Positions 1 through 64,000 of a stretch of DNA of 64,000 bases are shown here, in pieces (within the stretch, counting starts at the first letter, position 1; every line of letters starts with the position of its first letter). Position numbers and translations under genes: made by a program. The notes beneath the pieces were generated by a model. It saw only the letters and a list, made by a program, of their open reading frames with translations, made no database searches and was not told the origin of the DNA. Origin of the DNA: Symmetrospora coprosmae (lineage: Eukaryota; Basidiomycota; Cystobasidiomycetes; Symmetrosporaceae); assembly GCA_008802785.1 (NCBI GenBank), contig VUYT01000028.1:203404-267403 (forward strand), read 5' to 3'.

Positions 1-104
1 GCACCGCAAAGGGCAAGGAGATCAAGGAGGAAGCGCGGCGGATACGAGCAGAGGTGGAGGCTGAGTACAGTAGTGATGTGCCTGTATTAGCAGTGATGCA
101 GTAG
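1..104 (+). CDS. C-terminal end of an unidentified gene (partial)
   Basis: The frame beginning at base 3 is open and ends at TAG 102-104. It reads as a charged helical tail (KGKEIKEEARRI, then AEVEAEYSS) and finishes LAVMQ. This looks like the last exon of a gene that starts left of the window. The product cannot be named from about 33 residues. The next gene begins 141 bp downstream on the same strand. Confidence 0.45.
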   Translation, partial: TAKGKEIKEEARRIRAEVEAEYSSDVPVLAVMQ

Positions 105-245
105 AGCAGGCAGTCTGCGTAATGATCCTTGTCATCATGCTTGAGTCTAGCTCTTCGAAGCGCGATCACGTGCTCTCGTTCTGGTGTTGTTTCCCCTGTT
201 CTCGCTCCGACTTCTTCTCCTCTGGAAGCAGGCAGAAGACAGAGG

Positions 246-2017
246 ATGGCGCACGCACATGATGGAGAGAAGGTCGATGTGCTTGCATATCTACAGAAGC
301 AGCTGCTCGCGAACGGCTACCTCGCTCGCCCGTTGGACATCTCGGCCCTGCCCGAGCCCGAGGCGCACAAGCTAGAGAGATGCTTGAGCGCGCTTCTCTC
401 GAAGGCGACAGTGAGCGCTTCCTCCCCTCCGTGTGCGCATGCCGCGACTCACGGTCTCGCGCACATTCACAGGACGACCAGACGCATCAGGCGAATCTCG
501 CGGCAAGGTACCGCCAGCTAGCGAGCGAGGTTGACCGCCTCGAAGGGCAGGTCCATCGCGACCGCACGAGTCTGGATGCAAGCGAGAAGGAGCGCGAGCA
601 GGCGAAAGCGCGCGCTGCTCTGGCCGTCAAGGAGCTCGAGCGTGAAGCAGCACGACATGCTCTCGCGAAGGAGGAAGCGAGCAAGGCGCGCCTGGCCTTG
701 GGGGTGGTCAAGACTACGGCAACACAGGAGGGGAAGCGCAGAGAGAATGAGCTCGCGGCGAGACTTGCACGCTGGCAGAAGGTCTCTTCGGCTGGCGTTG
801 GTGCTGGCACGGGCGCGTGCATCACCCTGCTGAATGGAAGCGATGGAGCGGGCGTCATCGGTCGAGCCTCTCCTAACCGAGCTGCTGGGGCACGCACTGG
901 ACGCGACTCCCCTTCAGCCGAAGTCAGGCTGCTCGAGGAGAGCCTGAGCCACCTCGAAGACGCTAGAGTGACAGTTCAAGAGGAGAACAAGGAGCTCCGG
1001 GAGGTCGTGCACGATATCGTCAATGAAATTCACGCAACCCTGGCCGCTATCGATGTTACAGACGCGCGCTCCCTCGGCGACATTGCTGCAGGCGAGGTGC
1101 GTGACAGTCCTGCTCCTAATTCAGTGCCGATGCATCTTACGGAGTATTCGCGACGCTGTCTTCGCACCGTACTTTGCATCACTGCAGCGCTTCCGCATTC
1201 CTGCGCCACATCTCACTCTCGCCCCGCACGATCTCACCGAGTACCTATCCAAGCTCTTGATTATTTTGCGGGACGCAGCCGTCTCTACTAGTCGGTACAG
1301 CCGCGAGGAGGTGGACGCACTGCGCGAGCAGCATGCCACCACTGTGTCTAAGGAAGTGCGGGAGCTCGAAGAAAGCCTGGGCGCTATGCAGCGGGACCTG
1401 GGTGAGTTCCATGCCTCTCTAGGATCAGGAGCGATTCTCACAAAGTATTGCATTCCCTCGCACCCGCACCCACGCCCGCAGACGAAGCTCGCGCTCAGGC
1501 AGACGAGGCTCAGGCAGCACTGAATAGTCTGCAGGCGGAGCGGGCCGAAGAGGCGCAAGTTGCTGGCGCTGCTCTGGATAAGGAGCGCAGCGAGCTCGCA
1601 AGGAAGCGCAAGAAGATCGAGAGCGAAGGGCAGAAGCTTTCGCAGGCGGCGACAGCGATGAAGCAGGAGCGTGAGGCGTTTGACCGAGAGCGCCTTGCAT
1701 TCCTGGAGGAGCGGCGAGCTGCTCTTGAAGCAGAGGCCAAGCGCAAGGAGGAGAAGCGGCGCAAGCAGACGCAGCAGCGTGATGCTGTGCATGCGGGCAT
1801 GCCAGAAGTGGAAGCCCGGGAGAACAGCAGCTAGCAGGCATCGATACCCCTTCGCGAGAAGCCATCGTCGCAGACGCTCAAACCGATCGGCGGCACGAGC
1901 TCGGCGCTACAAAGCATACTGGCAGCCGCAAGCGACACGCCTCCCATGCGTGCTCTGCAGCCTAACCTTGTCGGGCAGGGAAGGCTAGCTGACAAAGCAA
2001 ACAAGGCGAGGAAGTGA
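246..2017 (+). CDS. ADIP/SSX2IP-like (afadin- and alpha-actinin-binding family) coiled-coil protein
   Basis: Five exons, 246-410, 473-1096, 1188-1401, 1482-1786 and 1838-2017, join in phase through short GT..AG introns to give about 495 aa. The N-terminus (LAYLQKQLLANGYLARPLDI) resembles the start of the ADIP domain, where a short Leu-rich segment precedes a long coiled coil. Most of the rest is heptad-like and rich in Glu, Lys, Arg and Ala. The C-terminal exon is low in coiled coil and contains SSALQSILAAAS. In animals ADIP proteins act at the centrosome and cell junctions; a microtubule-organising role here would be inference. The ATG at 246 was chosen because the conserved block follows it directly. 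The last intron (1787-1837) is the least certain. Confidence 0.6.
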
Positions 2018-2261
2018 GCGGAGACGCCGGAAAGACGAGACGCGGAGCGCTTGGTCACCAGTCAACATCGTGTTGTTGTATCTTACCACAATGACTGATC
2101 CAGTAAACGCCATGTGCACATCGTAACTTCGCGCTCGCCTTGTCTTGTTGGTAGCGCGTCTCGCCGAGGTTGTTGCTGAGCAAGTCAGCCGTCTCTTGCC
2201 CTCTTGCTACGGCCGACCCTCGTATCTCAGACATGCAAAACAGGACCTTGGCCTATCCGCC

Positions 2262-4388
2262 ATGAACGACGAGTGGATCTCGACGTCGCCCATCCTCCTC
2301 TCGCAGCCTGCTCCGCTCCGAGCTCGCGAATTCACGCCAGGCCGTGTCCTCTCGCGCGCAGAACAGCGAGCTGCCCGCAAGCGCGGTCGCGACGATGAGT
2401 GCGTGCTGGCTGCCCGAGCGAAAAGGGCACTTCGGACCGGGCCATGAACGTTGACGATATCGCTCGTCCTTGTGCAGGGCGCCGCCTGCTCTCTCCTTCT
2501 CGCAGAAACCCCTCTTCAATCCTCCGAGCTCAGGCAACGAAGACACTCAGACGCAGTCGACCTCGACCGTCGTGACGACGTCGGTGCACACCACCCGCAT
2601 AGAGCAGCAGCACACCTACAGCTCCACGATTAGTGCACAGGCTCAGCTGCGCAGCATCCATGGCACGCCGCAGCGGCCAGGGTCGGCTTTGAAGACTGGC
2701 AGCGGAAGCATTGGCCACCGCGCGCCCGCAAGCTCGGCGCGCCGGCAGAGGTCTCCAGATGTCGTCCAGTCGGGCTCGTCCATGAAGGCGCCACATTTAG
2801 GCAGCAAAGGCAAAGCGAAGGCTCGCAAGCTAGATGACAACGAGGAGAATGGGTTCCCTGGACAACAGGAGTCGCCTCAACGTCGCGCTCAAAACAACCC
2901 CAAAACGATGCAGGCGCCTTCGCGGTCACCTCGCATGCACAGTAGCATCGATGTCGCTGGGCTTCAGTCTAGCCCAGAAGAGCGCAGGACCGCCCTAGAA
3001 ACCCAACCCTCGCCTCAGGGAAGCGGGTCTCCGAAACATAGTCGCAAGCAGGACTCCAGCCATGAACGGATCCGGCGGGATGCCAGTTCTGCAGGCAGAC
3101 AAGAAGCGCCGCTATCCCCTAATGTCCCCAGAGCAGCTGCGGGCCAGCGGGTTAGGGAACAAGGGAAGAAGGTGGAAAAGCGGAAGCGCGGCGTAGAAGA
3201 AGCGCCCGCACAGGTCCACCACGGAGGTGGTGAAGCAAGTATGCGCAAAGAGCGCAAGATGCGCAAAGGAGGCGCTGCGTCCCGCGCAGAGATTTTGGAC
3301 GTGCAAGCTGGGAGGGAGAGCGAGTTCACTCGCGAGCTAGCGGAGAGGGACAAAGGCGCCAACGACGCAGAGGTGCCTAACCCACAAGCTCGACCCCGAG
3401 CGGCGAACCCAAAGATCAGAGCTTTAGAGCCGACCTCACGACAGCGCTTAGAGCAGCTCGACGATATCGAAGTCGAGCCGTTGAGCCGGCCTCGGGGTGC
3501 GATCACGGCCCGTGTCCTTTCTGGTTCAGAAGGGGACGCAGTTGCCGATACAGGGCGAGGCCTGGTCCATGACCGTCCCCACAGTCGTGCAGCTACCTCT
3601 CCTCGCAAGCGCCCGAAACAACCCCGCCACAAGAGCGTCATGAGCTCGATAGAGCTGGTGCAAGAGTCCTGGAGGGCGATCTCGCGATTCATAGCAGAGC
3701 AACGGTTGGGTGTGTCCCCGCCAAGTCAGTGGTCGTCCTTACTAACGCAGCAAGGTCGCTACTTCCTGTACTTTTTACAGCGCGATATCAACCCCGCGAC
3801 AGCAGCAAGCCCTGACAATCCTACATGATCTCATGGCGGCTCGGCAATTCGCAAGGGTATGGGCCTCTGCGAGCAAGCGCGTAACCCTCCCTTGCTACTG
3901 ATTCAAACCTGCTCATCGGGACAGATTCACAAGCTAGAGAGCCTCAAAAAGTCCAAAGCCGCCCTCAATCAGGTGACGGCGGACCTGCAGACTCTGACAG
4001 ATGAAAGGCTCGACTTGGCCCGCCAAATGAAGACTGAAGAGGCTAGCTGGCGAGAAAGTCGGCAGCGCCGGGAGGTGGGTCTGTGCCAGCAGAGGTCAGG
4101 GCGACACACTTTCGGCCTGCCACTAACGACAGTTCTGCAACTCCCCGCGACCTAGACTGTCCTGGCTTTACATCAGAAGGCGCTGGATCTACAGCATGAA
4201 CGCCTTGATGCGGATCCAGACGATGCTGCTCTGCAGGTGCGAGCGGAGCTTTGAGTCCGGGCACTCAGTATCCGGCTGACGTTCTGTTCTGCCTGCAGGA
4301 GCAGTCCGCTCCTGCCACGCTCGAGGTCGCCTTGCATGGCCTGCAGACTTTCCTGGCCAAGTCCAAGCTGTCCAAATTTGTCTCTTGA
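2262..4388 (+). CDS. Basic disordered protein with C-terminal coiled coil; possible kinetochore/chromatin protein
   Basis: Six exons fit in phase: 2262-2398, 2478-3704, 3781-3856, 3925-4074, 4156-4236 and 4299-4388. The first ~430 residues are Ser/Arg/Lys/Gln-rich and probably disordered. The final ~130 residues are helical: ALTILHDLMAAR, a coiled coil (KLESLKKSKAALNQVTADLQ), then LHGLQTFLAKSKLSKF. A long basic tail with a short helical C-terminus is reminiscent of inner-kinetochore CENP-Q/CENP-U proteins, but I see no diagnostic motif, so that is only a suggestion. The exon 2/3 boundary uses a weak donor at 3705. The unspliced frame instead stops at 3828, but the frame after the proposed intron is clearly more protein-like. 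Confidence 0.55.
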
Positions 4389-5553
4389 CCACCAGACGAC
4401 GCCAGTTTAAAGCTGCACGAATCGGTACTGTGTCCGTTGCGGACACTGTCCCGCGCGCACAGAAGGGTCGTTTCCAAGCCCTGGTTGTAGGCCATTCCTG
4501 GGAAAGGGCACAGCTACCAGTAGCACGCCGCCGAAAGGCCTAAGAATACAGTGTTTTGCTGTGCTAGCTCCGAGCAGGACTGCGACAGCATCTTGTGTGG
4601 ACCGTGGATGGCGCCGGCCCTCGTCGAGTATCGGTTTACCGCTCGGCCTGCTCACATGAGAGCGCCGCTGGGGCGCCGGGGCGACGCCGCTCGATTCGAC
4701 GAGGCGGTCACGCTCTGATGGTCTGGTGATATAGCAAGCCTCTGATTCGACAACAGGATTCCGTACATGAGCAGCGTGACGCGCGGTTGACGTCTCGTCG
4801 GCATGTGCGTTCCCGTGAGTCGATCGGGTTTTGATGGTCAGGCTTAAGCGCCACGCGAGCATGGCTGCCACGTTATCTCCACGATTGCGGGACTCATTGC
4901 GGTGAGACTGACAAAGCTATTACGGCATCAGGCGAATCAGAAGGCGCTATCCGCAATAGAAAAGTGACGCATCAAACACCCGCTAACCTTCTTCGTCCCT
5001 GGCCTTTCTCCCTGTCCTCCCCCCTCCCCGCTTCGGTCTCCTCTCAGCTGCGGACGGCCAGACGTCCACCCGCAGACTGCTCAAAATTGACGTCAATCCG
5101 ATACTTGCGTACGAGGCACTCGGAGCGATTCTTCCATTCTGCCTCGCAGGGCGTACCGATTCAGCGCCGCTCTCCGCTCTCGCTGTACCTCCCGGCGGTC
5201 GCGCAGGCGTACTTCTCTGCCTCTCTGCCACTTCCCTTGCAGTGTGCAGTTTGAATGCAGTGAAGTAGCCACACTGGACCGTGCAGCACAACAGCATATC
5301 CAAGCGAGCTCACTTGCCACGACGTCTACCGCACGTGAAGTACAGACGCCGGACTACCGTCTGACAGCAGGCAGACGCCGTCTGTTGCTGCCAGCCTACA
5401 TCTGCAAGTCTAGCACGTTCGTCATCATAGCTCGCAAGGCCGAGATCGCGCTTCCAGCACAGCGCATGGCGAGCGGCCCGCCAACGGCAACATAGTGCAC
5501 CCCCGCTGGCTCCGAAGTCCAGCTTGACGATTGTGACACATCGTTGGCCTTCC
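4389..5553. other. Intergenic, promoter region of the bZIP gene
   Basis: No convincing coding frame on either strand. The region has a pyrimidine-rich stretch near 4990-5040, a perfect TGACGTCA palindrome at 5088-5095 and a CACGTG E-box near 5331. The minus-strand ORF at 4407-4871 lacks family-like or compositional support. Confidence 0.5.
5088..5095. promoter_or_regulatory. CRE-type bZIP site TGACGTCA
   Basis: Perfect 8-bp palindrome TGACGTCA, about 460 bp upstream of the bZIP start codon. This is the classic ATF/CREB site bound by bZIP dimers; Yap/Pap1 proteins prefer TTACGTAA but can bind related half sites. Its position upstream of a bZIP gene suggests auto- or cross-regulation. This is inference. 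Confidence 0.4.
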
Positions 5554-7785
5554 ATGCAAAGCACGGCGCAGCACAGCCATGCATCCGTAGAGCAGCAGCT
5601 ACACGCCTCAAACGCAGGCGAGCTGTTTGACGTTGGCGAGCTAGCAGAGGGTCAGTACCCGCTGGAGCAGGGGGAACAGGTGGATGAACACCCTGCAACC
5701 TTGTCGGCCGCACGGAACGATGACCAGCCGAAGATCAGTCGGAAAAGGGCGGCTGGGGCGCGCAGCCCGCCTGATCCGCTTGACGCATCCTCCGCGCCTG
5801 TTGAGGCAGCCAGCCAGGTGTGTTGTCTGACATGCCTGGCGAGAGGCGCACGCCGAGAAAGGCGGAATAGGAGAACTAACGGCATCGTATTGTGCGCTTG
5901 TGACAGGACGCGAGCGGGTCGGGCACACAGAGAGCGTCTAGCGCGAGGTCAGGCCCCGCTTCGACGGGCGGATCCGGCAGCGAAGCCCCTTCCGCTGCAC
6001 CTGTCACAGTACGTCGGATCTCCCGGATCTAATCTCGACTATAATCCGTCGCATTCCTTGCTCACCTTGCTATCTACCTGTCTCGAGCAGAAACGGACTC
6101 TTCAGAACCGGAAGGCCCAGCGTGAGTTCCGGGTACGCCGAGCGCACTACCTTAAAGAACTGGAGGAGCGAGTGCGGGGCTACGAGTCGGGGGGCCCTGG
6201 GAATGTGATGGAAATGCAGCAAACCATAGCTCACCTCGGGAGGGAGAACCAGTACCTGCGGAACGTAACAGATCGTCTGCAAGACGAGCTTCAAGCGGAG
6301 CGGGCGCAGTCGCACAGTCTACACGGACAGCTGCTCGAACTCCACACCCGGCTTCAGGACAGTCTTGCATCGTCGGGAGCTCCCAGACAGCAAGGGCTTA
6401 CGGAAGGGTCGTCCCCAGGATACCAACAGCAGCCAACGCCGGCACGTCGCTTGCGTCTACAGGCGCTGCCGCAGTATTCGACGGGAAGCCAAGGAAACTC
6501 GCAATCGCCCCTGGGCACGTCTGGGCCGGTAAATGCATTGACGCCTGAACAAACACGGGGGAGTTGGGCAATGCGGCCGCTGCCCGCTTTTCGGTCAACC
6601 TTACACGGCGAGCCGTCTGGTCCTTCTCGCCAAATCCCCTCATCAACCTACCCGAGCGACACAGGCGAGAGTAACGGTCTCGCCGTAGTCCCAACAGCTA
6701 CCTATGCTGCAGGCGCTGGACTTCCCGTCACGCCAACGACGGAAATCGTATCGCCCTTTCAGCGTGTGGTACAGCTTCTTCCGTCGACGCATGCCGTCGA
6801 ACGAGAGTCGGCATCCGAGGCTGCACCGATGGGGGCATCGCAGCAGGATCCTGAGCCATACCAAACGTACAGTGGTTTGCCCGACGACCTGGCGGAGTTA
6901 AGTGACCCGCAGTTCTCATTAGACACACCGCCTCTGTCCTCTCCCGACCTTCCCTTGGAGTTGTCCACTGCCCAGCAACTCCGGCCGGCGACGTCAGCCT
7001 CGCAGCACATGCCAAGTCACGGTCAGGCTATGCCCAGTCCCGGTCAAGCAGACGAGATCGGCGTGTTTGGTTACTTCGATGATGGCGACTCCCGCACCGT
7101 TCGCTTCAGCAGCGGCGAGGCTCCTGCTCCCAGTCACACATGGCTGCCTGCGGGTCCGCCCCTCGACCATGCTCGGGCACATCCTACCGAGCTACAACCC
7201 ACGGCGCCTCAGCGTATTCCTCCGACCGACATGGTCACATCCTGGAACCCATATGTCGTGGGTGTCACCTCTTATCCCGTTGTGGACGCTGGCTTTACGC
7301 TTACAAGACCACAGCAGCCTCAAACGTCCGCTACGCTTGGATACCACACTCCGATGCCTGCTTCGCCAACTGTCGGCGCTGAAGGCGCTGGCCAAGCGAG
7401 CTGGGCGCTGCCTGCCGCAGCGGACCCCATGCCTAGTCCTCCGCTCTACATGACCCAGCATCATCAGCAACCAACGCCGCAGTCGCAGTCGCAGTCGTAC
7501 GCACTGAGTTCACAGCAGCAGTACCCATCACATGTCCTCGCGCGGTCCATTCCGCAAGCAAAGGCGCCGCGTCAAGCCTATCAAAGGGCACCGACGCCGC
7601 ACCCAAGGCCTCGGCCCCGCATCGACCGGACTATCTCTCTGCAATCGATACCAACGCCGGCTCCCAGTACATCTGGGCTCGTGGACGATATCTCTCGGCC
7701 AAGTACGGGCAGCAGCGTTGCCTTCATTTCGTCTCAACCCACCCAGAAACAGATGGAGTACTCCAGCATATCTAACACGCCGTGA
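5554..7785 (+). CDS. Yap/Pap1-type bZIP transcription factor
   Basis: Exons 5554-5817, 5907-6008 and 6091-7785 give about 686 aa. The donors (GTGTGT, GTACGT) and acceptors are clean and phase 0. The basic region RTLQNRKAQREFRVRRAHYL begins exon 3 and carries the Pap1/Yap signature NxxAQxxFR, in which Phe replaces the Ser/Cys usual in other bZIPs. A leucine zipper follows (LEERV, MQQTIAHL, ENQYLRNVTDRL). The remaining ~500 residues are Pro/Ser/Gln-rich and look like activation or disordered sequence. I do not see a clear Yap1-type C-terminal cysteine-rich domain, so a redox-sensing role is unsupported. Nuclear, DNA binding. The unspliced locus stays open through both introns. Confidence 0.85.
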   Translation: MQSTAQHSHASVEQQLHASNAGELFDVGELAEGQYPLEQGEQVDEHPATLSAARNDDQPKISRKRAAGARSPPDPLDASSAPVEAASQVCCLTCLARGARRERRNRRTNGIVLCACDRTRAGRAHRERLARGQAPLRRADPAAKPLPLHLSQYVGSPGSNLDYNPSHSLLTLLSTCLEQKRTLQNRKAQREFRVRRAHYLKELEERVRGYESGGPGNVMEMQQTIAHLGRENQYLRNVTDRLQDELQAERAQSHSLHGQLLELHTRLQDSLASSGAPRQQGLTEGSSPGYQQQPTPARRLRLQALPQYSTGSQGNSQSPLGTSGPVNALTPEQTRGSWAMRPLPAFRSTLHGEPSGPSRQIPSSTYPSDTGESNGLAVVPTATYAAGAGLPVTPTTEIVSPFQRVVQLLPSTHAVERESASEAAPMGASQQDPEPYQTYSGLPDDLAELSDPQFSLDTPPLSSPDLPLELSTAQQLRPATSASQHMPSHGQAMPSPGQADEIGVFGYFDDGDSRTVRFSSGEAPAPSHTWLPAGPPLDHARAHPTELQPTAPQRIPPTDMVTSWNPYVVGVTSYPVVDAGFTLTRPQQPQTSATLGYHTPMPASPTVGAEGAGQASWALPAAADPMPSPPLYMTQHHQQPTPQSQSQSYALSSQQQYPSHVLARSIPQAKAPRQAYQRAPTPHPRPRPRIDRTISLQSIPTPAPSTSGLVDDISRPSTGSSVAFISSQPTQKQMEYSSISNTP

Positions 7786-7984
7786 TCAGTGCATGCAGGC
7801 AGCCGTACCCTATCAGTGCCACCTCAGTGTATACCCTGGCTGCCTCCCATTCCACCGAAGCTCAGCTGTCCAGCATATGTCCGATCAAGCCAGTAATCAC
7901 TATGTAGCATGAGTCCTGGCAGATGCAATGACAACGTCCGTTCTTACGTCTACAACAACAAGTGTACTGCCCGTAGGGCGGAGT

Positions 7985-9880
7985 CTAGCCTTGCGGTGGA
8001 CTGCTGACGATAAGGTTCGGGCACAACTGGGCGACGATGAGGTCTAGCACAAACAAGAATAGTTGGATGTTGCAGAACTGACTCGAGAAAGGGTCGAGAA
8101 GGTCGGCCGCTAGCTGCTTGGTAGCCGCTTCTGGCGGAACTCCCGGCATCAGGTAAGGCAGTAACGATGCTGAAGCATCAGGTGACAGTCGTCAGCTGGC
8201 CGTGCGCCTGGCTTTGCAATGAAGACGCGACATACCGGGTATTGCGGCCTCTACAGCCGCATACGCGCGCTCCTGAATTGCTATCTGCTCGTCGGGCGTT
8301 GGGTCTGGCACACTGGTCGCTGGGTAGCCGCCGGGGAACAGGCCGGTCTCTACCGCTGCAAGAAACTTCGAAACGGTCAAATTGGTAAGGATGCGGGTGT
8401 GTAGGACGTGTACCACGACTCTGGGTAGATTGGGCAGGGGCAAAGGTCAGGGCCGTCTCGTCCACATGGGGCGTTGCGCTTGATCCTGCACCCACTTGTC
8501 CAAAACAGGCGAGGCGATGGATGTGCCAGTCAGAGCCGCCCAACGCAGCTGATCCAGTACCTGCCGGCTGCCTTCGCCTGCTCGAACAAAGGTGAACCCC
8601 AGCTGAATAGGCGCGGCGACCAGCTGCTGGCAGGCCGGTGGGCGACGAGTCGACGCAAGCGAGGTTGTTACGAGCAGCGAGAGCGAGGCAAAGACGGCAG
8701 TCATCCGGAAGAACAGGATCGGCAGATTGGCCAAGACGGAGCCGAATCTAGCGGTCCATGGCTGGTCGGCCTCACGAGACGTTTCTGTGGCAGTCTTGCG
8801 CTCCAGCAGCGGATGGGTCGGCTTCTGCTCCAGCGCCTTTACGACGAGATTGTATATAAACCAGGGCTGAGCGACCTTGTTAAAGACGCCAGCGAGGATA
8901 ATGCCGACGATGACCTCGCGGACAACGCTGCGCTCCGTCTCGGCCGCATAGTCCTCTTCGGGAAGGAACTCCTTGAGGAGCGCTTCGACAAGGGCGCGGA
9001 CGTATTCCGCGTTCATGCATGGCGGGAGCTTCTCTGCACTTCCTGCTCCTTCACCCGTCTCCACGAGATGCGGCGAGAACATGGGTGAGGAGGCGACGGC
9101 CGCGTGCGGCTGCAGCGAGTGGAAAAGGACCTCGAGAGTCGATATTGGCACCGTAGAAGCATCCGGGGCGGACCCGTGGGTGTTGGCGTGGTGGCCAGGC
9201 AGCCGAATGCCTGCGCCGTACGCTGAGGCGCTCGCGACCTCTTCCTCAGCGCGTCGATAGTCGCGCACGTGCCGCTCGAGCACCCTGGGCAACGAGGCAA
9301 AGACGAGGCGGACGATATCGACCGGCGGACCTGCAGCTCGAGTCTTCGGCTTGTTGTCATCGCTCGCAGCTTCGTCATCTCTGCCCTCATCCACCTCCGC
9401 CGTCTGCGCTTCGCCGCCATGACCAGAGTTCTGTGAGCTGACTCCTGGGACGACGACGAGCTTGGCCTCGATGCGGCGAAAGACTGCGCTTGCGATGCGC
9501 ACAATCTCGAGGAAGAAGGCCCTGTCGCGTGATATTTTGCTGTACCAGGGCGTGATGAATCCTCTGCAGATGAGCGCAAGGAGCGAGTAGAGCTGGACGT
9601 CGAGCGCCTCTGTGCCCGGCGTGGCGAGGATGCGCGGCGGCCGCTCCGCCGTATTACTAGGGAAGAACAGGCGCCGGTAGAGTGGGACGGGCCCTCCTTC
9701 GCCCGTAGATGCATGGGCAGCAGCAGCAGCAGCTCCGCTTGCCGCTGTCACCGTTCTGCCGCTGCTCGTGAGGCCCTCGCCAAGCTGCTTTACGCGGATC
9801 CCGCCTGTTGGCCGACGGAGGCGCTCATGCTGCGGCAGTGGCATTTGCGATGCGTGCACACCGGCTGGTACTCGCGCCAT
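7985..9880 (-). CDS. PXA-domain (sorting-nexin-associated) protein
   Basis: The large first exon (start 9880) encodes a PXA domain: LYSLLALICRGFITPWYSKI near residue 95, then DIVRLVFASLPRVLERHV and, after an acidic linker, EYVRALVEALLKEFLPEEDY with VVREVIVGIILAGVFNKVAQ. A possible membrane-associated segment follows (FGSVLANLPILFFRMTAVFA). The ORF stop near 8447 is bypassed by a 44-nt intron whose donor interrupts an Ile codon. Further exons encode VVVHVLHTRILTNLTVSKFL, a DPTPDEQ segment and, after a GTATGT intron, a C-terminus ending IVSSPPQG with stop at 7985-7987. PXA proteins associate with endosomal or ER membranes in yeasts. The start codon could lie further upstream, because a GC-rich open frame continues to 10092. 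Confidence 0.75.
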
Positions 9881-10124
9881 TAGAGCCTTGCTAGTGCTGC
9901 TATGGCACCGGCATTGTGGGCTGTCAGCGGCGCACCCGGCGTGCGGAGGAAAGAGGCAATGACGGCCTCGACGCTCCAGCCGCGTCCAGGACCTCTTGCG
10001 AGTCGGGCGGGCGACAAGGCGACAATGACCTCGGGAACGAATGTTGGTATGCGGCAGTCACTACTTCTATACATTGGTCTTCCTCTCCGCATTCAGCGCC
10101 CGCATTTAGGCAAACTCTCGCAGG

Positions 10125-10316
10125 TCATTTGCCAGGCGCCCACTTCTTCTTGAGCTTCGGCCATACGTACCGCAGTCCGCGAATGGGCCCGACGCTGACC
10201 ACGCCTTTTGCAGATTGCGAGAAAGCAGGCCTGCCCACGATCATCTGTACGGCTGCGTGTGCGTGCAGAATGGCCGACGAGGTCAAGATCAGCATCAGCT
10301 TGCCAATCGCCCGCAT
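10125..10316 (-). CDS. Small hypothetical protein, 63 aa, hydrophobic N-terminus
   Basis: The ATG at 10316 opens a 63-codon frame in the 3' flank of TAM41, 26 bp after its stop. It begins with a signal- or anchor-like stretch (MRAIGKLMLILTSSAILHAH) and ends strongly basic (WPKLKKKWAPGK). The size and composition would suit a small mitochondrial or ER membrane protein, but I do not recognise a family. It could be a chance frame in the TAM41 3' UTR. Confidence 0.35.
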   Translation of the reverse strand: MRAIGKLMLILTSSAILHAHAAVQMIVGRPAFSQSAKGVVSVGPIRGLRYVWPKLKKKWAPGK

Positions 10317-10341
10317 CTGACACTGCTCAACCTGGTGCAGG

Positions 10342-11851
10342 CTACCACCCACTCTTGTCCACGCTCTGCTTGAAATTGCCCTGCGCTACAATCTTTGTCC
10401 AGAGGGCCGTCTCTTCTGACAAGCTGGCCTTCTTCTCGCCAGCTCCGGCACTACCAGACGAGGCACCTTCGACTGTCTTGCCGAGCGCCGCGTTCCAATT
10501 CAGCTCCCGCTGATACTGACCGTGCAGGGCGCCCTTGAGCCGGGCAGGCAGGCGCTTGGCGAGGTCTGCCTTGGCTCGCGGACTGACGTCCTGTCGTATG
10601 CTGCCGGAGCCTTCTGGACCCATGAACGAGATGTGCTTGTGGAACGAGCGGAGGATGGGCTGGTACAGGCGCTGGAACTGCTCGCCTTGCGCTGCGACAA
10701 TATTCTTGACTTTGTTCGGGTTCTCGCCGACCGCCATGCGGAAATCGCCTCGGTAGCTGAGGGCGGCTACCTCGGTGTAGAGATCCTCCTCGCTGAACGT
10801 CTCGGGCAGCAGCAGGAGTGCAGTCCGTACCGCGCTCGAGAGGTTGACCTGCGCAGCGAGGCGGGCGCGCGGCTCGTCCCGGAGCACGCGCACAGGCTTG
10901 TGCAGCCTGCCTGCGAGATACAGCGTCTCCCAATCGAGCAAGTCTCGCACGAGGCTATCGACGGATACGACGCCATACTTGATGATGCGACCGCGCACCA
11001 GGCACTCGACATTGAACCAGACCGAAGCGCCCACGCGCGTCTGCAAGATGCTGATGATATTGGAGCCCAGCATGCGCGCGAGGAGTGAGTAGTGCTCCTT
11101 GTTCTGATGTATGTTGAGCGCGTGCCAGTGGCTTGGGTGAGACACGGCAAAGACGAAGTCGAGCATGGGCTTGTCCTGCGGCAGGGGCTGGAATCAGCCG
11201 CACGCATTTTCCGGCGGGCAGAAGAGCATGCAGACATGCCTTGTCCGAGTACCCTGCCTGTTTCAATACTCCGCTCCCGTACGCAAACGCATACCGGATA
11301 GGCGCGCGGAAGTGAGCAACGATGGACTCGAGGTCGCGCTGAAGCTCTTCGTCCGCTCCCTGCAGCCCTCCCTCCAGCCCCACGCCCTGATTGAGTGCAC
11401 GCGCATCCTGATTGTGCCCGAATGTATCAGGAAGATCCGGCGCATATGCAGCATGCTGCGGAGATCCGGGCGGAGGCGGTTGCCGGCTCGCTACGCTGCG
11501 GGACAGCGGCGCACTCGAGCTGGCGTCTTTGCCAGAGCTGGCCGAGGAAGAGACCGTGGAAGAAGTCCTTGATGGCGAGGCTGTCGAGGTCAGACCAGGT
11601 GCTGTGGATAACGGCGGAGGTGGTGGTGGTCCGGCGAAGTTGTTGTGCCAGTACTCGCGAGCTTCGCTGGCGTAGGTCCGGCGTGCACACGGAAAAGCAG
11701 CAGCAACAGCCGGAGCGTTGTAGCCTAGTCTGCGCGCATGAGACCGTGCAGACGTGCTGGCTGCGGTGGGACCGAAGCGACCCGCTGCTGCTGCTGCTGC
11801 TGCTGCCGTACTAGCTGCTGCTGCCGTGCCTGCTACCGACCATGCCGTCAT
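10342..11851 (-). CDS. TAM41: Mitochondrial CDP-diacylglycerol synthase (phosphatidate cytidylyltransferase)
   Basis: TAM41/Mmp37 makes CDP-diacylglycerol from phosphatidic acid and CTP on the matrix face of the inner membrane, the first committed step to cardiolipin. Exon 1 (11240-11851) has an Ala/Arg/Ser-rich presequence with no acidic residues, then a proline-rich linker and the nucleotidyltransferase signature FAYGSGVLKQAG. Exon 2 (10342-11175) continues with DKPMLDFVFAVSHPSHWHAL, then KYGVVSVDSLVRDLLDWETL, the family hallmark YLAGRLHKPV, and ENPNKVKNIV. The total is about 481 aa, the extra length being the N-terminal linker. The only junction that keeps frame and conserved residues is a GC..AG intron, 11176-11239, with an AAG|GCATGT donor. 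Confidence 0.9.
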
Positions 11852-12244
11852 TCTGCAGGGGAGCAAGCTACAAGGAAGCTGCGGGAGACGAGGCGCGGCG
11901 CGTCAATGGAGGCTTGAGGTCAGACCGCATAATCTGGCACTTTTCGCTCACCGGTCCTGCCATGGCATCTTACGCTCGTGCAGCTTCGTGTCCAGTCGGA
12001 GCTGCGGCAAGGGGGCATTCTCGTACAGCTTCATCCATCCGGACTGTCATCCCTCACACAGCTGCAGCGCATGCACTGCCTCTATTGCTTGCACAGACCC
12101 GCTGACAACAGGCTGCTGGAAAGTACGAATGGGTGAGAGGTCTACGAGTACAGGACAAGGTCATCCGGCGGCGCGTCTGGCCGACAGGCAGGTGTTAAGG
12201 CTACATGGAACTGCGTTGAGGAACATGCTTGAGTTGCGCTTTGT
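11852..12244. other. Intergenic, 5' of TAM41
   Basis: 393 bp between the TAM41 start codon and the stop of the next minus-strand gene. No supported coding frame was seen. It should hold the TAM41 promoter. A (CTG)n tract near 11780-11806 lies inside TAM41 exon 1, encoding part of the Ala-rich presequence, and is not part of this gap. Confidence 0.4.
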
Positions 12245-13210
12245 CTAAATTTGCCAAGGCCCGGCATCGTAGTCCTTCTGGCATTTTGTGAGGAGGTCGA
12301 CCGCGGGAGTGATGAAGTCGCCTCCTGGTTGTGGAGTAGAGGTCAGGTACGTCCGCGCAAGCGGTGATTGCTCCTACGATCCGATCGAATAGTATGTCAA
12401 CGTTTGCCTACAGTGCGGTCCTGATCAAGCCGGGACACCCACCTTGCAAGCCGAGGTGATACTCTGGTACAGCTCCGCGAGGGCAGGATGTTCGGCAATC
12501 GGGCCTCCGATGCCGATGCAATGGCTGCCAAGAGAGGAGCGATGCATCATTTAGTACGAGTGTACGCACTGCTAATCTTTGACAGTCAGCGCAGCTAGAC
12601 TTACTGTCGGCGAGCGCCGAGCAGGGAGCGCATCTGCTCCAAACTGCGTTGATTTTCCGAGGAGACACTGTAGAGGGGCGTGGTCGGACGACACCGTCAG
12701 CTCAGCACAAGGAGCTGAGAAGGCCTTCCTCCCGATGGCCGAGTGCCGTCGAAGAACAAGGACGCACAAAAGGCAGGACAAGTCGATGGCGAGCTCGTCC
12801 CGGACGCCGGATAGCAGCTCGAGTACGAATTCCTTCACGCTTTCGGGCTCGACGAACTCGGATATGAGCGGGTGGTGCGTGTCGAGCATGATCATGAGTA
12901 CTCGAACTTGTTGTACTTCGGGCGACGGCAGAGTCAGAGCAGTCGAGACCGAGTCGACGCTCGTAAAGGAGGAAGACGAAGGTGAGTGGAGGGCGGGCGA
13001 GCTTGTCGGAGAATACCACGTCGTTTGCGAGGGCGAGTAGCGCCCTGCAGCATTGGCTGATGTGGAGGCCGATGAGAGGTTGCTGCTGCGGTGACGTCGG
13101 CGCTCGGCTCTGCCTGCGTCTGTGCTGCCTGCGCTGCTCCTTCGGCTGCCGCTGCTCCCGCTCCTCCTGATCTCGGAGGCCATGCCATCCTGGTGATGAT
13201 ACTGGTTCAT
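12245..13210 (-). CDS. Unrecognised protein, Ser-rich N-terminus and compact C-terminal domain
   Basis: Four exons fit phases: 12768-13210, 12605-12667, 12439-12524 and 12245-12324, giving about 223 aa. The first ~110 residues are Ser/Ala/Arg-rich. The rest looks globular: VLMIMLDTHHPLISEFVEPE, LLSGVRDELAIDLSCL, LEQMRSLLGARR, HCIGIGGPIAEHPALAELYQ, then GGDFITPAVDLLTKCQKDYD. I do not recognise the family. The third donor (GTGTCC, 12438) is weak and was chosen because only it keeps the C-terminal frame; a stronger GTGGGT lies four bases upstream in the transcript. A second long frame overlaps exon 1. Confidence 0.55.
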
Positions 13211-13487
13211 TGTAGGTGTTCTCTGTCCATGGCCATGCGAAGAACAAGGGTCGCAAAGGATAGCTGCAGGATGCTTCCTTCGCCGAGGATGAGAACAAGA
13301 AGAAGAGCTCGGAGTGAGGCATTTCATGACAGAGCGTAGGCGGAGCTCCGGGGCTGCACGTGCTCGACCTTGGCTGCGACTCACCGAGACCAAAGGCCAG
13401 AGAGGACGTGGTCAGCATCCTGCTAACGGCTGCTGTCATAGGATCAGTATGATACGTCACAAAGAGCTCTCTGTGCTGGCGCGAAGA

Positions 13488-13963
13488 TTACTGCTCGGGC
13501 ATGTCTGGCTCGCCGCCGCTCATGCCGGCGACCTCCAGCTGCAAGTCAAAGAAAGCTCCTGCGACCACAGCCCACTCGTCCGCAGCTTGGAGGCTGTGGG
13601 GCCTCTGCCGGACTTCCTGCACCCTCTGGCAGTGTATCTCGTATACTAGAATATCACTGATGCGATGGTACCGGATCGCCGACGAAGAACTAGCTGGCTG
13701 GACGTCCAGGCCCGTGGCTGAACCGGTTCGCAGCTGAACTTCAGCCCGGGCCTGCGAATGTTTGGGCAACAAGTGAACAGAGACTGACTACTGTATCGCA
13801 GTTGACGCTGACGCTATTCCAAAGACTCTCGATGTTCGTCCCCAAATACTCACCGATGCCCTTCTTTCCCGTTTTCACCTCGTGCACACCCAGATCTCTC
13901 AGCTCACCATACAGCCACTGCAAGACATTTCCCGGCTATCCAGCTCGTCGTCTGCCAAACCAT
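13488..13963 (-). CDS. Unrecognised conserved-looking protein; first exon possibly only the ATG
   Basis: Exon 13792-13917 encodes WLYGELRDLGVHEVKTGKKG followed by IGEYLGTNIESLW, and exon 13488-13733 encodes YHRISDILVYEIHCQRVQEV and EWAVVAGAFFDLQLEVAG. They join in phase 0 through a GTAGTC..CAG intron. No ATG lies in frame in the upstream exon because a TAG blocks it. The nearest workable start is ATG at 13961-13963, followed at once by a 43-nt intron ending TCTTGCAG, so exon 1 would be just the start codon. Length about 124 aa. I cannot name the family. The start codons of this gene and the divergent secreted-glycoprotein gene are only 46 bp apart. Confidence 0.5.
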
Positions 13964-14009
13964 TTGCTCAGCTCTCACTCCCCCGTCCCTTAGTAACACC
14001 GCCTGAATC

Positions 14010-15234
14010 ATGCCATCATACACAATCACCGCTGCAGCCCTCCTGGCCATCCCTGGAGCCTTCGCCTATGTCACTGGCGTCGACCCAGTGCACCCGCCGC
14101 ACCAGACCGAGGAGGGCCAGTACGGCTACAATGAGTCAGTTCAGTGTCGCTGTCGTTATAGGGGCAGTGGGAGCTGACAGAATGGCAATTTTAGCTGCTA
14201 CAAGTACCCAGACTCGCGAGACGCAAAGTGTCAGAGTAAGTGCTACCCACATCGCTGCGTCTTTAATTGCGGCAGCTGACCTACACGGTTTGTATAGCCG
14301 TCCACATCGAGTCTCTGGACGACTTGTCAGCGCATCTCAGGTTCCGATGTGCCCACTTGTGCGATCGCTGACGTTCCTCCTTGCCCTTGCAGCTGCCTAT
14401 GGGCGCCGCCGCAGTATGGCACTGTCGGCGACACTGAGCGGTACGAGGTGGCCTGGTGCACGAAAGCGCGCCACGGGGCGCGCCTCATACCCGCGGGTAC
14501 CATCACTGGCGCGCACGTGGTTCACACGAGCAAATACATTCAGATCACGGGCACGCTCAACCAGCGCAACCTCAACATTCCGGAGGGCGACAGCGGCGGA
14601 GAGCTCGACCCTTCTGGCGCGGATGGCAAGGGCAACCCCATCGGAGGGATTGTCGTGGGTCCGGGCAAGGACGGTAACATGATTCAGTTCAATCGCTGGA
14701 CGCAGTTCGTGGGCAGTAGTATGGTGAGCTACGGAGAATCCAGAGTGTGGGTGTGCAAGGGCACGCGCTGACTTGTCTCGCCCGACAGTTCTGCATTCGC
14801 GCGTGCTACCCCGGCGGCGACGATTACAAGATGTGCGAGCACATCTACGACACGGAAGGCTGCGAATGTGAGTAGCACCAGGTACTGCCGATCCATCCGT
14901 CTCATCGACTGACAAGCAACGCTATCACAGGGAACATGCCCGCAAACTACGACTCCGGCACATTCGAGTCCTGCCAAGGGGACAATGACCAGCCCATGTG
15001 GGTCATGACTCTCTGAATCGTCCGCTAAAAGTGACTAGCAACTGATGAGCCGTTTGATTCCTCCACAGGGGCGTCTACCGTCAGCCTGACGGCAGCGAGA
15101 GCACCTTCCATCACGGCGATGCCCACACTCCCGGCCCGCACCCCGCCGCAGCTTCGTCACAGTGCACGCGGGAATCGACCATCCCTCCTGCTTCCTACCC
15201 TACTGGCATGAGCAAGGTCAAGCGCATGGTCTAG
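14010..15234 (+). CDS. Secreted macrofage-activating-glycoprotein (MAG) family protein
   Basis: Seven exons join in phase: 14010-14134, 14195-14235, 14298-14325, 14393-14723, 14789-14867, 14931-14997 and 15069-15234, giving 278 aa. A signal peptide is visible (TITAAALLAIPGAFA). The conserved fungal MAG core is present: DTERYEVAWCT, RLIPAGTITGAHVVHTSKYI, LNIPEGDSGGELDP, GNPIGGIVVG, then CEHIYDTEGCEWNMPANYD. At least ten Cys suggest disulfides. Homologues in other basidiomycetes are secreted or wall glycoproteins of unclear biochemical role. The C-terminus lacks an obvious hydrophobic GPI-anchor tail. The very small exons (41 and 28 nt) are typical of basidiomycete secreted genes. Confidence 0.85.
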
Positions 15235-15696
15235 ATCCGGTTCGGGCGCATTCTCCATACCCAGGCTATCCTTTCCATTTCTAGCGTCGTTGCAGTTTCG
15301 GCTTCCAGCAGCGCTTTCTGCAGACCGCATCTGTTGTAACATTATGCCATGATCTACTTTGCAATGTCGTGTGCGAGACAACACGTCGCCTGAACGATCT
15401 GCCAGTGACAGCCTGCCGGCCATACCTCGGGCTTTACGCTCTGACCCAAAGATGGCAGCAACAACATCAACGCCGGCCGATGTAGCCCCGCTGCCGAAAA
15501 GTATACATCGACAGGTCAGATGTAACCATATCCATATCTGCCAACTAACGCTTCGCCTTGCCGACGGATAGCCATCTTCTCGTCGGAAACATGTCTGACT
15601 CGCGGATATTGCGAGGTCTCGAAGACGCGAACGCCAAAGAGTCATAAGCTATATTACGGTGCGCGGCCTCCTCTACCGCACTAGGGGCGTCTTTCT
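15235..15696. other. Intergenic
   Basis: 462 bp between the MAG-type gene and the hydrolase start. No coding frame with family-like or compositional support was seen. The minus-strand frame 15157-15645 overlaps the last MAG exon and is a shadow. Confidence 0.4.
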
Positions 15697-17064
15697 ATGC
15701 TCACGATGTGGACGCTATGCGTCTGCCCGTGCGTCCGTCCCGACCTCCCTCTCACCGGACATCCTCCAGAGATTCACGGCCCGCGCAATGCGAACGGCGA
15801 TAAGGACCCATCTGCACGGCTCGTCTTCATCATGGGTCTGAACAACAGTTGCTTCGGCTGGCACAATCAGATCCGGCATTTTGGCCCAAAAGCCGGGTTC
15901 CAGTCGTTAGTGGTCGACAACCGCGGTGTCGGGCTGTCGGACGTGCCGAGCGGCGTGTACAAGACGTCCGAGATGGCGTGCGACCTGCACGAGCTGCTGG
16001 ATCACGTTGGCTAGACCGAGGCGCGCAGCCTGCACGTTGTGGGCGTCAGCATGGGCGGGTAAGCCGCTTCGCCTATCAAGCTGTCATTGCGATGTCTGCT
16101 CAACGGCTACTCGCCTGTCCAGAATGATCGCGCAGGAACTGGCCACGCTCATACCTGACCGGATAGCATCGCTCGTGCTTACGTCCACAACAGCTGGCAA
16201 CACGCGAGATGTCGCTCCGGTAGGTCCTGGCCTTCACGGACAAGCCCGGCAGCACTGTCCCCGGGTTACACCGCCTCACCTTACCTCTTATCCCTGCCCT
16301 ATGCTAGCTGCCCGCACTCAAGATGTTCAGCAAGCTCATGTTTGTCCGCAACTCAGAGGCCATGGTCCGCATCGTCATCGATGGGCTATACCCGGTAGCA
16401 TGGCTAGAAGCGCCCGACTCGCAGACTGGCCAGGGCACCAACCGGGATCGCATCACAAAGGTGAGCTGGAGGTGCAAGCTTCCGGGCGCAAGGGTCATGC
16501 TGAGGGGGGCTGCGTTGGCCGCAGGAATTCCTGCACCGGCACTCAATCACGCGGCAGCAGACGCTGGCAGGGCGACTCTACCAGACTTATGCGGCTCTGT
16601 GAGTGCACTTCCCAACCTTGCAGCCCTCTCCGGCCTGACTCCCTCCCGGCACTGGCGCAGGGGTCACTACCTCTCGCCGGAGAGGCTGCTGCAAATCAGC
16701 AAGGTTGTCCCCAAGATCACCATCCTGACCGGCGATCTGGACGAGATAATTGACCCGCAGCGCTCCCGGGATCTAGAGCGCTTTCTCCCAGTCAGTCTTG
16801 CTGATCAGCTTGCGCTGTCGAGCAGGTACGCTAACAGCGGTTTGTGTGTGCTCCAAAGGGCGGCGAATACGTACTCTTCGAGGGAGGCGGCCAGTGAGTC
16901 GGATCACCGGTCTACATCTCGAATCTACCGTATATGAGCGCTGATCGCGTTAGGTATTCTGGCGCAGTGCCATCGTGTCGCAGTTTTCGGACCGCTACAA
17001 CGCAACCCTCGAAAGAATCGTGGCAGAGGCGCAGTCTCGGGTCAGCAGCTCGACTCGCTCATGA
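15697..17064 (+). pseudogene. Alpha/beta-hydrolase gene with in-frame TAG before the nucleophile elbow
   Basis: Seven exons (15697-16058, 16123-16219, 16308-16460, 16525-16598, 16661-16790, 16859-16893, 16968-17064) would encode about 315 aa of a typical fungal alpha/beta-hydrolase. It has the oxyanion-strand block LVFIMGLNNSCFGWHNQI, VVDNRGVGLSD, nucleophile elbow VVGVSMGG with catalytic Ser, LVLTSTTAG, the acid-residue strand ITILTGDLDEII, and a catalytic-His region EGGGHAIVSQF. The only lesion seen is TAG at 16012-16014, in the sequence DHVG-stop-TEARS, where relatives usually carry Trp (TGG). All later introns and frames are intact, so this is a very recent pseudogene, a sequencing error or a readthrough codon. 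Substrate unknown. The start codon is uncertain. Confidence 0.65.
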
Positions 17065-17244
17065 GCGAAGGAGCCGTGAGCAGCAGTTGTGCGCGTAGAG
17101 CTGTGTTTGCTTTCACTTTCTCGGTCTGGTTCTTGTACACAGAAGACACTGCATCACCCTGGCTGTACAGGCTCATTGTTCGGTTGTTGTCGGTCGTCGG
17201 GAGTGCTGTTGTTTGTAATATACTGTGTCGCGGCAGCAGTAGCT

Positions 17245-17905
17245 TCAGAAGCCGGCTGGTCGGACGCCGTCAGACTGAGGCTGTCCTGGTTGTCCGCCAC
17301 CGAGCATCTGCGGAGGTCGGGATCAGGAGGAAGGGTGGGTGGGTAAGTGAGAGCACGATGCATATAGGCAAGAGTGGTTCGGCCAGACGCACCTGCTGTT
17401 GACCCTGTTGCTGTGCAAGGAGCTCTCCTTCCTGCTGGATGAGCATGGACTCGTTCTCGATGCTGAGCGCGAGGGGCAGGACGACGAGGAGTGCGCTGGT
17501 GGTGACGACCCAGACCGCATTTCCCGCGAGCTTGCCGCCCCAGAATGTCCACGAGGTGGTGGTGTTCCACGTCGCTGCAATCTTCTGCCGCGTCGCGGGG
17601 CTGACCATGTCGCGGAGGGCGTAGAGGCGGTCGCCGAGCGTCTCGTCGGCCGGGTTGTACAGCCGCAGTGCGCGCTCGAGCTCTTTGTCGTCGCTGTCGC
17701 TCAGGTCCGAGCCGGCGTCCGAGAGCGCGTCGGATCCTTCCTCCTCGGTGACGACTGTTGGGGGCGGACGTACAATGTGTGAGCCCAAGGTCAGCTCTTT
17801 CGGCGGGCGGGAGGCCTGCGCGGGGGAGGAACGCACATCCAGAGCTCGCATCGTCGTCCTCGACAAAGGCAGAGCCTCGTCCTGAGGTGCCCTGCTGCTG
17901 GACAT
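17245..17905 (-). CDS. TOM22: Mitochondrial import receptor subunit Tom22
   Basis: Tom22 is the central receptor and organiser of the TOM translocase in the outer mitochondrial membrane. Exon 1 (17393-17905) encodes an acidic cytosolic domain (EEEGSDALSDAGSDLSDSDD) that binds presequences, then the family core ETLGDRLYALRDMVSPATRQ and a single tail-anchored membrane segment (AVWVVTTSALLVVLPLALSI). A Gln-rich intermembrane-space tail follows. A phase 0 intron (GTGCGT..CGCAG) leads to a 63-nt exon (17245-17307) ending MLGGGQPGQPQSDGVRPAGF. Total 191 aa, slightly longer than the yeast protein. It is transcribed divergently from MAK16, with 413 bp between start codons. Confidence 0.92.
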
Positions 17906-18318
17906 CCGAGATTCTGACCCTGTGTCGTTCGGGATGCACGATGACGGGTGGAAACGGCAGCAGCAAAGCCGGCGTCAGCTCAGCTCCATCGGTCCGGCCT
18001 GGATGAGGCTCAGATCTGGACTGACATGGCTGTTTGGCTGTTGAGGTGAGGATGCTATGTGAATGACGGTGTTGGCGGATGGGAGGAGAGAGAGCGCTGC
18101 CTGCACCGTGACGATGGAGCTCCCGCTCTCTCCCGTGCGAGAAGGCGGCAGCAAGGAATTTCAGAGGGGATCCCCTAAACGGCACTCTCTCCTCCCATCC
18201 ACACACGATACACACAAGGACACGACAGCGTCCAGACAGCGCATTCGTGCAGTGTAGTAACCCCCGCCGCGATACATCCGCCCGAGCTCTCCCAAGCGCT
18301 GAGCTCGTGCCGTCGAAA
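17906..18318. other. Shared divergent promoter region TOM22/MAK16
   Basis: 413 bp between two start codons facing away from each other. No coding frame is supported here. The long minus frame that runs through it (17154-18380) is compositional read-through of the TOM22 antisense region. Confidence 0.4.
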
Positions 18319-19699
18319 ATGGTCAGCAAATTTGGCCTCTGCTGTGGTCGTGGCCTGGCTGGACGGGGCTGGCACGGCATCTGGACACTGCACAGCTAGC
18401 TAACTGACGTTACTATCTCCTCGCTTCGTCTGTCGCGCCATCCAGGCCAGCGACGAGCTCATCTGGCAGTCGTGAGTACGATTGGACTGCTCCGGCTCGG
18501 TAGGCAGTTCGGTGGCTGAACCCACTCTGCGGCGCCTCTGACAGCATCGGACCGCGCGACTCGCAGGCATTCTGTTCCTACAAGGTCAAGTGAGTGTGCA
18601 GCCGCTATGCCTTGCTCCCTTCTTGCTGCTGCAAGGCTGGGCCAGTTGCATAGCGCTCTCCAGCTCGACGGACAGCATCCAGACTAAACCACGTGCACGC
18701 TCACAAACCCCCTTCCCACCTGCAGAACCGTCACGCAAAACTTCTGCAAGAATGCCTACAACGTCTCTGGTCTGTGCTCACGGCAGGCGTGTCCTCTTGC
18801 GAACGCCAAATACGCCACGGTGCGAGAGATGGAAGGTGGGCGATCGTTCACTTGCTCCTACAAGCGAACCGCAGCCTCTGACAGGCAAAACCTGCCTCGC
18901 AACAGGCACGCTGTATCTGTGCATGAAGACGCCTGAGCGCGCGCACACGCCTGCAAAGATGTGGGAGCGCGTCAAGCTCTCGAACGACTACGCCAAGGCG
19001 CTCGAGCAGATTGACACGGAGCTGCAGTACTGGCCGTCGTTCCTGATCCACAAGTGCAAGCAGCGCACGACAAAGATTGTGCAGTACCTCATCAAGATGC
19101 GCAAGCTGCGCACGCGCGAGGGCGGGCAGCTCGTCCCCGTCAAGCGCAAGCTCGAGCGGCGCGAAAAAGCCCGCGAGGGGAAGGCGCTCGCCGCCGCCAA
19201 GCTCGAAAAGAACCTGGAGAAGGAGCTCGTCGCCCGCCTCAAGAGCCGCGCGTACGGTGACATGCCCCTCAACGTCAACGAGGACGTCTGGCAGGCCGTC
19301 CTCGAGCGCGAGCGCCTCGAGGCAGAGAAGGAGGGCGAAGAGGCGCTCGAGCTCGAGGAGGACGACGACGACCTGCTCAGCGACGAGCTCGACGAGGAAG
19401 AGGATGAGGAAGAGGGCGAGTTTGAGGAGGAGAGGGAGTTCATCGAGGATCTCGAGGAGAGCGACCTCGAAGACATGGAGGACTTTGATGAGGATGATGA
19501 TGAGGACGACGACGACAACGACGACGAGAGCGACGATGACGATGCGGCGCAGGATGCAAAGGGCAAGGGCAAGCGAGCAGCAGTGCCCGACCGCAAGAGG
19601 AAGCCAATGCCTCCGCCGCACAAGCGGCCAAAGAGGGGCGCGCAGATTGAGGTCGAGTACGAGATGGAGGGACCGGCGAGGGAGCGCATCCTTGCCTGA
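18319..19699 (+). CDS. MAK16: Ribosome biogenesis factor Mak16 (60S subunit)
   Basis: Mak16 is a nucleolar factor needed for early 60S maturation. Exons 18446-18471, 18545-18589, 18726-18835 and 18906-19699 encode the conserved order: [56 protein letters not shown], then [20 protein letters not shown] and [21 protein letters not shown] basic KRKLERREK block and an acidic Asp/Glu-rich C-terminal tail follow, as in the family (about 325 aa). Four Cys near the N-terminus match the expected zinc-like cluster. No ATG lies in exon 2. The best start is ATG 18319-18321, followed directly by an intron GTCAGC..CCATCCAG with a CTAAC branch site, making exon 1 a bare start codon. Confidence 0.92.
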
Positions 19700-19892
19700 G
19701 GATGGTCCCGTCATGACGCCATCAGACTTGTTCCGTTTCACCTGCTTGTTGTACTGCGCTGCCCGCAAAGCACGATGCCCCTGAGATTCCATGCTGCTAC
19801 AAATAATGCCTTCATATATCCCCACATCTGTGGTCTCGATTAGCAGATGCGTCGCGCGGGTGAGAGCCTCACTACAGAAGTATAACAACAGA

Positions 19893-21439
19893 CTAATCAT
19901 TCGGGCAGCCGATACCCCGCCACTTCCGGTGGTGCAAGCGGCAATCCGCTTGCTCTCGGTCGCCCGGAGCTTCACATACCCCAGTTCCCCCTGATGCGCT
20001 GCGCCAGCCTGCAGAAGTCGGACATGTACATTAGCCAAGGGAGCGCGAATCTTGCATGCAAGCCATACTCACTGCATGTCTCGGTCCATGATGGTGACTC
20101 TTCGGGCATGCAGCGCGCTGCGTAAAGTCGTCGCAAGGTTGGGCCCTACATTAGCCCGCTCCGTAGCAGCAGACCCCGGCCCAGTGCCACTCACCAGAGG
20201 TTAGCATCCTCGAAAAGATGCACCAGGAAGCTGCAGGCGCGTCGAACAATGATTAGGGACATCGATCCAGCGATCAGGCAACTCGCCACTCACGCCTCGC
20301 TCGCTTCCTGTAATGCCAGGAGAGCTGAAGACTGCCAGCGGATTCCGATTCCTTCGGGATGGCTCGGTGCCCATTGCTCTGCAATCTCGCGGACCTGCAG
20401 AAAGCGGGCGGATGGGAGTTACCTCCAACTTCAGATGATGCACTCCATACTCATGCTCGAACAGCTCGCAGCCCGGAGAACGGAGCGCACGCACCAGTCT
20501 CGCAAATGGCATCTTGCGCAAAAGCAAGTCCGTGCTCTTCTGGTACTGCCGGATCTCCTTGAGCGCCCGCACGCCAGGTCTGTACCGATGCGGCTTCTTG
20601 GGCTTCTTGACCTCCTTCTGCTTTCCCGCCTGTCCGCGCTGCCTCGCATCGCCCTCCTGGTCATCCTCTTCTGCATCGTCGCGCGGCCGCTTCTTCGGCC
20701 GCTGCGGGGTACCTTTCTGTGCCTGCTGCTGCTGCTGCTTCGGGGCTTGCCGCTGCGCCTGCGCCTGCTCCTGTGCCTGCCGCTTGCGCGCCGCCGCGGC
20801 CGCAGCCGTCTGCGTCTCGTTTTCGTCGTCGTTCTCCGTCCCTGACGCTGCACTGTCTGACGAGCCGGAGGGCGAACGGTCTCGCTCTACCGGCCGACGG
20901 GGCACTGCCTGCTGCTGCCTCTGCTGCTGTTGCTGCTGCTTGCCGCGAGCGGTGGGCGGCGAGGCAGATTCGGAAGCTGGTGGGAGGGGGTCTCCGGCTG
21001 TGCCCCATGCATATCTTAGCGTGTGGATGTAGACGTTGCGCGGGGATGGGTTCCGCCAACTCACGTCGCGTCTTTGGCTTTGGTCTTGGCTTGCCGGTGC
21101 TTTTGCGCGCGACGGCTGCCATGAGAAGAGCGCACGGAGGGACCTGTGTCAGTACGCGTCTCATCATTATCAGGCTCAGCCTGGGAATTGGGCGTCCTTA
21201 CCCGAAGTGCTGCTAGCGATGCTGAGTCGCGGTCCGCCGCCTCCGACTTTGGGCGGACGCTTGACTGGACTCCCTCCTCCTCCGGCGGCAACGGCACCAG
21301 CGCCTGCAGTCTCCTGAACGGCTTTCGACGTCTTTGCCGTCAGCTGTTTGCGGCTGGCCATGCTGTTGGAGGGTCCTGCTCCTGCTCCTGCTCCTGCGGC
21401 TTTCTGCGGTGAGGAGCTCGGCTGGGTCGAGCGCGCCAT
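19893..21439 (-). CDS. CSE4: Centromeric histone H3 variant CENP-A
   Basis: CENP-A replaces H3 in centromeric nucleosomes and seeds the kinetochore. Seven exons: 21202-21439, 21065-21115, 20495-20997, 20294-20394, 20195-20230, 20073-20117 and 19893-20007. The tail starts [10 protein letters not shown], contains [11 protein letters not shown] and an H3-like ARKSTGK, then a ~150-residue Gln/Arg/acidic stretch. The histone fold reads [38 protein letters not shown], an extended loop 1, then [20 protein letters not shown] and [20 protein letters not shown]. The longer loop 1 and the Trp before QSS (Phe in H3) mark CENP-A. About 362 aa. The C-terminal end after RIRGNW is uncertain, because a GTATGT there may start another intron. 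Confidence 0.9.
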
Positions 21440-21904
21440 GAACTATCTGCCCACAACAGCGTCAAAGAGGCTACGCCGGGACACTGCGCAGGCAGCAGGT
21501 GCGATGTGTGCTGTCGTGGTCGTTGCCCGGTCTGCGTGGTCCTCTCCTCCTTGCCGTCAGTCTCGTTTCTTACGAGGACGGTGGTCGAGGTGGCTGGAGA
21601 CAGGCGTGACCCCAACTGAGGGCGTCTTTAGGGAGGACGGCAACGACGACGTGTGCGCGTCCCGCAGCGGTCTGTAGCGTGTACAGATCTGACGAATGCC
21701 ACGCAGACGTAGATGCCTTTGCCTCGTGCTGGCAGAACGAGATGGAGCGAGTCAGAGAGGCGACGGCGGCAGGCGTGCATGTGACTTCAAGAGGAGGTGG
21801 TGCTCGCTTGTTCTCCCCTCCCTCATCCAGGCTTCCCTGCTTGGACAGCTGCCAATTGCAGTGCAGCATACACACTTGCATCCCCATCCCACGCCCGCAC
21901 AACC

Positions 21905-22633
21905 ATGACATCCTCCCCCTCCCCCTCGCAGCTCCTCGAGCTCTACGCCTCCGCATCGTCCGCCCGCGCCTTATCGTACTCTCCATACTCAAAGTTCCGC
22001 GTCGGGTGCTCCTTCCTCCTCCAGGACGGCTCGTACATCCAGGGCGCCAACGTCGAGAACGCATCCTACGGCGGATGCATCTGCGCCGAGCGGACCGCCC
22101 TCCTCAAGATCGTCACGGACGGCAACGGCCCGAAGGACCGAGGGTTCATCGCGCTCGCAGTAGCAGCCGACATTGATGCGCCGTGCACCCCGTGCGGCAT
22201 ATGCAGGCAGTTCATCAGAGGTGGGTCGATGCGCTCGCCTGCTGGATCGGCGGGGGCAATTCCGCTGATTGCGCACAATCCCCGCTCGCTCGTCTCCGCT
22301 TTTCGCCTCTTGGTGGCTACCTACCACCAGAGTTCTGCCCGCAGGAAGTGGGTCGTCTACTCCTCGCTAGTCGCACCTCGTTGCAGGCCACTGATCTGCC
22401 ACGCATCCTGGCCCACTACCGCAGATGCCCATCCACATGGTCCCCTCATCCTACGATCCAAAGAAACCGGACGCGACAAAGATTGTGAAGAGCTCGCTGG
22501 CAGAGCTTTTGCCAATGAGCTTTGGTCCGGGTGAGTAGACTAAGCTACTCTCGATCTTACGGGCGGAGTGAGCTGAATCGCACTCGCTCGTCCCGCACGA
22601 CTCGCAGAGGACCTGGACCGGCCGAGAGAGTAG
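21905..22633 (+). CDS. CDD1: Cytidine deaminase
   Basis: Converts cytidine and deoxycytidine to uridine forms in pyrimidine salvage; cytosolic homotetramer with zinc. Exons 21905-22220, 22331-22347, 22425-22530 and 22608-22633 give 154 aa, the usual length. Motifs: YSPYSKFRVGCSFLL, NVENASYGGCICAERTAL with the zinc-site C-A-E near residue 60, and CTPCGICRQFI with the paired zinc cysteines. It then reads EFCPQE across a 17-nt exon, and MPIHMVPSSYDPKKPDATKI. It ends LPMSFGPEDLDRPRE, a common CDA tail. All junctions keep phase. Confidence 0.92.
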
Positions 22634-22967
22634 ACTCGGACCTGACACGCCGTTGCTCAAGATGAGATATGGTGCTGCGCATTCAAACAAGCGATGCAAT
22701 TATAGGCGCTATATTTAACACTCCCACCCGTCAGCTGACTCGCCCTTTGTCGCGCTCAGAGTCCAGACTAATGGCCCTAGATTCCCACACCTTTCTGAGC
22801 ACAGCAGGGACAGCGAGAGTCGTCTGACAGTCTTCGATGTCGGTCTGTCTTGCCGTGACCGCTCCTTGCCTTCAGAACTGGCTCTCAACCGCTCAACCGC
22901 TCTCGCCCGTCCTCGTTCCTGGTTCCTCTATCTAGCATTACACCACAGCTCCGCCGGCCATACCCAG
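22634..22967. other. Intergenic
   Basis: 334 bp with no supported gene. It includes an AT-richer segment near 22690-22720 (CAATTATAGGCGCTATATTT) that may belong to the promoter of the following gene. Confidence 0.35.
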
Positions 22968-24531
22968 ATGAACGACCCAAAGGACAATCCGAGAATCCTT
23001 GCATGGCTCGGTAAGACTGTTGATCGCCCTAAGGCTGGCCAGAATAGAAGAACCTCTCCCGTCAAGATGCCTCAAACTGCCAACACTGCCTTTGCACAAC
23101 CCCTACCTGCTGTTCAGGTCATCAAAAGGTTCTACCATATTTCGGACGGGACATGCAAGCATGTGACTCACGTCAATGTAAGGGAGATCGGACTGGAGAT
23201 GGAAAACCCAGCGCCAAAGTGGGTTGGGCTTCGGAATCTCATTCGTCCAGACGAACTCAGCCCGTCAGCCCTTACCGTTCGCAGCTCTACAGCAGACCTA
23301 CAAGGTCGTGTGGACCCGAGTACCAGGTCAAAGTGAGGGAAAAATCGTCAAGCATGTGCCTGCAGAAAGGGGCCGATCTCATTCAAGATCCAGCTCGGTG
23401 GCCAGCAGAACTGCCACTCTGGTTCAGGCTCCCTCTTTACACGATCGCCATGGGTCGCCCTCCAGGTGGACAAGGCACAAGATTGCCGAAGTCTGGCACG
23501 AGGACTCAACCATCAAGGCGGCTATGCGTACACGCCTTGGTAGGACCTACGTCAACTTGATACCGCCCGTGACAGACGAAATCAAGCTCTGGGAGCTCGA
23601 ATGCCCTGCTGAACTGCAGTCTAGGGCACTCGGGAAGTCTCCAGTTCTTTTCACAACAATACGCGAGGACTACGAAGTTATCCTCTACGACGTGCCTCGG
23701 AACAAGAAGAAAGGCGTCATACGCAAACGCGAGCCATCTTCCCGAACCTCAGAGAAACAGGACTCTGGTCAGACGTCAGGCGCGCCAACTGCCGTTTCCC
23801 CTCGGGGACGGGAGAGGCGAAGCTCTTCGCAGTCATCGAGTCACACGCGCAGCCATACTCCGCAGGGCAAGGCTCATCACTTGCATTGGCTGGGTCCACT
23901 CATCAACCCCGCCCAAATCGCTTCAGCCCCGCCTCCCCCTACCATCCCTGCTAGGCGCGCCAGCTCCAAGTCGCCAAGGCCACAGGCTGCGATGAGCGCT
24001 GCGCCCAGCAGACAGAGCAGCACGACAAGTCGAGCTCCGCAACAGGCTACGACTGTCTTCATCGTGACTGATGTCCGCGAGAATCAGCCGATGAGCGGGG
24101 AGGGTGCCATCGCACCAGGGCTCAGCAATTTATCGATACACTTGACTTCGAGCTGTTCGTCGCCGCAGGTGATTGTCGACGACATCGGCAACCTTCCCGG
24201 TCTTCTGGAAAGCCTCGGCAAAGGCCTAGGTTGGAGGAATTATTTCTGCTCGGCTCGATCGGCACGAGAGGAGCTTGTTGGTACGCGCATCGAGAGGAAG
24301 GCATCATTCAGATCCACGTCGCGATCGTCCTCGTCCTCTTCTCAAGCTGGCGTCATCCACGAGTGGCGGTGGAAAGGCAGGCAGAAGAGCGAGGAATGGT
24401 CCGCAGCTCGCCCCGCCGACAAGGTCGCCGCGGTTATACCGGCCTCCCAGGCGCTGCAGATAGTAACACGGACCATGGAGGACTTCATAATGGCTCCCTC
24501 ACGTTTCCGGAAAAGACAGTCCATTGCGTGA
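22968..24531 (+). CDS. Unknown modular protein A (tandem family), apparent frameshift near 23260
   Basis: I do not recognise this family. Two frames are needed: 22968 to about 23260 and about 23260 to 24531 (roughly 520 aa). The N-terminal part ends GLRNLIRPDELS; the next frame continues QPLPFAALQQTYKVVWTRVP. Together these resemble a second module in the same protein (LWELECPAELQSRALGKSPV then REDYEVILYDVPRNKKKG) and a module in the neighbouring gene at 26456. The frame change therefore looks like a one-base insertion rather than an intron. The middle is Ser/Pro-rich. The C-terminal domain includes VIVDDIGNLPGLLESLGKGL and VIHEWRWKGR. No signal peptide or catalytic motif seen. A short intron that removes the RPDEL block is possible but would break the conserved module. 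Confidence 0.55.
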
Positions 24532-24653
24532 AGGTTGCGCAATCATGGTCTGGGAGAACGGACAACGACGTTCGGGGAGGATAGTCATGACAACGTGATG
24601 CAGCAAGGCCAGCCCTACTGTGCAGCGTCAATCATGCGAAGGCAGTGATGCGG

Positions 24654-25409
24654 TCAGAATCGCTTCTGCCTCTTGGCAGCTGCTGCCACCTCTACCGTGT
24701 TTCGTCCGATAGTTGCCTCGGCAATCGTGTAGGACTTGAAAGTGCCTGCACGGTCTTCAAAGTCCTTCAAATTGTCGGCGATCTCCTGCCGGGTTCAGCA
24801 ATATGTGTCAATAGACGACTCAAAGGTGACTTCTGCACACTTTGGCACGTACGAGGACGCAGCTCGCCTTGCTTTTGGCTTCCCCATCTGAGTACGTGCA
24901 GCTAATCTTGGCTGCGCCTGCAGGGAGCAGAGCCGGTTCGCCATTAGCGGCGGCGCCTTGTGAAGGTGCAATGCGGAGAGACGCACCTGAGTTGGCCTCC
25001 GTGTCTGTGCCGGCGGCAACGGCGCCTGGCGTGCGGAAGTCAACAGCTACGCGCTTGCTGTCGACTATGATCATCTCTGGATACCGGATTCCGATTCATC
25101 TCAGCTGTGTACGAGCTAGCTGAAATGGAAAAGTGACCCACGAGTGGCCAACCCTACATCCGCCTGCCACTCAGTGCGGTAGGTCGTCTGGCTGGCGCCA
25201 TAGGTCTGACCGCTAGTCCAGGTCTGCCCGGTGTACTTGACGGTCAAAGTCTCCTCGCTCAGCATATTGCCGAGCTGAACGTCTCCAAAGTCCTTGTACG
25301 CAGGAACGGCAGGGACTTCCACAGCTTCAGCGGCAGCGCCTCGAACGGCCAGGCTGGCGAGAGCTGCGAGGATGGAGAGCTTGAGCATCATGATAGTGGC
25401 AGATGGCAT
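24654..25409 (-). CDS. Small secreted protein 1 (paired-Cys family), effector-like
   Basis: Exons 25142-25409, 24853-25076 and 24654-24785 join in phase to 207 aa. A signal peptide is clear (MMLKLSILAALASLAVRGAA). The mature protein contains VPAVPAYKDFGDVQLGN, MIIVDSKRVAVDFRTPGAV and the block AAKISCTYSDGEAKSKASC, the only two cysteines of the mature chain. An intron (GTACGT donor) follows two codons after the second Cys. The last exon is EIADNLKDFEDRAGTF and a basic tail KRQKRF. The same Cys block and intron position recur in the genes at 35667 and 61059. No known family is recognised. A secreted effector or wall-associated role is inference from size, signal peptide and lineage-specific look. 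Confidence 0.65.
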
Positions 25410-25721
25410 GTTTGTGGGTCTGCTTCGCTGAATGCGGATGAGAGGAGTGGGATGGTATGTGTGTGGCAGGAGGAGACATGCATTGCGCGATTCCGTGCCA
25501 ATTTATACCCAGCCTTGTTGCGGGCGCCAGTCACAGCATTGGGGAAAAGAGGAGTCAGGCCGACGCGGTGCTCTTCAAGGGGTGCCATGCAGGCCGACAG
25601 TCGAGCCTGCCTAGCCAGCTGACCTGCAGTGCCTGCCTCGCTGGCGGACGAGATCCAGAGTGCCGGCAATGCGGCGGCATCCGGCAGTCTGGCATTTAAG
25701 CGGACCGCGCGAGATCCACCC

Positions 25722-26291
25722 TTAGACTAGCATCAGCTGTATGATGTGCACTTTGGGGTCGGGCCAAAAGGGTTGAGTAGTCGGCGTGTGGGCATCCAGC
25801 TGGACAAGGTGATGGATTAAAAGATCTCGGTTGGATTCCGGCGCACTCATCTGGCCTGCCACTTTGCTCGTGTCTTGCGAAACTATGCGCAAGCTCCACA
25901 GGATGGTCAAGGAGCGTTGGTCGCCGGTGGCCTGCGATAACGATGACCTCACAGTGCGACTCGGAGCATCTCGATTGCTGCGGTAGACGCCGCTGCACTT
26001 AGCGAAGAGCTCCAGCTCATCCGGTCTACACGAGCTGCCAACGCAAAGCGACCCAGTTGACCCTTTGATGCGCAGTCAGTTGCGACCGCTCCGGTCTCGC
26101 TTGCCAATGATCGTCGCAAAGACGAAGTGGTCGTCCTGAGCAAGACCTGCCGCTTCCCCGGGCCCGTCCAAGCTCACGGCACCTAATCGACGACCGGGTC
26201 CTATGACATCGACACAGAGACCGCATCTGGAGTGCTTCGAGGTGACAAATATTCCAGGCATCACATCATGTTCAGAGCGTTGCTTTCCCAT
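25722..26291 (-). other. Orphan open frame with one internal TGA; possible degraded gene
   Basis: From ATG 26291 a frame reads HDVMPGIFVTSKHSRCGLCV, GPGEAAGLAQDDHFVFATII and stops at TGA 26076-26078. The same frame then continues open to TAA at 25722 with SCRPDELELFAKCSGVYRSN, TGDQRSLTILWSLRIVSQDT and DLLIHHLVQLDAHTPTTQPF. Both halves look protein-like and share one frame, so the TGA may mark a pseudogene, or a small intron may remove it. No family is recognised. The string RPDEL also occurs in the neighbouring modular family, possibly by chance. Confidence 0.3.
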
Positions 26292-26455
26292 CGATTCCTC
26301 CAGTTGGACACAGCATGGCTCTGTCGAGGCTGTTCATTGCCGAGCTGGCTCGAGGCAGGTCAGCAGAACGAACGCTGCTTGTCTTCCGACTTCACGCCAT
26401 CCATCCGTACAAACTGTCCAGATCGTATCAATATCGCTATCCTCTAGCTCCAGTC

Positions 26456-27508
26456 ATGGCATTTCTGAAAAGTCTTCGGCGATTCCATCGCCGAGAAGCA
26501 TCTCAAGCGGCGCAACGGTCCCCGATTGCTGCACACGCTAGTCATCCTGCTCAATCTGCATCTACCCGGCGCGTGTCTGTCGTCCCAGCCGGAGTGGACA
26601 TAACAAGGATCTACGCCAACAAAGACAATCTGGGCGAAAGGATATCCGCGAAGACCATCGGACATATCTTTCTCGAATACGAGGAACCGTGGTTACTGGA
26701 GACACGCCCATACTCGATCCCGCTGAAATCCTTTGACCGCCCGGACGAGCTGCACACGGCCAGACTCATCTTGCATCCCCTGACTTTCGAAGAATTGCGT
26801 CGCAACTACGAGGTCGTTCCGCGTGTGCGCGATGACCCAAACAGCAAGCCGATACTGAGGAAGCGCAGTACTCCGCGACCCATGTCGGTCAGATCGAATC
26901 CCCGAGGTCGGTTTTCTGTAGCTTACAGCATCCGCACCGGGATGAATCCATTCGGCGATACGTTGAATGCTGATCGATGACCTTGTGCATCACCAGAGCC
27001 TTCACCTGGTCAAAGGGCTGGTGCGACACCCAAGCCTTCTGCAGCACGCTCCCTACAGGCCGTCTCCTTCTCGGAACACAGACACGGTCAACGCGGTGGT
27101 CCGGGAAGATGGTCACGTCCCGGGAGTGCCGTGGGCGGGAATGAACGACCTAGCGATCTCGACGAGTTCGAAATCGTCTCCTTCCACTCGACGGATCCAA
27201 GAAGATCGGGGTCTGGCGGTCCTACCACTTCCGCGAGCAGCTTTTCGCTGTTGCCGGAATTCCCGAACGCGAGCTCGTGGATCGTCCTACAAGATGTCAA
27301 CACGGGGCAAACACTCACAAACCAGATCGCCCACCTGCCGGGTTTCGACGAGTGCCTGAAGAAAAAGTCACTCCAGCATATGAAGTGGCCGGACAAGTTC
27401 AAAGGCACCCGAGTCATGAGACAGCGGCAGGTGGAAAAGCCGTATGTGAAGTATACTTGGAATGGTGAACCTCCGAGCAAGCGGCGCAGGCAAAGCGGGG
27501 GTAGCTGA
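26456..27508 (+). CDS. Unknown modular protein B (tandem paralogue of the gene at 22968)
   Basis: Starts at ATG 26456. The first segment has DITRIYANKDNLGERISAKT, SFDRPDELHTARLILHPLTF and EELRRNYEVVPRVRDDPNSK followed by PILRKR, matching modules of protein A. The frame must change twice. A GTAGCT..CACCAG intron (about 26930-27005) leads to SLHLVKGLVRHPSLLQHAPY, which resembles a stretch of protein A. A second short intron or frameshift (about 27115-27166) leads to FEIVSFHSTDP. The C-terminus, VLQDVNTGQTLTNQIAHLPG then KWPDKFKGTRVMRQRQVEKP and YTWNGEPPSKRRR, parallels the C-terminal domain of protein A. Function unknown. The splice sites are weak, so either unusual introns or decay is possible. 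Confidence 0.5.
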
Positions 27509-27736
27509 GGCGACCAACATATCGCTGCGGTGCCTAGCTTGCAGCTCGATCGGAAGATAGAACACGGACAGCCTCGCTCGTACTTCTGACGAGACCGAAG
27601 CCTCTCCCTATATCTACTGCATTGTATGCTTCCTATAATGAGTAGCCTCGATCGCCCAATCGGCCCACGCAGAAGCATGCATGTTCTCGGGCCAGCCTTT
27701 TGCCAATGCTTCGTCAAATTTGTAGATCCAGGATTC

Positions 27737-29200
27737 ATGGCAGGCAGCTCGCCTCTGCGTAACGGCCTCACTCTGGCTCAGCGCTTTGCATATAAGCCAC
27801 CGGAAAGCAGAGGTGCAGTGTCGAGCCTCGGAGGAAGCGCGTCGAAGCGGCGGAGATTCGACGGCGATCTTCCCGCGCGAAGCACGCGTGCAGCACACAG
27901 CTCGTCTGCGTCTACGTCGCCGTCCACGGATGCGCCTCAAAATCCCGACGCGCATTCGTCAAACGCTGTCAAGGCGCCTGCAACCGGGCCCGCCTCAACC
28001 TCCGAAGTCGGCGCATCATCGGGCGGCGCACTCAGCGCCATCGCAAACGGCAAGAAGCGCGCTGCATCTCCCGGCGCAGACCATCCAAAGACTGTAGTGG
28101 AACCGTCGAGCCTGGTCGCAGAGGCCTTTGCTGCTTCCCTGTCCGACGCGGAGCTGCCGGGCGTCGGAGGCGAGCTCTCGGAGAGACAATTGCTCGAGCT
28201 CGAATGCAATACTCTGCATCCGTCATGGCTGGAATCGTTGCGGAAAGAGTGAGGTCATTGTCTACTGAGGGCGGGAGCCCGCTCTGATGCGAGCGGGTTG
28301 CACAATGTGCAGACTAGTCTCACCGTACTTCCTGAAGCTCAAACGCTTCCTCTGGACCGAAGGCGTCAAGAATCACCTCGAAGCGAGCAAGACCATCTTT
28401 CCGCCGGGTGTGTTACATCTGCACTGCGTGTGCATATCACAATCGCTCAGGCTGAACACGCTCTTGACCCTGCTCTTTCCTCGGTGCAGCCAAGGAGATC
28501 TATGCATGGTCGAATTATACACCTCTGCAGAACGTGAGGGTCGTCATTCTGGGCCAAGACCCATATCACAACGACGGACAAGCGCATGGTGAGCGGAAGG
28601 GATCGCAGCGCTAATTGCTGCTTTCGCTGACCCGGTTGAGCGCAGGGCTATGCTTTTCCGTCAGGAGCAACGTCAAGACACCCCCCTCGCTCAAGAACAT
28701 TTACAAGGAGATCAAGACCGACTTTCCGGACTTTGTCGCGCCGCCTCACGGGTCCGTTGACGCCCAAATCTGCGTTCATCCTGGCCATTCGCACTGACAC
28801 GACGTCTACCCGCAGGTACCTGGCATCTTGGGCTCGACAGGGTGTACTCCTCCTCAACACTTCTCTGACAGTCCGCGCACACGCCGCCAACTCGCACAGC
28901 AAGAAAGGATGGGAGGAGTTTACCGATGCCGTGCTGCGCGTTGTGGATGAGCGGCCTGGACCTGGCGTAGTGTTTCTGGCGTGGGGTCAACCGGCACAGA
29001 AGCGCATGGCAGGGATCGACAAGAAGAAGCACCTCATCCTCTCGAGCGTACATCCATCTCCACTGAGCGCTTCGAGGGGGTTCTTTGGCAATGCGCACTT
29101 CAAAACGGCCAACGAGTGGCTCGCGGATAAGTACGGCGAAGAGGGCAAGATCGACTGGTGCACACTCGAGGCAGACGATACTGCTGCTCGCAAGGAGTAA
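27737..29200 (+). CDS. UNG1: Uracil-DNA glycosylase (family 1)
   Basis: Removes uracil from DNA to start base-excision repair, in nucleus and/or mitochondria. Exons 27737-28248, 28313-28407, 28490-28588, 28646-28751 and 28816-29200 give 398 aa, all in phase. The catalytic water-activating motif [18 protein letters not shown] is near residue 223. It continues [56 protein letters not shown], and the minor-groove loop [13 protein letters not shown] near residue 348. About 170 residues at the N-terminus are Ser/Ala-rich and disordered, with a basic SKRRRF that could be a nuclear signal. In-frame upstream ATGs (from 27626) could make a longer form. Confidence 0.93.
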
Positions 29201-29703
29201 CCGGGCTGCGGTACTCTCGCTGACTCGGAGCAGATGCTTGGGGGCTGGGCTCCAGGTCGGAGGGGATGGCCTGTCAGCGCCTACGAGCCAAGCGATAGCG
29301 GTAGCTTATCGAGCGTATCCCGTAAGCAGATGCTTATGTAGATGATTGCAACGTGGTCATCACACTGGCCGTGCTAGCGCTGCATCTCCGGGCTGGTCTG
29401 AGCGTGAGCGTGAGCGGTTGCCGGTTCTGGACGAGGCTGGACGAAGCCTGAGGCAAGGGGTGGCCACCGTTGGACCTTGGCTACCCTCACCTCTGCTCCG
29501 AACAGGACGACCTGCAGGCACAGCAGGAGCACCATATACCTTCCAGTTCCACCGCAACAACCAACGCAGTCGCCTGCCCGCAGAGCAGCAGCATCGCTCT
29601 GCCGGCCCAGGCTCAGGCTCACGCGGGCGCGCACGCGCATCCACCCTCCTTTGGAGCGAACGACGAGGCCGTGTTCACAGAGATAGCACAGCAGCAACCT
29701 ATC
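29201..29703. other. Upstream region of the CDC4-like gene, partly open in its frame
   Basis: The frame of the following gene stays open upstream to about 29470 with Gln/Ser/Ala/His-rich sequence but no ATG. Either it is 5' UTR or it belongs to a longer N-terminus reached from an upstream exon that I could not place. Otherwise no feature seen. Confidence 0.35.
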
Positions 29704-32700
29704 ATGTCCACAACTCCTCGGGTCGCGTCGCCGCCTTTCTCCAGCCTCAGTCTTGGTCGCGCCAGCATGTCTGGCAAGAGTGGCGGCAGCGACGGCGGCG
29801 ACCTGAACGCCGAGTCCGCACTCAGCACGCCTGCTGGCACCGGCATGGCCATTGGCGCTCCACTCGCGATGCAGGCGTCGCTCTCGTCAAGCGGCTTATC
29901 CTCACTCATTCGCGCCGTGTCACCGCCGACACCGGCACCATCGCCGCAGCCCGAGTCGCGGCTGGGCACGGAATGGATCTCGCCCGCCCTCTCGTCGACG
30001 TCCAACGGTCACGGCGATGCGCACGGACACGGACAGTTCGCAGCACAGCCGTCAACCCCTGTGTCGCCTCCGACAGGCGGTAGTACAGCTGCAGATGATC
30101 TCAGCTTCAATGTACCTCCCGCCGACTTCAACACCCAGTTCATCGACTCGGTCGTAGGCCACTTTCCCCGCCTCTCTGGCCCGGAGCGCAGGAGGCTGTT
30201 CTCCTCCTTGCTGCCCGTGCTGCTCGGCGAGGACCTGCTCCACTTGTCGCAGCTTATCTCACCCTTCCTCCGCCGAGACTTCCTCTCCGAGTTGCCCGCC
30301 GAGATCTCGCTGCACATTCTCGCCTTCATCGATGATCCCAAGGACCTCGTCCGTGCAAGTCGTGTCTCGCGCTCATGGAGAAGCCTCGTATCGGACGAGC
30401 ACACGTGGAAGGTCATGCTGCAGCGATACAGGGGCAGAGGGTGGTGGTCAAGCGGGGAAGCTAGCGCAACACGCCCACCTATCGAGCGGATCCGCCTGTC
30501 GCACCCGGAGGCGCGCTTTGGTGCCATCACATCGCCTCCACCGGCCAGCGCAGGCACACTGCAGCGCCGCAGCTTTGCAGTCCAGCAGCAGCAACAGCCT
30601 TTCTTTGCGCCTGCACTGCCGCCCAGTCAGCCGGTCTTTGGCGGGCCATCAACGAATGCCAATCAGCAGAGGAGGAATACCGTCACTTCGTCGGCGTTCG
30701 GCGATGTAGCGGGCCCTTCAAGTGGTAGGCGCCTGTCGGCCCTGTCTCCTATGGCTCAGCCTTTCCAGTCGAGACGGCCGTCGCTGTCCATCCAGAACGC
30801 TCTCGCTGGGTATGCTGGACCAGTTGCCAGCACGTCCGCTGGTAACAACGCAGGAGCAGTGTTGCAGAGCACTGCAGAAGAAACTGCGGCAGAAGCGGAA
30901 GAGGGACTCGACCAGTTCCAACAGGAGAATCAGACCCCGCTAGCTGAGCGCAGGAGACGGATGAAGGGCAAGGGCCGTCCGCCCCGCCTAGAAGATGAGA
31001 GCGTTGTTCCACCCGCTTCGCTGGTCCCGACCTCAGGCACTGTCGCACACCCGGCTTCCGCCACGGCTGCGGGCTTTGCTTTGCAGGGACTCGGCTTCTC
31101 CGCACGCAGGCAGTCGCATCAGGTTGCGAGATCGCCAAACGCCCCGCTCATCCAGCCCATCTCTGCCGCCCCACGGAACCTGCCGCCGCCGCAAGATCTA
31201 GTGGCGCACTTTGGGTCTCTTAGCCTCGCCCCACCCGCCTCGTCCGCCGCATCTCTGGCAATCGACTCAAGCATTGCCAGTCCGACTGCGCGTTTCTCCT
31301 CCATTTCGTACGCCTCTCCGGTTGTTCCTGCGTTTAGTCCATCTGGACTGTACGCAGGACCCTCATCGCAGGCACATGCGTCACCCTTGCTGTTGTCGCG
31401 CAGAATCATCAGCCCAGTGCCTGTCCCCGCTCGGCAGGCCCCGCGTGAGGAGATGCAGCACCCTGTACTGCCTCTACCCCAACCGTTAGCTGCGCCTCAG
31501 CCCGTGCGCTACGTCACTCGCCGCTCGCAGAACCCGTTCGGCACAGCCTTAACTTCGATTCCATCTGCAGCGGCCGGTTCTGCCACTGGCGCGCCCGCAG
31601 GCCAGCAATACGGCGCCGGGGATGCGTATGCGCAGAACGCCCAACATGCGTCCGCACCTTCGCCATTCTCGTACAAGGCCCAATTCAAGCGTGCCTACCT
31701 GACCGAGTCGAATTGGCTCAAGGGGCCCGGCCGGCTCCTGTCTAGACAGACTTCGGCGGATGACGGCGTCGTGACGAGTCTCGGTTTCGACAACGACTGG
31801 ATCGTGGTCGGCATGGCAACGAACCAGATCCACGTCTTTGATGCACGTACAGGCGAGTATGTGCGCCAGCTCGAAGGGCACACCTTGGGTGTGTGGTGCC
31901 TGGTCCTGGTCAGCAAGGGCGGCGAGCGTCTCGACAAGGACGGCAAGCCTGTCAACAGGCCTGCGGAGACAGCAGTACCGCAGCGGACTGGCTGGGACTC
32001 GGAGGAGGACGATGGAGCAGAGGCCGTCGCACATGCTTACGGTGTGAGCACGGGCAGGGAGACTTCCGAGTCGGCCAGTAGCGAGGACGACGAGGCGGAG
32101 GCGCAGCCAGCGACAACGCCTCAGTACGCCAAATACGAGGCGCAGAGATCAGACGGGATGCCAAGGTGCAGATCTGCGTCTGCGCGACCGCCCGATATCG
32201 AGCGCTTTTTCCAGGAGGCTTCGCCCATTCCCGGCCGGGCGGTTCCTAGCGCAGCGCACAGCCGACTCTCGCCGAAGTCAGCCAACCCCGGTGGTAGTGC
32301 GCCATCTTTCCATCGCGCTTCATCCACACCGGTCGTTTCGCCAGAGCATGCCAATGGTGGCGGCAGCGCTAGCAAGCCAGGTCGAAGTGGACCGTCAGGC
32401 GGCCGTCCGCGAAGTCAGCGCCGCCCTTCCTCCTTTAGCGGTATCCCGTCAACGGAGCAGCAGAGACAGAGCTCGGGCTCCGGCTTTGTTTTCGGTGACT
32501 CCAGTCGCATTTCGCAGCAGCAGGCTGCCGCGTGCGGGACCGCTTCTGGCTGGGGTCAGCGAGGCGCCATTGCAGTGACTGGCGGATGCGACCGGGACGT
32601 GCGCGTCTGGGACGTCGAGACTGGGTGGGTGCACTGCATTTCCTCCGACTTCATCACATGGACACCGGCAGCTAACCTGAATCTCCCATGTCATACCGCA

Positions 32701-33586
32701 GCAAATGCCTTCACGTGCTCCGAGGACACGTCTCGACCGTTCGCTGTCTCAAGGTCCTCGACGGGCGACCCATTGCCGTCTCCGGCTCGCGCGATGCCAC
32801 GCTTCGCGTCTGGGACATTGAGCAGGGCGTCCAGCTCCGCCTCCTGGCCGGCCACCAGCACAGCGTGCGCTGCATCGAGATCAGCGGAAACAAGGTCGTC
32901 AGCGGCAGCTATGATACGACTTGCAGGGTGCGGTTGGGCATTACCTGCCATTCTCGTTGTCTGACACTCACTGAAAGCTCGTGTTTCTCGCAGATCTGGG
33001 ACGTTGATACAGGAGAATGCCTCCATGTGCTCAATGGCCATCAGCATCAGATCTACGCTGTCGCCTTTGACGGGATCAGAGTCGCGAGTGGATCGCTCGA
33101 CTCGACTGTCCGCATCTGGTCGGCAAAGACTGGGTGGGTGGCGATTACACTTCCGACTGTCTACCGCGAGGCTGACACGGGCACTGCTCTCCCTCTCGCA
33201 GAGAATGCCTGGCGCTTCTGCAGGGTCACACCTCCCTCGTGGGCCAGCTCCAGCTCACCGACTCTGTCCTCGTGACTGGCGGCTCGGACGGGCGCGTCAT
33301 CGTCTTCTCGCTCTCGACCTTTGAGTGCCTGCACCGGCTGTGCGCACACGACAATTCCGTGACGTGCCTGCAGTTCAACGACCGCTTCATGGTCACGGGC
33401 GGCAACGACGGCAAGGTCAAGCTGTGGGATCGGCCCACGGGCAAGCTCATCCGCGAGCTTGCCGAGCCGTGCGAGGCCGTCTGGCGCGTCACGTTCCGGG
33501 AGGACAAGTGCGTCCTCCTTTGCAAGCGCAATGGCAGGACCATCATGGACGTCAGGACGTTTGCACCCTTCGAGGATGAGCTCTGA
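29704..33586 (+). CDS. CDC4: Cdc4/Fbw7-type F-box and WD40 substrate receptor of SCF ubiquitin ligase
   Basis: Binds phosphorylated substrates through a WD40 propeller and recruits Skp1 through an F-box for ubiquitination. Exons 29704-32624, 32702-32927, 32994-33133 and 33202-33586 give 1,223 aa. The F-box reads FLSELPAEISLHILAFIDDP followed by RVSRSWRSLVSDEHTWK near residue 200. A ~400-residue Pro/Ser/Gln-rich linker precedes WD1 (VVTSLGFDNDWIVVGMATNQ, GHTLGVWCLVLV). An acidic, Ser-rich insert of about 200 residues separates WD1 from WD2 (AVTGGCDRDVRVWDVETGKC). Five further repeats include AVSGSRDATLRVWDIE, VVSGSYDTTCRIWDVD, VASGSLDSTVRIWSAK, VTGGSDGRVIVF and VTGGNDGKVKLWD. The start at 29704 is the first in-frame ATG; an upstream exon is possible. 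Confidence 0.88.
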
Positions 33587-34058
33587 GGAAAGGATACACG
33601 AAACTCAGGCATGCTCGGCAGGGCGGATACCAAGCGGTTCGGCATCAGCGTTCTGTCAATATGCTACGTGCTCCATTTCGTTTGCTTCGGAAGGAAACTC
33701 GCATTCAGCGTTGCATGGTCTTTCACCGCACGGTCGCGACGTGTATAGTAGCCGCACTTCGGGTTGCCTTCGGAATTCTATCCCTCTATCTAGCTCCGAG
33801 CGACGCCGCAAGGATTCGCATCATGTGTAGCGGTACTTTGCGCCCTCGTCTGTTCTGCGCAAGCTGCCTATCGCTTCTACCAATAGCTGGCCTCTGGGCT
33901 CTCGTCCAGCCCGGACGGGCCAACGGGCCATCGTTCGCTTCTGCGTCTGCCTGTGTGCGCGATCTCCTTTGCAAAGGGATGATGTCCTCCCAGCCCAACT
34001 TCTCGACCTGCTCGACTCTATCCTGGTCTCTCCCTTCTGCACTCGCTGAAGATCCTGT
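33587..34058. other. Convergent intergenic region
   Basis: About 470 bp between the stop codons of the CDC4-like gene and the minus-strand mini-protein. No supported coding frame; presumably both 3' UTRs and terminators. Confidence 0.4.
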
Positions 34059-34312
34059 CTACTTGTACAGACCCTGGATGAAGCTTGTGGCCGGGTTGGC
34101 GGCGTTGTGCTTCTCGGGCGGGCACTTGCACTGCTCCTCCTCGGGAACCTTGGCCATGACGCTGTGCAATGACGAAGCGGCGTCATCGTTTACGTTGGTC
34201 ATTTCCTCGTGCATGGTAGCCGTCACTCCACCCACGCATCGATGTGCTTCCCGCATCCCCACCACGATGTCTTTCCGCATCCCTCGTTCTGGCAGCGGGC
34301 TGGCATGCACAT
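34059..34312 (-). CDS. Small Cys-rich (zinc-binding-like) protein, 59 aa
   Basis: Two exons (34236-34312 and 34059-34161), joined in phase by a GTGGGT..CACAG intron, encode a 59-aa protein with MPARCQNEGCGKTSWWGCGK, HIDAVMAKVPEEEQCKCPPE and a short tail. The pattern of paired Cys, W-GCG-H and a final CKC matches a widespread but uncharacterised family of tiny fungal proteins (CxxCGK-T-W-GCGxH ... CxC). A single structural zinc site is likely from the Cys/His pattern. The biochemical role of the family is not known to me. Confidence 0.75.
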
Positions 34313-34524
34313 TGTGCGACTGAGTAATGAGGAGGAGTAGAGAATTGCAGATGGAATGGATTGGAGAAACGGAGAGGAGCGTCGACGTCGAGCTCTCTTC
34401 GGTGTGGCAAATGACGCGGACGGAGCAGAGAGAGGCGTGGCCTTGATCTGTGCGGACTGAAAGCGGTCAACGTCAGGAAGGAGACTGCACTGCATTGCAC
34501 TTGACCACAGCCGGTATCGCTACG

Positions 34525-35035
34525 ATGAGGTGAGTCGCAGCTGTAGCGGGTGGTGTGGCCGTCTGGCTGACCCAAAGTGTGCAGCTGGCAAGCAGCGGGC
34601 AGCCGGCGGCAGGATGCAAACACCCTCGAACAGCAGAACGATGCTCAGCTGGACGATCTCCACAGCAAGCTCCGGTCACTACATGCAGTGGGGCTGCCCG
34701 CCTCGGCTCTGTCCTGCGGTCCCGAGCTGCAGCAACTCACGCCATCGCCGTCGCTTCCCGCAGGTCACGATAGACATCCACAACGACTCGAGGAACCAGA
34801 ACGCCATGCTCGACAACACGGTTCGTACATATAAGCTCACTCAAGATGTCAGATTCGCACTGACCCCGCCTTGCGCCCGCAGTCCAACTCCTTCGACTCG
34901 TTCAAGACATCCCTGACCAACTCGGCAGGCAGGCTCGGGCGGTCCATACAAGACAAGCGGAGTCAACCGAGAATGCTTGCCATGGTCATGGGCGGCGTAG
35001 TCGCCCTCTTCATCATCTATCACCTCTTCCGGTGA
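34525..35035 (+). CDS. BET1: Bet1-type Qc-SNARE
   Basis: Bet1 is the ER-to-Golgi Qc-SNARE. Exons 34525-34529, 34585-34687, 34764-34820 and 34883-35035 give 105 aa, close to the family length. The SNARE helix runs TLEQQNDAQLDDLHSKLRSL, VTIDIHNDSRNQNAMLDN and SFDSFKTSLTNSAGRLGRS. A C-terminal tail anchor follows (MLAMVMGGVVALFIIYHLFR). The first exon is only ATGAG: the GTGAGT donor follows immediately and phase 2 continues at CTGGCAA. All acceptors are canonical. Confidence 0.9.
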
Positions 35036-35666
35036 TACCTCGAATCCTTCAAGCGCTCTTGTCCGAAGGAGAGCCAAGCCGTCACGCATCAGAGGTCAAT
35101 GCAGCCTATAAATCGACATGCCTCCAGCCTGGCAGTATGTTCCATGTTGTCGTACATCACATTATATTCATCTACCTCTTACGCAAGCCGCTCTCAATGC
35201 ACAATAAGTCCGTCAATTTCGCCTGCGGCTATCTCCCTTTGCAAGGTGAAACCTACGCAACAGATGCTGCATCTCTTCAGCCATTCGAGGGGCAGACTTC
35301 GCCTCATGAGCGCAGACGCATAGAGTACAAGGCAGAGGGGAGAAGCTAGGTAGCCGCTTAGCTGGCCAAGCTCACTAAAATGAGCAGACTCGGTGAATGC
35401 CATACCACTTCCTACTGCCATCTTCTGTTCCTCTGAAGGACTGAAAGGAAGCAGACCGTCGGGTAGCACGCGCTCGGAAGAATAAGTCTCAGGTGCACAG
35501 GCGTATAAACTCTTTCAATGACCTCAAGAGACGGCGGCGGCCATCTATGAAAGGTTGGTCAGCCTGCAGCCTGCTAATAGGATGCTTGGCTCCGCTCGAT
35601 AACGTCAAAAGCGAGAACCTGTTGCTCCCGGATTGGTCACTACCCTACCGACAAGGGACGCCAAAC
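35036..35666. other. Intergenic, promoter of secreted protein 2
   Basis: 631 bp without a supported gene. TATA-like strings occur near 35107 (CCTATAAAT) and 35505 (GTATAAAC); the second lies about 160 bp upstream of the next start codon and is a candidate promoter element. Confidence 0.35.
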
Positions 35667-36462
35667 ATGCACGCCGGAGCTGTGCTGCCGTTAGTCCTTG
35701 GTCTCGCTGCCAACTTGGTTCGCGCATACAAGGTAGAGATCCGCAAGTTTCCGGACCTGGATGTATACGACGGACTGGAACAACCGGCCGGGCTCCCCTT
35801 TAACTGGCTTGTGCCGGCGTACCCAGACCGGGGCTGGGTCCCCAATGCCAATAACAGACCAGAAGACGTGCATCACTACTACAAGCTCCAACTCAAGCAG
35901 GGAGATACGACCTTAAAACGTGAGTAGGGCTCAAGCGATGGATGCCTGGGCTGTAACCGACTGATAGCCCCCTTCCGCTGATGCGCAGAGTATATCTCCC
36001 TGCAGCCAGCTGCCATAACCTGCTCTTTCAGGGTGGACAAGGGGATGTGCATGCGACCGGTACGTCTCGGCCCGTCGATTCTTGCCATGCAGAAATCGTT
36101 TCAGGGTCCACGCGCATCATTGACCTACCCATACGCACCGTCACTGGTCGTGTCACATTGACAAACGCTGCTTCGTTAACGTATCTTCCTTGCCCATTGA
36201 AAAGGCGAGGTAGCGTGCCATTACTACGTCGACAAGGTCGATGACCAGGCGGAAACATACGACCCTTCGCGATCCAGTTGCGAAATCGTAAGCGGATCCC
36301 GCGACATGAGCGGCTATCGAAAGACGGCTGCGGCGTACTCACTAACTGAACGATTGCCTCCCGTAGAAGGTGAACGATCACCAATGGATCGAAGCATCCG
36401 AAACGGTCAATCTGGAGGGAATTGAGATAGAAGTACAGGCTTCCGCCCGGCGCAAGCGCTGA
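35667..36462 (+). CDS. Small secreted protein 2 (paired-Cys family), effector-like
   Basis: Exons 35667-35919, 35989-36059, 36210-36287 and 36367-36462 give 165 aa. Signal peptide: MHAGAVLPLVLGLAANLVRA. The mature N-terminus YKVEIRKFPDLDVYDGL resembles RKVQLYKLPPARDF of the gene at 61059. The block AAITCSFRVDKGMC matches the paired-Cys block of the two related genes and is again followed closely by an intron. Two more Cys appear in VACHYYVDKVDDQ and SRSSCEI. The last exon is KVNDHQWIEASETVNLEGIE with a basic end (SARRKR). The third intron acceptor (GGCGAG at 36209) is poor, but frame and protein look right. No known domain; function unknown. Confidence 0.65.
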
Positions 36463-36793
36463 AGCTTCTGAGAGCCGCTTCGATTTAACAGTGGACACGC
36501 GTGAAGAAGATAGCGTGCACGTCTTCTCTAGCCCAGTGTTGCGCCTGTATACCCGGTAGCCCAAGCGAGCGAGAATTGAGCCCTCGAGACTCTGTCTGAG
36601 GCGCAACGAGACGATGGCCACTGTTTTGTTTGTTAGATCTGTGGCGCGTGCGGTAGTACTGTGCTTCCAGTGATCGCATCGTCAGAAGCAGGCCCTGCAA
36701 AGCCTAACGCTCAGACTTTGCGGACTCCGTTTCCGCGTCGTAAAGCGGAGATGCCCGAGCAACAAGGCTTTGATCCGCTCCAACACCATCACA
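36463..36793. other. Intergenic
   Basis: 331 bp between the secreted-protein gene and the F-box-like gene, both on the plus strand. No supported gene; a minus frame crossing it (36028-36621) overlaps exons of the secreted gene and looks like a shadow. Confidence 0.35.
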
Positions 36794-38181
36794 ATGACTG
36801 AGGGTCAGAAGAAGGCAGGACGGCCTGGCGGACCGCGAAAGAAGGCGAAGATGGACGCGTCCGTGAGCGCCATGTCCGCTAGCCTTACTTTCGGCTGCCG
36901 TTGACATACCCAGATTTACAGGTTGTCGATGCTGTAACGCAACCCCTCAGACTCGATACGCTGGCGCCCGAAATCATCTCGATGATCTTTGAGGAAGCTC
37001 GGGAGGACTCTGCCCCACATGAGCGTCTCCGCTACTCCCTAATTTGCAAGTCGCTGCAGCCGTTCGGGCAGGAAATCCTTTATCGCGAGGTCGACCTTTT
37101 GAAGGCCAACGAACGTACGCGCCTTTGCGTGTCCGCGGAGCCTGACTGGCATACGACAGACGACGAACGCTACGAATCGGCAAGAAGCAGCGTCGACTTT
37201 GCGGAGAGTCTTCTTCCTGCTCTGCAGGCACCACAGGTCGAGCATTTCAAGACCTTGTCACTCGACTTCGGGTCTGCAGCTGTGCCCCCATCTTGGCTTC
37301 GACATGCCCTGGCGCGACTATTCCTTCTATTTGAAACTTCAAAAGCAACACTGCACCTGCTCATATCGTCGAGGTCGCTAGACACCACGCTCGTCACGCT
37401 CCTGGTGCAGACTCGAAAGACCGCTTTTATAGGCGTGACGGTTGAAATTCTCGACTACAAAGATCAGAAGGAGCCACCTGTGGATGCACATGCTCTGGCA
37501 GACGTTGTGATGGTGGAGGCATCCAACGATGAGCATGGCTTCCCCGAATGCGCGGCATGGACGCAGGAACAGCAGATTCACTATCCCTTGTGGACCTTGG
37601 AGGATGACAAAGCCCGCGTCCTCTACTTCATCTCAGGACACGCCAAGGGTCTCTGCCAATCTTTTGCGGCGGCAGCTGCCGTGTCAACGGTCGAACTGAT
37701 TCCTACGATGGCGACTAGCTACAGCCCCGGCTTGCTCGAACCTTTCCAGGAAGCGCAGACCGTGAAAGTGGACCTCCGAGAATTTCCCGGCCCCATAGAG
37801 GAGTCCCTCGAAGTTTTGCGGAAGCTCAGGCTGCCAGCCTCTACAACGATGGTCGGTCTCGAAATGGACGAAATTCGACCGTCTCTATCACAACTGCTTG
37901 TCCTTTACCATGATACAAGATGGGCTGCTGGCATCAAGGTGTTCCGCTGGCAATACTGGCCGGATAAGGATAATCCATCTCGACCTGCCACAGCGAAAGA
38001 GCTTGCACTCATCGAAGACGGGCAGTCGTGGCAGAATGTCTTCGCGACCGTGTTGAAGGACAGGGGAGCGAGTTTGGAAATGTGGGTTGGCGAGAATGAC
38101 TGGCGCGTGGTTATTGGGCACGCAGAAGACGGCCCCCTATCTGCTCCGGGAGCGGTACCAGCACAGACCGCAACAGCCTGA
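36794..38181 (+). CDS. F-box-like protein
   Basis: Exon 36794-36862 (MTEGQKKAGRPGGPRKKAKM, a basic possible nuclear signal) joins in phase 0 to 36922-38181, total 442 aa. Near residue 38 the sequence LRLDTLAPEIISMIFEEARE with RYSLICKSLQPFGQEILYRE resembles a fungal F-box followed by its first helix. The remainder is helix/strand-mixed without obvious repeats (possible degenerate leucine-rich repeats such as VEHFKTLSLDFGSAAVPPSW). Such proteins are usually SCF adaptors with unknown substrates. The F-box is divergent, so the call is moderate. Confidence 0.6.
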
Positions 38182-38571
38182 GGTACCTCCAAGACCGCGG
38201 CTCAAAGCCCTTAGGACGATGATGGATGTCATGCGAAGGCCGGAAGGATAGAGCGAGCTGGTGGGTGCGTGCGCTCGTACCGGAACGCCGCATTGCAAGA
38301 GCTGACACCAAGCCTCCACCTCGAAAGCGATAGCAAGGCATTTGTGCGAATTCGCCTTGACTGGTTCGTATGCAGCCCTCCGTGCCTGCGCATGATGCTA
38401 TACGCATTCATTCTCGTCCGGTGTGGCTTTCCGCAACAACAGCAACAGAAATGGGTGTCGTACACGGGCAGGTAGCTGTCATAGGCATTGAAAGATGACT
38501 GGGTATGCTATGCGTGCGATGAGAGCAGAGTAGTGAAGCCACTGGTGAACCTCGGGCGGGTTGTCGTCCGA
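38182..38571. other. Convergent intergenic region
   Basis: 390 bp between the stop codons of the F-box-like gene and the CorA-type gene. Nothing coding is supported. Confidence 0.4.
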
Positions 38572-41500
38572 TCATAACCGCTTCGCCCCGCCATTTTCGA
38601 ATGACTTGCGAGATGCCTTGAAGATCCAAGCGACGACGCCGATGACGAGTGCGATGATGATGAGGACTCCGACAAGCACGATCCCAAACACATAGTACGC
38701 GGCGGGCGAGCCGTCCGAGTTGACTGTATGATCTTCATCTGTCCCGTTGTGAGGGACCTTGACGTTGGTGCCGAAGACGCCTGTTTGACAGCATGTCAGG
38801 CTAGGCGGGTCGCGGCTGGAGCACCGGATATCACTCACCGCAAAAGATATTGATTGGAAGAAAGACCAGAGTGACAATGTACAGCCGCACGATAGCTTTG
38901 TCATTCCCAATTTTTGCGGCCTCGTATGCGAGGCGGAGCACACCCAGATAGGCAGGATGGTCGTGCGAGAGCATGGTATCGAAGAAATGGAGCGTCTGCT
39001 GCATCGTGATAATATGATCTTGCAGATCGCCGAGATAGATGTTGATGTCGTGCCGCTGTCCCGGCTCGGCGTTACCCAGCGAGAGCGCCTCATCCCGGAT
39101 GCGCTTTCGCAAACCGCGGACAACATCCGTCTTGGGGATCAGCAGTCGCGAGAGGCCCATGATGAGCTTGCGCGACATTGCGATGCGCTTCAGCATCTTG
39201 CCGCGGTCGTAGAGTTTGTCGTCCACACCCTTGAGCGACTTCTTGGACATGGTGCGCGGAGCGAGCGGGTCGCGTTTGGCATGCGCATGGGCTGATGACG
39301 GCAGGCCACGGCCAAACTTGCTGAGCGTAGCTTCGCGATGAGACGGTACGGTGGCGCTCTTGACGCTGCCGTACATCTGAGCAAGCGAGCGCGTTTTAAC
39401 GAGTGTCGGCAGGCGCAGCTTGAAGAGATGGCTCGGGCGGATGTTCTTGACTTCGCTGACGGGATTGCCGGAGCTTGTCGAGCTTAGCGGCTCGATAGCA
39501 GGTGTCGTCGCTGGATCTGGCTGAACGCGCCGAGGGTCAAAGAGCGGGTTGGCGAGAAACTCGTCGATGTCATCCGATTCAGATTCGATAAAGTCGATGA
39601 GAGGGAAGAAGGTGTCCACGATGCTGTCCATCAGGCCATATGCGATCCAGTCTGTGGGATCGAAGGAGCAGAAGCGCGTCAGCGCATGATCCGTCCGGTC
39701 GTGTACAGGAGAGTGGGGCTTACGTGAAGAGATATTGCGGGCTATGCCGTACTGCTGTATGCGATCTCGCACTCGCGTGATGTGCTTGTCGATGTCCTCG
39801 AAGTGAAACTGCGAGCAAAAACGGTCAGGTTGCTGCAAGGCTTCCGTCATAGCCTGCGGAGCGCAAATGCAAGTCACTTACCGAGATGACGCCATCACCA
39901 AACACGACCATGTACACGTTCACCGCCCCGACTCCGACTCCTTCCACACCCTCCTTTGGCCCTTCCACAATCTCGACCTTGCCTTTCCGCCTCGCCCCGT
40001 CGCTGCCTTCGCGAGCGCCGTCGTGTCCCGAGCTACCCGGCGCTGGGCCTGACGAAACTGATACGCGATCATCGAGGGCGACCTTCTCATTACTGCTACT
40101 TGGGCTCCGCCTCTTCTCGAGAGACGACCGCTTGTCTGCCGAAGACGAACCATCGAGGCCGTGATGCCCCTCATCGAGCCCTTCGGCACTTGGGACCCGC
40201 TTGGCTATGTCTGCGCTGCTGCTGCCCGATCGCCTAGATGCAGAGGAGGCACTGGCCCCTTCCGAGTAGCGGAAGTATGTCTCGTCCAATGCACGAAAGC
40301 TGACAAAGTAATAACCCAGATGATCATAGACTTCGATCTTCTCGCGCGTTTCCTGCCCGAGGATATCCTCGATAGTGAGCGGGTGCAGCGGGATGAGCTG
40401 GCGTCCGGGACAGGTCACGGAGCACGGAGGCATCAGCATTGCGTAAGCTCACACCCGGTCGAGCGGGCCTTCCCACTCACGCGCCGCAGCTGCCGCATGT
40501 CCTGTATAGACGGACACTGCACATCGAGCCACCATGCAGGCCCAGCATTCCTCGTCTTTCTATCCGTAGCTGGCTTGGTTGTCGGCGGTTCGGGCACCTC
40601 GGCGCCGTCTGGCCCGTTTTGAAGGGGCACTTTCTCGGAAGCTGGTGAATCTGACGATGCAGCTGAAGCGTGAGCGGCACCGATATCGCCACCGAATGAC
40701 TCTTGCTGGTCACGCTCCTGCCAAAACTCGCGCAGGCGGTCGAGGCAGGGCGTCAACGTGCGCGAGGGCGTCGTCTCGAAGACTTGGGGCGCGGCGGCCA
40801 TGCCAGGTGGATGCAGGTGCGGCGCAGTACCAGCGGATCCGTCGCCTTCGCGTTGCTCGGATGACTTGCTCGTATATGGATGAGGGACAGCGCGGGAGCG
40901 TGTCCTGTCCAATCCGGCGCCCTGCTTCTGCTCCTGATCTCGACCATCGAGCGCTGCCTGTAGCGCGTGGCTCAGACGCGGTGTGTAGAGGGTGAACGTC
41001 GGCTCAGGCGGTATGTAGCTGTCATCCGAGACGCTCGACGCGGTAGAAGAGCGCCAGAAGCGCCAGCCGATGCCAGAGCTCGAGGACGAGCCGGAGGACG
41101 ACGTGGAACTTGTAGAAGAGGACGAGCTGGAAGACGAGGAGCTGGAGGAAGCCGAGTTGCGTCTCGTGCGACGGCGGATGTGCTTGATGGCATCTCCCGC
41201 GCGCGAGCGGACCGTCTTTTGAGTGAGGCGGGAAGAGACGCTAGGCGTGCGGCGCAGATGCGGATAGCGGTGTGCTGCGTGCCTATGATGCTTGCGGCGG
41301 TGTCGCCCTCTCCTCCCGCGCGATGCCAGGCTCAGCTGACCAGCCTGCATGGTTGCTGCGGAGATCGGCTCGTATGCTGCATCGGCGAGATCCATTTCGA
41401 GAATGGAGTCGCGGCCGTGCGACGCGACCCGCTGGAGCGGCAGCGAGTTGGCGCTGGTCGGCCGCTCGCGGGCCAACGGATGCGGAATGTGCGTAACCGC

Positions 41501-41935
41501 ATTGCCATTGCCGCTGAGCTGACGTGTTGTCGTGGTGGTGGTAGTATTGGGCTGCTGCGCTGAATCCGCATGACGGGGTGAAGCAGCAGCGATAGCAACG
41601 GGCTCTTCCGCCCTATCCTTCAAGGAGCGCAGCTCTTGCAGGGCAATGTCCGCATGATCTTCGTCTGGATGCACCTTCCTCCCCATCCCCATCTGCAACC
41701 CTGAAGCACCTCCCTCGGCCTGAGCCTCCCTCGACGCTGTCGCATCTGGCCGGATCCTGCGACTGGGATCCTCATCTTCCAGGTCCTTCATGCCGCTCCC
41801 CTGCTCGCCCATGACCTTCAGCTCGAGCGAGTCTCGCTCAGGGTCATGCCCATGCTGCGCTGCTCCGACTCCATCTCCAATCCTGCTGAGGCCCTCGCTG
41901 CGGCCCCCGTGCCCGCCTGCCTGCGCCGCCTTCAT
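38572..41935 (-). CDS. CorA/Mnr2-type magnesium (divalent cation) transporter
   Basis: Exons 40481-41935, 39882-40397, 38839-39808 and 38572-38780 give about 1,049 aa. The first ~430 residues are disordered, with basic and poly-Ser tracts. The CorA fold starts at WWLDVQCPSIQDMRQLRR, then LHPLTIEDILGQETREKIEV, YYFVSFRALDE, DWIAYGLMDSIVDTFFPLID and LGDLQDHIITMQQTLHFFDT. Two membrane helices close the protein: RLYIVTLVFLPINIFCGVFG and YYVFGIVLVGVLIIIALVIG. The pore signature usually written GMN is GTN here (VFGTNVKVP). The length and N-terminal extension resemble fungal Mnr2/Alr proteins of vacuole or plasma membrane. The start codon is the first in-frame ATG. Confidence 0.82.
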
Positions 41936-42201
41936 TGCCCTGCTCCGACCCTCCCTTAGGGCTGCAGACGGGTCAGCAGAGCTGCGCTGATCCACGACGA
42001 TGGACGCGCGAGGATGACCATAGGCGGGTGTCACTGGGGGGATATCGGTTGGTCGGCGTCGGCGAAAAGCAAAGGCAAGGCGTCTAAGCTCCAAAGGCGT
42101 GGCGTGGCCGTGGCAGTGGAACGTGCTGCTGGGCTTCTTCAGATTGCAACAACACTGTTGGGACAAGGTGCATATAGCTGCCCGCTCTTCTCGTCGCTCG
42201 C

Positions 42202-44110
42202 TCAAACGCCAGACTCTCGCCCCGCTTCTAGCTCCTCGCGCCGGATGGCCTCGCACACCCGCTCTGCGCTCGACACACACCCTTCCAGCAGCGGAATGCC
42301 CTCTGCCGCCCACGCGCCCACAAACCAGAACCCTCCATGCCCCTGATACCGCCGCTCCGCTGTCGTCTCTCTGTCCCCTCTCTGCCCCTTGCACCGCTCC
42401 TCATCGCCGGTGTGCTGCTGCCCGACATCAAGAAATCGCGGGAGGATCCGCCGGCTCTCGAGCGTGACCTTGGCCCGCTCGAACCGCTGGCTCGACAGCA
42501 CGGTATCGCGAGCAATGGCCACTGTCGGGTTGGTGCTCTGCAGGACAGGTGCCCCCGTCTCCGGATGGACGAGGGCCGGATCCAGGCGTGATAGATCGTG
42601 TGTCGCCATTGTGTAGCAAGCAGGCATGCACAGCTCATCCCTGCCACTCCCTCCCTCCCTTTCCTCCCCAGCAACAGCGCGCGATGCCCCGTCCGGCGAA
42701 AGCAGATTCAGTATCCGCCTGTCTGCGAGACTGGCAGGCAGCGTTGCGTCCGCATCCCAGTGGTTTACGACCAGGCTCTGCGTGTAGAGGAATTTGGCCA
42801 GGTCGTCGATGCGGCGCTGCTCGTACTCGAGGGTGGCCGGGTCCGCGTCCGGCGCGTCACGGAGATGCTTCAGGTGGTACCGGAGCAGCGTGCGCGCCTG
42901 GTTCGCCTGCGTCGCAAAAACAACGTGGTCGAATACGCGCTTGACGCCCTGCGAGTCCTCGAGCTCTACACTGGGCCTGCGCGTCCCCGCAGCGCCATGA
43001 GATATCCGAGCCGGACGGATGTCGACGAGCTCGCAACCAAGGTGGATATTCTCTTCGGGAACGTTCCGCAGAAGCGCAGTGACGACATTTTGGACTCCGC
43101 CCTTGACGACGTAATGGTCCGTCCCGAATGTCCGCGCGACGTATTCGAGCAGTTCGGCGGCGGGGTAGTCGTCGAGCACCTCGTTGGGCGAGCAGGTCGT
43201 CACGCAGGAGAGCAGTGGGACGAGGATGTCGTGCACGAAGCGGTTGGGTAGCTTGGTGCGTGCGCAGAAGTGGCGCAGCGTGCTGCGCGCGACCCAATGT
43301 TCTCTCGCCCTGCGGGAAGGTGAGCTTGTATGCGTGCTGAGCTTGACGTGGTAGAGCGATAGCAGGAGGAGGTAGACATAGGACCCCGCGTAGAGCAAGG
43401 CCAGCGCGAAGAAGTCGAGGCGACAAGAAGCCCAGGACGGAACGAAGGTCGGCCATGGAAGAAGTGGGGCAGGCTGTGGTTGTGAAGACGGAGCTGCTTT
43501 CGCAGATCTTTGCGCGGCGGGCGAGGGCAACGGCGAGGGAAGGCTGATGGGCCGAAGAGACAGGCCATTGTTGCCATTGTAGATGAAGGTGGTCCGAGGC
43601 CGCTGTTGCTTTTGTGACTCGCTCTTGCTCTCGCTCACGCTCACGCTCACCGTCGCCGCCCCGTCCCGCAAGCTCGCGACGCGTGCAGATCCAGGCACGA
43701 CGCCAAAGGCATAGTCGAAATTGGAGAGCTGTAGCTCGACGCCGAGAGATCTGTAGAGGCGGATGAGGCGCTCATAGTAGCCTGTGCGCGTGTCGCAGAG
43801 CCAGGCTCTCGTGTCCGTCAGTCCAGCTCTAATCTCGCCGCGACTCCGCCCACAAAAATGGCGCGAGGAGGGGCAGGCAGGTCAGCTCACCAGACTGCAA
43901 GGCCCGCATGGGCGAGTCTACTCTGTGCATCCTGCCGTCCTTCCCTTGCACGTCAATGCTCGCGCTGTCCATCCCAATGCTCGACGCCTTTTCGAACAGG
44001 TGCACCTCCGAGTCGCAGTCGGCCGACGACGAGAGCAGGTGGACTGCCGTCAGACCGGCGAGCCCGCTGCCAATGACGGCTATCCGTGTCCTTGACCGCT
44101 GCGTGTCCAT
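42202..44110 (-). CDS. FAD-dependent amine-oxidase-like oxidoreductase with a membrane segment
   Basis: Exons 43891-44110 and 42202-43781 give 599 aa. The N-terminal Rossmann motif RIAVIGSGLAGLTAVHLL binds the ADP of FAD, followed by EVHLFEKASSIGMD. Exon 2 begins YYERLIRLYRSLGVELQLSN. A hydrophobic stretch (DFFALALLYAGSYVYLLLLS) suggests a membrane helix within the substrate domain. Conserved features continue with VVKGGVQNVVTALL, VFDHVVFATQANQA, and the C-terminal FAD motif GGFWFVGAWAAEGIPLLEGC. This layout matches fungal NAD(P)/FAD-binding proteins related to amine oxidases and desaturases; the substrate is unknown. The intron is phase 1 with GTGAGC..CGCACAG. Confidence 0.82.
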
Positions 44111-44405
44111 CGTGAATGGCTGGATATGGGCTATGCTATCCGTGCAGTCGGGGCGAGAGGAAGCCTTCGTCGCCGTGGCCGTCTCCTCGTAAAGCGCCCT
44201 CGACCGCCTTGCGCGTTTCCGCGGCGGGCCCCGTCGCCACCTCGGCCTGGACCCGACGAAAGCTATATCCTCGCCTGTCACTGATATTGCGACTGCTTCC
44301 AGGATACGATAACAGCTACGAATACTGTACGCGATGGTTCGGCCTTCTGTCCCGCGCTCGATGATCGCCCAGCTCGTCCAGCGGGAGGCGCGCGCGAACG
44401 CTTCC

Positions 44406-45584
44406 ATGGTTCCGGCCATCAGGAGACATGTCTGGCAATCAGCGACCACAGCGACGTCTGCAACGCGCGCTCGCCGCTATTCTGCATCGGCCACCTCGCG
44501 CTCTGACAGCACCAGCACTGCATCTCCCGCATCTCCGGAGCGCTCGACATGGTACACCTCGCCGGCCGACAGTTTCGACGCCAAGGTCAGCGCGCACGAT
44601 GACATCCGGTGCGTTGGCGAGGGATAACGCCTGCGTTATCGGCATTTTCTGATATGAATCAGGTCGCAGCACCCGCATCCTCGAGGCGTCCCTGCCTTTC
44701 ATCCCGTCCACTGGCTTCTCCCTCCGCACCATCCAAGCTGGCGCCGCAGCCCTGCAGCAGTCTGGATCGTCCATGGCAGCTTCGTTCTCCCCGCTCGCCC
44801 TCGACCAGCTCTTCCCTTCTCCCGCGCTCCGCTCTCTCAGCTTGCCCTTACCGCGCCTGTTCCGTCGGGCAAGCGCGCAGGCCCGGGAAGAAGGAGAGCG
44901 CATCGGGCCTTCTCGCGCCCTCCTCGATGCCTGGGCGGCGCACGGGCGCCAACAGCTCAGAGCAGCGATCGTTGCCGATGGCGCCGCGTCGGAGAAGCTG
45001 GATCCGCTGGCCAGCGTGCGGAAAGCATTCAGGCAGAGGCTCGAGTACAATCTGCCCGTCCTGCAGTTCCTGCCAGAGGTGCGAGCGCCAGTGATTGCAT
45101 GCCTCAGCACTTAGTGCAATGATTAATCAAGGGACTGCCGTGCCGCATTTGTTCAGGCCATCGCGACGCTGTCCGTCCCAGATCCGAGCAAGGCTTCTCT
45201 CCCCTCGCTGAGTGGGTACAAACAGTATTCTCAGGCGATCGCGGGCGAAATCCTCAGCTTCGCAAAGGCCGAGGTGAGCTCTCCCAGATTGCGTACATGG
45301 GGCGCTTTGCCAAGTAGAGCTGCGCTGACGTAGTTTACCTTTCACCGCTTGCTGTGCTCTTGCTGCTTCCCTAGGCCTCCCTCACTAGGCTGCAGACAGT
45401 CTACACCCTTGCAGAAGTGTACCAGCTCTCACCCTCCAGACCCAGCTTCGAGCAAGTCGTGATGCACCTCGATCGGCTAATCGAGCAATCGGCAGGGTGG
45501 GAGTCGACAATATCCGACACGCAGGAATTTGCAGAGTACGTCATGCGGTCATGGCGGGGTATCATCAAGGCGAGAGGGCTGTAG
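44406..45584 (+). CDS. COQ9: Ubiquinone biosynthesis protein Coq9
   Basis: Coq9 is a lipid-binding mitochondrial protein that supports Coq7 in ubiquinone synthesis. Exons 44406-44608, 44670-45078, 45157-45273 and 45375-45584 give 312 aa. A mitochondrial-type Arg/Ser/Ala-rich leader is followed by TRILEASLPFIPSTGFSLRT and IQAGAAALQQSG, corresponding to the family's N-terminal helix-turn-helix. A central helical part includes SVRKAFRQRLEYNLPVLQFL, and the C-terminus ASLTRLQTVYTLAEVYQLSP aligns with the Coq9 region that ends in a lipid-contacting helix. The usual AGD-S-D-WYTKR segment is not clearly kept, so this is a divergent member. Confidence 0.75.
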
Positions 45585-45785
45585 AGGTAGAAGGACAGGC
45601 GTCTGCCCGCCGTTGGTTAAGCCACTTTGATTGAACACAACGAAGAGCAAAGAGCGCAACCGAGCTTTTGTCGTATTATCTACAGTGAAAGTGAAGGCCG
45701 AAACGTCGACGCGCGCGGGTATTGACGAATGCAAAGGGTGATTAAGGGCATCCCCAGAGCTGGCTTGGTTATCTGACGGCTCTCG

Positions 45786-48700
45786 TCACTCCTCCATCAG
45801 CTGAGGCGCGGATGTCGCAGCTGCAGCGGCGGCCGCCTGCTCTAGCTCTGCCACCTCTGCGTTTCTGACCCTGGCCATAAAGTGTGAGACTCTGGCAGCG
45901 GCACAAGAAAATGTGTTGTCAGTGCAGTCCTAGAGCGGTGCTGCTCGCCTGACTAGGGCATGCTCGATCAAAATGACGCCTCGGCGAGCGAGCGACTCTC
46001 ACCTTTGCAGGTCCAGTCCGCCGGCTCCAGCTCCTTTCCCTGCGGACGACGAGCCTCCCTCCGCGTTCGCAGAGACATGCACACTCGCCGAATTTGCCGC
46101 TGCCGGTTCATCGCTTTCGAGCGCAACGATGAGGTTCCCAAGCATGTTTTCAATCTCCTCGTCGGCCGAGACGCCCGTGCAGAGCTTGACGAGTCTGCGC
46201 GCCTCGAGCTCCAGGCCGCCCGCGGCCGTGCGCTCGCGCGTGTGAGCGATCCGCGCGCGGAGCAGGGCCAGCACGCGCGTGTACCAGATCTCCATCCGGC
46301 GCAGCTGAGCGAGCGTGACTTGCGTAGCCGCAGGTCCAGGTCCAGGTGCGCCTCCGCCTGTTATCTGCGATGATGGTGGTGAAGCGGCCGCTGGAAGCGG
46401 TGGGTCCGCTTCGATGGTCATGGGCATGCTCACTGCAGGGAGAGCGCCGAGCGTGCTGCCTGCACCGCGGTACTCGAACGCCGCGGCATGTATCCGCTTT
46501 TGGTCCTCTCCTAGCTCGTCCTCTCCATCTCCTGTTCCCTCTCCGCTTTGTGCATTGGCTTGCTTCCCTGGCCGGGCTTTCCCCCCTGTGCTTCCGTCAA
46601 GGCCTTTCCCCGTGGCCGCTGCACTGGCGTCCGGGGGGTACTCCGGCTCGCCATCGACGCCCGTCCGCCCCGTCCAGTCAAAGCGATCCTCTTCCTCGAT
46701 CGCCTGCTCCAAGTTCCGTATCCGCCACCGCGTCGCTTCCAGTGCGCGCACCTCCTCGCGCAAGCCGATGAGCGCACTCCGCCGTTCCGCAAGCTCGCGC
46801 GTCGCAGCGTGCAGCCTCTCCCGCGTCCGCTGGAGTGCCTCTCCGCGTGCTGCGAGCTCGGCGGAGAAGTCGGCACTGAGCGACGTCAGCAGCGTACCCA
46901 GTGTCGCGAGGAGGTCGCGCGACTGCATTTCTCTTGTAGCGCCGTCAGCCGGACCCGGCGCCGACGCCGACGAGGGCCCGGCAACCGCCAAAGAAGAAGA
47001 ATTGCCGCTTGGCTGTAGTTGCAGCTGCTCGACGGCCAGCTCCGCAGGCGTGGGTACCGTCAACCCTTCCTCGAGGAAGCCAAAGTCGCCTGGTCGGAGG
47101 CCGAGGTTGTTGGGCAGATTCGCATTGGCCCCACTCTCAAGGAGCATCCGGACAATGGGCCGGCTTCCGACGCGCGCGGCAATATTAAGCGCCGTGTCAC
47201 CGTTCGCGTCCTTGGCGTCGAGCAGGTCATTGAGCGCCGTCCGCCCAGTTTCTGGTAGCGCGGGCCCAGTCCCAGTGCCAGCGGGGGCAGGTCCCGAAGC
47301 CGACGCTGATCTAGACGCAGCGGCGGCGGCGGCGGCGACTCTGCTCGTGTGGCTCTCACTGCTGGCGCTGCGCCGCGCTGCAATCGACAGCGGCGCTCCC
47401 GTCGCCGCCGGCCCCGCAGCCGACGCGGCGTGCGCATGCTCCGCGAGCCAATGCAGGACCGTCTCCATGTAGTGCCTCGCCGCGGCCGAGCGCCCGCGGA
47501 TCCCAGCGACGAGCGCAATGTGGTGCAGGACGGAGCGGAGCTGGTCGTCCACCGCAAACATGCTGCCGCTGAGGAGGTCGAGCAGGCCGGGCACCAGAGG
47601 AGAAGCGGGTGCGAACGACTCTGCGTCGAAATTGTTGGTCACGAGCACGGCGCGCATCAGCGGGGTCTCGCCCGATGCATTGCCCCGGTCGGGCAAAGCG
47701 CCCGCGCCGAGTAACGCCTGCACGGTCGAGAGGCGGCCGAGCGCGGCAGCCCAGTGCAGTGCCGTATGCTGCTGCTCATCGATGGGCGCGTTGGCGTCCA
47801 AACCCGCTGGGAAGCCCGACACAACGGCTGAAGGGTCCATCTCGCCGCTTGCAGGAGCGCGGCCGCTGGATCCTGTATCTGCTTCTACTTCGGCGTCCGC
47901 GTCGGCGTCCGCGCCTGCCCCCGCTGGTGCAGCACCGGCTGTAGGGCCGGCGGGCATGTCGGCATCGATGATGAACAGCGACATGAGTGCCTCTCGGTGC
48001 TCTGCGCTGGTTGGTCCAGCTACGTCGCTATGCTTGGTCGCACGGTGTATCTGCTGCAGCTGCACGGGGACTGTGGATGTTGATGCATCGCTCGTATGCG
48101 GGAGGCCATTGCCTTCTGCCAGTGGCGCGGAAGGCCCACTAGCGCTCCCCTTTGGCGGGGCAAGACCGTCCACTCTTGCTCGCTTGTTACTGCTCCCCTG
48201 CCCTGATGAGGTCTCTCCAGCTGATTCGGGGCCGCCGTTGCTTGCGGCAGTTCCGGACGTCGACGTCTCGGCAGGCACTGGGACCGGCGCCGACTCCGCA
48301 GCTTGCCGGGGCCGCTTCCGGCTATTTACGTTCGTGGTTGTGCTGGATCTCTTGCCCTTGATGTCCTCCTTCACTGTAGCAGGGGGCCGCTTCTGCCCGT
48401 TGGCCTTGGTCGGCGCTAGAGGGCCTCCGTTCTGGTGCGGAGGCTGCTTCTGGGCGCTCTGCAGCGGCTGAGCTGCTGCTGATGATGACGGCGGTGCTGA
48501 CCGCTGCGATGCTACCGGGGGCGATGGCGACTGCGACTGCGACTGCGGTTGCGGACCGCTGGCCTGGAGCGATGGCGTCGCTGCGGGGGTGAAGACTGCG
48601 GCCGTATCGCCGACGGCGGCCGGTGGGCTGTACTCAAAGAGCGGGCGGACGAGCTCGAACACGCCGTGCTGCCCCGCCATCTTCTCCGCGTCGTGTGCGG

Positions 48701-49514
48701 GCATCCACACGCCCTCGCACCGTCCATGCGCCGGCCCCAGGCTCTCGTGCTCCACGCCCGAGTCTGGGTGCGCCACGTCCCGCTCGAGCGTCTTTGCCCG
48801 CTGCGCTTTCGTGACGCCCGCGACCTTGAGGAGCTGGCTCGCGTTGACCCACCCGTCGGCGCGGCGGCGCATGACGCTGTTCCCGCGGCGGACGAGGAGC
48901 TCGTACACGGGCGTGTTGGCGTAGACGGCCTGCGGGCGGACGCGTGAGAGCGCGGAGAAGGCAGAGCTACTCGTCAGCAAGAGTCCAAGTAGCCCAGATG
49001 GAAGGGGAAGACCGGTCCGACGACTCACGAGCAGGACCTGGGGCTTGCCAGCGCCGGCTGCACCGGTGTCAGTTCCGGATGGAGTCGCGGCTGGGGTTGC
49101 GCCGGCCAGTGCTGCTTTCCCGGCCCTCGTACTCTTTGCTGTGGTTGATGACGATGTCGCTACTCTTGACGATGCAGGCTCCTCCGAGGGGTTGGATGAT
49201 GCGGACGAGTGTGAGCGGGACCTTGTCTGCTGCTGCTGCTCCCCGTGCTGCTGCTGCCCACGAGGAGCAACGGCGTCTGTCCCGCGACCGCCAGAAGGCG
49301 CACCCTGGCCGCTCCCAGTCGTCACTCTTCCGTCTCGCGCTGCGTGGATTCCATCCTTCGCCTTCTCCTCGTTGCCCTCCATTGCGCTGCCCTGTTCCTG
49401 CATGTCTTCCGGCCCTCCTCGTGCATCCGCTGATGAGGCTGCTCCTCCTCCCTGCTGCTGCTGCTGCTTCTCACCGCCCGTCCCTGCCATACCACCCTTG
49501 GACGAATCTGCCAT
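45786..49514 (-). CDS. MBP1: MBF/SBF-type cell-cycle transcription factor (KilA-N/APSES plus ankyrin repeats)
   Basis: DNA-binding subunit of the G1/S regulator MBF. Exons 49029-49514, 46003-48929 and 45786-45891 give 1,172 aa. After a Gln/Ser-rich tail the APSES domain reads AVYANTPVYELLVRRGNSVM, DGWVNASQLLKVAGVTKAQR, GVWMPAHDAEKMAGQHGVFE and LVRPLFEYSP. Ankyrin repeats follow an acidic/Ala-rich linker: EQQHTALHWAAALGRLSTVQ, GNASGETPLMRAVLVTNNFD, DANGDTALNIAARVGSRPIV. A coiled coil (LREEVRALEATRWRIRNLEQ) and a C-terminal helical region, where Swi6 would bind, end the protein. The first intron (48930-49028) is 99 nt and stop-free, so retention keeps frame. An ACGCGT site lies upstream. Confidence 0.88.
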
Positions 49515-49957
49515 TGCAGTGTCCTTCCTCTCCTCTTGCACCTCTGCTGCTTTGCTGTGGCTCTCCTTCCTCGTTTGTCTCCCTTCCTCTCCTCTCCCCG
49601 CCGTGTTTTGGCCTGCAGTTGTGCGCGCGCCGTACTGTACCGTGGCCCGTGTGGCACGCGGGGGACGTGGTGGCTGCGCGCGGACAATGAGCGCTGAGCT
49701 CCGAATCCAAGCTGGATCGTGGCAGGGTGCTCTCTCTCTCTCTCTCTGCTCTGCGCAGGTCTGCTGCTCTCGTTCCCCTCCCTGTTCCTCTGTGTCGCTG
49801 GCGGTGGGAGAAGAGCAGAGAGGGAGAGGGAAGAGCCGCATCCGCATCCGCATGAGGCAGGCAGGGTGGATGATGGAGGGGGACACCACCGTCGTCGTCA
49901 TCACCATCATCACAGACAGATACATCACACAGATATACCAACATATACACGCTGCAA

Positions 49958-49963
49958 ACGCGT
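49958..49963. promoter_or_regulatory. MCB box ACGCGT (MBF site)
   Basis: ACGCGT is the consensus bound by MBF. It lies 444 bp upstream of the MBF-subunit start codon and about 210 bp upstream of MON1. Autoregulation of the MBF gene is the simplest reading; a single hexamer can also occur by chance. Confidence 0.35.
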
Positions 49964-49980
49964 CCATCGCTGACGCTCAC

Positions 49981-50040
49981 GCTCATGCTCATGCTCATGC
50001 TCATGCTCATGCTCATGCTCATGCTCATGCTCATGCTCAT
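49981..50040. repeat. Perfect hexanucleotide microsatellite (GCTCAT)10
   Basis: Ten uninterrupted copies of GCTCAT, flanked on both sides by the one-base variant GCTCAC. It sits between divergent MBF-subunit and MON1 genes. On the minus strand it gives a Met-Ser (or His-Glu) repeat ORF, which I treat as non-coding. Confidence 0.95.
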
Positions 50041-50170
50041 GCTCACCGCTTAGGGGGAACTGGCCAGGCACGGGACAGGGACGCATCGCAATGACAGCAT
50101 AGCACCTCTTCATGCGGCCGACAGCTGCTCGACCTCATCCTCATCCTCATCCTCTGGCAGCTGTGCTGTG

Positions 50171-53131
50171 ATGAGTGCTCATCCTCATGTCGCTGCTGTA
50201 CGGCCATCCCTGCTCAGCGCGGCCACAGGAAAGGGCAGCAGCACGTCAACGCACACGACCTCGGCCGTGACGCAGGCAACAGCAACAGCAACAGCAACAG
50301 CAACGTCAACGTCCACGTCCACGTCATCTTCCCCGTCTGCATCCCCGTCCAGACGCGCTGCCCCGTCGTACTCCCGCTCCTACTCGCAATCGCGCTCAGG
50401 TCTCAGTCTCGCAGCAGTCTCCGCCCTTCACACCAAGCAGTTCCAGGAGGGAGGACGGCTTGCAACGCCGCCTGGTAGCATCAGTCACAGAGACGATGAT
50501 GACGACGACACCGAACGCAGCAGCTTGCTGAGGATCAAGGCCCGCGACTTTGCTGCCGCGAGGAGCGCGTCCCCGGGTGACCGTGCGCACACCCCTGAGG
50601 GTGATCTGCTGCGCAACGACAAGGAGCAAGCGAGCGACAATGACAGCGAAGTGGAGGACGAGGATATGGCCAGCTTTGACAGCCGCCAGCTCGTAGCTCG
50701 ACCCTCATCACTGCACGCGACAGACCCGCGCGTCATGCTCCGAGAGCAGCTAAAGAGGAGCGAGAGTGCCCGCGGCGGCCTGCATCGCGGGTCGAGCGCG
50801 ACACACGGTCAGGGTAGCCACCTGGGTGCGTGCGTCGTCGTACCACGCTCATGCAAGGCGGGCCCCTTCGTTGATTGATGTGCTCCGTGATCTTCATATG
50901 CAGCCAGCGACAAGTCCGAGGCGCAACACGATCCACCCCACACACGCTCGCACGGTCAAGAAGCCCCGTCTGCCGCCGCCGCCGCACAGGGACAGACTTC
51001 GCATCGCAGCCCAACAGTCGAGACTGCCGTCCGGCCGCGCCGCTACATTGTCCTGACGTCAGCTGGAAAGCCTGTCTATGCAAGGTGAGCTGCGCCTCTC
51101 GGCTATCTGGCACGACGAACGCCCTTAACCCGACTCCCTGTCTCCTCGAATGTTCCACCGCCGCAGTAGTCGCACCAGTCGCACCAGCCTGGAGGCTGCG
51201 TCAGATCCGACACACCCGCACGCCGAGAGCGAGGGAGAGTCAGAAGAGGCCCTCACGAGCCTCGTCGGCGTCATCCAGGCCATCGTCTCGCTCTACGCCA
51301 TGGAGGAAGAAGGGTGCGACCGGATCCGATACATAGACGCCGGACAGCTGCACATTGCCTTCCTCCTGAAGGCTCCCCTGTACCTCGTGGCCATCTCGGA
51401 CTTGGCCGAGCCCGAGGCCGTGGTGCGTCGCCTTGCCCCTGGCCCTCTCCCTGCCCATCTGCCTCTACCTCTCCCGATTGCCGCTCGTGGCTGACGCGTC
51501 TCCGTGCTTGGGCTGTATTCACCGGGTGTCTCGTCTCGTCTACGCGCGGAGAGCAGCTCCGCACGCACCTCGACTACCTGTACCTCCAGATCCTGAGCGT
51601 CGTCTCGCACGCCCAGCTGCACGCCATCTTTGCCAAGCGCGCCAACTTTGACCTTCGCCGCCTGCTCGAAGGGACAGACGGCATCATGGACAGCCTCGTC
51701 GAGCGCCTCCAGTGGGATTTCGAGTGCACCCACGGCGCGCTCCGCGTCCTGCCCCTCGACATTGCGCTGCGGGATGAGTGTGCGCAGGCCCTGCGACCGC
51801 CGACAGCGGAGATGAAGCGGAACCCGGTGAGTGGGTGCGCGGCTCTCTTGCGCGAGAGTGTGCCGCGAGCGCGCGTGTGCGATTGCTGAACAGTGCTGGC
51901 GCACCTGGACTGGTCTGCTCGTGGCCAACGTCCCTAAACCAGGACATTCTCTATGCCCTCCTCCTCTCGCACACGACGCTCATCACGCTCCTCCGGCCCA
52001 AATCGCACTCGATCCACCCATCGGACCTGCAGATTCTCCTCAACACCCTCTCCGCCTCGTCCTCCCTGCGAATGCCAAACTCCGAGTCCTGGCTTCCCAT
52101 CTGCCTGCCCAAGTTCAACGCCAAAGGTTTCGTATACGCCTGCATCAGCTACTTTGAGCCGGCTTCTGCCACCGGCTCGGAGGACGGTGCGGCACAAGGT
52201 CGCCAGCTTGGGCTCGGGACGGTGCTCATCACGACAGACCGAGAAGGCTTCTTCGATATGAAGGCATGGAAGGACGCCATTGCCGAGGTGGGTTGCTGTT
52301 CTGTGGCCTGCGTGCGCTACGCTGGTTCATGCCTGTGGCAGGTGCTGATAGCGTGCGCGTACGTCGCGGGCCATCTTTCCTGCTTGCAATCGGTTCTTGC
52401 TTCCGGCTGCGTTCATTCAACTCAGAAGCTGCATGCGCGTTCTCCGACATCGGCCGGGGCTTCAACGTCGCTTTACGCACGACTGGCCGCCTCTCTCCCT
52501 GTCTCTGCCTCCTCCGCTCCTGACCACAGCACCGACCTCACACTGCCGCTGCTTCGTTCGCCCATCGGAGAAACAGCGAAAGCAGCGACAGCCATGCCGC
52601 CTATCCCGGCGCTGCGCCATTACGTGTACAAGTCGCGCACGTACGTTCAGATCACGCACCCGCCATTCACGGGCGCGTACGCCAGCAGTCTCGCAGCGCG
52701 GCGGCGACTCGCGGGCCTGTACCAGCGCGTGCATGCGTCGCTGCACGAGACCGGCGCGGGGGGGATTGGGACTGGCACTGGGCCAGGGGCAGGGGCAGCA
52801 GGTGGGGTTGGAAGAAGCAGCGGGCCGATGCGGCTGGTGTATGCCGTCACTGCGGACGAGGCTGTCCTGGGCATGGTGCGTGCTCTTGTAATTCCTTCTC
52901 TTGCGGTTTTCCGCCGGGCCCGCCGGGCAAGGCTGAATGAGCAAAGGGTGGTTGTGCTCCTCCCCTCCGTGTTCGGTGTTCGGGGCGCAGGTCACGACAT
53001 CGTACGAGCTCTACCTCGCATTCCCGCCGCTGGTTCCGAAAAAGACGGCGACGGACTCGGCGCACGCACTGGCGCGATGGGTCAAGAAGAATGAGAGCAC
53101 GCTGTTCCTCACTAGTGCGCCGCACTTCTAG
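50171..53131 (+). CDS. MON1: Mon1 subunit of the Mon1-Ccz1 Rab7/Ypt7 exchange factor
   Basis: Mon1 with Ccz1 activates Ypt7/Rab7 on late endosomes, vacuoles and autophagosomes. Exons 50171-50825, 50904-51084, 51167-51422, 51557-51826, 51943-52287, 52426-52875 and 52991-53131 give 765 aa. After ~230 disordered residues with Thr/Ser and poly-Asp tracts come the three longin-like domains: RRYIVLTSAGKPVYA, SLVGVIQAIVSLYAMEEEGC, LRTHLDYLYLQILSVVSHAQ and FDLRRLLEGTDGIMDSLVER. Next are DILYALLLSHTTLITLLRPK, SESWLPICLPKFNAKGFVYA, HYVYKSRTYVQITHPPF and VTTSYELYLAFPPLVPKKTA. The acceptor of exon 6 (52425) is the least certain. A (CAACAG)n-type tract at 50276-50306 encodes an Ala-Thr repeat. Confidence 0.9.
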
Positions 53132-53460
53132 ACGGGGATGGGGTTGCACATCGCGCCCGGAGCTAGCAGGGCTCGAGGCTTGCACGGCATGGAAGGGGGG
53201 GAAGAGAGACGATCGGTAGTCTGCAAAGTGAGATGAGGCTGTTGTTGTCAGATTGTACGGTGCTCGTGCTCCTAGATTCGGCGATGCATGTAGAGAATCA
53301 AGTAGTGGCGGCGTGCTATGGTGACGAGCTCGCAGGCAGCGGCATTGTAATTACAGTCAACAAGGCGCATGGCGTGCACAGCACATTCAGAGATGGGAAA
53401 GCAAGATGCCCGAACCGTTTTTATCGTCCGGCAATACCGTCGGAGATGCGAGCCCACGCT
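53132..53460. other. Convergent intergenic region
   Basis: 329 bp between the MON1 and FCF2 stop codons. No supported gene. Confidence 0.4.
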
Positions 53461-54705
53461 TCAGTGCCTCTTTTTCCCTTTCCCCTTGCCCTTGTCGCCG
53501 AACCCTCCAGCAGCCGCGCTGCCGCGCTTCTTGAGCACGCTCTTGTAGTGCCCTTTGCCCCCGCTCTGCGCCTTCTCCTGCACCTGGGCGTATTTCCGGC
53601 GCGCCCACTCCTGCCCCTTGCTGTCGCTCATGAGGCTCTCGACGAACGAGGTGCGCGAGACCTTGTTCGAAGGCGCGGCCAGACCTGCGCGGGCGGACTG
53701 GGACGACTCCACAATGTAGCCCGTCTGCGAAGGCAGGCAGCCAACGGACGTCAGTCGGATCCGCATCGTCAATGCACGCATTAGGGGGGGACGGACCCCG
53801 ACTCACCTGGAAGTACTCTGGCAGCTTCTTGCCGTCCCGTTTTGCCTCGCCGCGCATGAAGCGCTTTGGGTCCATTGCGTTGCTCAGCCTCAGCGCCTGT
53901 AGCTCGCGCTTCTCCGCGTCGCTGAGACTCGCGAGCGGGCGGTGAGGCAGGTCGAACCACTTCTTGCCGGACGTCTTGCTCGCCTCGAGGCGCTTCTCCG
54001 ATGGCGTCTTCTTGCGGCGGGGCAGCTCGCCCCAGGTCGACTTTACGCCTGGGAGGATGGGCCCGTCGTCGTCGTTGTCTTCCCCTTCGGCGTGGGTAGC
54101 GCGGCCTTTGCCCTTTGCGTCGCTCTTTGCGCCTGCGACCTTCTGCTCGGTAGTAGAGGCGATGGCACCGGCGGCAAAGAGGGCGGCTGGGTCGGCGTGT
54201 CGCGTGAAGACGGAGGGCAGGCGGCCGTCCCTGTAGACGGGGAGTGAGATGAGATGGCACAGCAGACCTCAGCACAGGCGACGAGGAATCCCATAGACCG
54301 AGACAGGCGCAGAGGGCGGCAGCAGTCAAGGCTCCATACGCACTCGTCCATCTCGTCGAGCTTGACGTCCTCCAAATTTGCCCCCCGCTGCGGCGACCGC
54401 TCCATATCCCTCTCCCTCTCTTTTGCGCGAGCCTTTGCAGCCTGCAGCAGGGCGCGCAGGGATGCTTCATCCTCCTCGTCGTCATCGCTGTCGTCGCTCG
54501 GCCCGTCGTCATCCTCATCGTCGTCGCTGTCGTCGTCCTCGTTGGACGCCAGGGTGGTTGTGGCGAGTGGACTCGAGACCCGTGGAAGGTGGCTCGAGCT
54601 GGTGGATGCGACTGGAGCGGCTCCCATGGATGATATGCTCGCTCTGTGCTGCTGCTGCTGGAGATGGTGAGGTGACGATGCGGGCATTGTCTGTGTGTGC
54701 ATCAT
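53461..54705 (-). CDS. FCF2: rRNA-processing protein Fcf2
   Basis: Fcf2 is a nucleolar factor for early 18S pre-rRNA cleavage (related to human TdT-interacting protein 2). Exons 54344-54705, 53807-54230 and 53461-53724 give 349 aa. An acidic Asp/Ser stretch occupies residues ~60-90. The conserved Fcf2 domain is at the C-terminus: KKWFDLPHRPLASLSDAEKR, ELQALRLSNAMDPKRFMRGE, KKLPEYFQTGYIVES, RTSFVESLMSDSK and EWARRKYAQVQEKAQSGGKG, ending in a Lys/Gly-rich basic tail. The KWFDLP and DPKRF blocks are diagnostic. Splices are phase 2 and phase 0 with clean GTGCGT and GTGAGT donors. Confidence 0.88.
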
Positions 54706-54796
54706 GTTGGAAGAAGAGGGAGAGGCGGCGACGCATACATGTACCTACATACAGCTCTTGCCTTCGCTCAATCTCCGCCATCTATCTACTGCAGCC

Positions 54797-56782
54797 ATGT
54801 CCCGAGTCAGCAATGCCACCACATCCACATCCACGTCCACGTCCGCATACTACTCTGGCGTCGACGTCGACCGTCCCGCGTCAGTCGCGTCGACCGTCTC
54901 GAGCAGCGGGATGAGCTGGGCAGGCGTGACGAGCGATGGACGGAACAGCAACGCCAGCGCCAGCGCCAGCAGCAAAGTCAGTGCTCGTCAGGGTCCGGGT
55001 CCTTCTATCGGTCCCGCCATCGTCGTCCCCTCTGCCTGGAACCGTCCCCTCATGCACAGTTCCGCCGCTTCCATCGCCCCGTCCCGCACTGCATCACGAG
55101 CCTCCAACGCATCTGCATCTGCATCTGCATCCTCCACAGCCTCGACCGTCTCCACTGCACAGGCTCGCACCGCCTACGCAGGCAGCGTCAGCGGCAGCTC
55201 GTCCCGCATCGACCCGTCGCAACCCCGGTCCAGCTCCGCCTCGCAGACCTCGCGAGACCGCAGCGACGCCGAGGAGGACTTCAACGCTCGCGTCGCAGCC
55301 CCGCAGGCACCCGTCATCCGCGATACGTCCGGCTGGGAGGAGGCCTTTGCCTCGCCGCACCCGCCCGCCAGGAAGACGGGCGACAAGGATGTCGACAAGC
55401 TCGCCGCCGGCATTGACGAACTGGGCCTCGATCCCAATCTGAATGCCAAGAAGAGTCGACCGGGTTTCGTCCCCGACGCAGGGCTCAATCTACCCCCGCC
55501 GTCACTCGAGGGCGCCTGGTCCTTCCGCTCCGACCAGACGCTCCAGCTCAGCGTCCACCAGCCCACGCCCGCCAACATCGAGAAGCACAAGCAGCAGACC
55601 ATCATCGCAAAGGGCAGGCTGCTCGGCCCGCACGAGTGGAAGGAGCCCTCGCCGGATTACGACCGCGTGTCGCGCCTCGGCTCGGCAGCCAGTGCAAATC
55701 CGTCGCACGCACTCGGCAAGAGGCCCAAGCTCGTCGTTCTCGACCTGAACAACGTTCTTGTGTCCCGAGGCAAGGCGACTCCGACAGCTGCGCGAAACGC
55801 CAAGCAGCGTCCCTTCCTCTCCAGCTTCCTCGAGTACCTCTGCGGCAGCGACGAGATTGACGGCAAGCTGCAGCGCCGCTTCTCAGTCATGGTGCGTTGG
55901 ATCAATCGACATATGTGCGTTGTCGATCTGAGCTGACTTTCGCGCCATGGCTCTGCCTCAGATCTGGTCGTCTGCCGAGCCCGCCAGCACCGTCACCATG
56001 TGCGAGGGCCTCTCGCTCGCCAATGCCGACGGTGACATTCCGCTCCTCGTCGACATCTGGGACCGCTCATCGATGGACACGGCCAGCCTTCCCACGTTCC
56101 CCGTGATGAAGGACCTGACCAAGATCTGGAAGGGGTTCAAGTGGATTCCGCCCACGCCGCACAAGCCAGCTCCTGGCGCCACCTTGAAGGACGCGGGAAC
56201 CAGTGCGGATGGAAAGCAGCCATGGACCGCCAAGGACCTGCACTGGTCGCAGTACGACACGATCCTCGTCGACGACCAGCGCCGCGACCATGTTCTCCAG
56301 CCCAACAACCAAATCTGCGTGCCCCAATTCAAGTCAAACCAGCCCAGTGCCGGCGCGTCCAGCGGGCCTGCGCGCGCCATGCCCGGTGGACGCTTCGGTG
56401 GCGCAGGCAAAGACACAGTCATGCTGCAGCTCGTCGGCGCGCTCGAGGCATTGCGACACCACTCTAACGTCTCGGCCGCCATGAGCCTCGGGTACTTCCA
56501 CAACATCGGCCGCGGAGACGTGCAGAACGAGTGGGCGTCACGAGGCGTCAAGGCGCTCCAGGAGAAGGGCATCCCCGTCAAGGAGGAGTTTGACAGGTAC
56601 TGGGCCATCAGGCTCATGGAGGTGGGCCGCCCAGTTTCTCCTCTTCGTTCAAAAGTGCGTGCGGAAGCAGTGCTGAGGCTCTTCGTACCTGGCATGCACA
56701 GCTCGCCAAGCGACAGAACAGCGAGCAGACGTACGAGTCGCCTCGTGGCACGCAGGCTACTGTCGCCTCGGGTTGGGACTGA
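54797..56782 (+). CDS. FCP1/NIF-like HAD-superfamily protein, catalytic motif DLNNV
   Basis: Exons 54797-55891, 55962-56621 and 56702-56782 give 611 aa. The first ~300 residues are Ser/Ala-rich. The FCP1-homology domain starts KRPKLVVLDLNNVLVSRG near residue 310 and continues RPFLSSFLEYLCGSDE, IWSSAEPASTVTMCEG, KDLTKIWKGFKWIPP, TILVDDQRRDHVLQPNNQIC and a C-terminal PVKEEFDRYWAIRL. In active family members the first motif is DxDxT/V; here the second Asp is Asn and Thr is Val, so phosphatase activity may be weak or lost. A paralogue with the same domain order and the same first intron position lies 640 bp away in opposite orientation. Confidence 0.75.
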
Positions 56783-57418
56783 AGGCACCACACGTGGGTC
56801 ATCACAATGCATCGGAGCATCCCGTGCGCTTCGCAGAGAGCCGAACCTTCCAAACGCCTCGAACAGCGGTAAAGCAGCTCCTCCGCCCGACCGGCACACT
56901 CCTTCGCTCCGCCGGCACAAGCTCAATCGCACCGAACAGCAAAGACAGACACCTCCTCTGCTCCTCTCCTCCCCTGTTCCCCATTTACCTGTCATTATAT
57001 TCCCTTGCCGTTCCCCATCAGTAGCAATCAGCAGTGCCAGCAGAAGTCCGCACAAACTAGTCCGCAATCTCCCTCTCTCCTCATCTCATCTTCCGTCAAC
57101 TCTCCCTCGTGTAGCCAATAGTTACGATACGCTCGCGAGCAAGATTTGGACACACTCGCCTGCCCTGTTGAGATTCCCTGGGCTTCTCAGGATCCTGGGC
57201 GCAAGCGTCTGATCGCAAAGTCTGCCTCATCTGTCTAGAGAGCTATCATTTGCAGCCGCACGACTCGGCTGCAAGCGAAGACTCCTCGTGGCTAGGTATG
57301 TGCAGCATTGCGGCTTGGCGTATGGCTTTGCACAGCGCTCAACAAGTCGCACTCCGTGTAATAGCCTTTGTGCTGCAACGGAAACGGTTGCGAGACGCAT
57401 GCTCTATCGACAACATAT
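56783..57418. other. Convergent intergenic region between the two FCP1-like genes
   Basis: 636 bp, CT-rich around 56950-57110. Open frames continue from the plus-strand gene through here only if its last intron is ignored. No independent gene is supported. Confidence 0.4.
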
Positions 57419-59356
57419 TCAGTAGAGTGGCCTCTCTAGTGGAGGTGAAGGTTCTGCTTTTACGCGATCAGCAGGTCCGTCCTTCTTCGCAGATTGGCTG
57501 CAGCTGCTCCCGCTCGTCCTGCCAACGCTGGTGTGTGCTGTGGACGGCCTGGCAAAAGAGGAATGGCCGCTAGAATCCGTTGATGAACGAAGGCGCCCGC
57601 TGCGGTCGCAAGACGTGGAAGCGCTATCGGCCGCCGCAGAGTGTGTGTTGCGGTGCTCGTTGATCTGGGCAAGAGGAATGAGACAGGATCAGCCCTGTGT
57701 ACCGGAGGGGAAAGAGTCTGTTGAGTGCTGGGAGGTAAACTCACGACCACCAACTCCAGCCCATTCTTCCAGCGACTGTCAAATGAAGGCGTGACGGGTA
57801 TGCCGGCTTTCTCCAGTGCCGCTCGCCCCGCCTGCACTAGGCTCTCACGCCGATCGTCTTCTTGGTACCCCTGGTTCCTCAGGGCGGCCGACACGTTGTC
57901 CGTTCCGCTGAGCGCCTCGAGGACTCCCACGAGCCGGAGGAGCTCGTCATCGCTCGCATCCGCACTGCCGTACTCCCAGGGACGCAGGACTAGGTGGTTA
58001 AACGGCTGTAAGACAGCCTTGTCGGCGGTGTCGTCGATGAGGAGCGTATCACGCTGCGACCAGTGGCTGGAGCCATGTTCACGGTCGTGCGACGGCCACG
58101 CGAGGGACGACCAGACTTTGTCGAGGTCTTTCGTGACTGCCACTTTCTGGTGGAACTCATCCGGCGTCAGGCCAAGCGAGCTCCGGTCCCACGCGGCGTG
58201 CAGCAAGGGCGAGGAGCTGTCCAGGCCCATTCCGACTAGCAACGACGCGACGCTTTCCCGCTGCGCAGAGGACCAAATCTGTAGAAGTCAGCAAGCCCGG
58301 CACAGCGCGCCTATCAGCACGAGAAAGGTTCGCGCGAGCGGGAGCAAGCAAGTTCGTTTTCTGACGCTCGTGAGCGCGGAGAGTGCGCACCATGACTGCA
58401 AAGCGCCTGTCGCCCGCTTCATCGCTCTCAAAGATGTAGCGGAGGAAGCTCGAGAGGAAAGGTCGTGGCCGAGCAGTAGTAGCCCCGAGCTTTGTGCGTT
58501 TCTTGCGCGCGCAGAGCGTCCCGTTGAGGTCCAGTATGAGCAGCTTGGGTTTCGTGTGGCCCTGGCTACGTAATCGACGCTGGTTCTGCGAGTGAGACGA
58601 AGCGAGCGCATTCCCACTGCCAGCGTCTGCACTCGTGGATGGCGGGCTGCGGTCGAGCGACAGGGACAGGGCAGCCAGTTTCTCAGTGAGCAGGGGTGCC
58701 GACGCCAGGCGCAGGTAGTCGTCACTCGGCTTCATGTTCGGATGCCAGCTCGACGACGGGCTGCGCGAGGTAGTCACTGCGCTGGTAGAGGGCGAGGAAG
58801 CAGGCGATACCGACCGCGAGCGGATCTGCGCCTGCTCGCGCCTGCGCTGTGGCGTGAGGTACGCTGAAGAGGGCGCTGACGCAAGGGGTGTATCTTTGAC
58901 AGAAGCAGACGAAGCTGCACCTTGACTGCAAGGGAGTGTCGTCTTTCGGCGCCGCGCAGGAGGTGTCTCCCCAATGATCGCAGCTACGGTAGCGGGTGCG
59001 AAGGCGGGTGCATCTGCCGACACAGCTCCAAAGGGTCCCGAAGCGTTGGCTTGAGCAGTCGAGCGTGCGTGATACGGGCCTGACCCAGCCGCTGCCTGTT
59101 CGTTTGTGCCTTCTGGCAGCCCGGTCCGCAATGAACGGCCAGGAGACGCGCCTATGGCTGACGCTGGCTGAAGCTTGATGGTGCGCCTGAACTGATGCTG
59201 CGCCTTGACTCTGACGTTTCCCTGTGCCTCTTCTGCCGGATGCGCCCTCTCTGCCAATCCTGCCTGCTTGTCGCCATCGCCTTGCGCTCTTTGGACGACG
59301 CAATTGCAACAACGCCCGGAGGATCCGGACGAGGGCGACGCGGTCACTGTCGTCAT
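57419..59356 (-). CDS. FCP1/NIF-like HAD-superfamily protein, catalytic motif DLNGT (paralogue)
   Basis: Exons 58391-59356, 57745-58278 and 57419-57664 give 581 aa. The domain begins KPKLLILDLNGTLCARKK near residue 270, then RPFLSSFLRYIFESDEAGDR, IWSSAQRESVASLLVG, VTKDLDKVWSSLAWP, DTLLIDDTADKAVLQPFNHL and a C-terminal PVTPSFDSRWKNG. Ser-rich tails flank it on both sides. DLNGT keeps the first Asp and Thr but has Asn for the second Asp, which normally acts as general acid/base. The intron interrupts right after Val-Met before IWSS, exactly as in the convergent paralogue. The start is the first in-frame ATG; an upstream exon remains possible. Confidence 0.72.
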
Positions 59357-59733
59357 TGCCGCAGGCTGCAGCACACTGCCAGTGGCATTGCGCGAGAGTC
59401 CCTTTGGCGCGCAGAGTCTCGAGGATGATGACAGATTGGCAAGAGGATGCAAAGCCAGCTGTGAACGCTTACTGACTGCGTTGTGATGAGAAGAAGGAGG
59501 AGGAGACGTAGTTGTCGACGTCGACGTCTCGGCGCACCCACCCTCGCAGATCTTGCCACAGGACCGACTGCATCCTCGTAGGACATCGCTTCAACAAAAC
59601 GAGTACATTATCCGCTTCGATTCCTTCGCTAAAGCACAGTTGCGTGTCGTGCTCAGCGTTCTGCGGCCGTTGAAGATCGGTCCCTCGAGCTGGACTCTGC
59701 CTCGGGCCAGTTTCACGGCAGCCAGGACACACC
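59357..59733. other. Divergent promoter region
   Basis: 377 bp between the FCP1-like start and the dioxygenase start. Contains GACGTCGACGTC near 59517, a short palindromic CG-rich element. The FCP1-like frame remains open upstream to about 59452 without an ATG. Confidence 0.35.
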
Positions 59734-60599
59734 ATGGCCAAGAGCAAAAGCAAGAAGGAGCCTGCATCCGCTGCTTCTGCTGCGCACTACGCGTCGACAG
59801 AAGCGTCTCCTGCTGCCATTCCCTGGCCGCCTCTGCCCACCCCGTCGCAGCGCTCCTCGCCTCTCGAGCTCGATAGCGTCCTTCCCTCCCAGATCCTCCT
59901 CCTGCACGGCTTCTTCCCAGCGAAAGCATGCGCGAACTGGCTCGCCTTCTTGTCTGATGCAAAGCACATTCCTTTAGAGCCGTCGCCGGCTGCCAAGCGG
60001 GGCGAAGCCGCACGCACGAATCACCGCTTCTCTGTGATGGATCCGGACTTTGCAGAGGCGCTTTGGGCACAGACGGGCCTGAAAGACGCTGTGCTAGATC
60101 ACAGAAGCGAGGACATCTTCGAGTCGTCGGAAAAGACGGGTGCGAGGCCCGTAGGTCTTAATCCGAATATCCGGGTAAGGACATTCGCTCGGCGTGCAAT
60201 GCAATAATGCGCATTTGCATGCTGACAGCAGGTTCACGGTCTCAGATATACCGCTATGAGCCCGGACAGGCTTTCGCGCCGCACTACGACGACACGGTCC
60301 GCGTTGGCATGCGCCATACGGAATGGACGCTCCTGGTCTACCTAAGCGGTGAAGAAGACGGCGTGCAGGGCGGGGAGACGGCCTTCTATCCCTGCGGCGT
60401 TGCGCCTCCGTCCGATAGCTCGTCCGGCAAGGGCAGGAAGGAGCGCAAGATCCGCGTGGGCGAGGAGGACGTTGTCGTCCAGCTCAGGAAAGGAATGGCT
60501 CTTCTTCACCGGCACGGGAGAGAATGCCTGCTGCACGAAGGACGACCCGTCTACAAGGGCGTCAAATGGGTGCTCAGGTCGGACCTCGTCCTAGCATAG
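59734..60599 (+). CDS. 2-oxoglutarate/Fe(II)-dependent dioxygenase (prolyl-4-hydroxylase-like)
   Basis: Exons 59734-60174 and 60246-60599 give 264 aa. Fe(II) ligands are visible as HYDD in EPGQAFAPHYDDTVRVG and a distal His in LLHEGRPVYKGVKWVLRSDL, with the nearby Lys/Arg that would hold 2-oxoglutarate. YLSGEEDGVQGGETAFYPC is the usual strand before the jelly-roll core ends. The domain is like prolyl 4-hydroxylase alpha subunits; with no signal peptide and a Lys/Ser-rich start it is probably cytosolic or nuclear. The substrate is unknown. The phase 0 intron has a GTAAGG donor, and the acceptor before IYRYE keeps the conserved Tyr. Confidence 0.88.
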
Positions 60600-61058
60600 G
60601 GCGAGGTACCGCGCGACAATCATACACGCCAACTCGCGCTGCCTTTCGGCCATCAGTGTAGACTGTCAAGGCCGAAATACGAGCATATCTGCAATGCCTG
60701 CTGAGCAGCTGCCGATCTGTGACGTTCGACTTACTACAAGCGCCCTCCAAGGACCAGACTCCGTAGGCTCCGCTGAGCTGGACCACTGGCACTGGCAAGG
60801 AAAGCGGCGCGGAGCGCCGGCGGAGCGCCGTATGTACGGACGCTATCCGCCTGCTTCCCTTTCTGCCGTGCGAAAGTCTGCACCATACGTAACTGCTCCG
60901 GCTGGCTGGAAATGCCTTCAAAGGATAGGATACGAGATCATTGAAAAGCGCAGGTCGACCCTTGCGCATCGGACTCCTTCGATCTCACAACATCTCAACT
61001 GCACACTCACCACGCCACATTACCTCCCACAAACACGTCACATCTCATCAAACACACG
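60600..61058. other. Intergenic, promoter of secreted protein 3
   Basis: 459 bp without a supported gene. Before the next start codon there is a CA-rich leader (61010-61056), common in fungal 5' UTRs. Confidence 0.4.
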
Positions 61059-61864
61059 ATGCAGCCCACCAAGCGCGGCAGTCTGGTACCCGCCGGCCTT
61101 GCCTTGTCTTGCGCCCTCTCCGTCGATGTCGTCAGCGCAAGGAAAGTTCAGCTCTACAAACTGCCACCTGCCAGGGACTTCCCAGCTATCCTGAGCAAGC
61201 TACCTTCGGACATGAACAAGGACTGGTTGAGTGTCAACTACGACAGCGCAGCTTGGCAAGTGGACGAGACCATAGACAAGTGGGACCTGTTTTGCTGGCC
61301 TAGCCCTGAGGGGAATTTTGGTGAGCGATACTACCGTACGATTACCTGAGCGGTTGAGTCCAGGGCTCCAGGCGGTCCGATGCTTCACGTCCACCTCCAT
61401 GCCTGTCTCAGCGGAGGCTGACGTAGCCCATACGTTGGACTTCCGCAGTGCTCAAACTCAACGCAGCTGGTATGAATGTCAACTTCTGGAACGAAAGTAG
61501 GCGTAGGGGCGCAGCAAAGAATCTCCACTCAGCATGCACTATACTGACGCGCCACGTCCGTCCTTATTTGCGCTCTATCGCCCGCTTCGACCTTGGGAAG
61601 ACGGATCATGGATGGCCAAGATCGAGTGTCGCTTCAAGGGCTCGGATCACACGAAAGCCGACTGCGGCATGGTGCGTTTCTGTCGGAGGGCGCTGCACAA
61701 CGTGCCATCGGCTTGTGGACCAACGCTGACTCTCAGATCGCCAGAGCCTGGACGATACATCGGACGGAGCCTCCGGCTACGGCGAAGCGGTGGAGAAGGC
61801 AGACGTGAGCCTCACTCCGTTCGAGGTTGAGGCCGAGGATCTCTCGACCAACGATACGGATTAG
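61059..61864 (+). CDS. Small secreted protein 3 (paired-Cys family), effector-like
   Basis: Exons 61059-61320, 61449-61496, 61601-61671 and 61745-61864 give 166 aa. Signal peptide: SLVPAGLALSCALSVDVVSA. The mature chain starts RKVQLYKLPPARDF, has LSVNYDSAAWQVDETIDKWD, one Cys in WDLFCWPSPEG, then LKLNAAGMNVNFWNEN and the paired-Cys block AKIECRFKGSDHTKADC. An intron follows two codons after the second Cys, as in the gene at 24654. The acidic tail is SLTPFEVEAEDLSTNDTD. The third exon acceptor (GGGAAG, 61600) is non-ideal but is the only one found that keeps phase. No known family. Confidence 0.65.
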
Positions 61865-62359
61865 TCTAATATGGTACGATCAGCATGCTCGAAGACTCTC
61901 CCTCCGTGCCCGCTCTCCTGAATCCGTCATCACATCATCTCACTTATCCCGTCTGTGCCCATTTTCTTGTACGCAAGGCTGCGAGTAACGATTGTCTCAG
62001 ATTGCCATACATATCTGCCCCTCGGAGCGATGTGGCCGGAACATCTGCTGCGCTGGCCGAGACGGCATGCGCGAAGCTGAGCGGCGGTCCCGAGCAGCCA
62101 GCTCAGCCGAAAAGCAGACGTACATGTCCTCCGTGCACGCCTCAGTTCACCACATCTGAACGAGGGGCGAGAGGTTTCGAGCAGCCCTGCAGTAATCTGA
62201 AGCCTGACGGTCCTTGCCCTCGAGCTCGAGCTCGCCCTCGCCGGCGGTTCGTCCATCCGGAAAACGTGACCTCGAGCAGCAGCACCGTGAGCGATGCTCC
62301 CTTTGCTCCTAAGTCAGTGTCGCAGTAACGCATAGCCTAGGTAGAGTCAAGCTGCAACG
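61865..62359. other. Intergenic
   Basis: 495 bp between secreted protein 3 and the PRPP synthetase gene. An ORF at 61885-62328 exists but is low in protein-like features and lies where the promoter should be. Confidence 0.35.
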
Positions 62360-63837
62360 ATGCCGTCGAGCAACTTTGGATCCATCAAGCTCTTTGCCGG
62401 TCAGTCGCAGCGACACTGGCATGCCGGGCGGCCGCCTGGTCGTCCCTCGTCGCTGAAAGAGACAGGAGTTTCTCCCTCTGCGGCCATCCTCAGGGAGCTC
62501 GCACCCGGAGCTGGCCTACATGGTCTCGAAGAGGTGCGGCAGTGCCAGCGTAGCTGGGCTGGGAATTGCTGAGTGCGATGCGGTACTGAACGGAGGCCCG
62601 CTATCCCGCCAGACTCGGGATTCCCCTCTCGGACGCAGGCATCAAGCGGAAACCGTCGGGAGAGATAGGGCTCGACCTGAAAGAGTCGGTCCGAGAGGCG
62701 GACGTCTACATCATCAAGTGCGTGCCGCCTCTTTCCCTGCTGGACAGTCGGGCCAGCCGCTGTGGAAAGCCTGCGGCTGGCGTCTACCTGAAAGCCAATC
62801 TAGCTGGGGTTGACACGAGTGACTGACGCGACTGCGCCGCCATACTCTCCCCGCGCAGCACCGCGTCGTCCTCCTACACGCCGACGAATGCCTCGCTCAT
62901 GGAGACAATCATCATGTGCCACGCCTGCAAGATTGCGAGCGCTCGGCGCATCACTGCCGTTGTGCGTCACGGCTGGCAGAGAGCCTGCTCCAGCCAGACT
63001 TGGCGAGCCAGAGCACCCTTTGCAACTCGGCAAACGCTGGCTGACACGTCCGCGCCCATCTGCTGCGCCAATCAATTCGACGCGAGTCAGCTTCCTCACT
63101 TTCCCTACGCCAGGCAGGACAAGAAGGACAAGTCGCGTGCCCCCATCACGGCCAAGCTCGTCGCCAACATGCTCCAGAGCAGCGGTGTTGACCATGTCAT
63201 TGTGTGTTATACTAAGTCAGAGCCTTGATACTGCAGTGTCAGTTCCAACAAGCTGACTGCTCGGCCTGCTCGACGCTGCCTGCGACTGCAGACCATGGAT
63301 CTCCATGCGTCTCAGATTCAGGGCTTCTTCGACGTCCCGGTAGACAAGTAAGTGCGGCTCGCGGAAGCAACGTGCTACACGTACACCGTGCCAGGTATCT
63401 TGGTCTGATCGTTCTTCGACATCACCGCGTCCCCTCTCCGCAGTGTACGGCGAATATCTAGTCTGAGCACCACAAAGCACTCACGCACAGTCGCGCTTAC
63501 GTTTGACTGACCTGCTGACAGCTGTACGCCGAGCCAACTATGGTGCAATATCTCCGGCAGTCAGTAGACGTCGAGAACGCCGTGATCGTCTCGCCTGACG
63601 CCGGTGGTGCAAAGCGGTGCGTTGCGTCTCAATCATCAGCTCGGACATTCGGCAGTACAGCTTCTCACGCCGCTCGCACAACGTTTGCCTATTCTCCACA
63701 GAGCATCGTCGCTCGCTGCCAAGCTAAACCTCGAGTTTGCGCTCTTCCACAAGGAGCGCAAAAAGGCCAACGAGGTCTCGCGCATGGTCCTGGTCGGGAA
63801 CGTCTCTGGCAAGACGGCCATTCTGGTGGATGACATG
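62360..63837 (+). CDS. PRS1: Ribose-phosphate pyrophosphokinase (PRPP synthetase), 3'-truncated
   Basis: Makes PRPP from ribose 5-phosphate and ATP for nucleotide, His and Trp synthesis. Exons 62360-62399, 62494-62533, 62613-62717, 62859-62961, 63091-63201, 63292-63347, 63522-63616 and 63702-63837. Motifs: [118 protein letters not shown], the PRPP-loop precursor [12 protein letters not shown] and [20 protein letters not shown] then ILVDDM. The gene ends where the sequence becomes poly-C, so the last part of the PRPP-binding loop and C-terminus are missing. The 63347/63522 junction is out of phase by one base. Confidence 0.88.
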
Positions 63838-63886
63838 GTGCGTGCTGGCTAGCCAGACTCCGCCCTATGCCGTGCGCAATCTCATC

Positions 63887-63889
<3 letters not shown>

Positions 63890-63922
<33 letters not shown>

Positions 63923-63928
63923 ACCACC

Positions 63929-64000
<72 letters not shown>
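63890..64000. repeat. Poly-C run at window end, probable sequence artefact
   Basis: From 63890 the sequence is C only, apart from a short ACCACCACC-like interruption near 63923. It replaces the expected next exon of the PRPP synthetase gene. A natural tract of this length in coding context is unlikely; it looks like a contig end of poor quality. Confidence 0.8.

Follow-up and report, generated by a model that had tools for sequence, protein, structure and literature searches.

Known secreted protein families for comparison

As judged by analogy, the Mig1 family of the smut fungi is the closest parallel to the family of 14 genes described in this study. In PMC12503489, Mig1 is characterized by four conserved cysteines, two disulfides and a very low identity between its members, PMC4081819 reports clustered as well as dispersed copies, and PMC6988420 deals with the promoters of mig genes. 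Our family resembles Mig1 of Ustilago and Sporisorium in that it consists of small, probably secreted proteins with very low identity and conserved cysteines, which are encoded by clustered and dispersed copies. However, it has two conserved cysteines as opposed to four, a distinction drawn from the published descriptions of Mig1, and host induction is known for Mig1. As two and not four cysteines are conserved, membership in Mig1 is not claimed.

Two other groups are worth comparing. MAX effectors are secreted, extremely diverged and contain few conserved cysteines, three properties which our family shares, secretion being probable in its case. They come from ascomycetes and are shorter, and their beta-sandwich fold has been solved, whereas a profile of 11 members of our family found no relative in the PDB (best E 0.9). 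Moreover, orphan families of small secreted proteins are common in fungi, with a signal peptide, tandem arrays and no database relatives. All of this applies to the present genes too; the difference from these unnamed families lies in a core motif of its own and in a fixed intron behind a cysteine block.

Homology of the three genes

The window, i.e. the whole stretch of 64,000 nucleotides that was analysed, carries gene 1 on the minus strand (24654-25409) and genes 2 and 3 on the plus strand (35667-36462 and 61059-61864). The first-pass annotation had placed three genes with signal-peptide-like N-termini at these coordinates; both points were confirmed, the N-termini by simple hydropathy. It had given their lengths as 165 to 207 aa, and these have to be corrected to 184, 161 and 166 aa according to the spliced models.

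Genes 1 to 3 are only 17-20% identical to each other, and with such a low direct identity their homology becomes visible via other paralogues. A leave-out profile, for which ten non-window paralogues were used after removal of 26 N-terminal residues, detected gene 1 with an E value of 5.6e-12, gene 2 with 2e-7 and gene 3 with 5.3e-25, compared to 0.023 for the best of 5000 shuffles. In full-length profile runs, for which the shuffles were given an artificial signal peptide, the left-out genes reached E values of 6.5e-17, 1.8e-10 and 1.3e-28 and single shuffles came up to 2e-4. Searching the genome itself with single proteins revealed links of different strength: gene 3 matched exon 1 of another copy (C15:145026-145253) with 53% identity and an E value of 5.8e-16, the paralogue on contig C5 matched gene 2 (E 3.4e-4) and gene 3 (E 1.5e-4), and gene 1 was matched weakly by single paralogues, with a best E value of 0.025. 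Among 1000 reading frames of the window with at least 40 residues, the leave-three-out mature profile assigned E values below 1 only to pieces of genes 1 to 3, and no fourth family member was found in the 64 kb by this search.

The low pairwise identity could be taken as a sign that the likeness arose by chance or reflects signal peptides alone. The same could be said of the block quoted for gene 2 in the first-pass annotation, which is probably misassigned, and of the block-only profile, where gene 2 scores within reach of single shuffles. Against this stand the N-terminally trimmed profile of non-window members, which ranks all three genes far above 5000 shuffles, and a donor offset that is fixed in 13 of the 14 genes. 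On account of these two results chance likeness was rejected, and we regard it as extremely improbable. Genes 1 to 3 are true homologues and belong to one family.

Family size and genomic arrangement

At least 14 genes of the family are present in the 20 Mb genome, three in the window and 11 elsewhere; the number is a lower bound from a genome covered by single-protein and pattern searches. Six genes form a tandem array at about 140.9-147.9 kb of contig C15 and three more a second one at about 58.4-62.0 kb, while single members were found on C5 near 92.5 kb and on C20 near 4 kb. Nine genes in the two arrays and five that stand alone make the copies both clustered and dispersed. The expanded secreted family that had been proposed from the three window genes is thus supported and was even understated, nine genes lying in tandem arrays outside the window.

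Spliced models were obtained for 13 of the 14 members, c15g being excluded as it has no standard donor at its last intron. The median pairwise identity among these models is 21% and the minimum 13%; the closest pair, gene 3 and a copy on C15, shares 44%. A subtelomeric expansion was considered, with the C20 member located 4 kb from one contig end and gene 3 roughly 2 kb from the opposite one. It is not claimed, since two consecutive TTAGGG units are absent from the window end, which consists of a poly-C run, and TTAGGG is likewise missing from the initial 2499 bases of C20.

Conserved protein features and gene structure

All 13 models start with a hydrophobic, signal-peptide-like N-terminus and have no later strong membrane span according to simple hydropathy. 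The core motif WLxxxYDxxxW is found in its exact form in nine of them, including gene 3; gene 1, gene 2, c15b and c15i depart from it. The family block takes the form IxCxY...C. Only two columns of conserved cysteines exist in an alignment of 11 members, one invariant and the other occupied in 10 of 11, and the second block cysteine is invariant together with four core residues (a Pro, a Leu, a Tyr and a Trp). Both block cysteines are present in 12 of the 13 models, the exception being c15e, which lacks the first. The mature N-terminus had been described as common to two of the window genes. Its sharing is real, but it extends to the whole family and includes gene 1, which has the variant EAVEVPAVP. 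The mature proteins have an acidic pI in 12 of 13 models. Structure predictions for P0001, a close relative of gene 1 introduced below, were of low confidence, both for the protein alone and with an alignment of five rows (pLDDT 36.0 and 35.1).

The most informative feature of the architecture is an intron, marked by a donor-like hexamer, GTRNGB, located exactly six bases past the codon of the second block cysteine. Read directly from the DNA, it occurs at this place in 13 of 14 genes, a count that takes the downstream cysteine pair for gene 2, and the background frequency is 93 in 16881 positions (1 in 182). Intron phases of 1,1,0 were obtained in 12 of the 13 models, c15e being without the middle intron, although these phases were imposed on the models of c15i and c20t, genes 2 and 3 have models picked by hand from alternatives, and the enumeration of models demanded a phase-0 intron at most four codons from the block. 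Since the phases were partly imposed or chosen, the fixed donor, which was read without any model, is the stronger evidence.

Gene 1 consists of four exons on the minus strand (25409-25142, 25076-24987, 24917-24853 and 24785-24654), separated by introns at 25141-25077, 24986-24918 and 24852-24786, and encodes 184 aa. This model agrees with a match in the protein database, P0001, a continuous protein of 184 aa that aligns without gaps over 184 of 184 residues with 89% identity. As the gapless match spans the full length, it crosses all three proposed splice junctions, and in terms of sequence the splice model is independently backed by P0001. The latter originates from a contig of 1204 bases with the source label lgn; presumably it is a transcript from a related strain or species, and an intronless gene copy is a possible alternative. 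The third exon (24853-24917) bears the block with two cysteines, AAKISCTYSDGEAKSKASCVL, and its donor lies two codons past the second of them.

The same distance is observed in gene 3 (exons 61059-61320, 61449-61496, 61601-61671 and 61745-61864, plus strand), where the block AKIECRFKGSDHTKADC is located in the third exon at 61603-61671. Its model of 166 aa uses AAG as acceptor of the middle intron. For these two genes, both the likeness of the blocks and the intron described by the first-pass annotation at two to three codons past the second cysteine hold, the intron being in phase 0 and the distance exactly two. In gene 2, the quoted block, AAITCSFRVDKGMC, probably has no homology to those of genes 1 and 3.

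A better candidate in gene 2 is the downstream cysteine pair VACHYYVDKVDDQAETYDPSRSSCEI (36207-36287, plus strand), located in exon 3 with a donor two codons past its second cysteine. The preferred model of gene 2 encodes about 161 aa in exons at 35667-35919, 36006-36059, 36205-36287 and 36367-36462; it was chosen from several alternatives, and the start and frame of exon 2 and the acceptor of exon 3 are uncertain. Which acceptor is used determines whether AAITCSFRVDKGMC (36015-36059) occupies the exon before the preferred block or falls out of frame. A good donor (36060) follows three codons after the end of AAITCSFRVDKGMC, not two, and the direct route from there to the tail of gene 2 is an intron of 307 nt, whereas an intron of 79 nt leads from VACHYYVDKVDDQAETYDPSRSSCEI to a tail of the family type. 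AAITCSFRVDKGMC is disfavoured for its donor distance and the long intron, and VACHYYVDKVDDQAETYDPSRSSCEI is probably the block homologous to those of genes 1 and 3. This preference is due to the architecture, namely donor offset, intron length and tail, since the profile scores do not decide: block and tail of gene 2 obtained 15.3 bits with VACHYYVDKVDDQAETYDPSRSSCEI and 13.8 with AAITCSFRVDKGMC when gene 2 was left out (one shuffle reached 18.7), and 9.5 versus 12.1 bits when genes 1 and 3 were left out (one shuffle 18.5).

Nevertheless, the AAITCSFRVDKGMC stretch may be coding. With only gene 2 left out, the top whole-protein model combines exon 2 in the frame of the first-pass annotation with the downstream block and scores 46.8 bits, as against 39.2 for the preferred model, but it depends on GAG as an acceptor and on a middle intron in phase 0. 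On the basis of this score, gene 2 may possess AAITCSFRVDKGMC as an extra cysteine pair. Across four alternative models of gene 2, the leave-out profile gave E values between 1.3e-7 and 1.4e-5.

Distribution in databases

Searches of family databases delivered no convincing relatives. None of the three window proteins matched a Pfam family at E values up to 10, and Pfam and NCBIfam searches with 11 of the 13 models produced nothing convincing, the best E values of 0.032 and 0.027 each being obtained for one member. In the protein database, the 11-member alignment yielded four matches among 7997 candidates scored. By their near identity, these come from this species or one very close to it. Unspliced frames reading through exon 1 have also been deposited, P0003 for gene 1, P0004 for gene 2 and P0002 for c15e. 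No relatives were found in viral contigs with P0001 and exon 1 of gene 3 as queries.

As a control, an exon of MON1 type from the window was searched in the same manner and obtained seven matches among 7991 candidates scored, including three named fungal proteins from Atractiella, Schizopora and Cantharellus. Some basidiomycetes are thus represented in the database, but with just these three named in the control, the family may extend further than the candidates scored would show. The proposal of a lineage-specific family agrees with matches confined to this or a very close species and, with this reservation about breadth, a restriction to the lineage is likely from the sequences compared. The genome itself is most likely that of a basidiomycete: an acetyl-CoA synthetase exon had its closest match in PDB 5ifi, a structure from Cryptococcus neoformans, whereas a search for 5.8S rRNA found none. 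Titles and abstract openings, searched without the organism name as a term, contained no account of the family of 14 genes, and as far as sequence comparison can tell it is new to the databases searched.

Possible function of the family

We consider it probable that genes 1 to 3 are dispersed members of an expanded family of small secreted proteins, which are putative binders of targets outside the cell. Each protein would enter the secretory pathway and be released, and would adopt a small domain fold with one disulfide between the two block cysteines. The family would have grown by local duplication and dispersal and diverged to its median identity of 21%, with the core and the cysteine pair being kept and other parts and the tails altered. 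The likeliest task of such proteins would be the binding, outside the cell, of targets from a host or from microbes, with different copies having different targets.

Effector-like families show the same combination of features as seen or expected here, namely probable secretion, a probable disulfide, growth in tandem along with dispersal, and extreme divergence. By this analogy an effector-like role is conceivable, with a confidence slightly below even. The most specific version, a lineage-restricted and host-directed secreted family with its own single-disulfide fold, which arose by tandem duplication and dispersal and in which the fixed intron marks the disulfide block, can be put forward only tentatively. 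If the family is host-directed, at least 14 defined and testable candidate effectors would be available in a single genome of 20 Mb. Together with the core motif, the fixed intron offers a handle for relatives whose identity has fallen to about 20%, and gene structure can in this manner anchor homology in fast-evolving secreted proteins.

A secreted family might also serve the fungus itself, in the cell wall, the matrix, aggregation or the mating surface, its divergence being a consequence of relaxed constraint after duplication. The window members are single genes, and their neighbours with a Pfam match appear to be ordinary cellular genes and not an effector cluster, which suits such a role. 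Furthermore, gene 1 is held at 89% without gaps in a relative, as seen with P0001, suggesting a stable role for that copy. On the other hand, 11 members gave no match to a wall, adhesin or hydrophobin family of Pfam at E values up to 1, and by hydropathy none of the 13 models has a strong hydrophobic stretch of the membrane or anchor type at its C-terminus. A self-directed role is rather unlikely in our opinion.

Even less probable is a role of the secreted proteins against bacteria or other fungi, as antimicrobials or in competition. From general knowledge, small secreted proteins with a cysteine pair that diverge after tandem duplication would fit this equally well. However, many antimicrobial proteins are cationic, as opposed to the acidic mature pI prevailing here, and no real match to an antimicrobial or killer family was obtained, one member scoring E 0.52 against a frog peptide model. 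The binding of targets outside the cell stays our preferred reading of the family.

In the search for a common promoter motif, none stood out clearly against random controls: the 7- and 8-mers did not outdo the top random set out of 20. The leading 6-mer, CCTTTC, did so (9e-5 versus 3e-4) and is an unproven candidate for a promoter motif of the family. Separately from these analyses, the phenylalanine ammonia-lyase locus was also read.

Divergent paralogues

The C-terminal tails of the paralogues contrast sharply in charge (24654-24680 in gene 1, 36430-36462 in gene 2 and 61820-61864 in gene 3): those of gene 1, gene 2 and the single copy on contig C5 are basic, whereas those of gene 3 and of c15c, a paralogue on contig C15, are acidic. 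A long and basic tail was also observed in c15e, another C15 paralogue (minus strand, 2300-2968 of stretch L027), in which the middle intron is absent and the two-Cys block is missing its first Cys. In the case of c15g (2332-3000 of stretch L028), exon 1, block and tail are all family-like and the last intron is without a standard donor. This copy is possibly degenerate, or else it may follow a splice pattern of its own.

Genomic surroundings

Those neighbours in the window that have Pfam matches look like ordinary genes, encoding a Mak16-type protein (18590-19696), an F-box/WD40 protein (29470-32961), a large ankyrin-repeat protein (45999-49967) and a MON1-type longin protein (51778-53091). 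Family members lie near both ends of contig C20, one at about 4 kb from its start (stretch L057) and gene 3 at about 2 kb from its end. Window and contig terminate in a poly-C run of approximately 111 bases (63890-64000), which looks like an assembly break rather than a telomere. The run cuts off a gene which, judged by its motifs, is PRPP synthetase-like.
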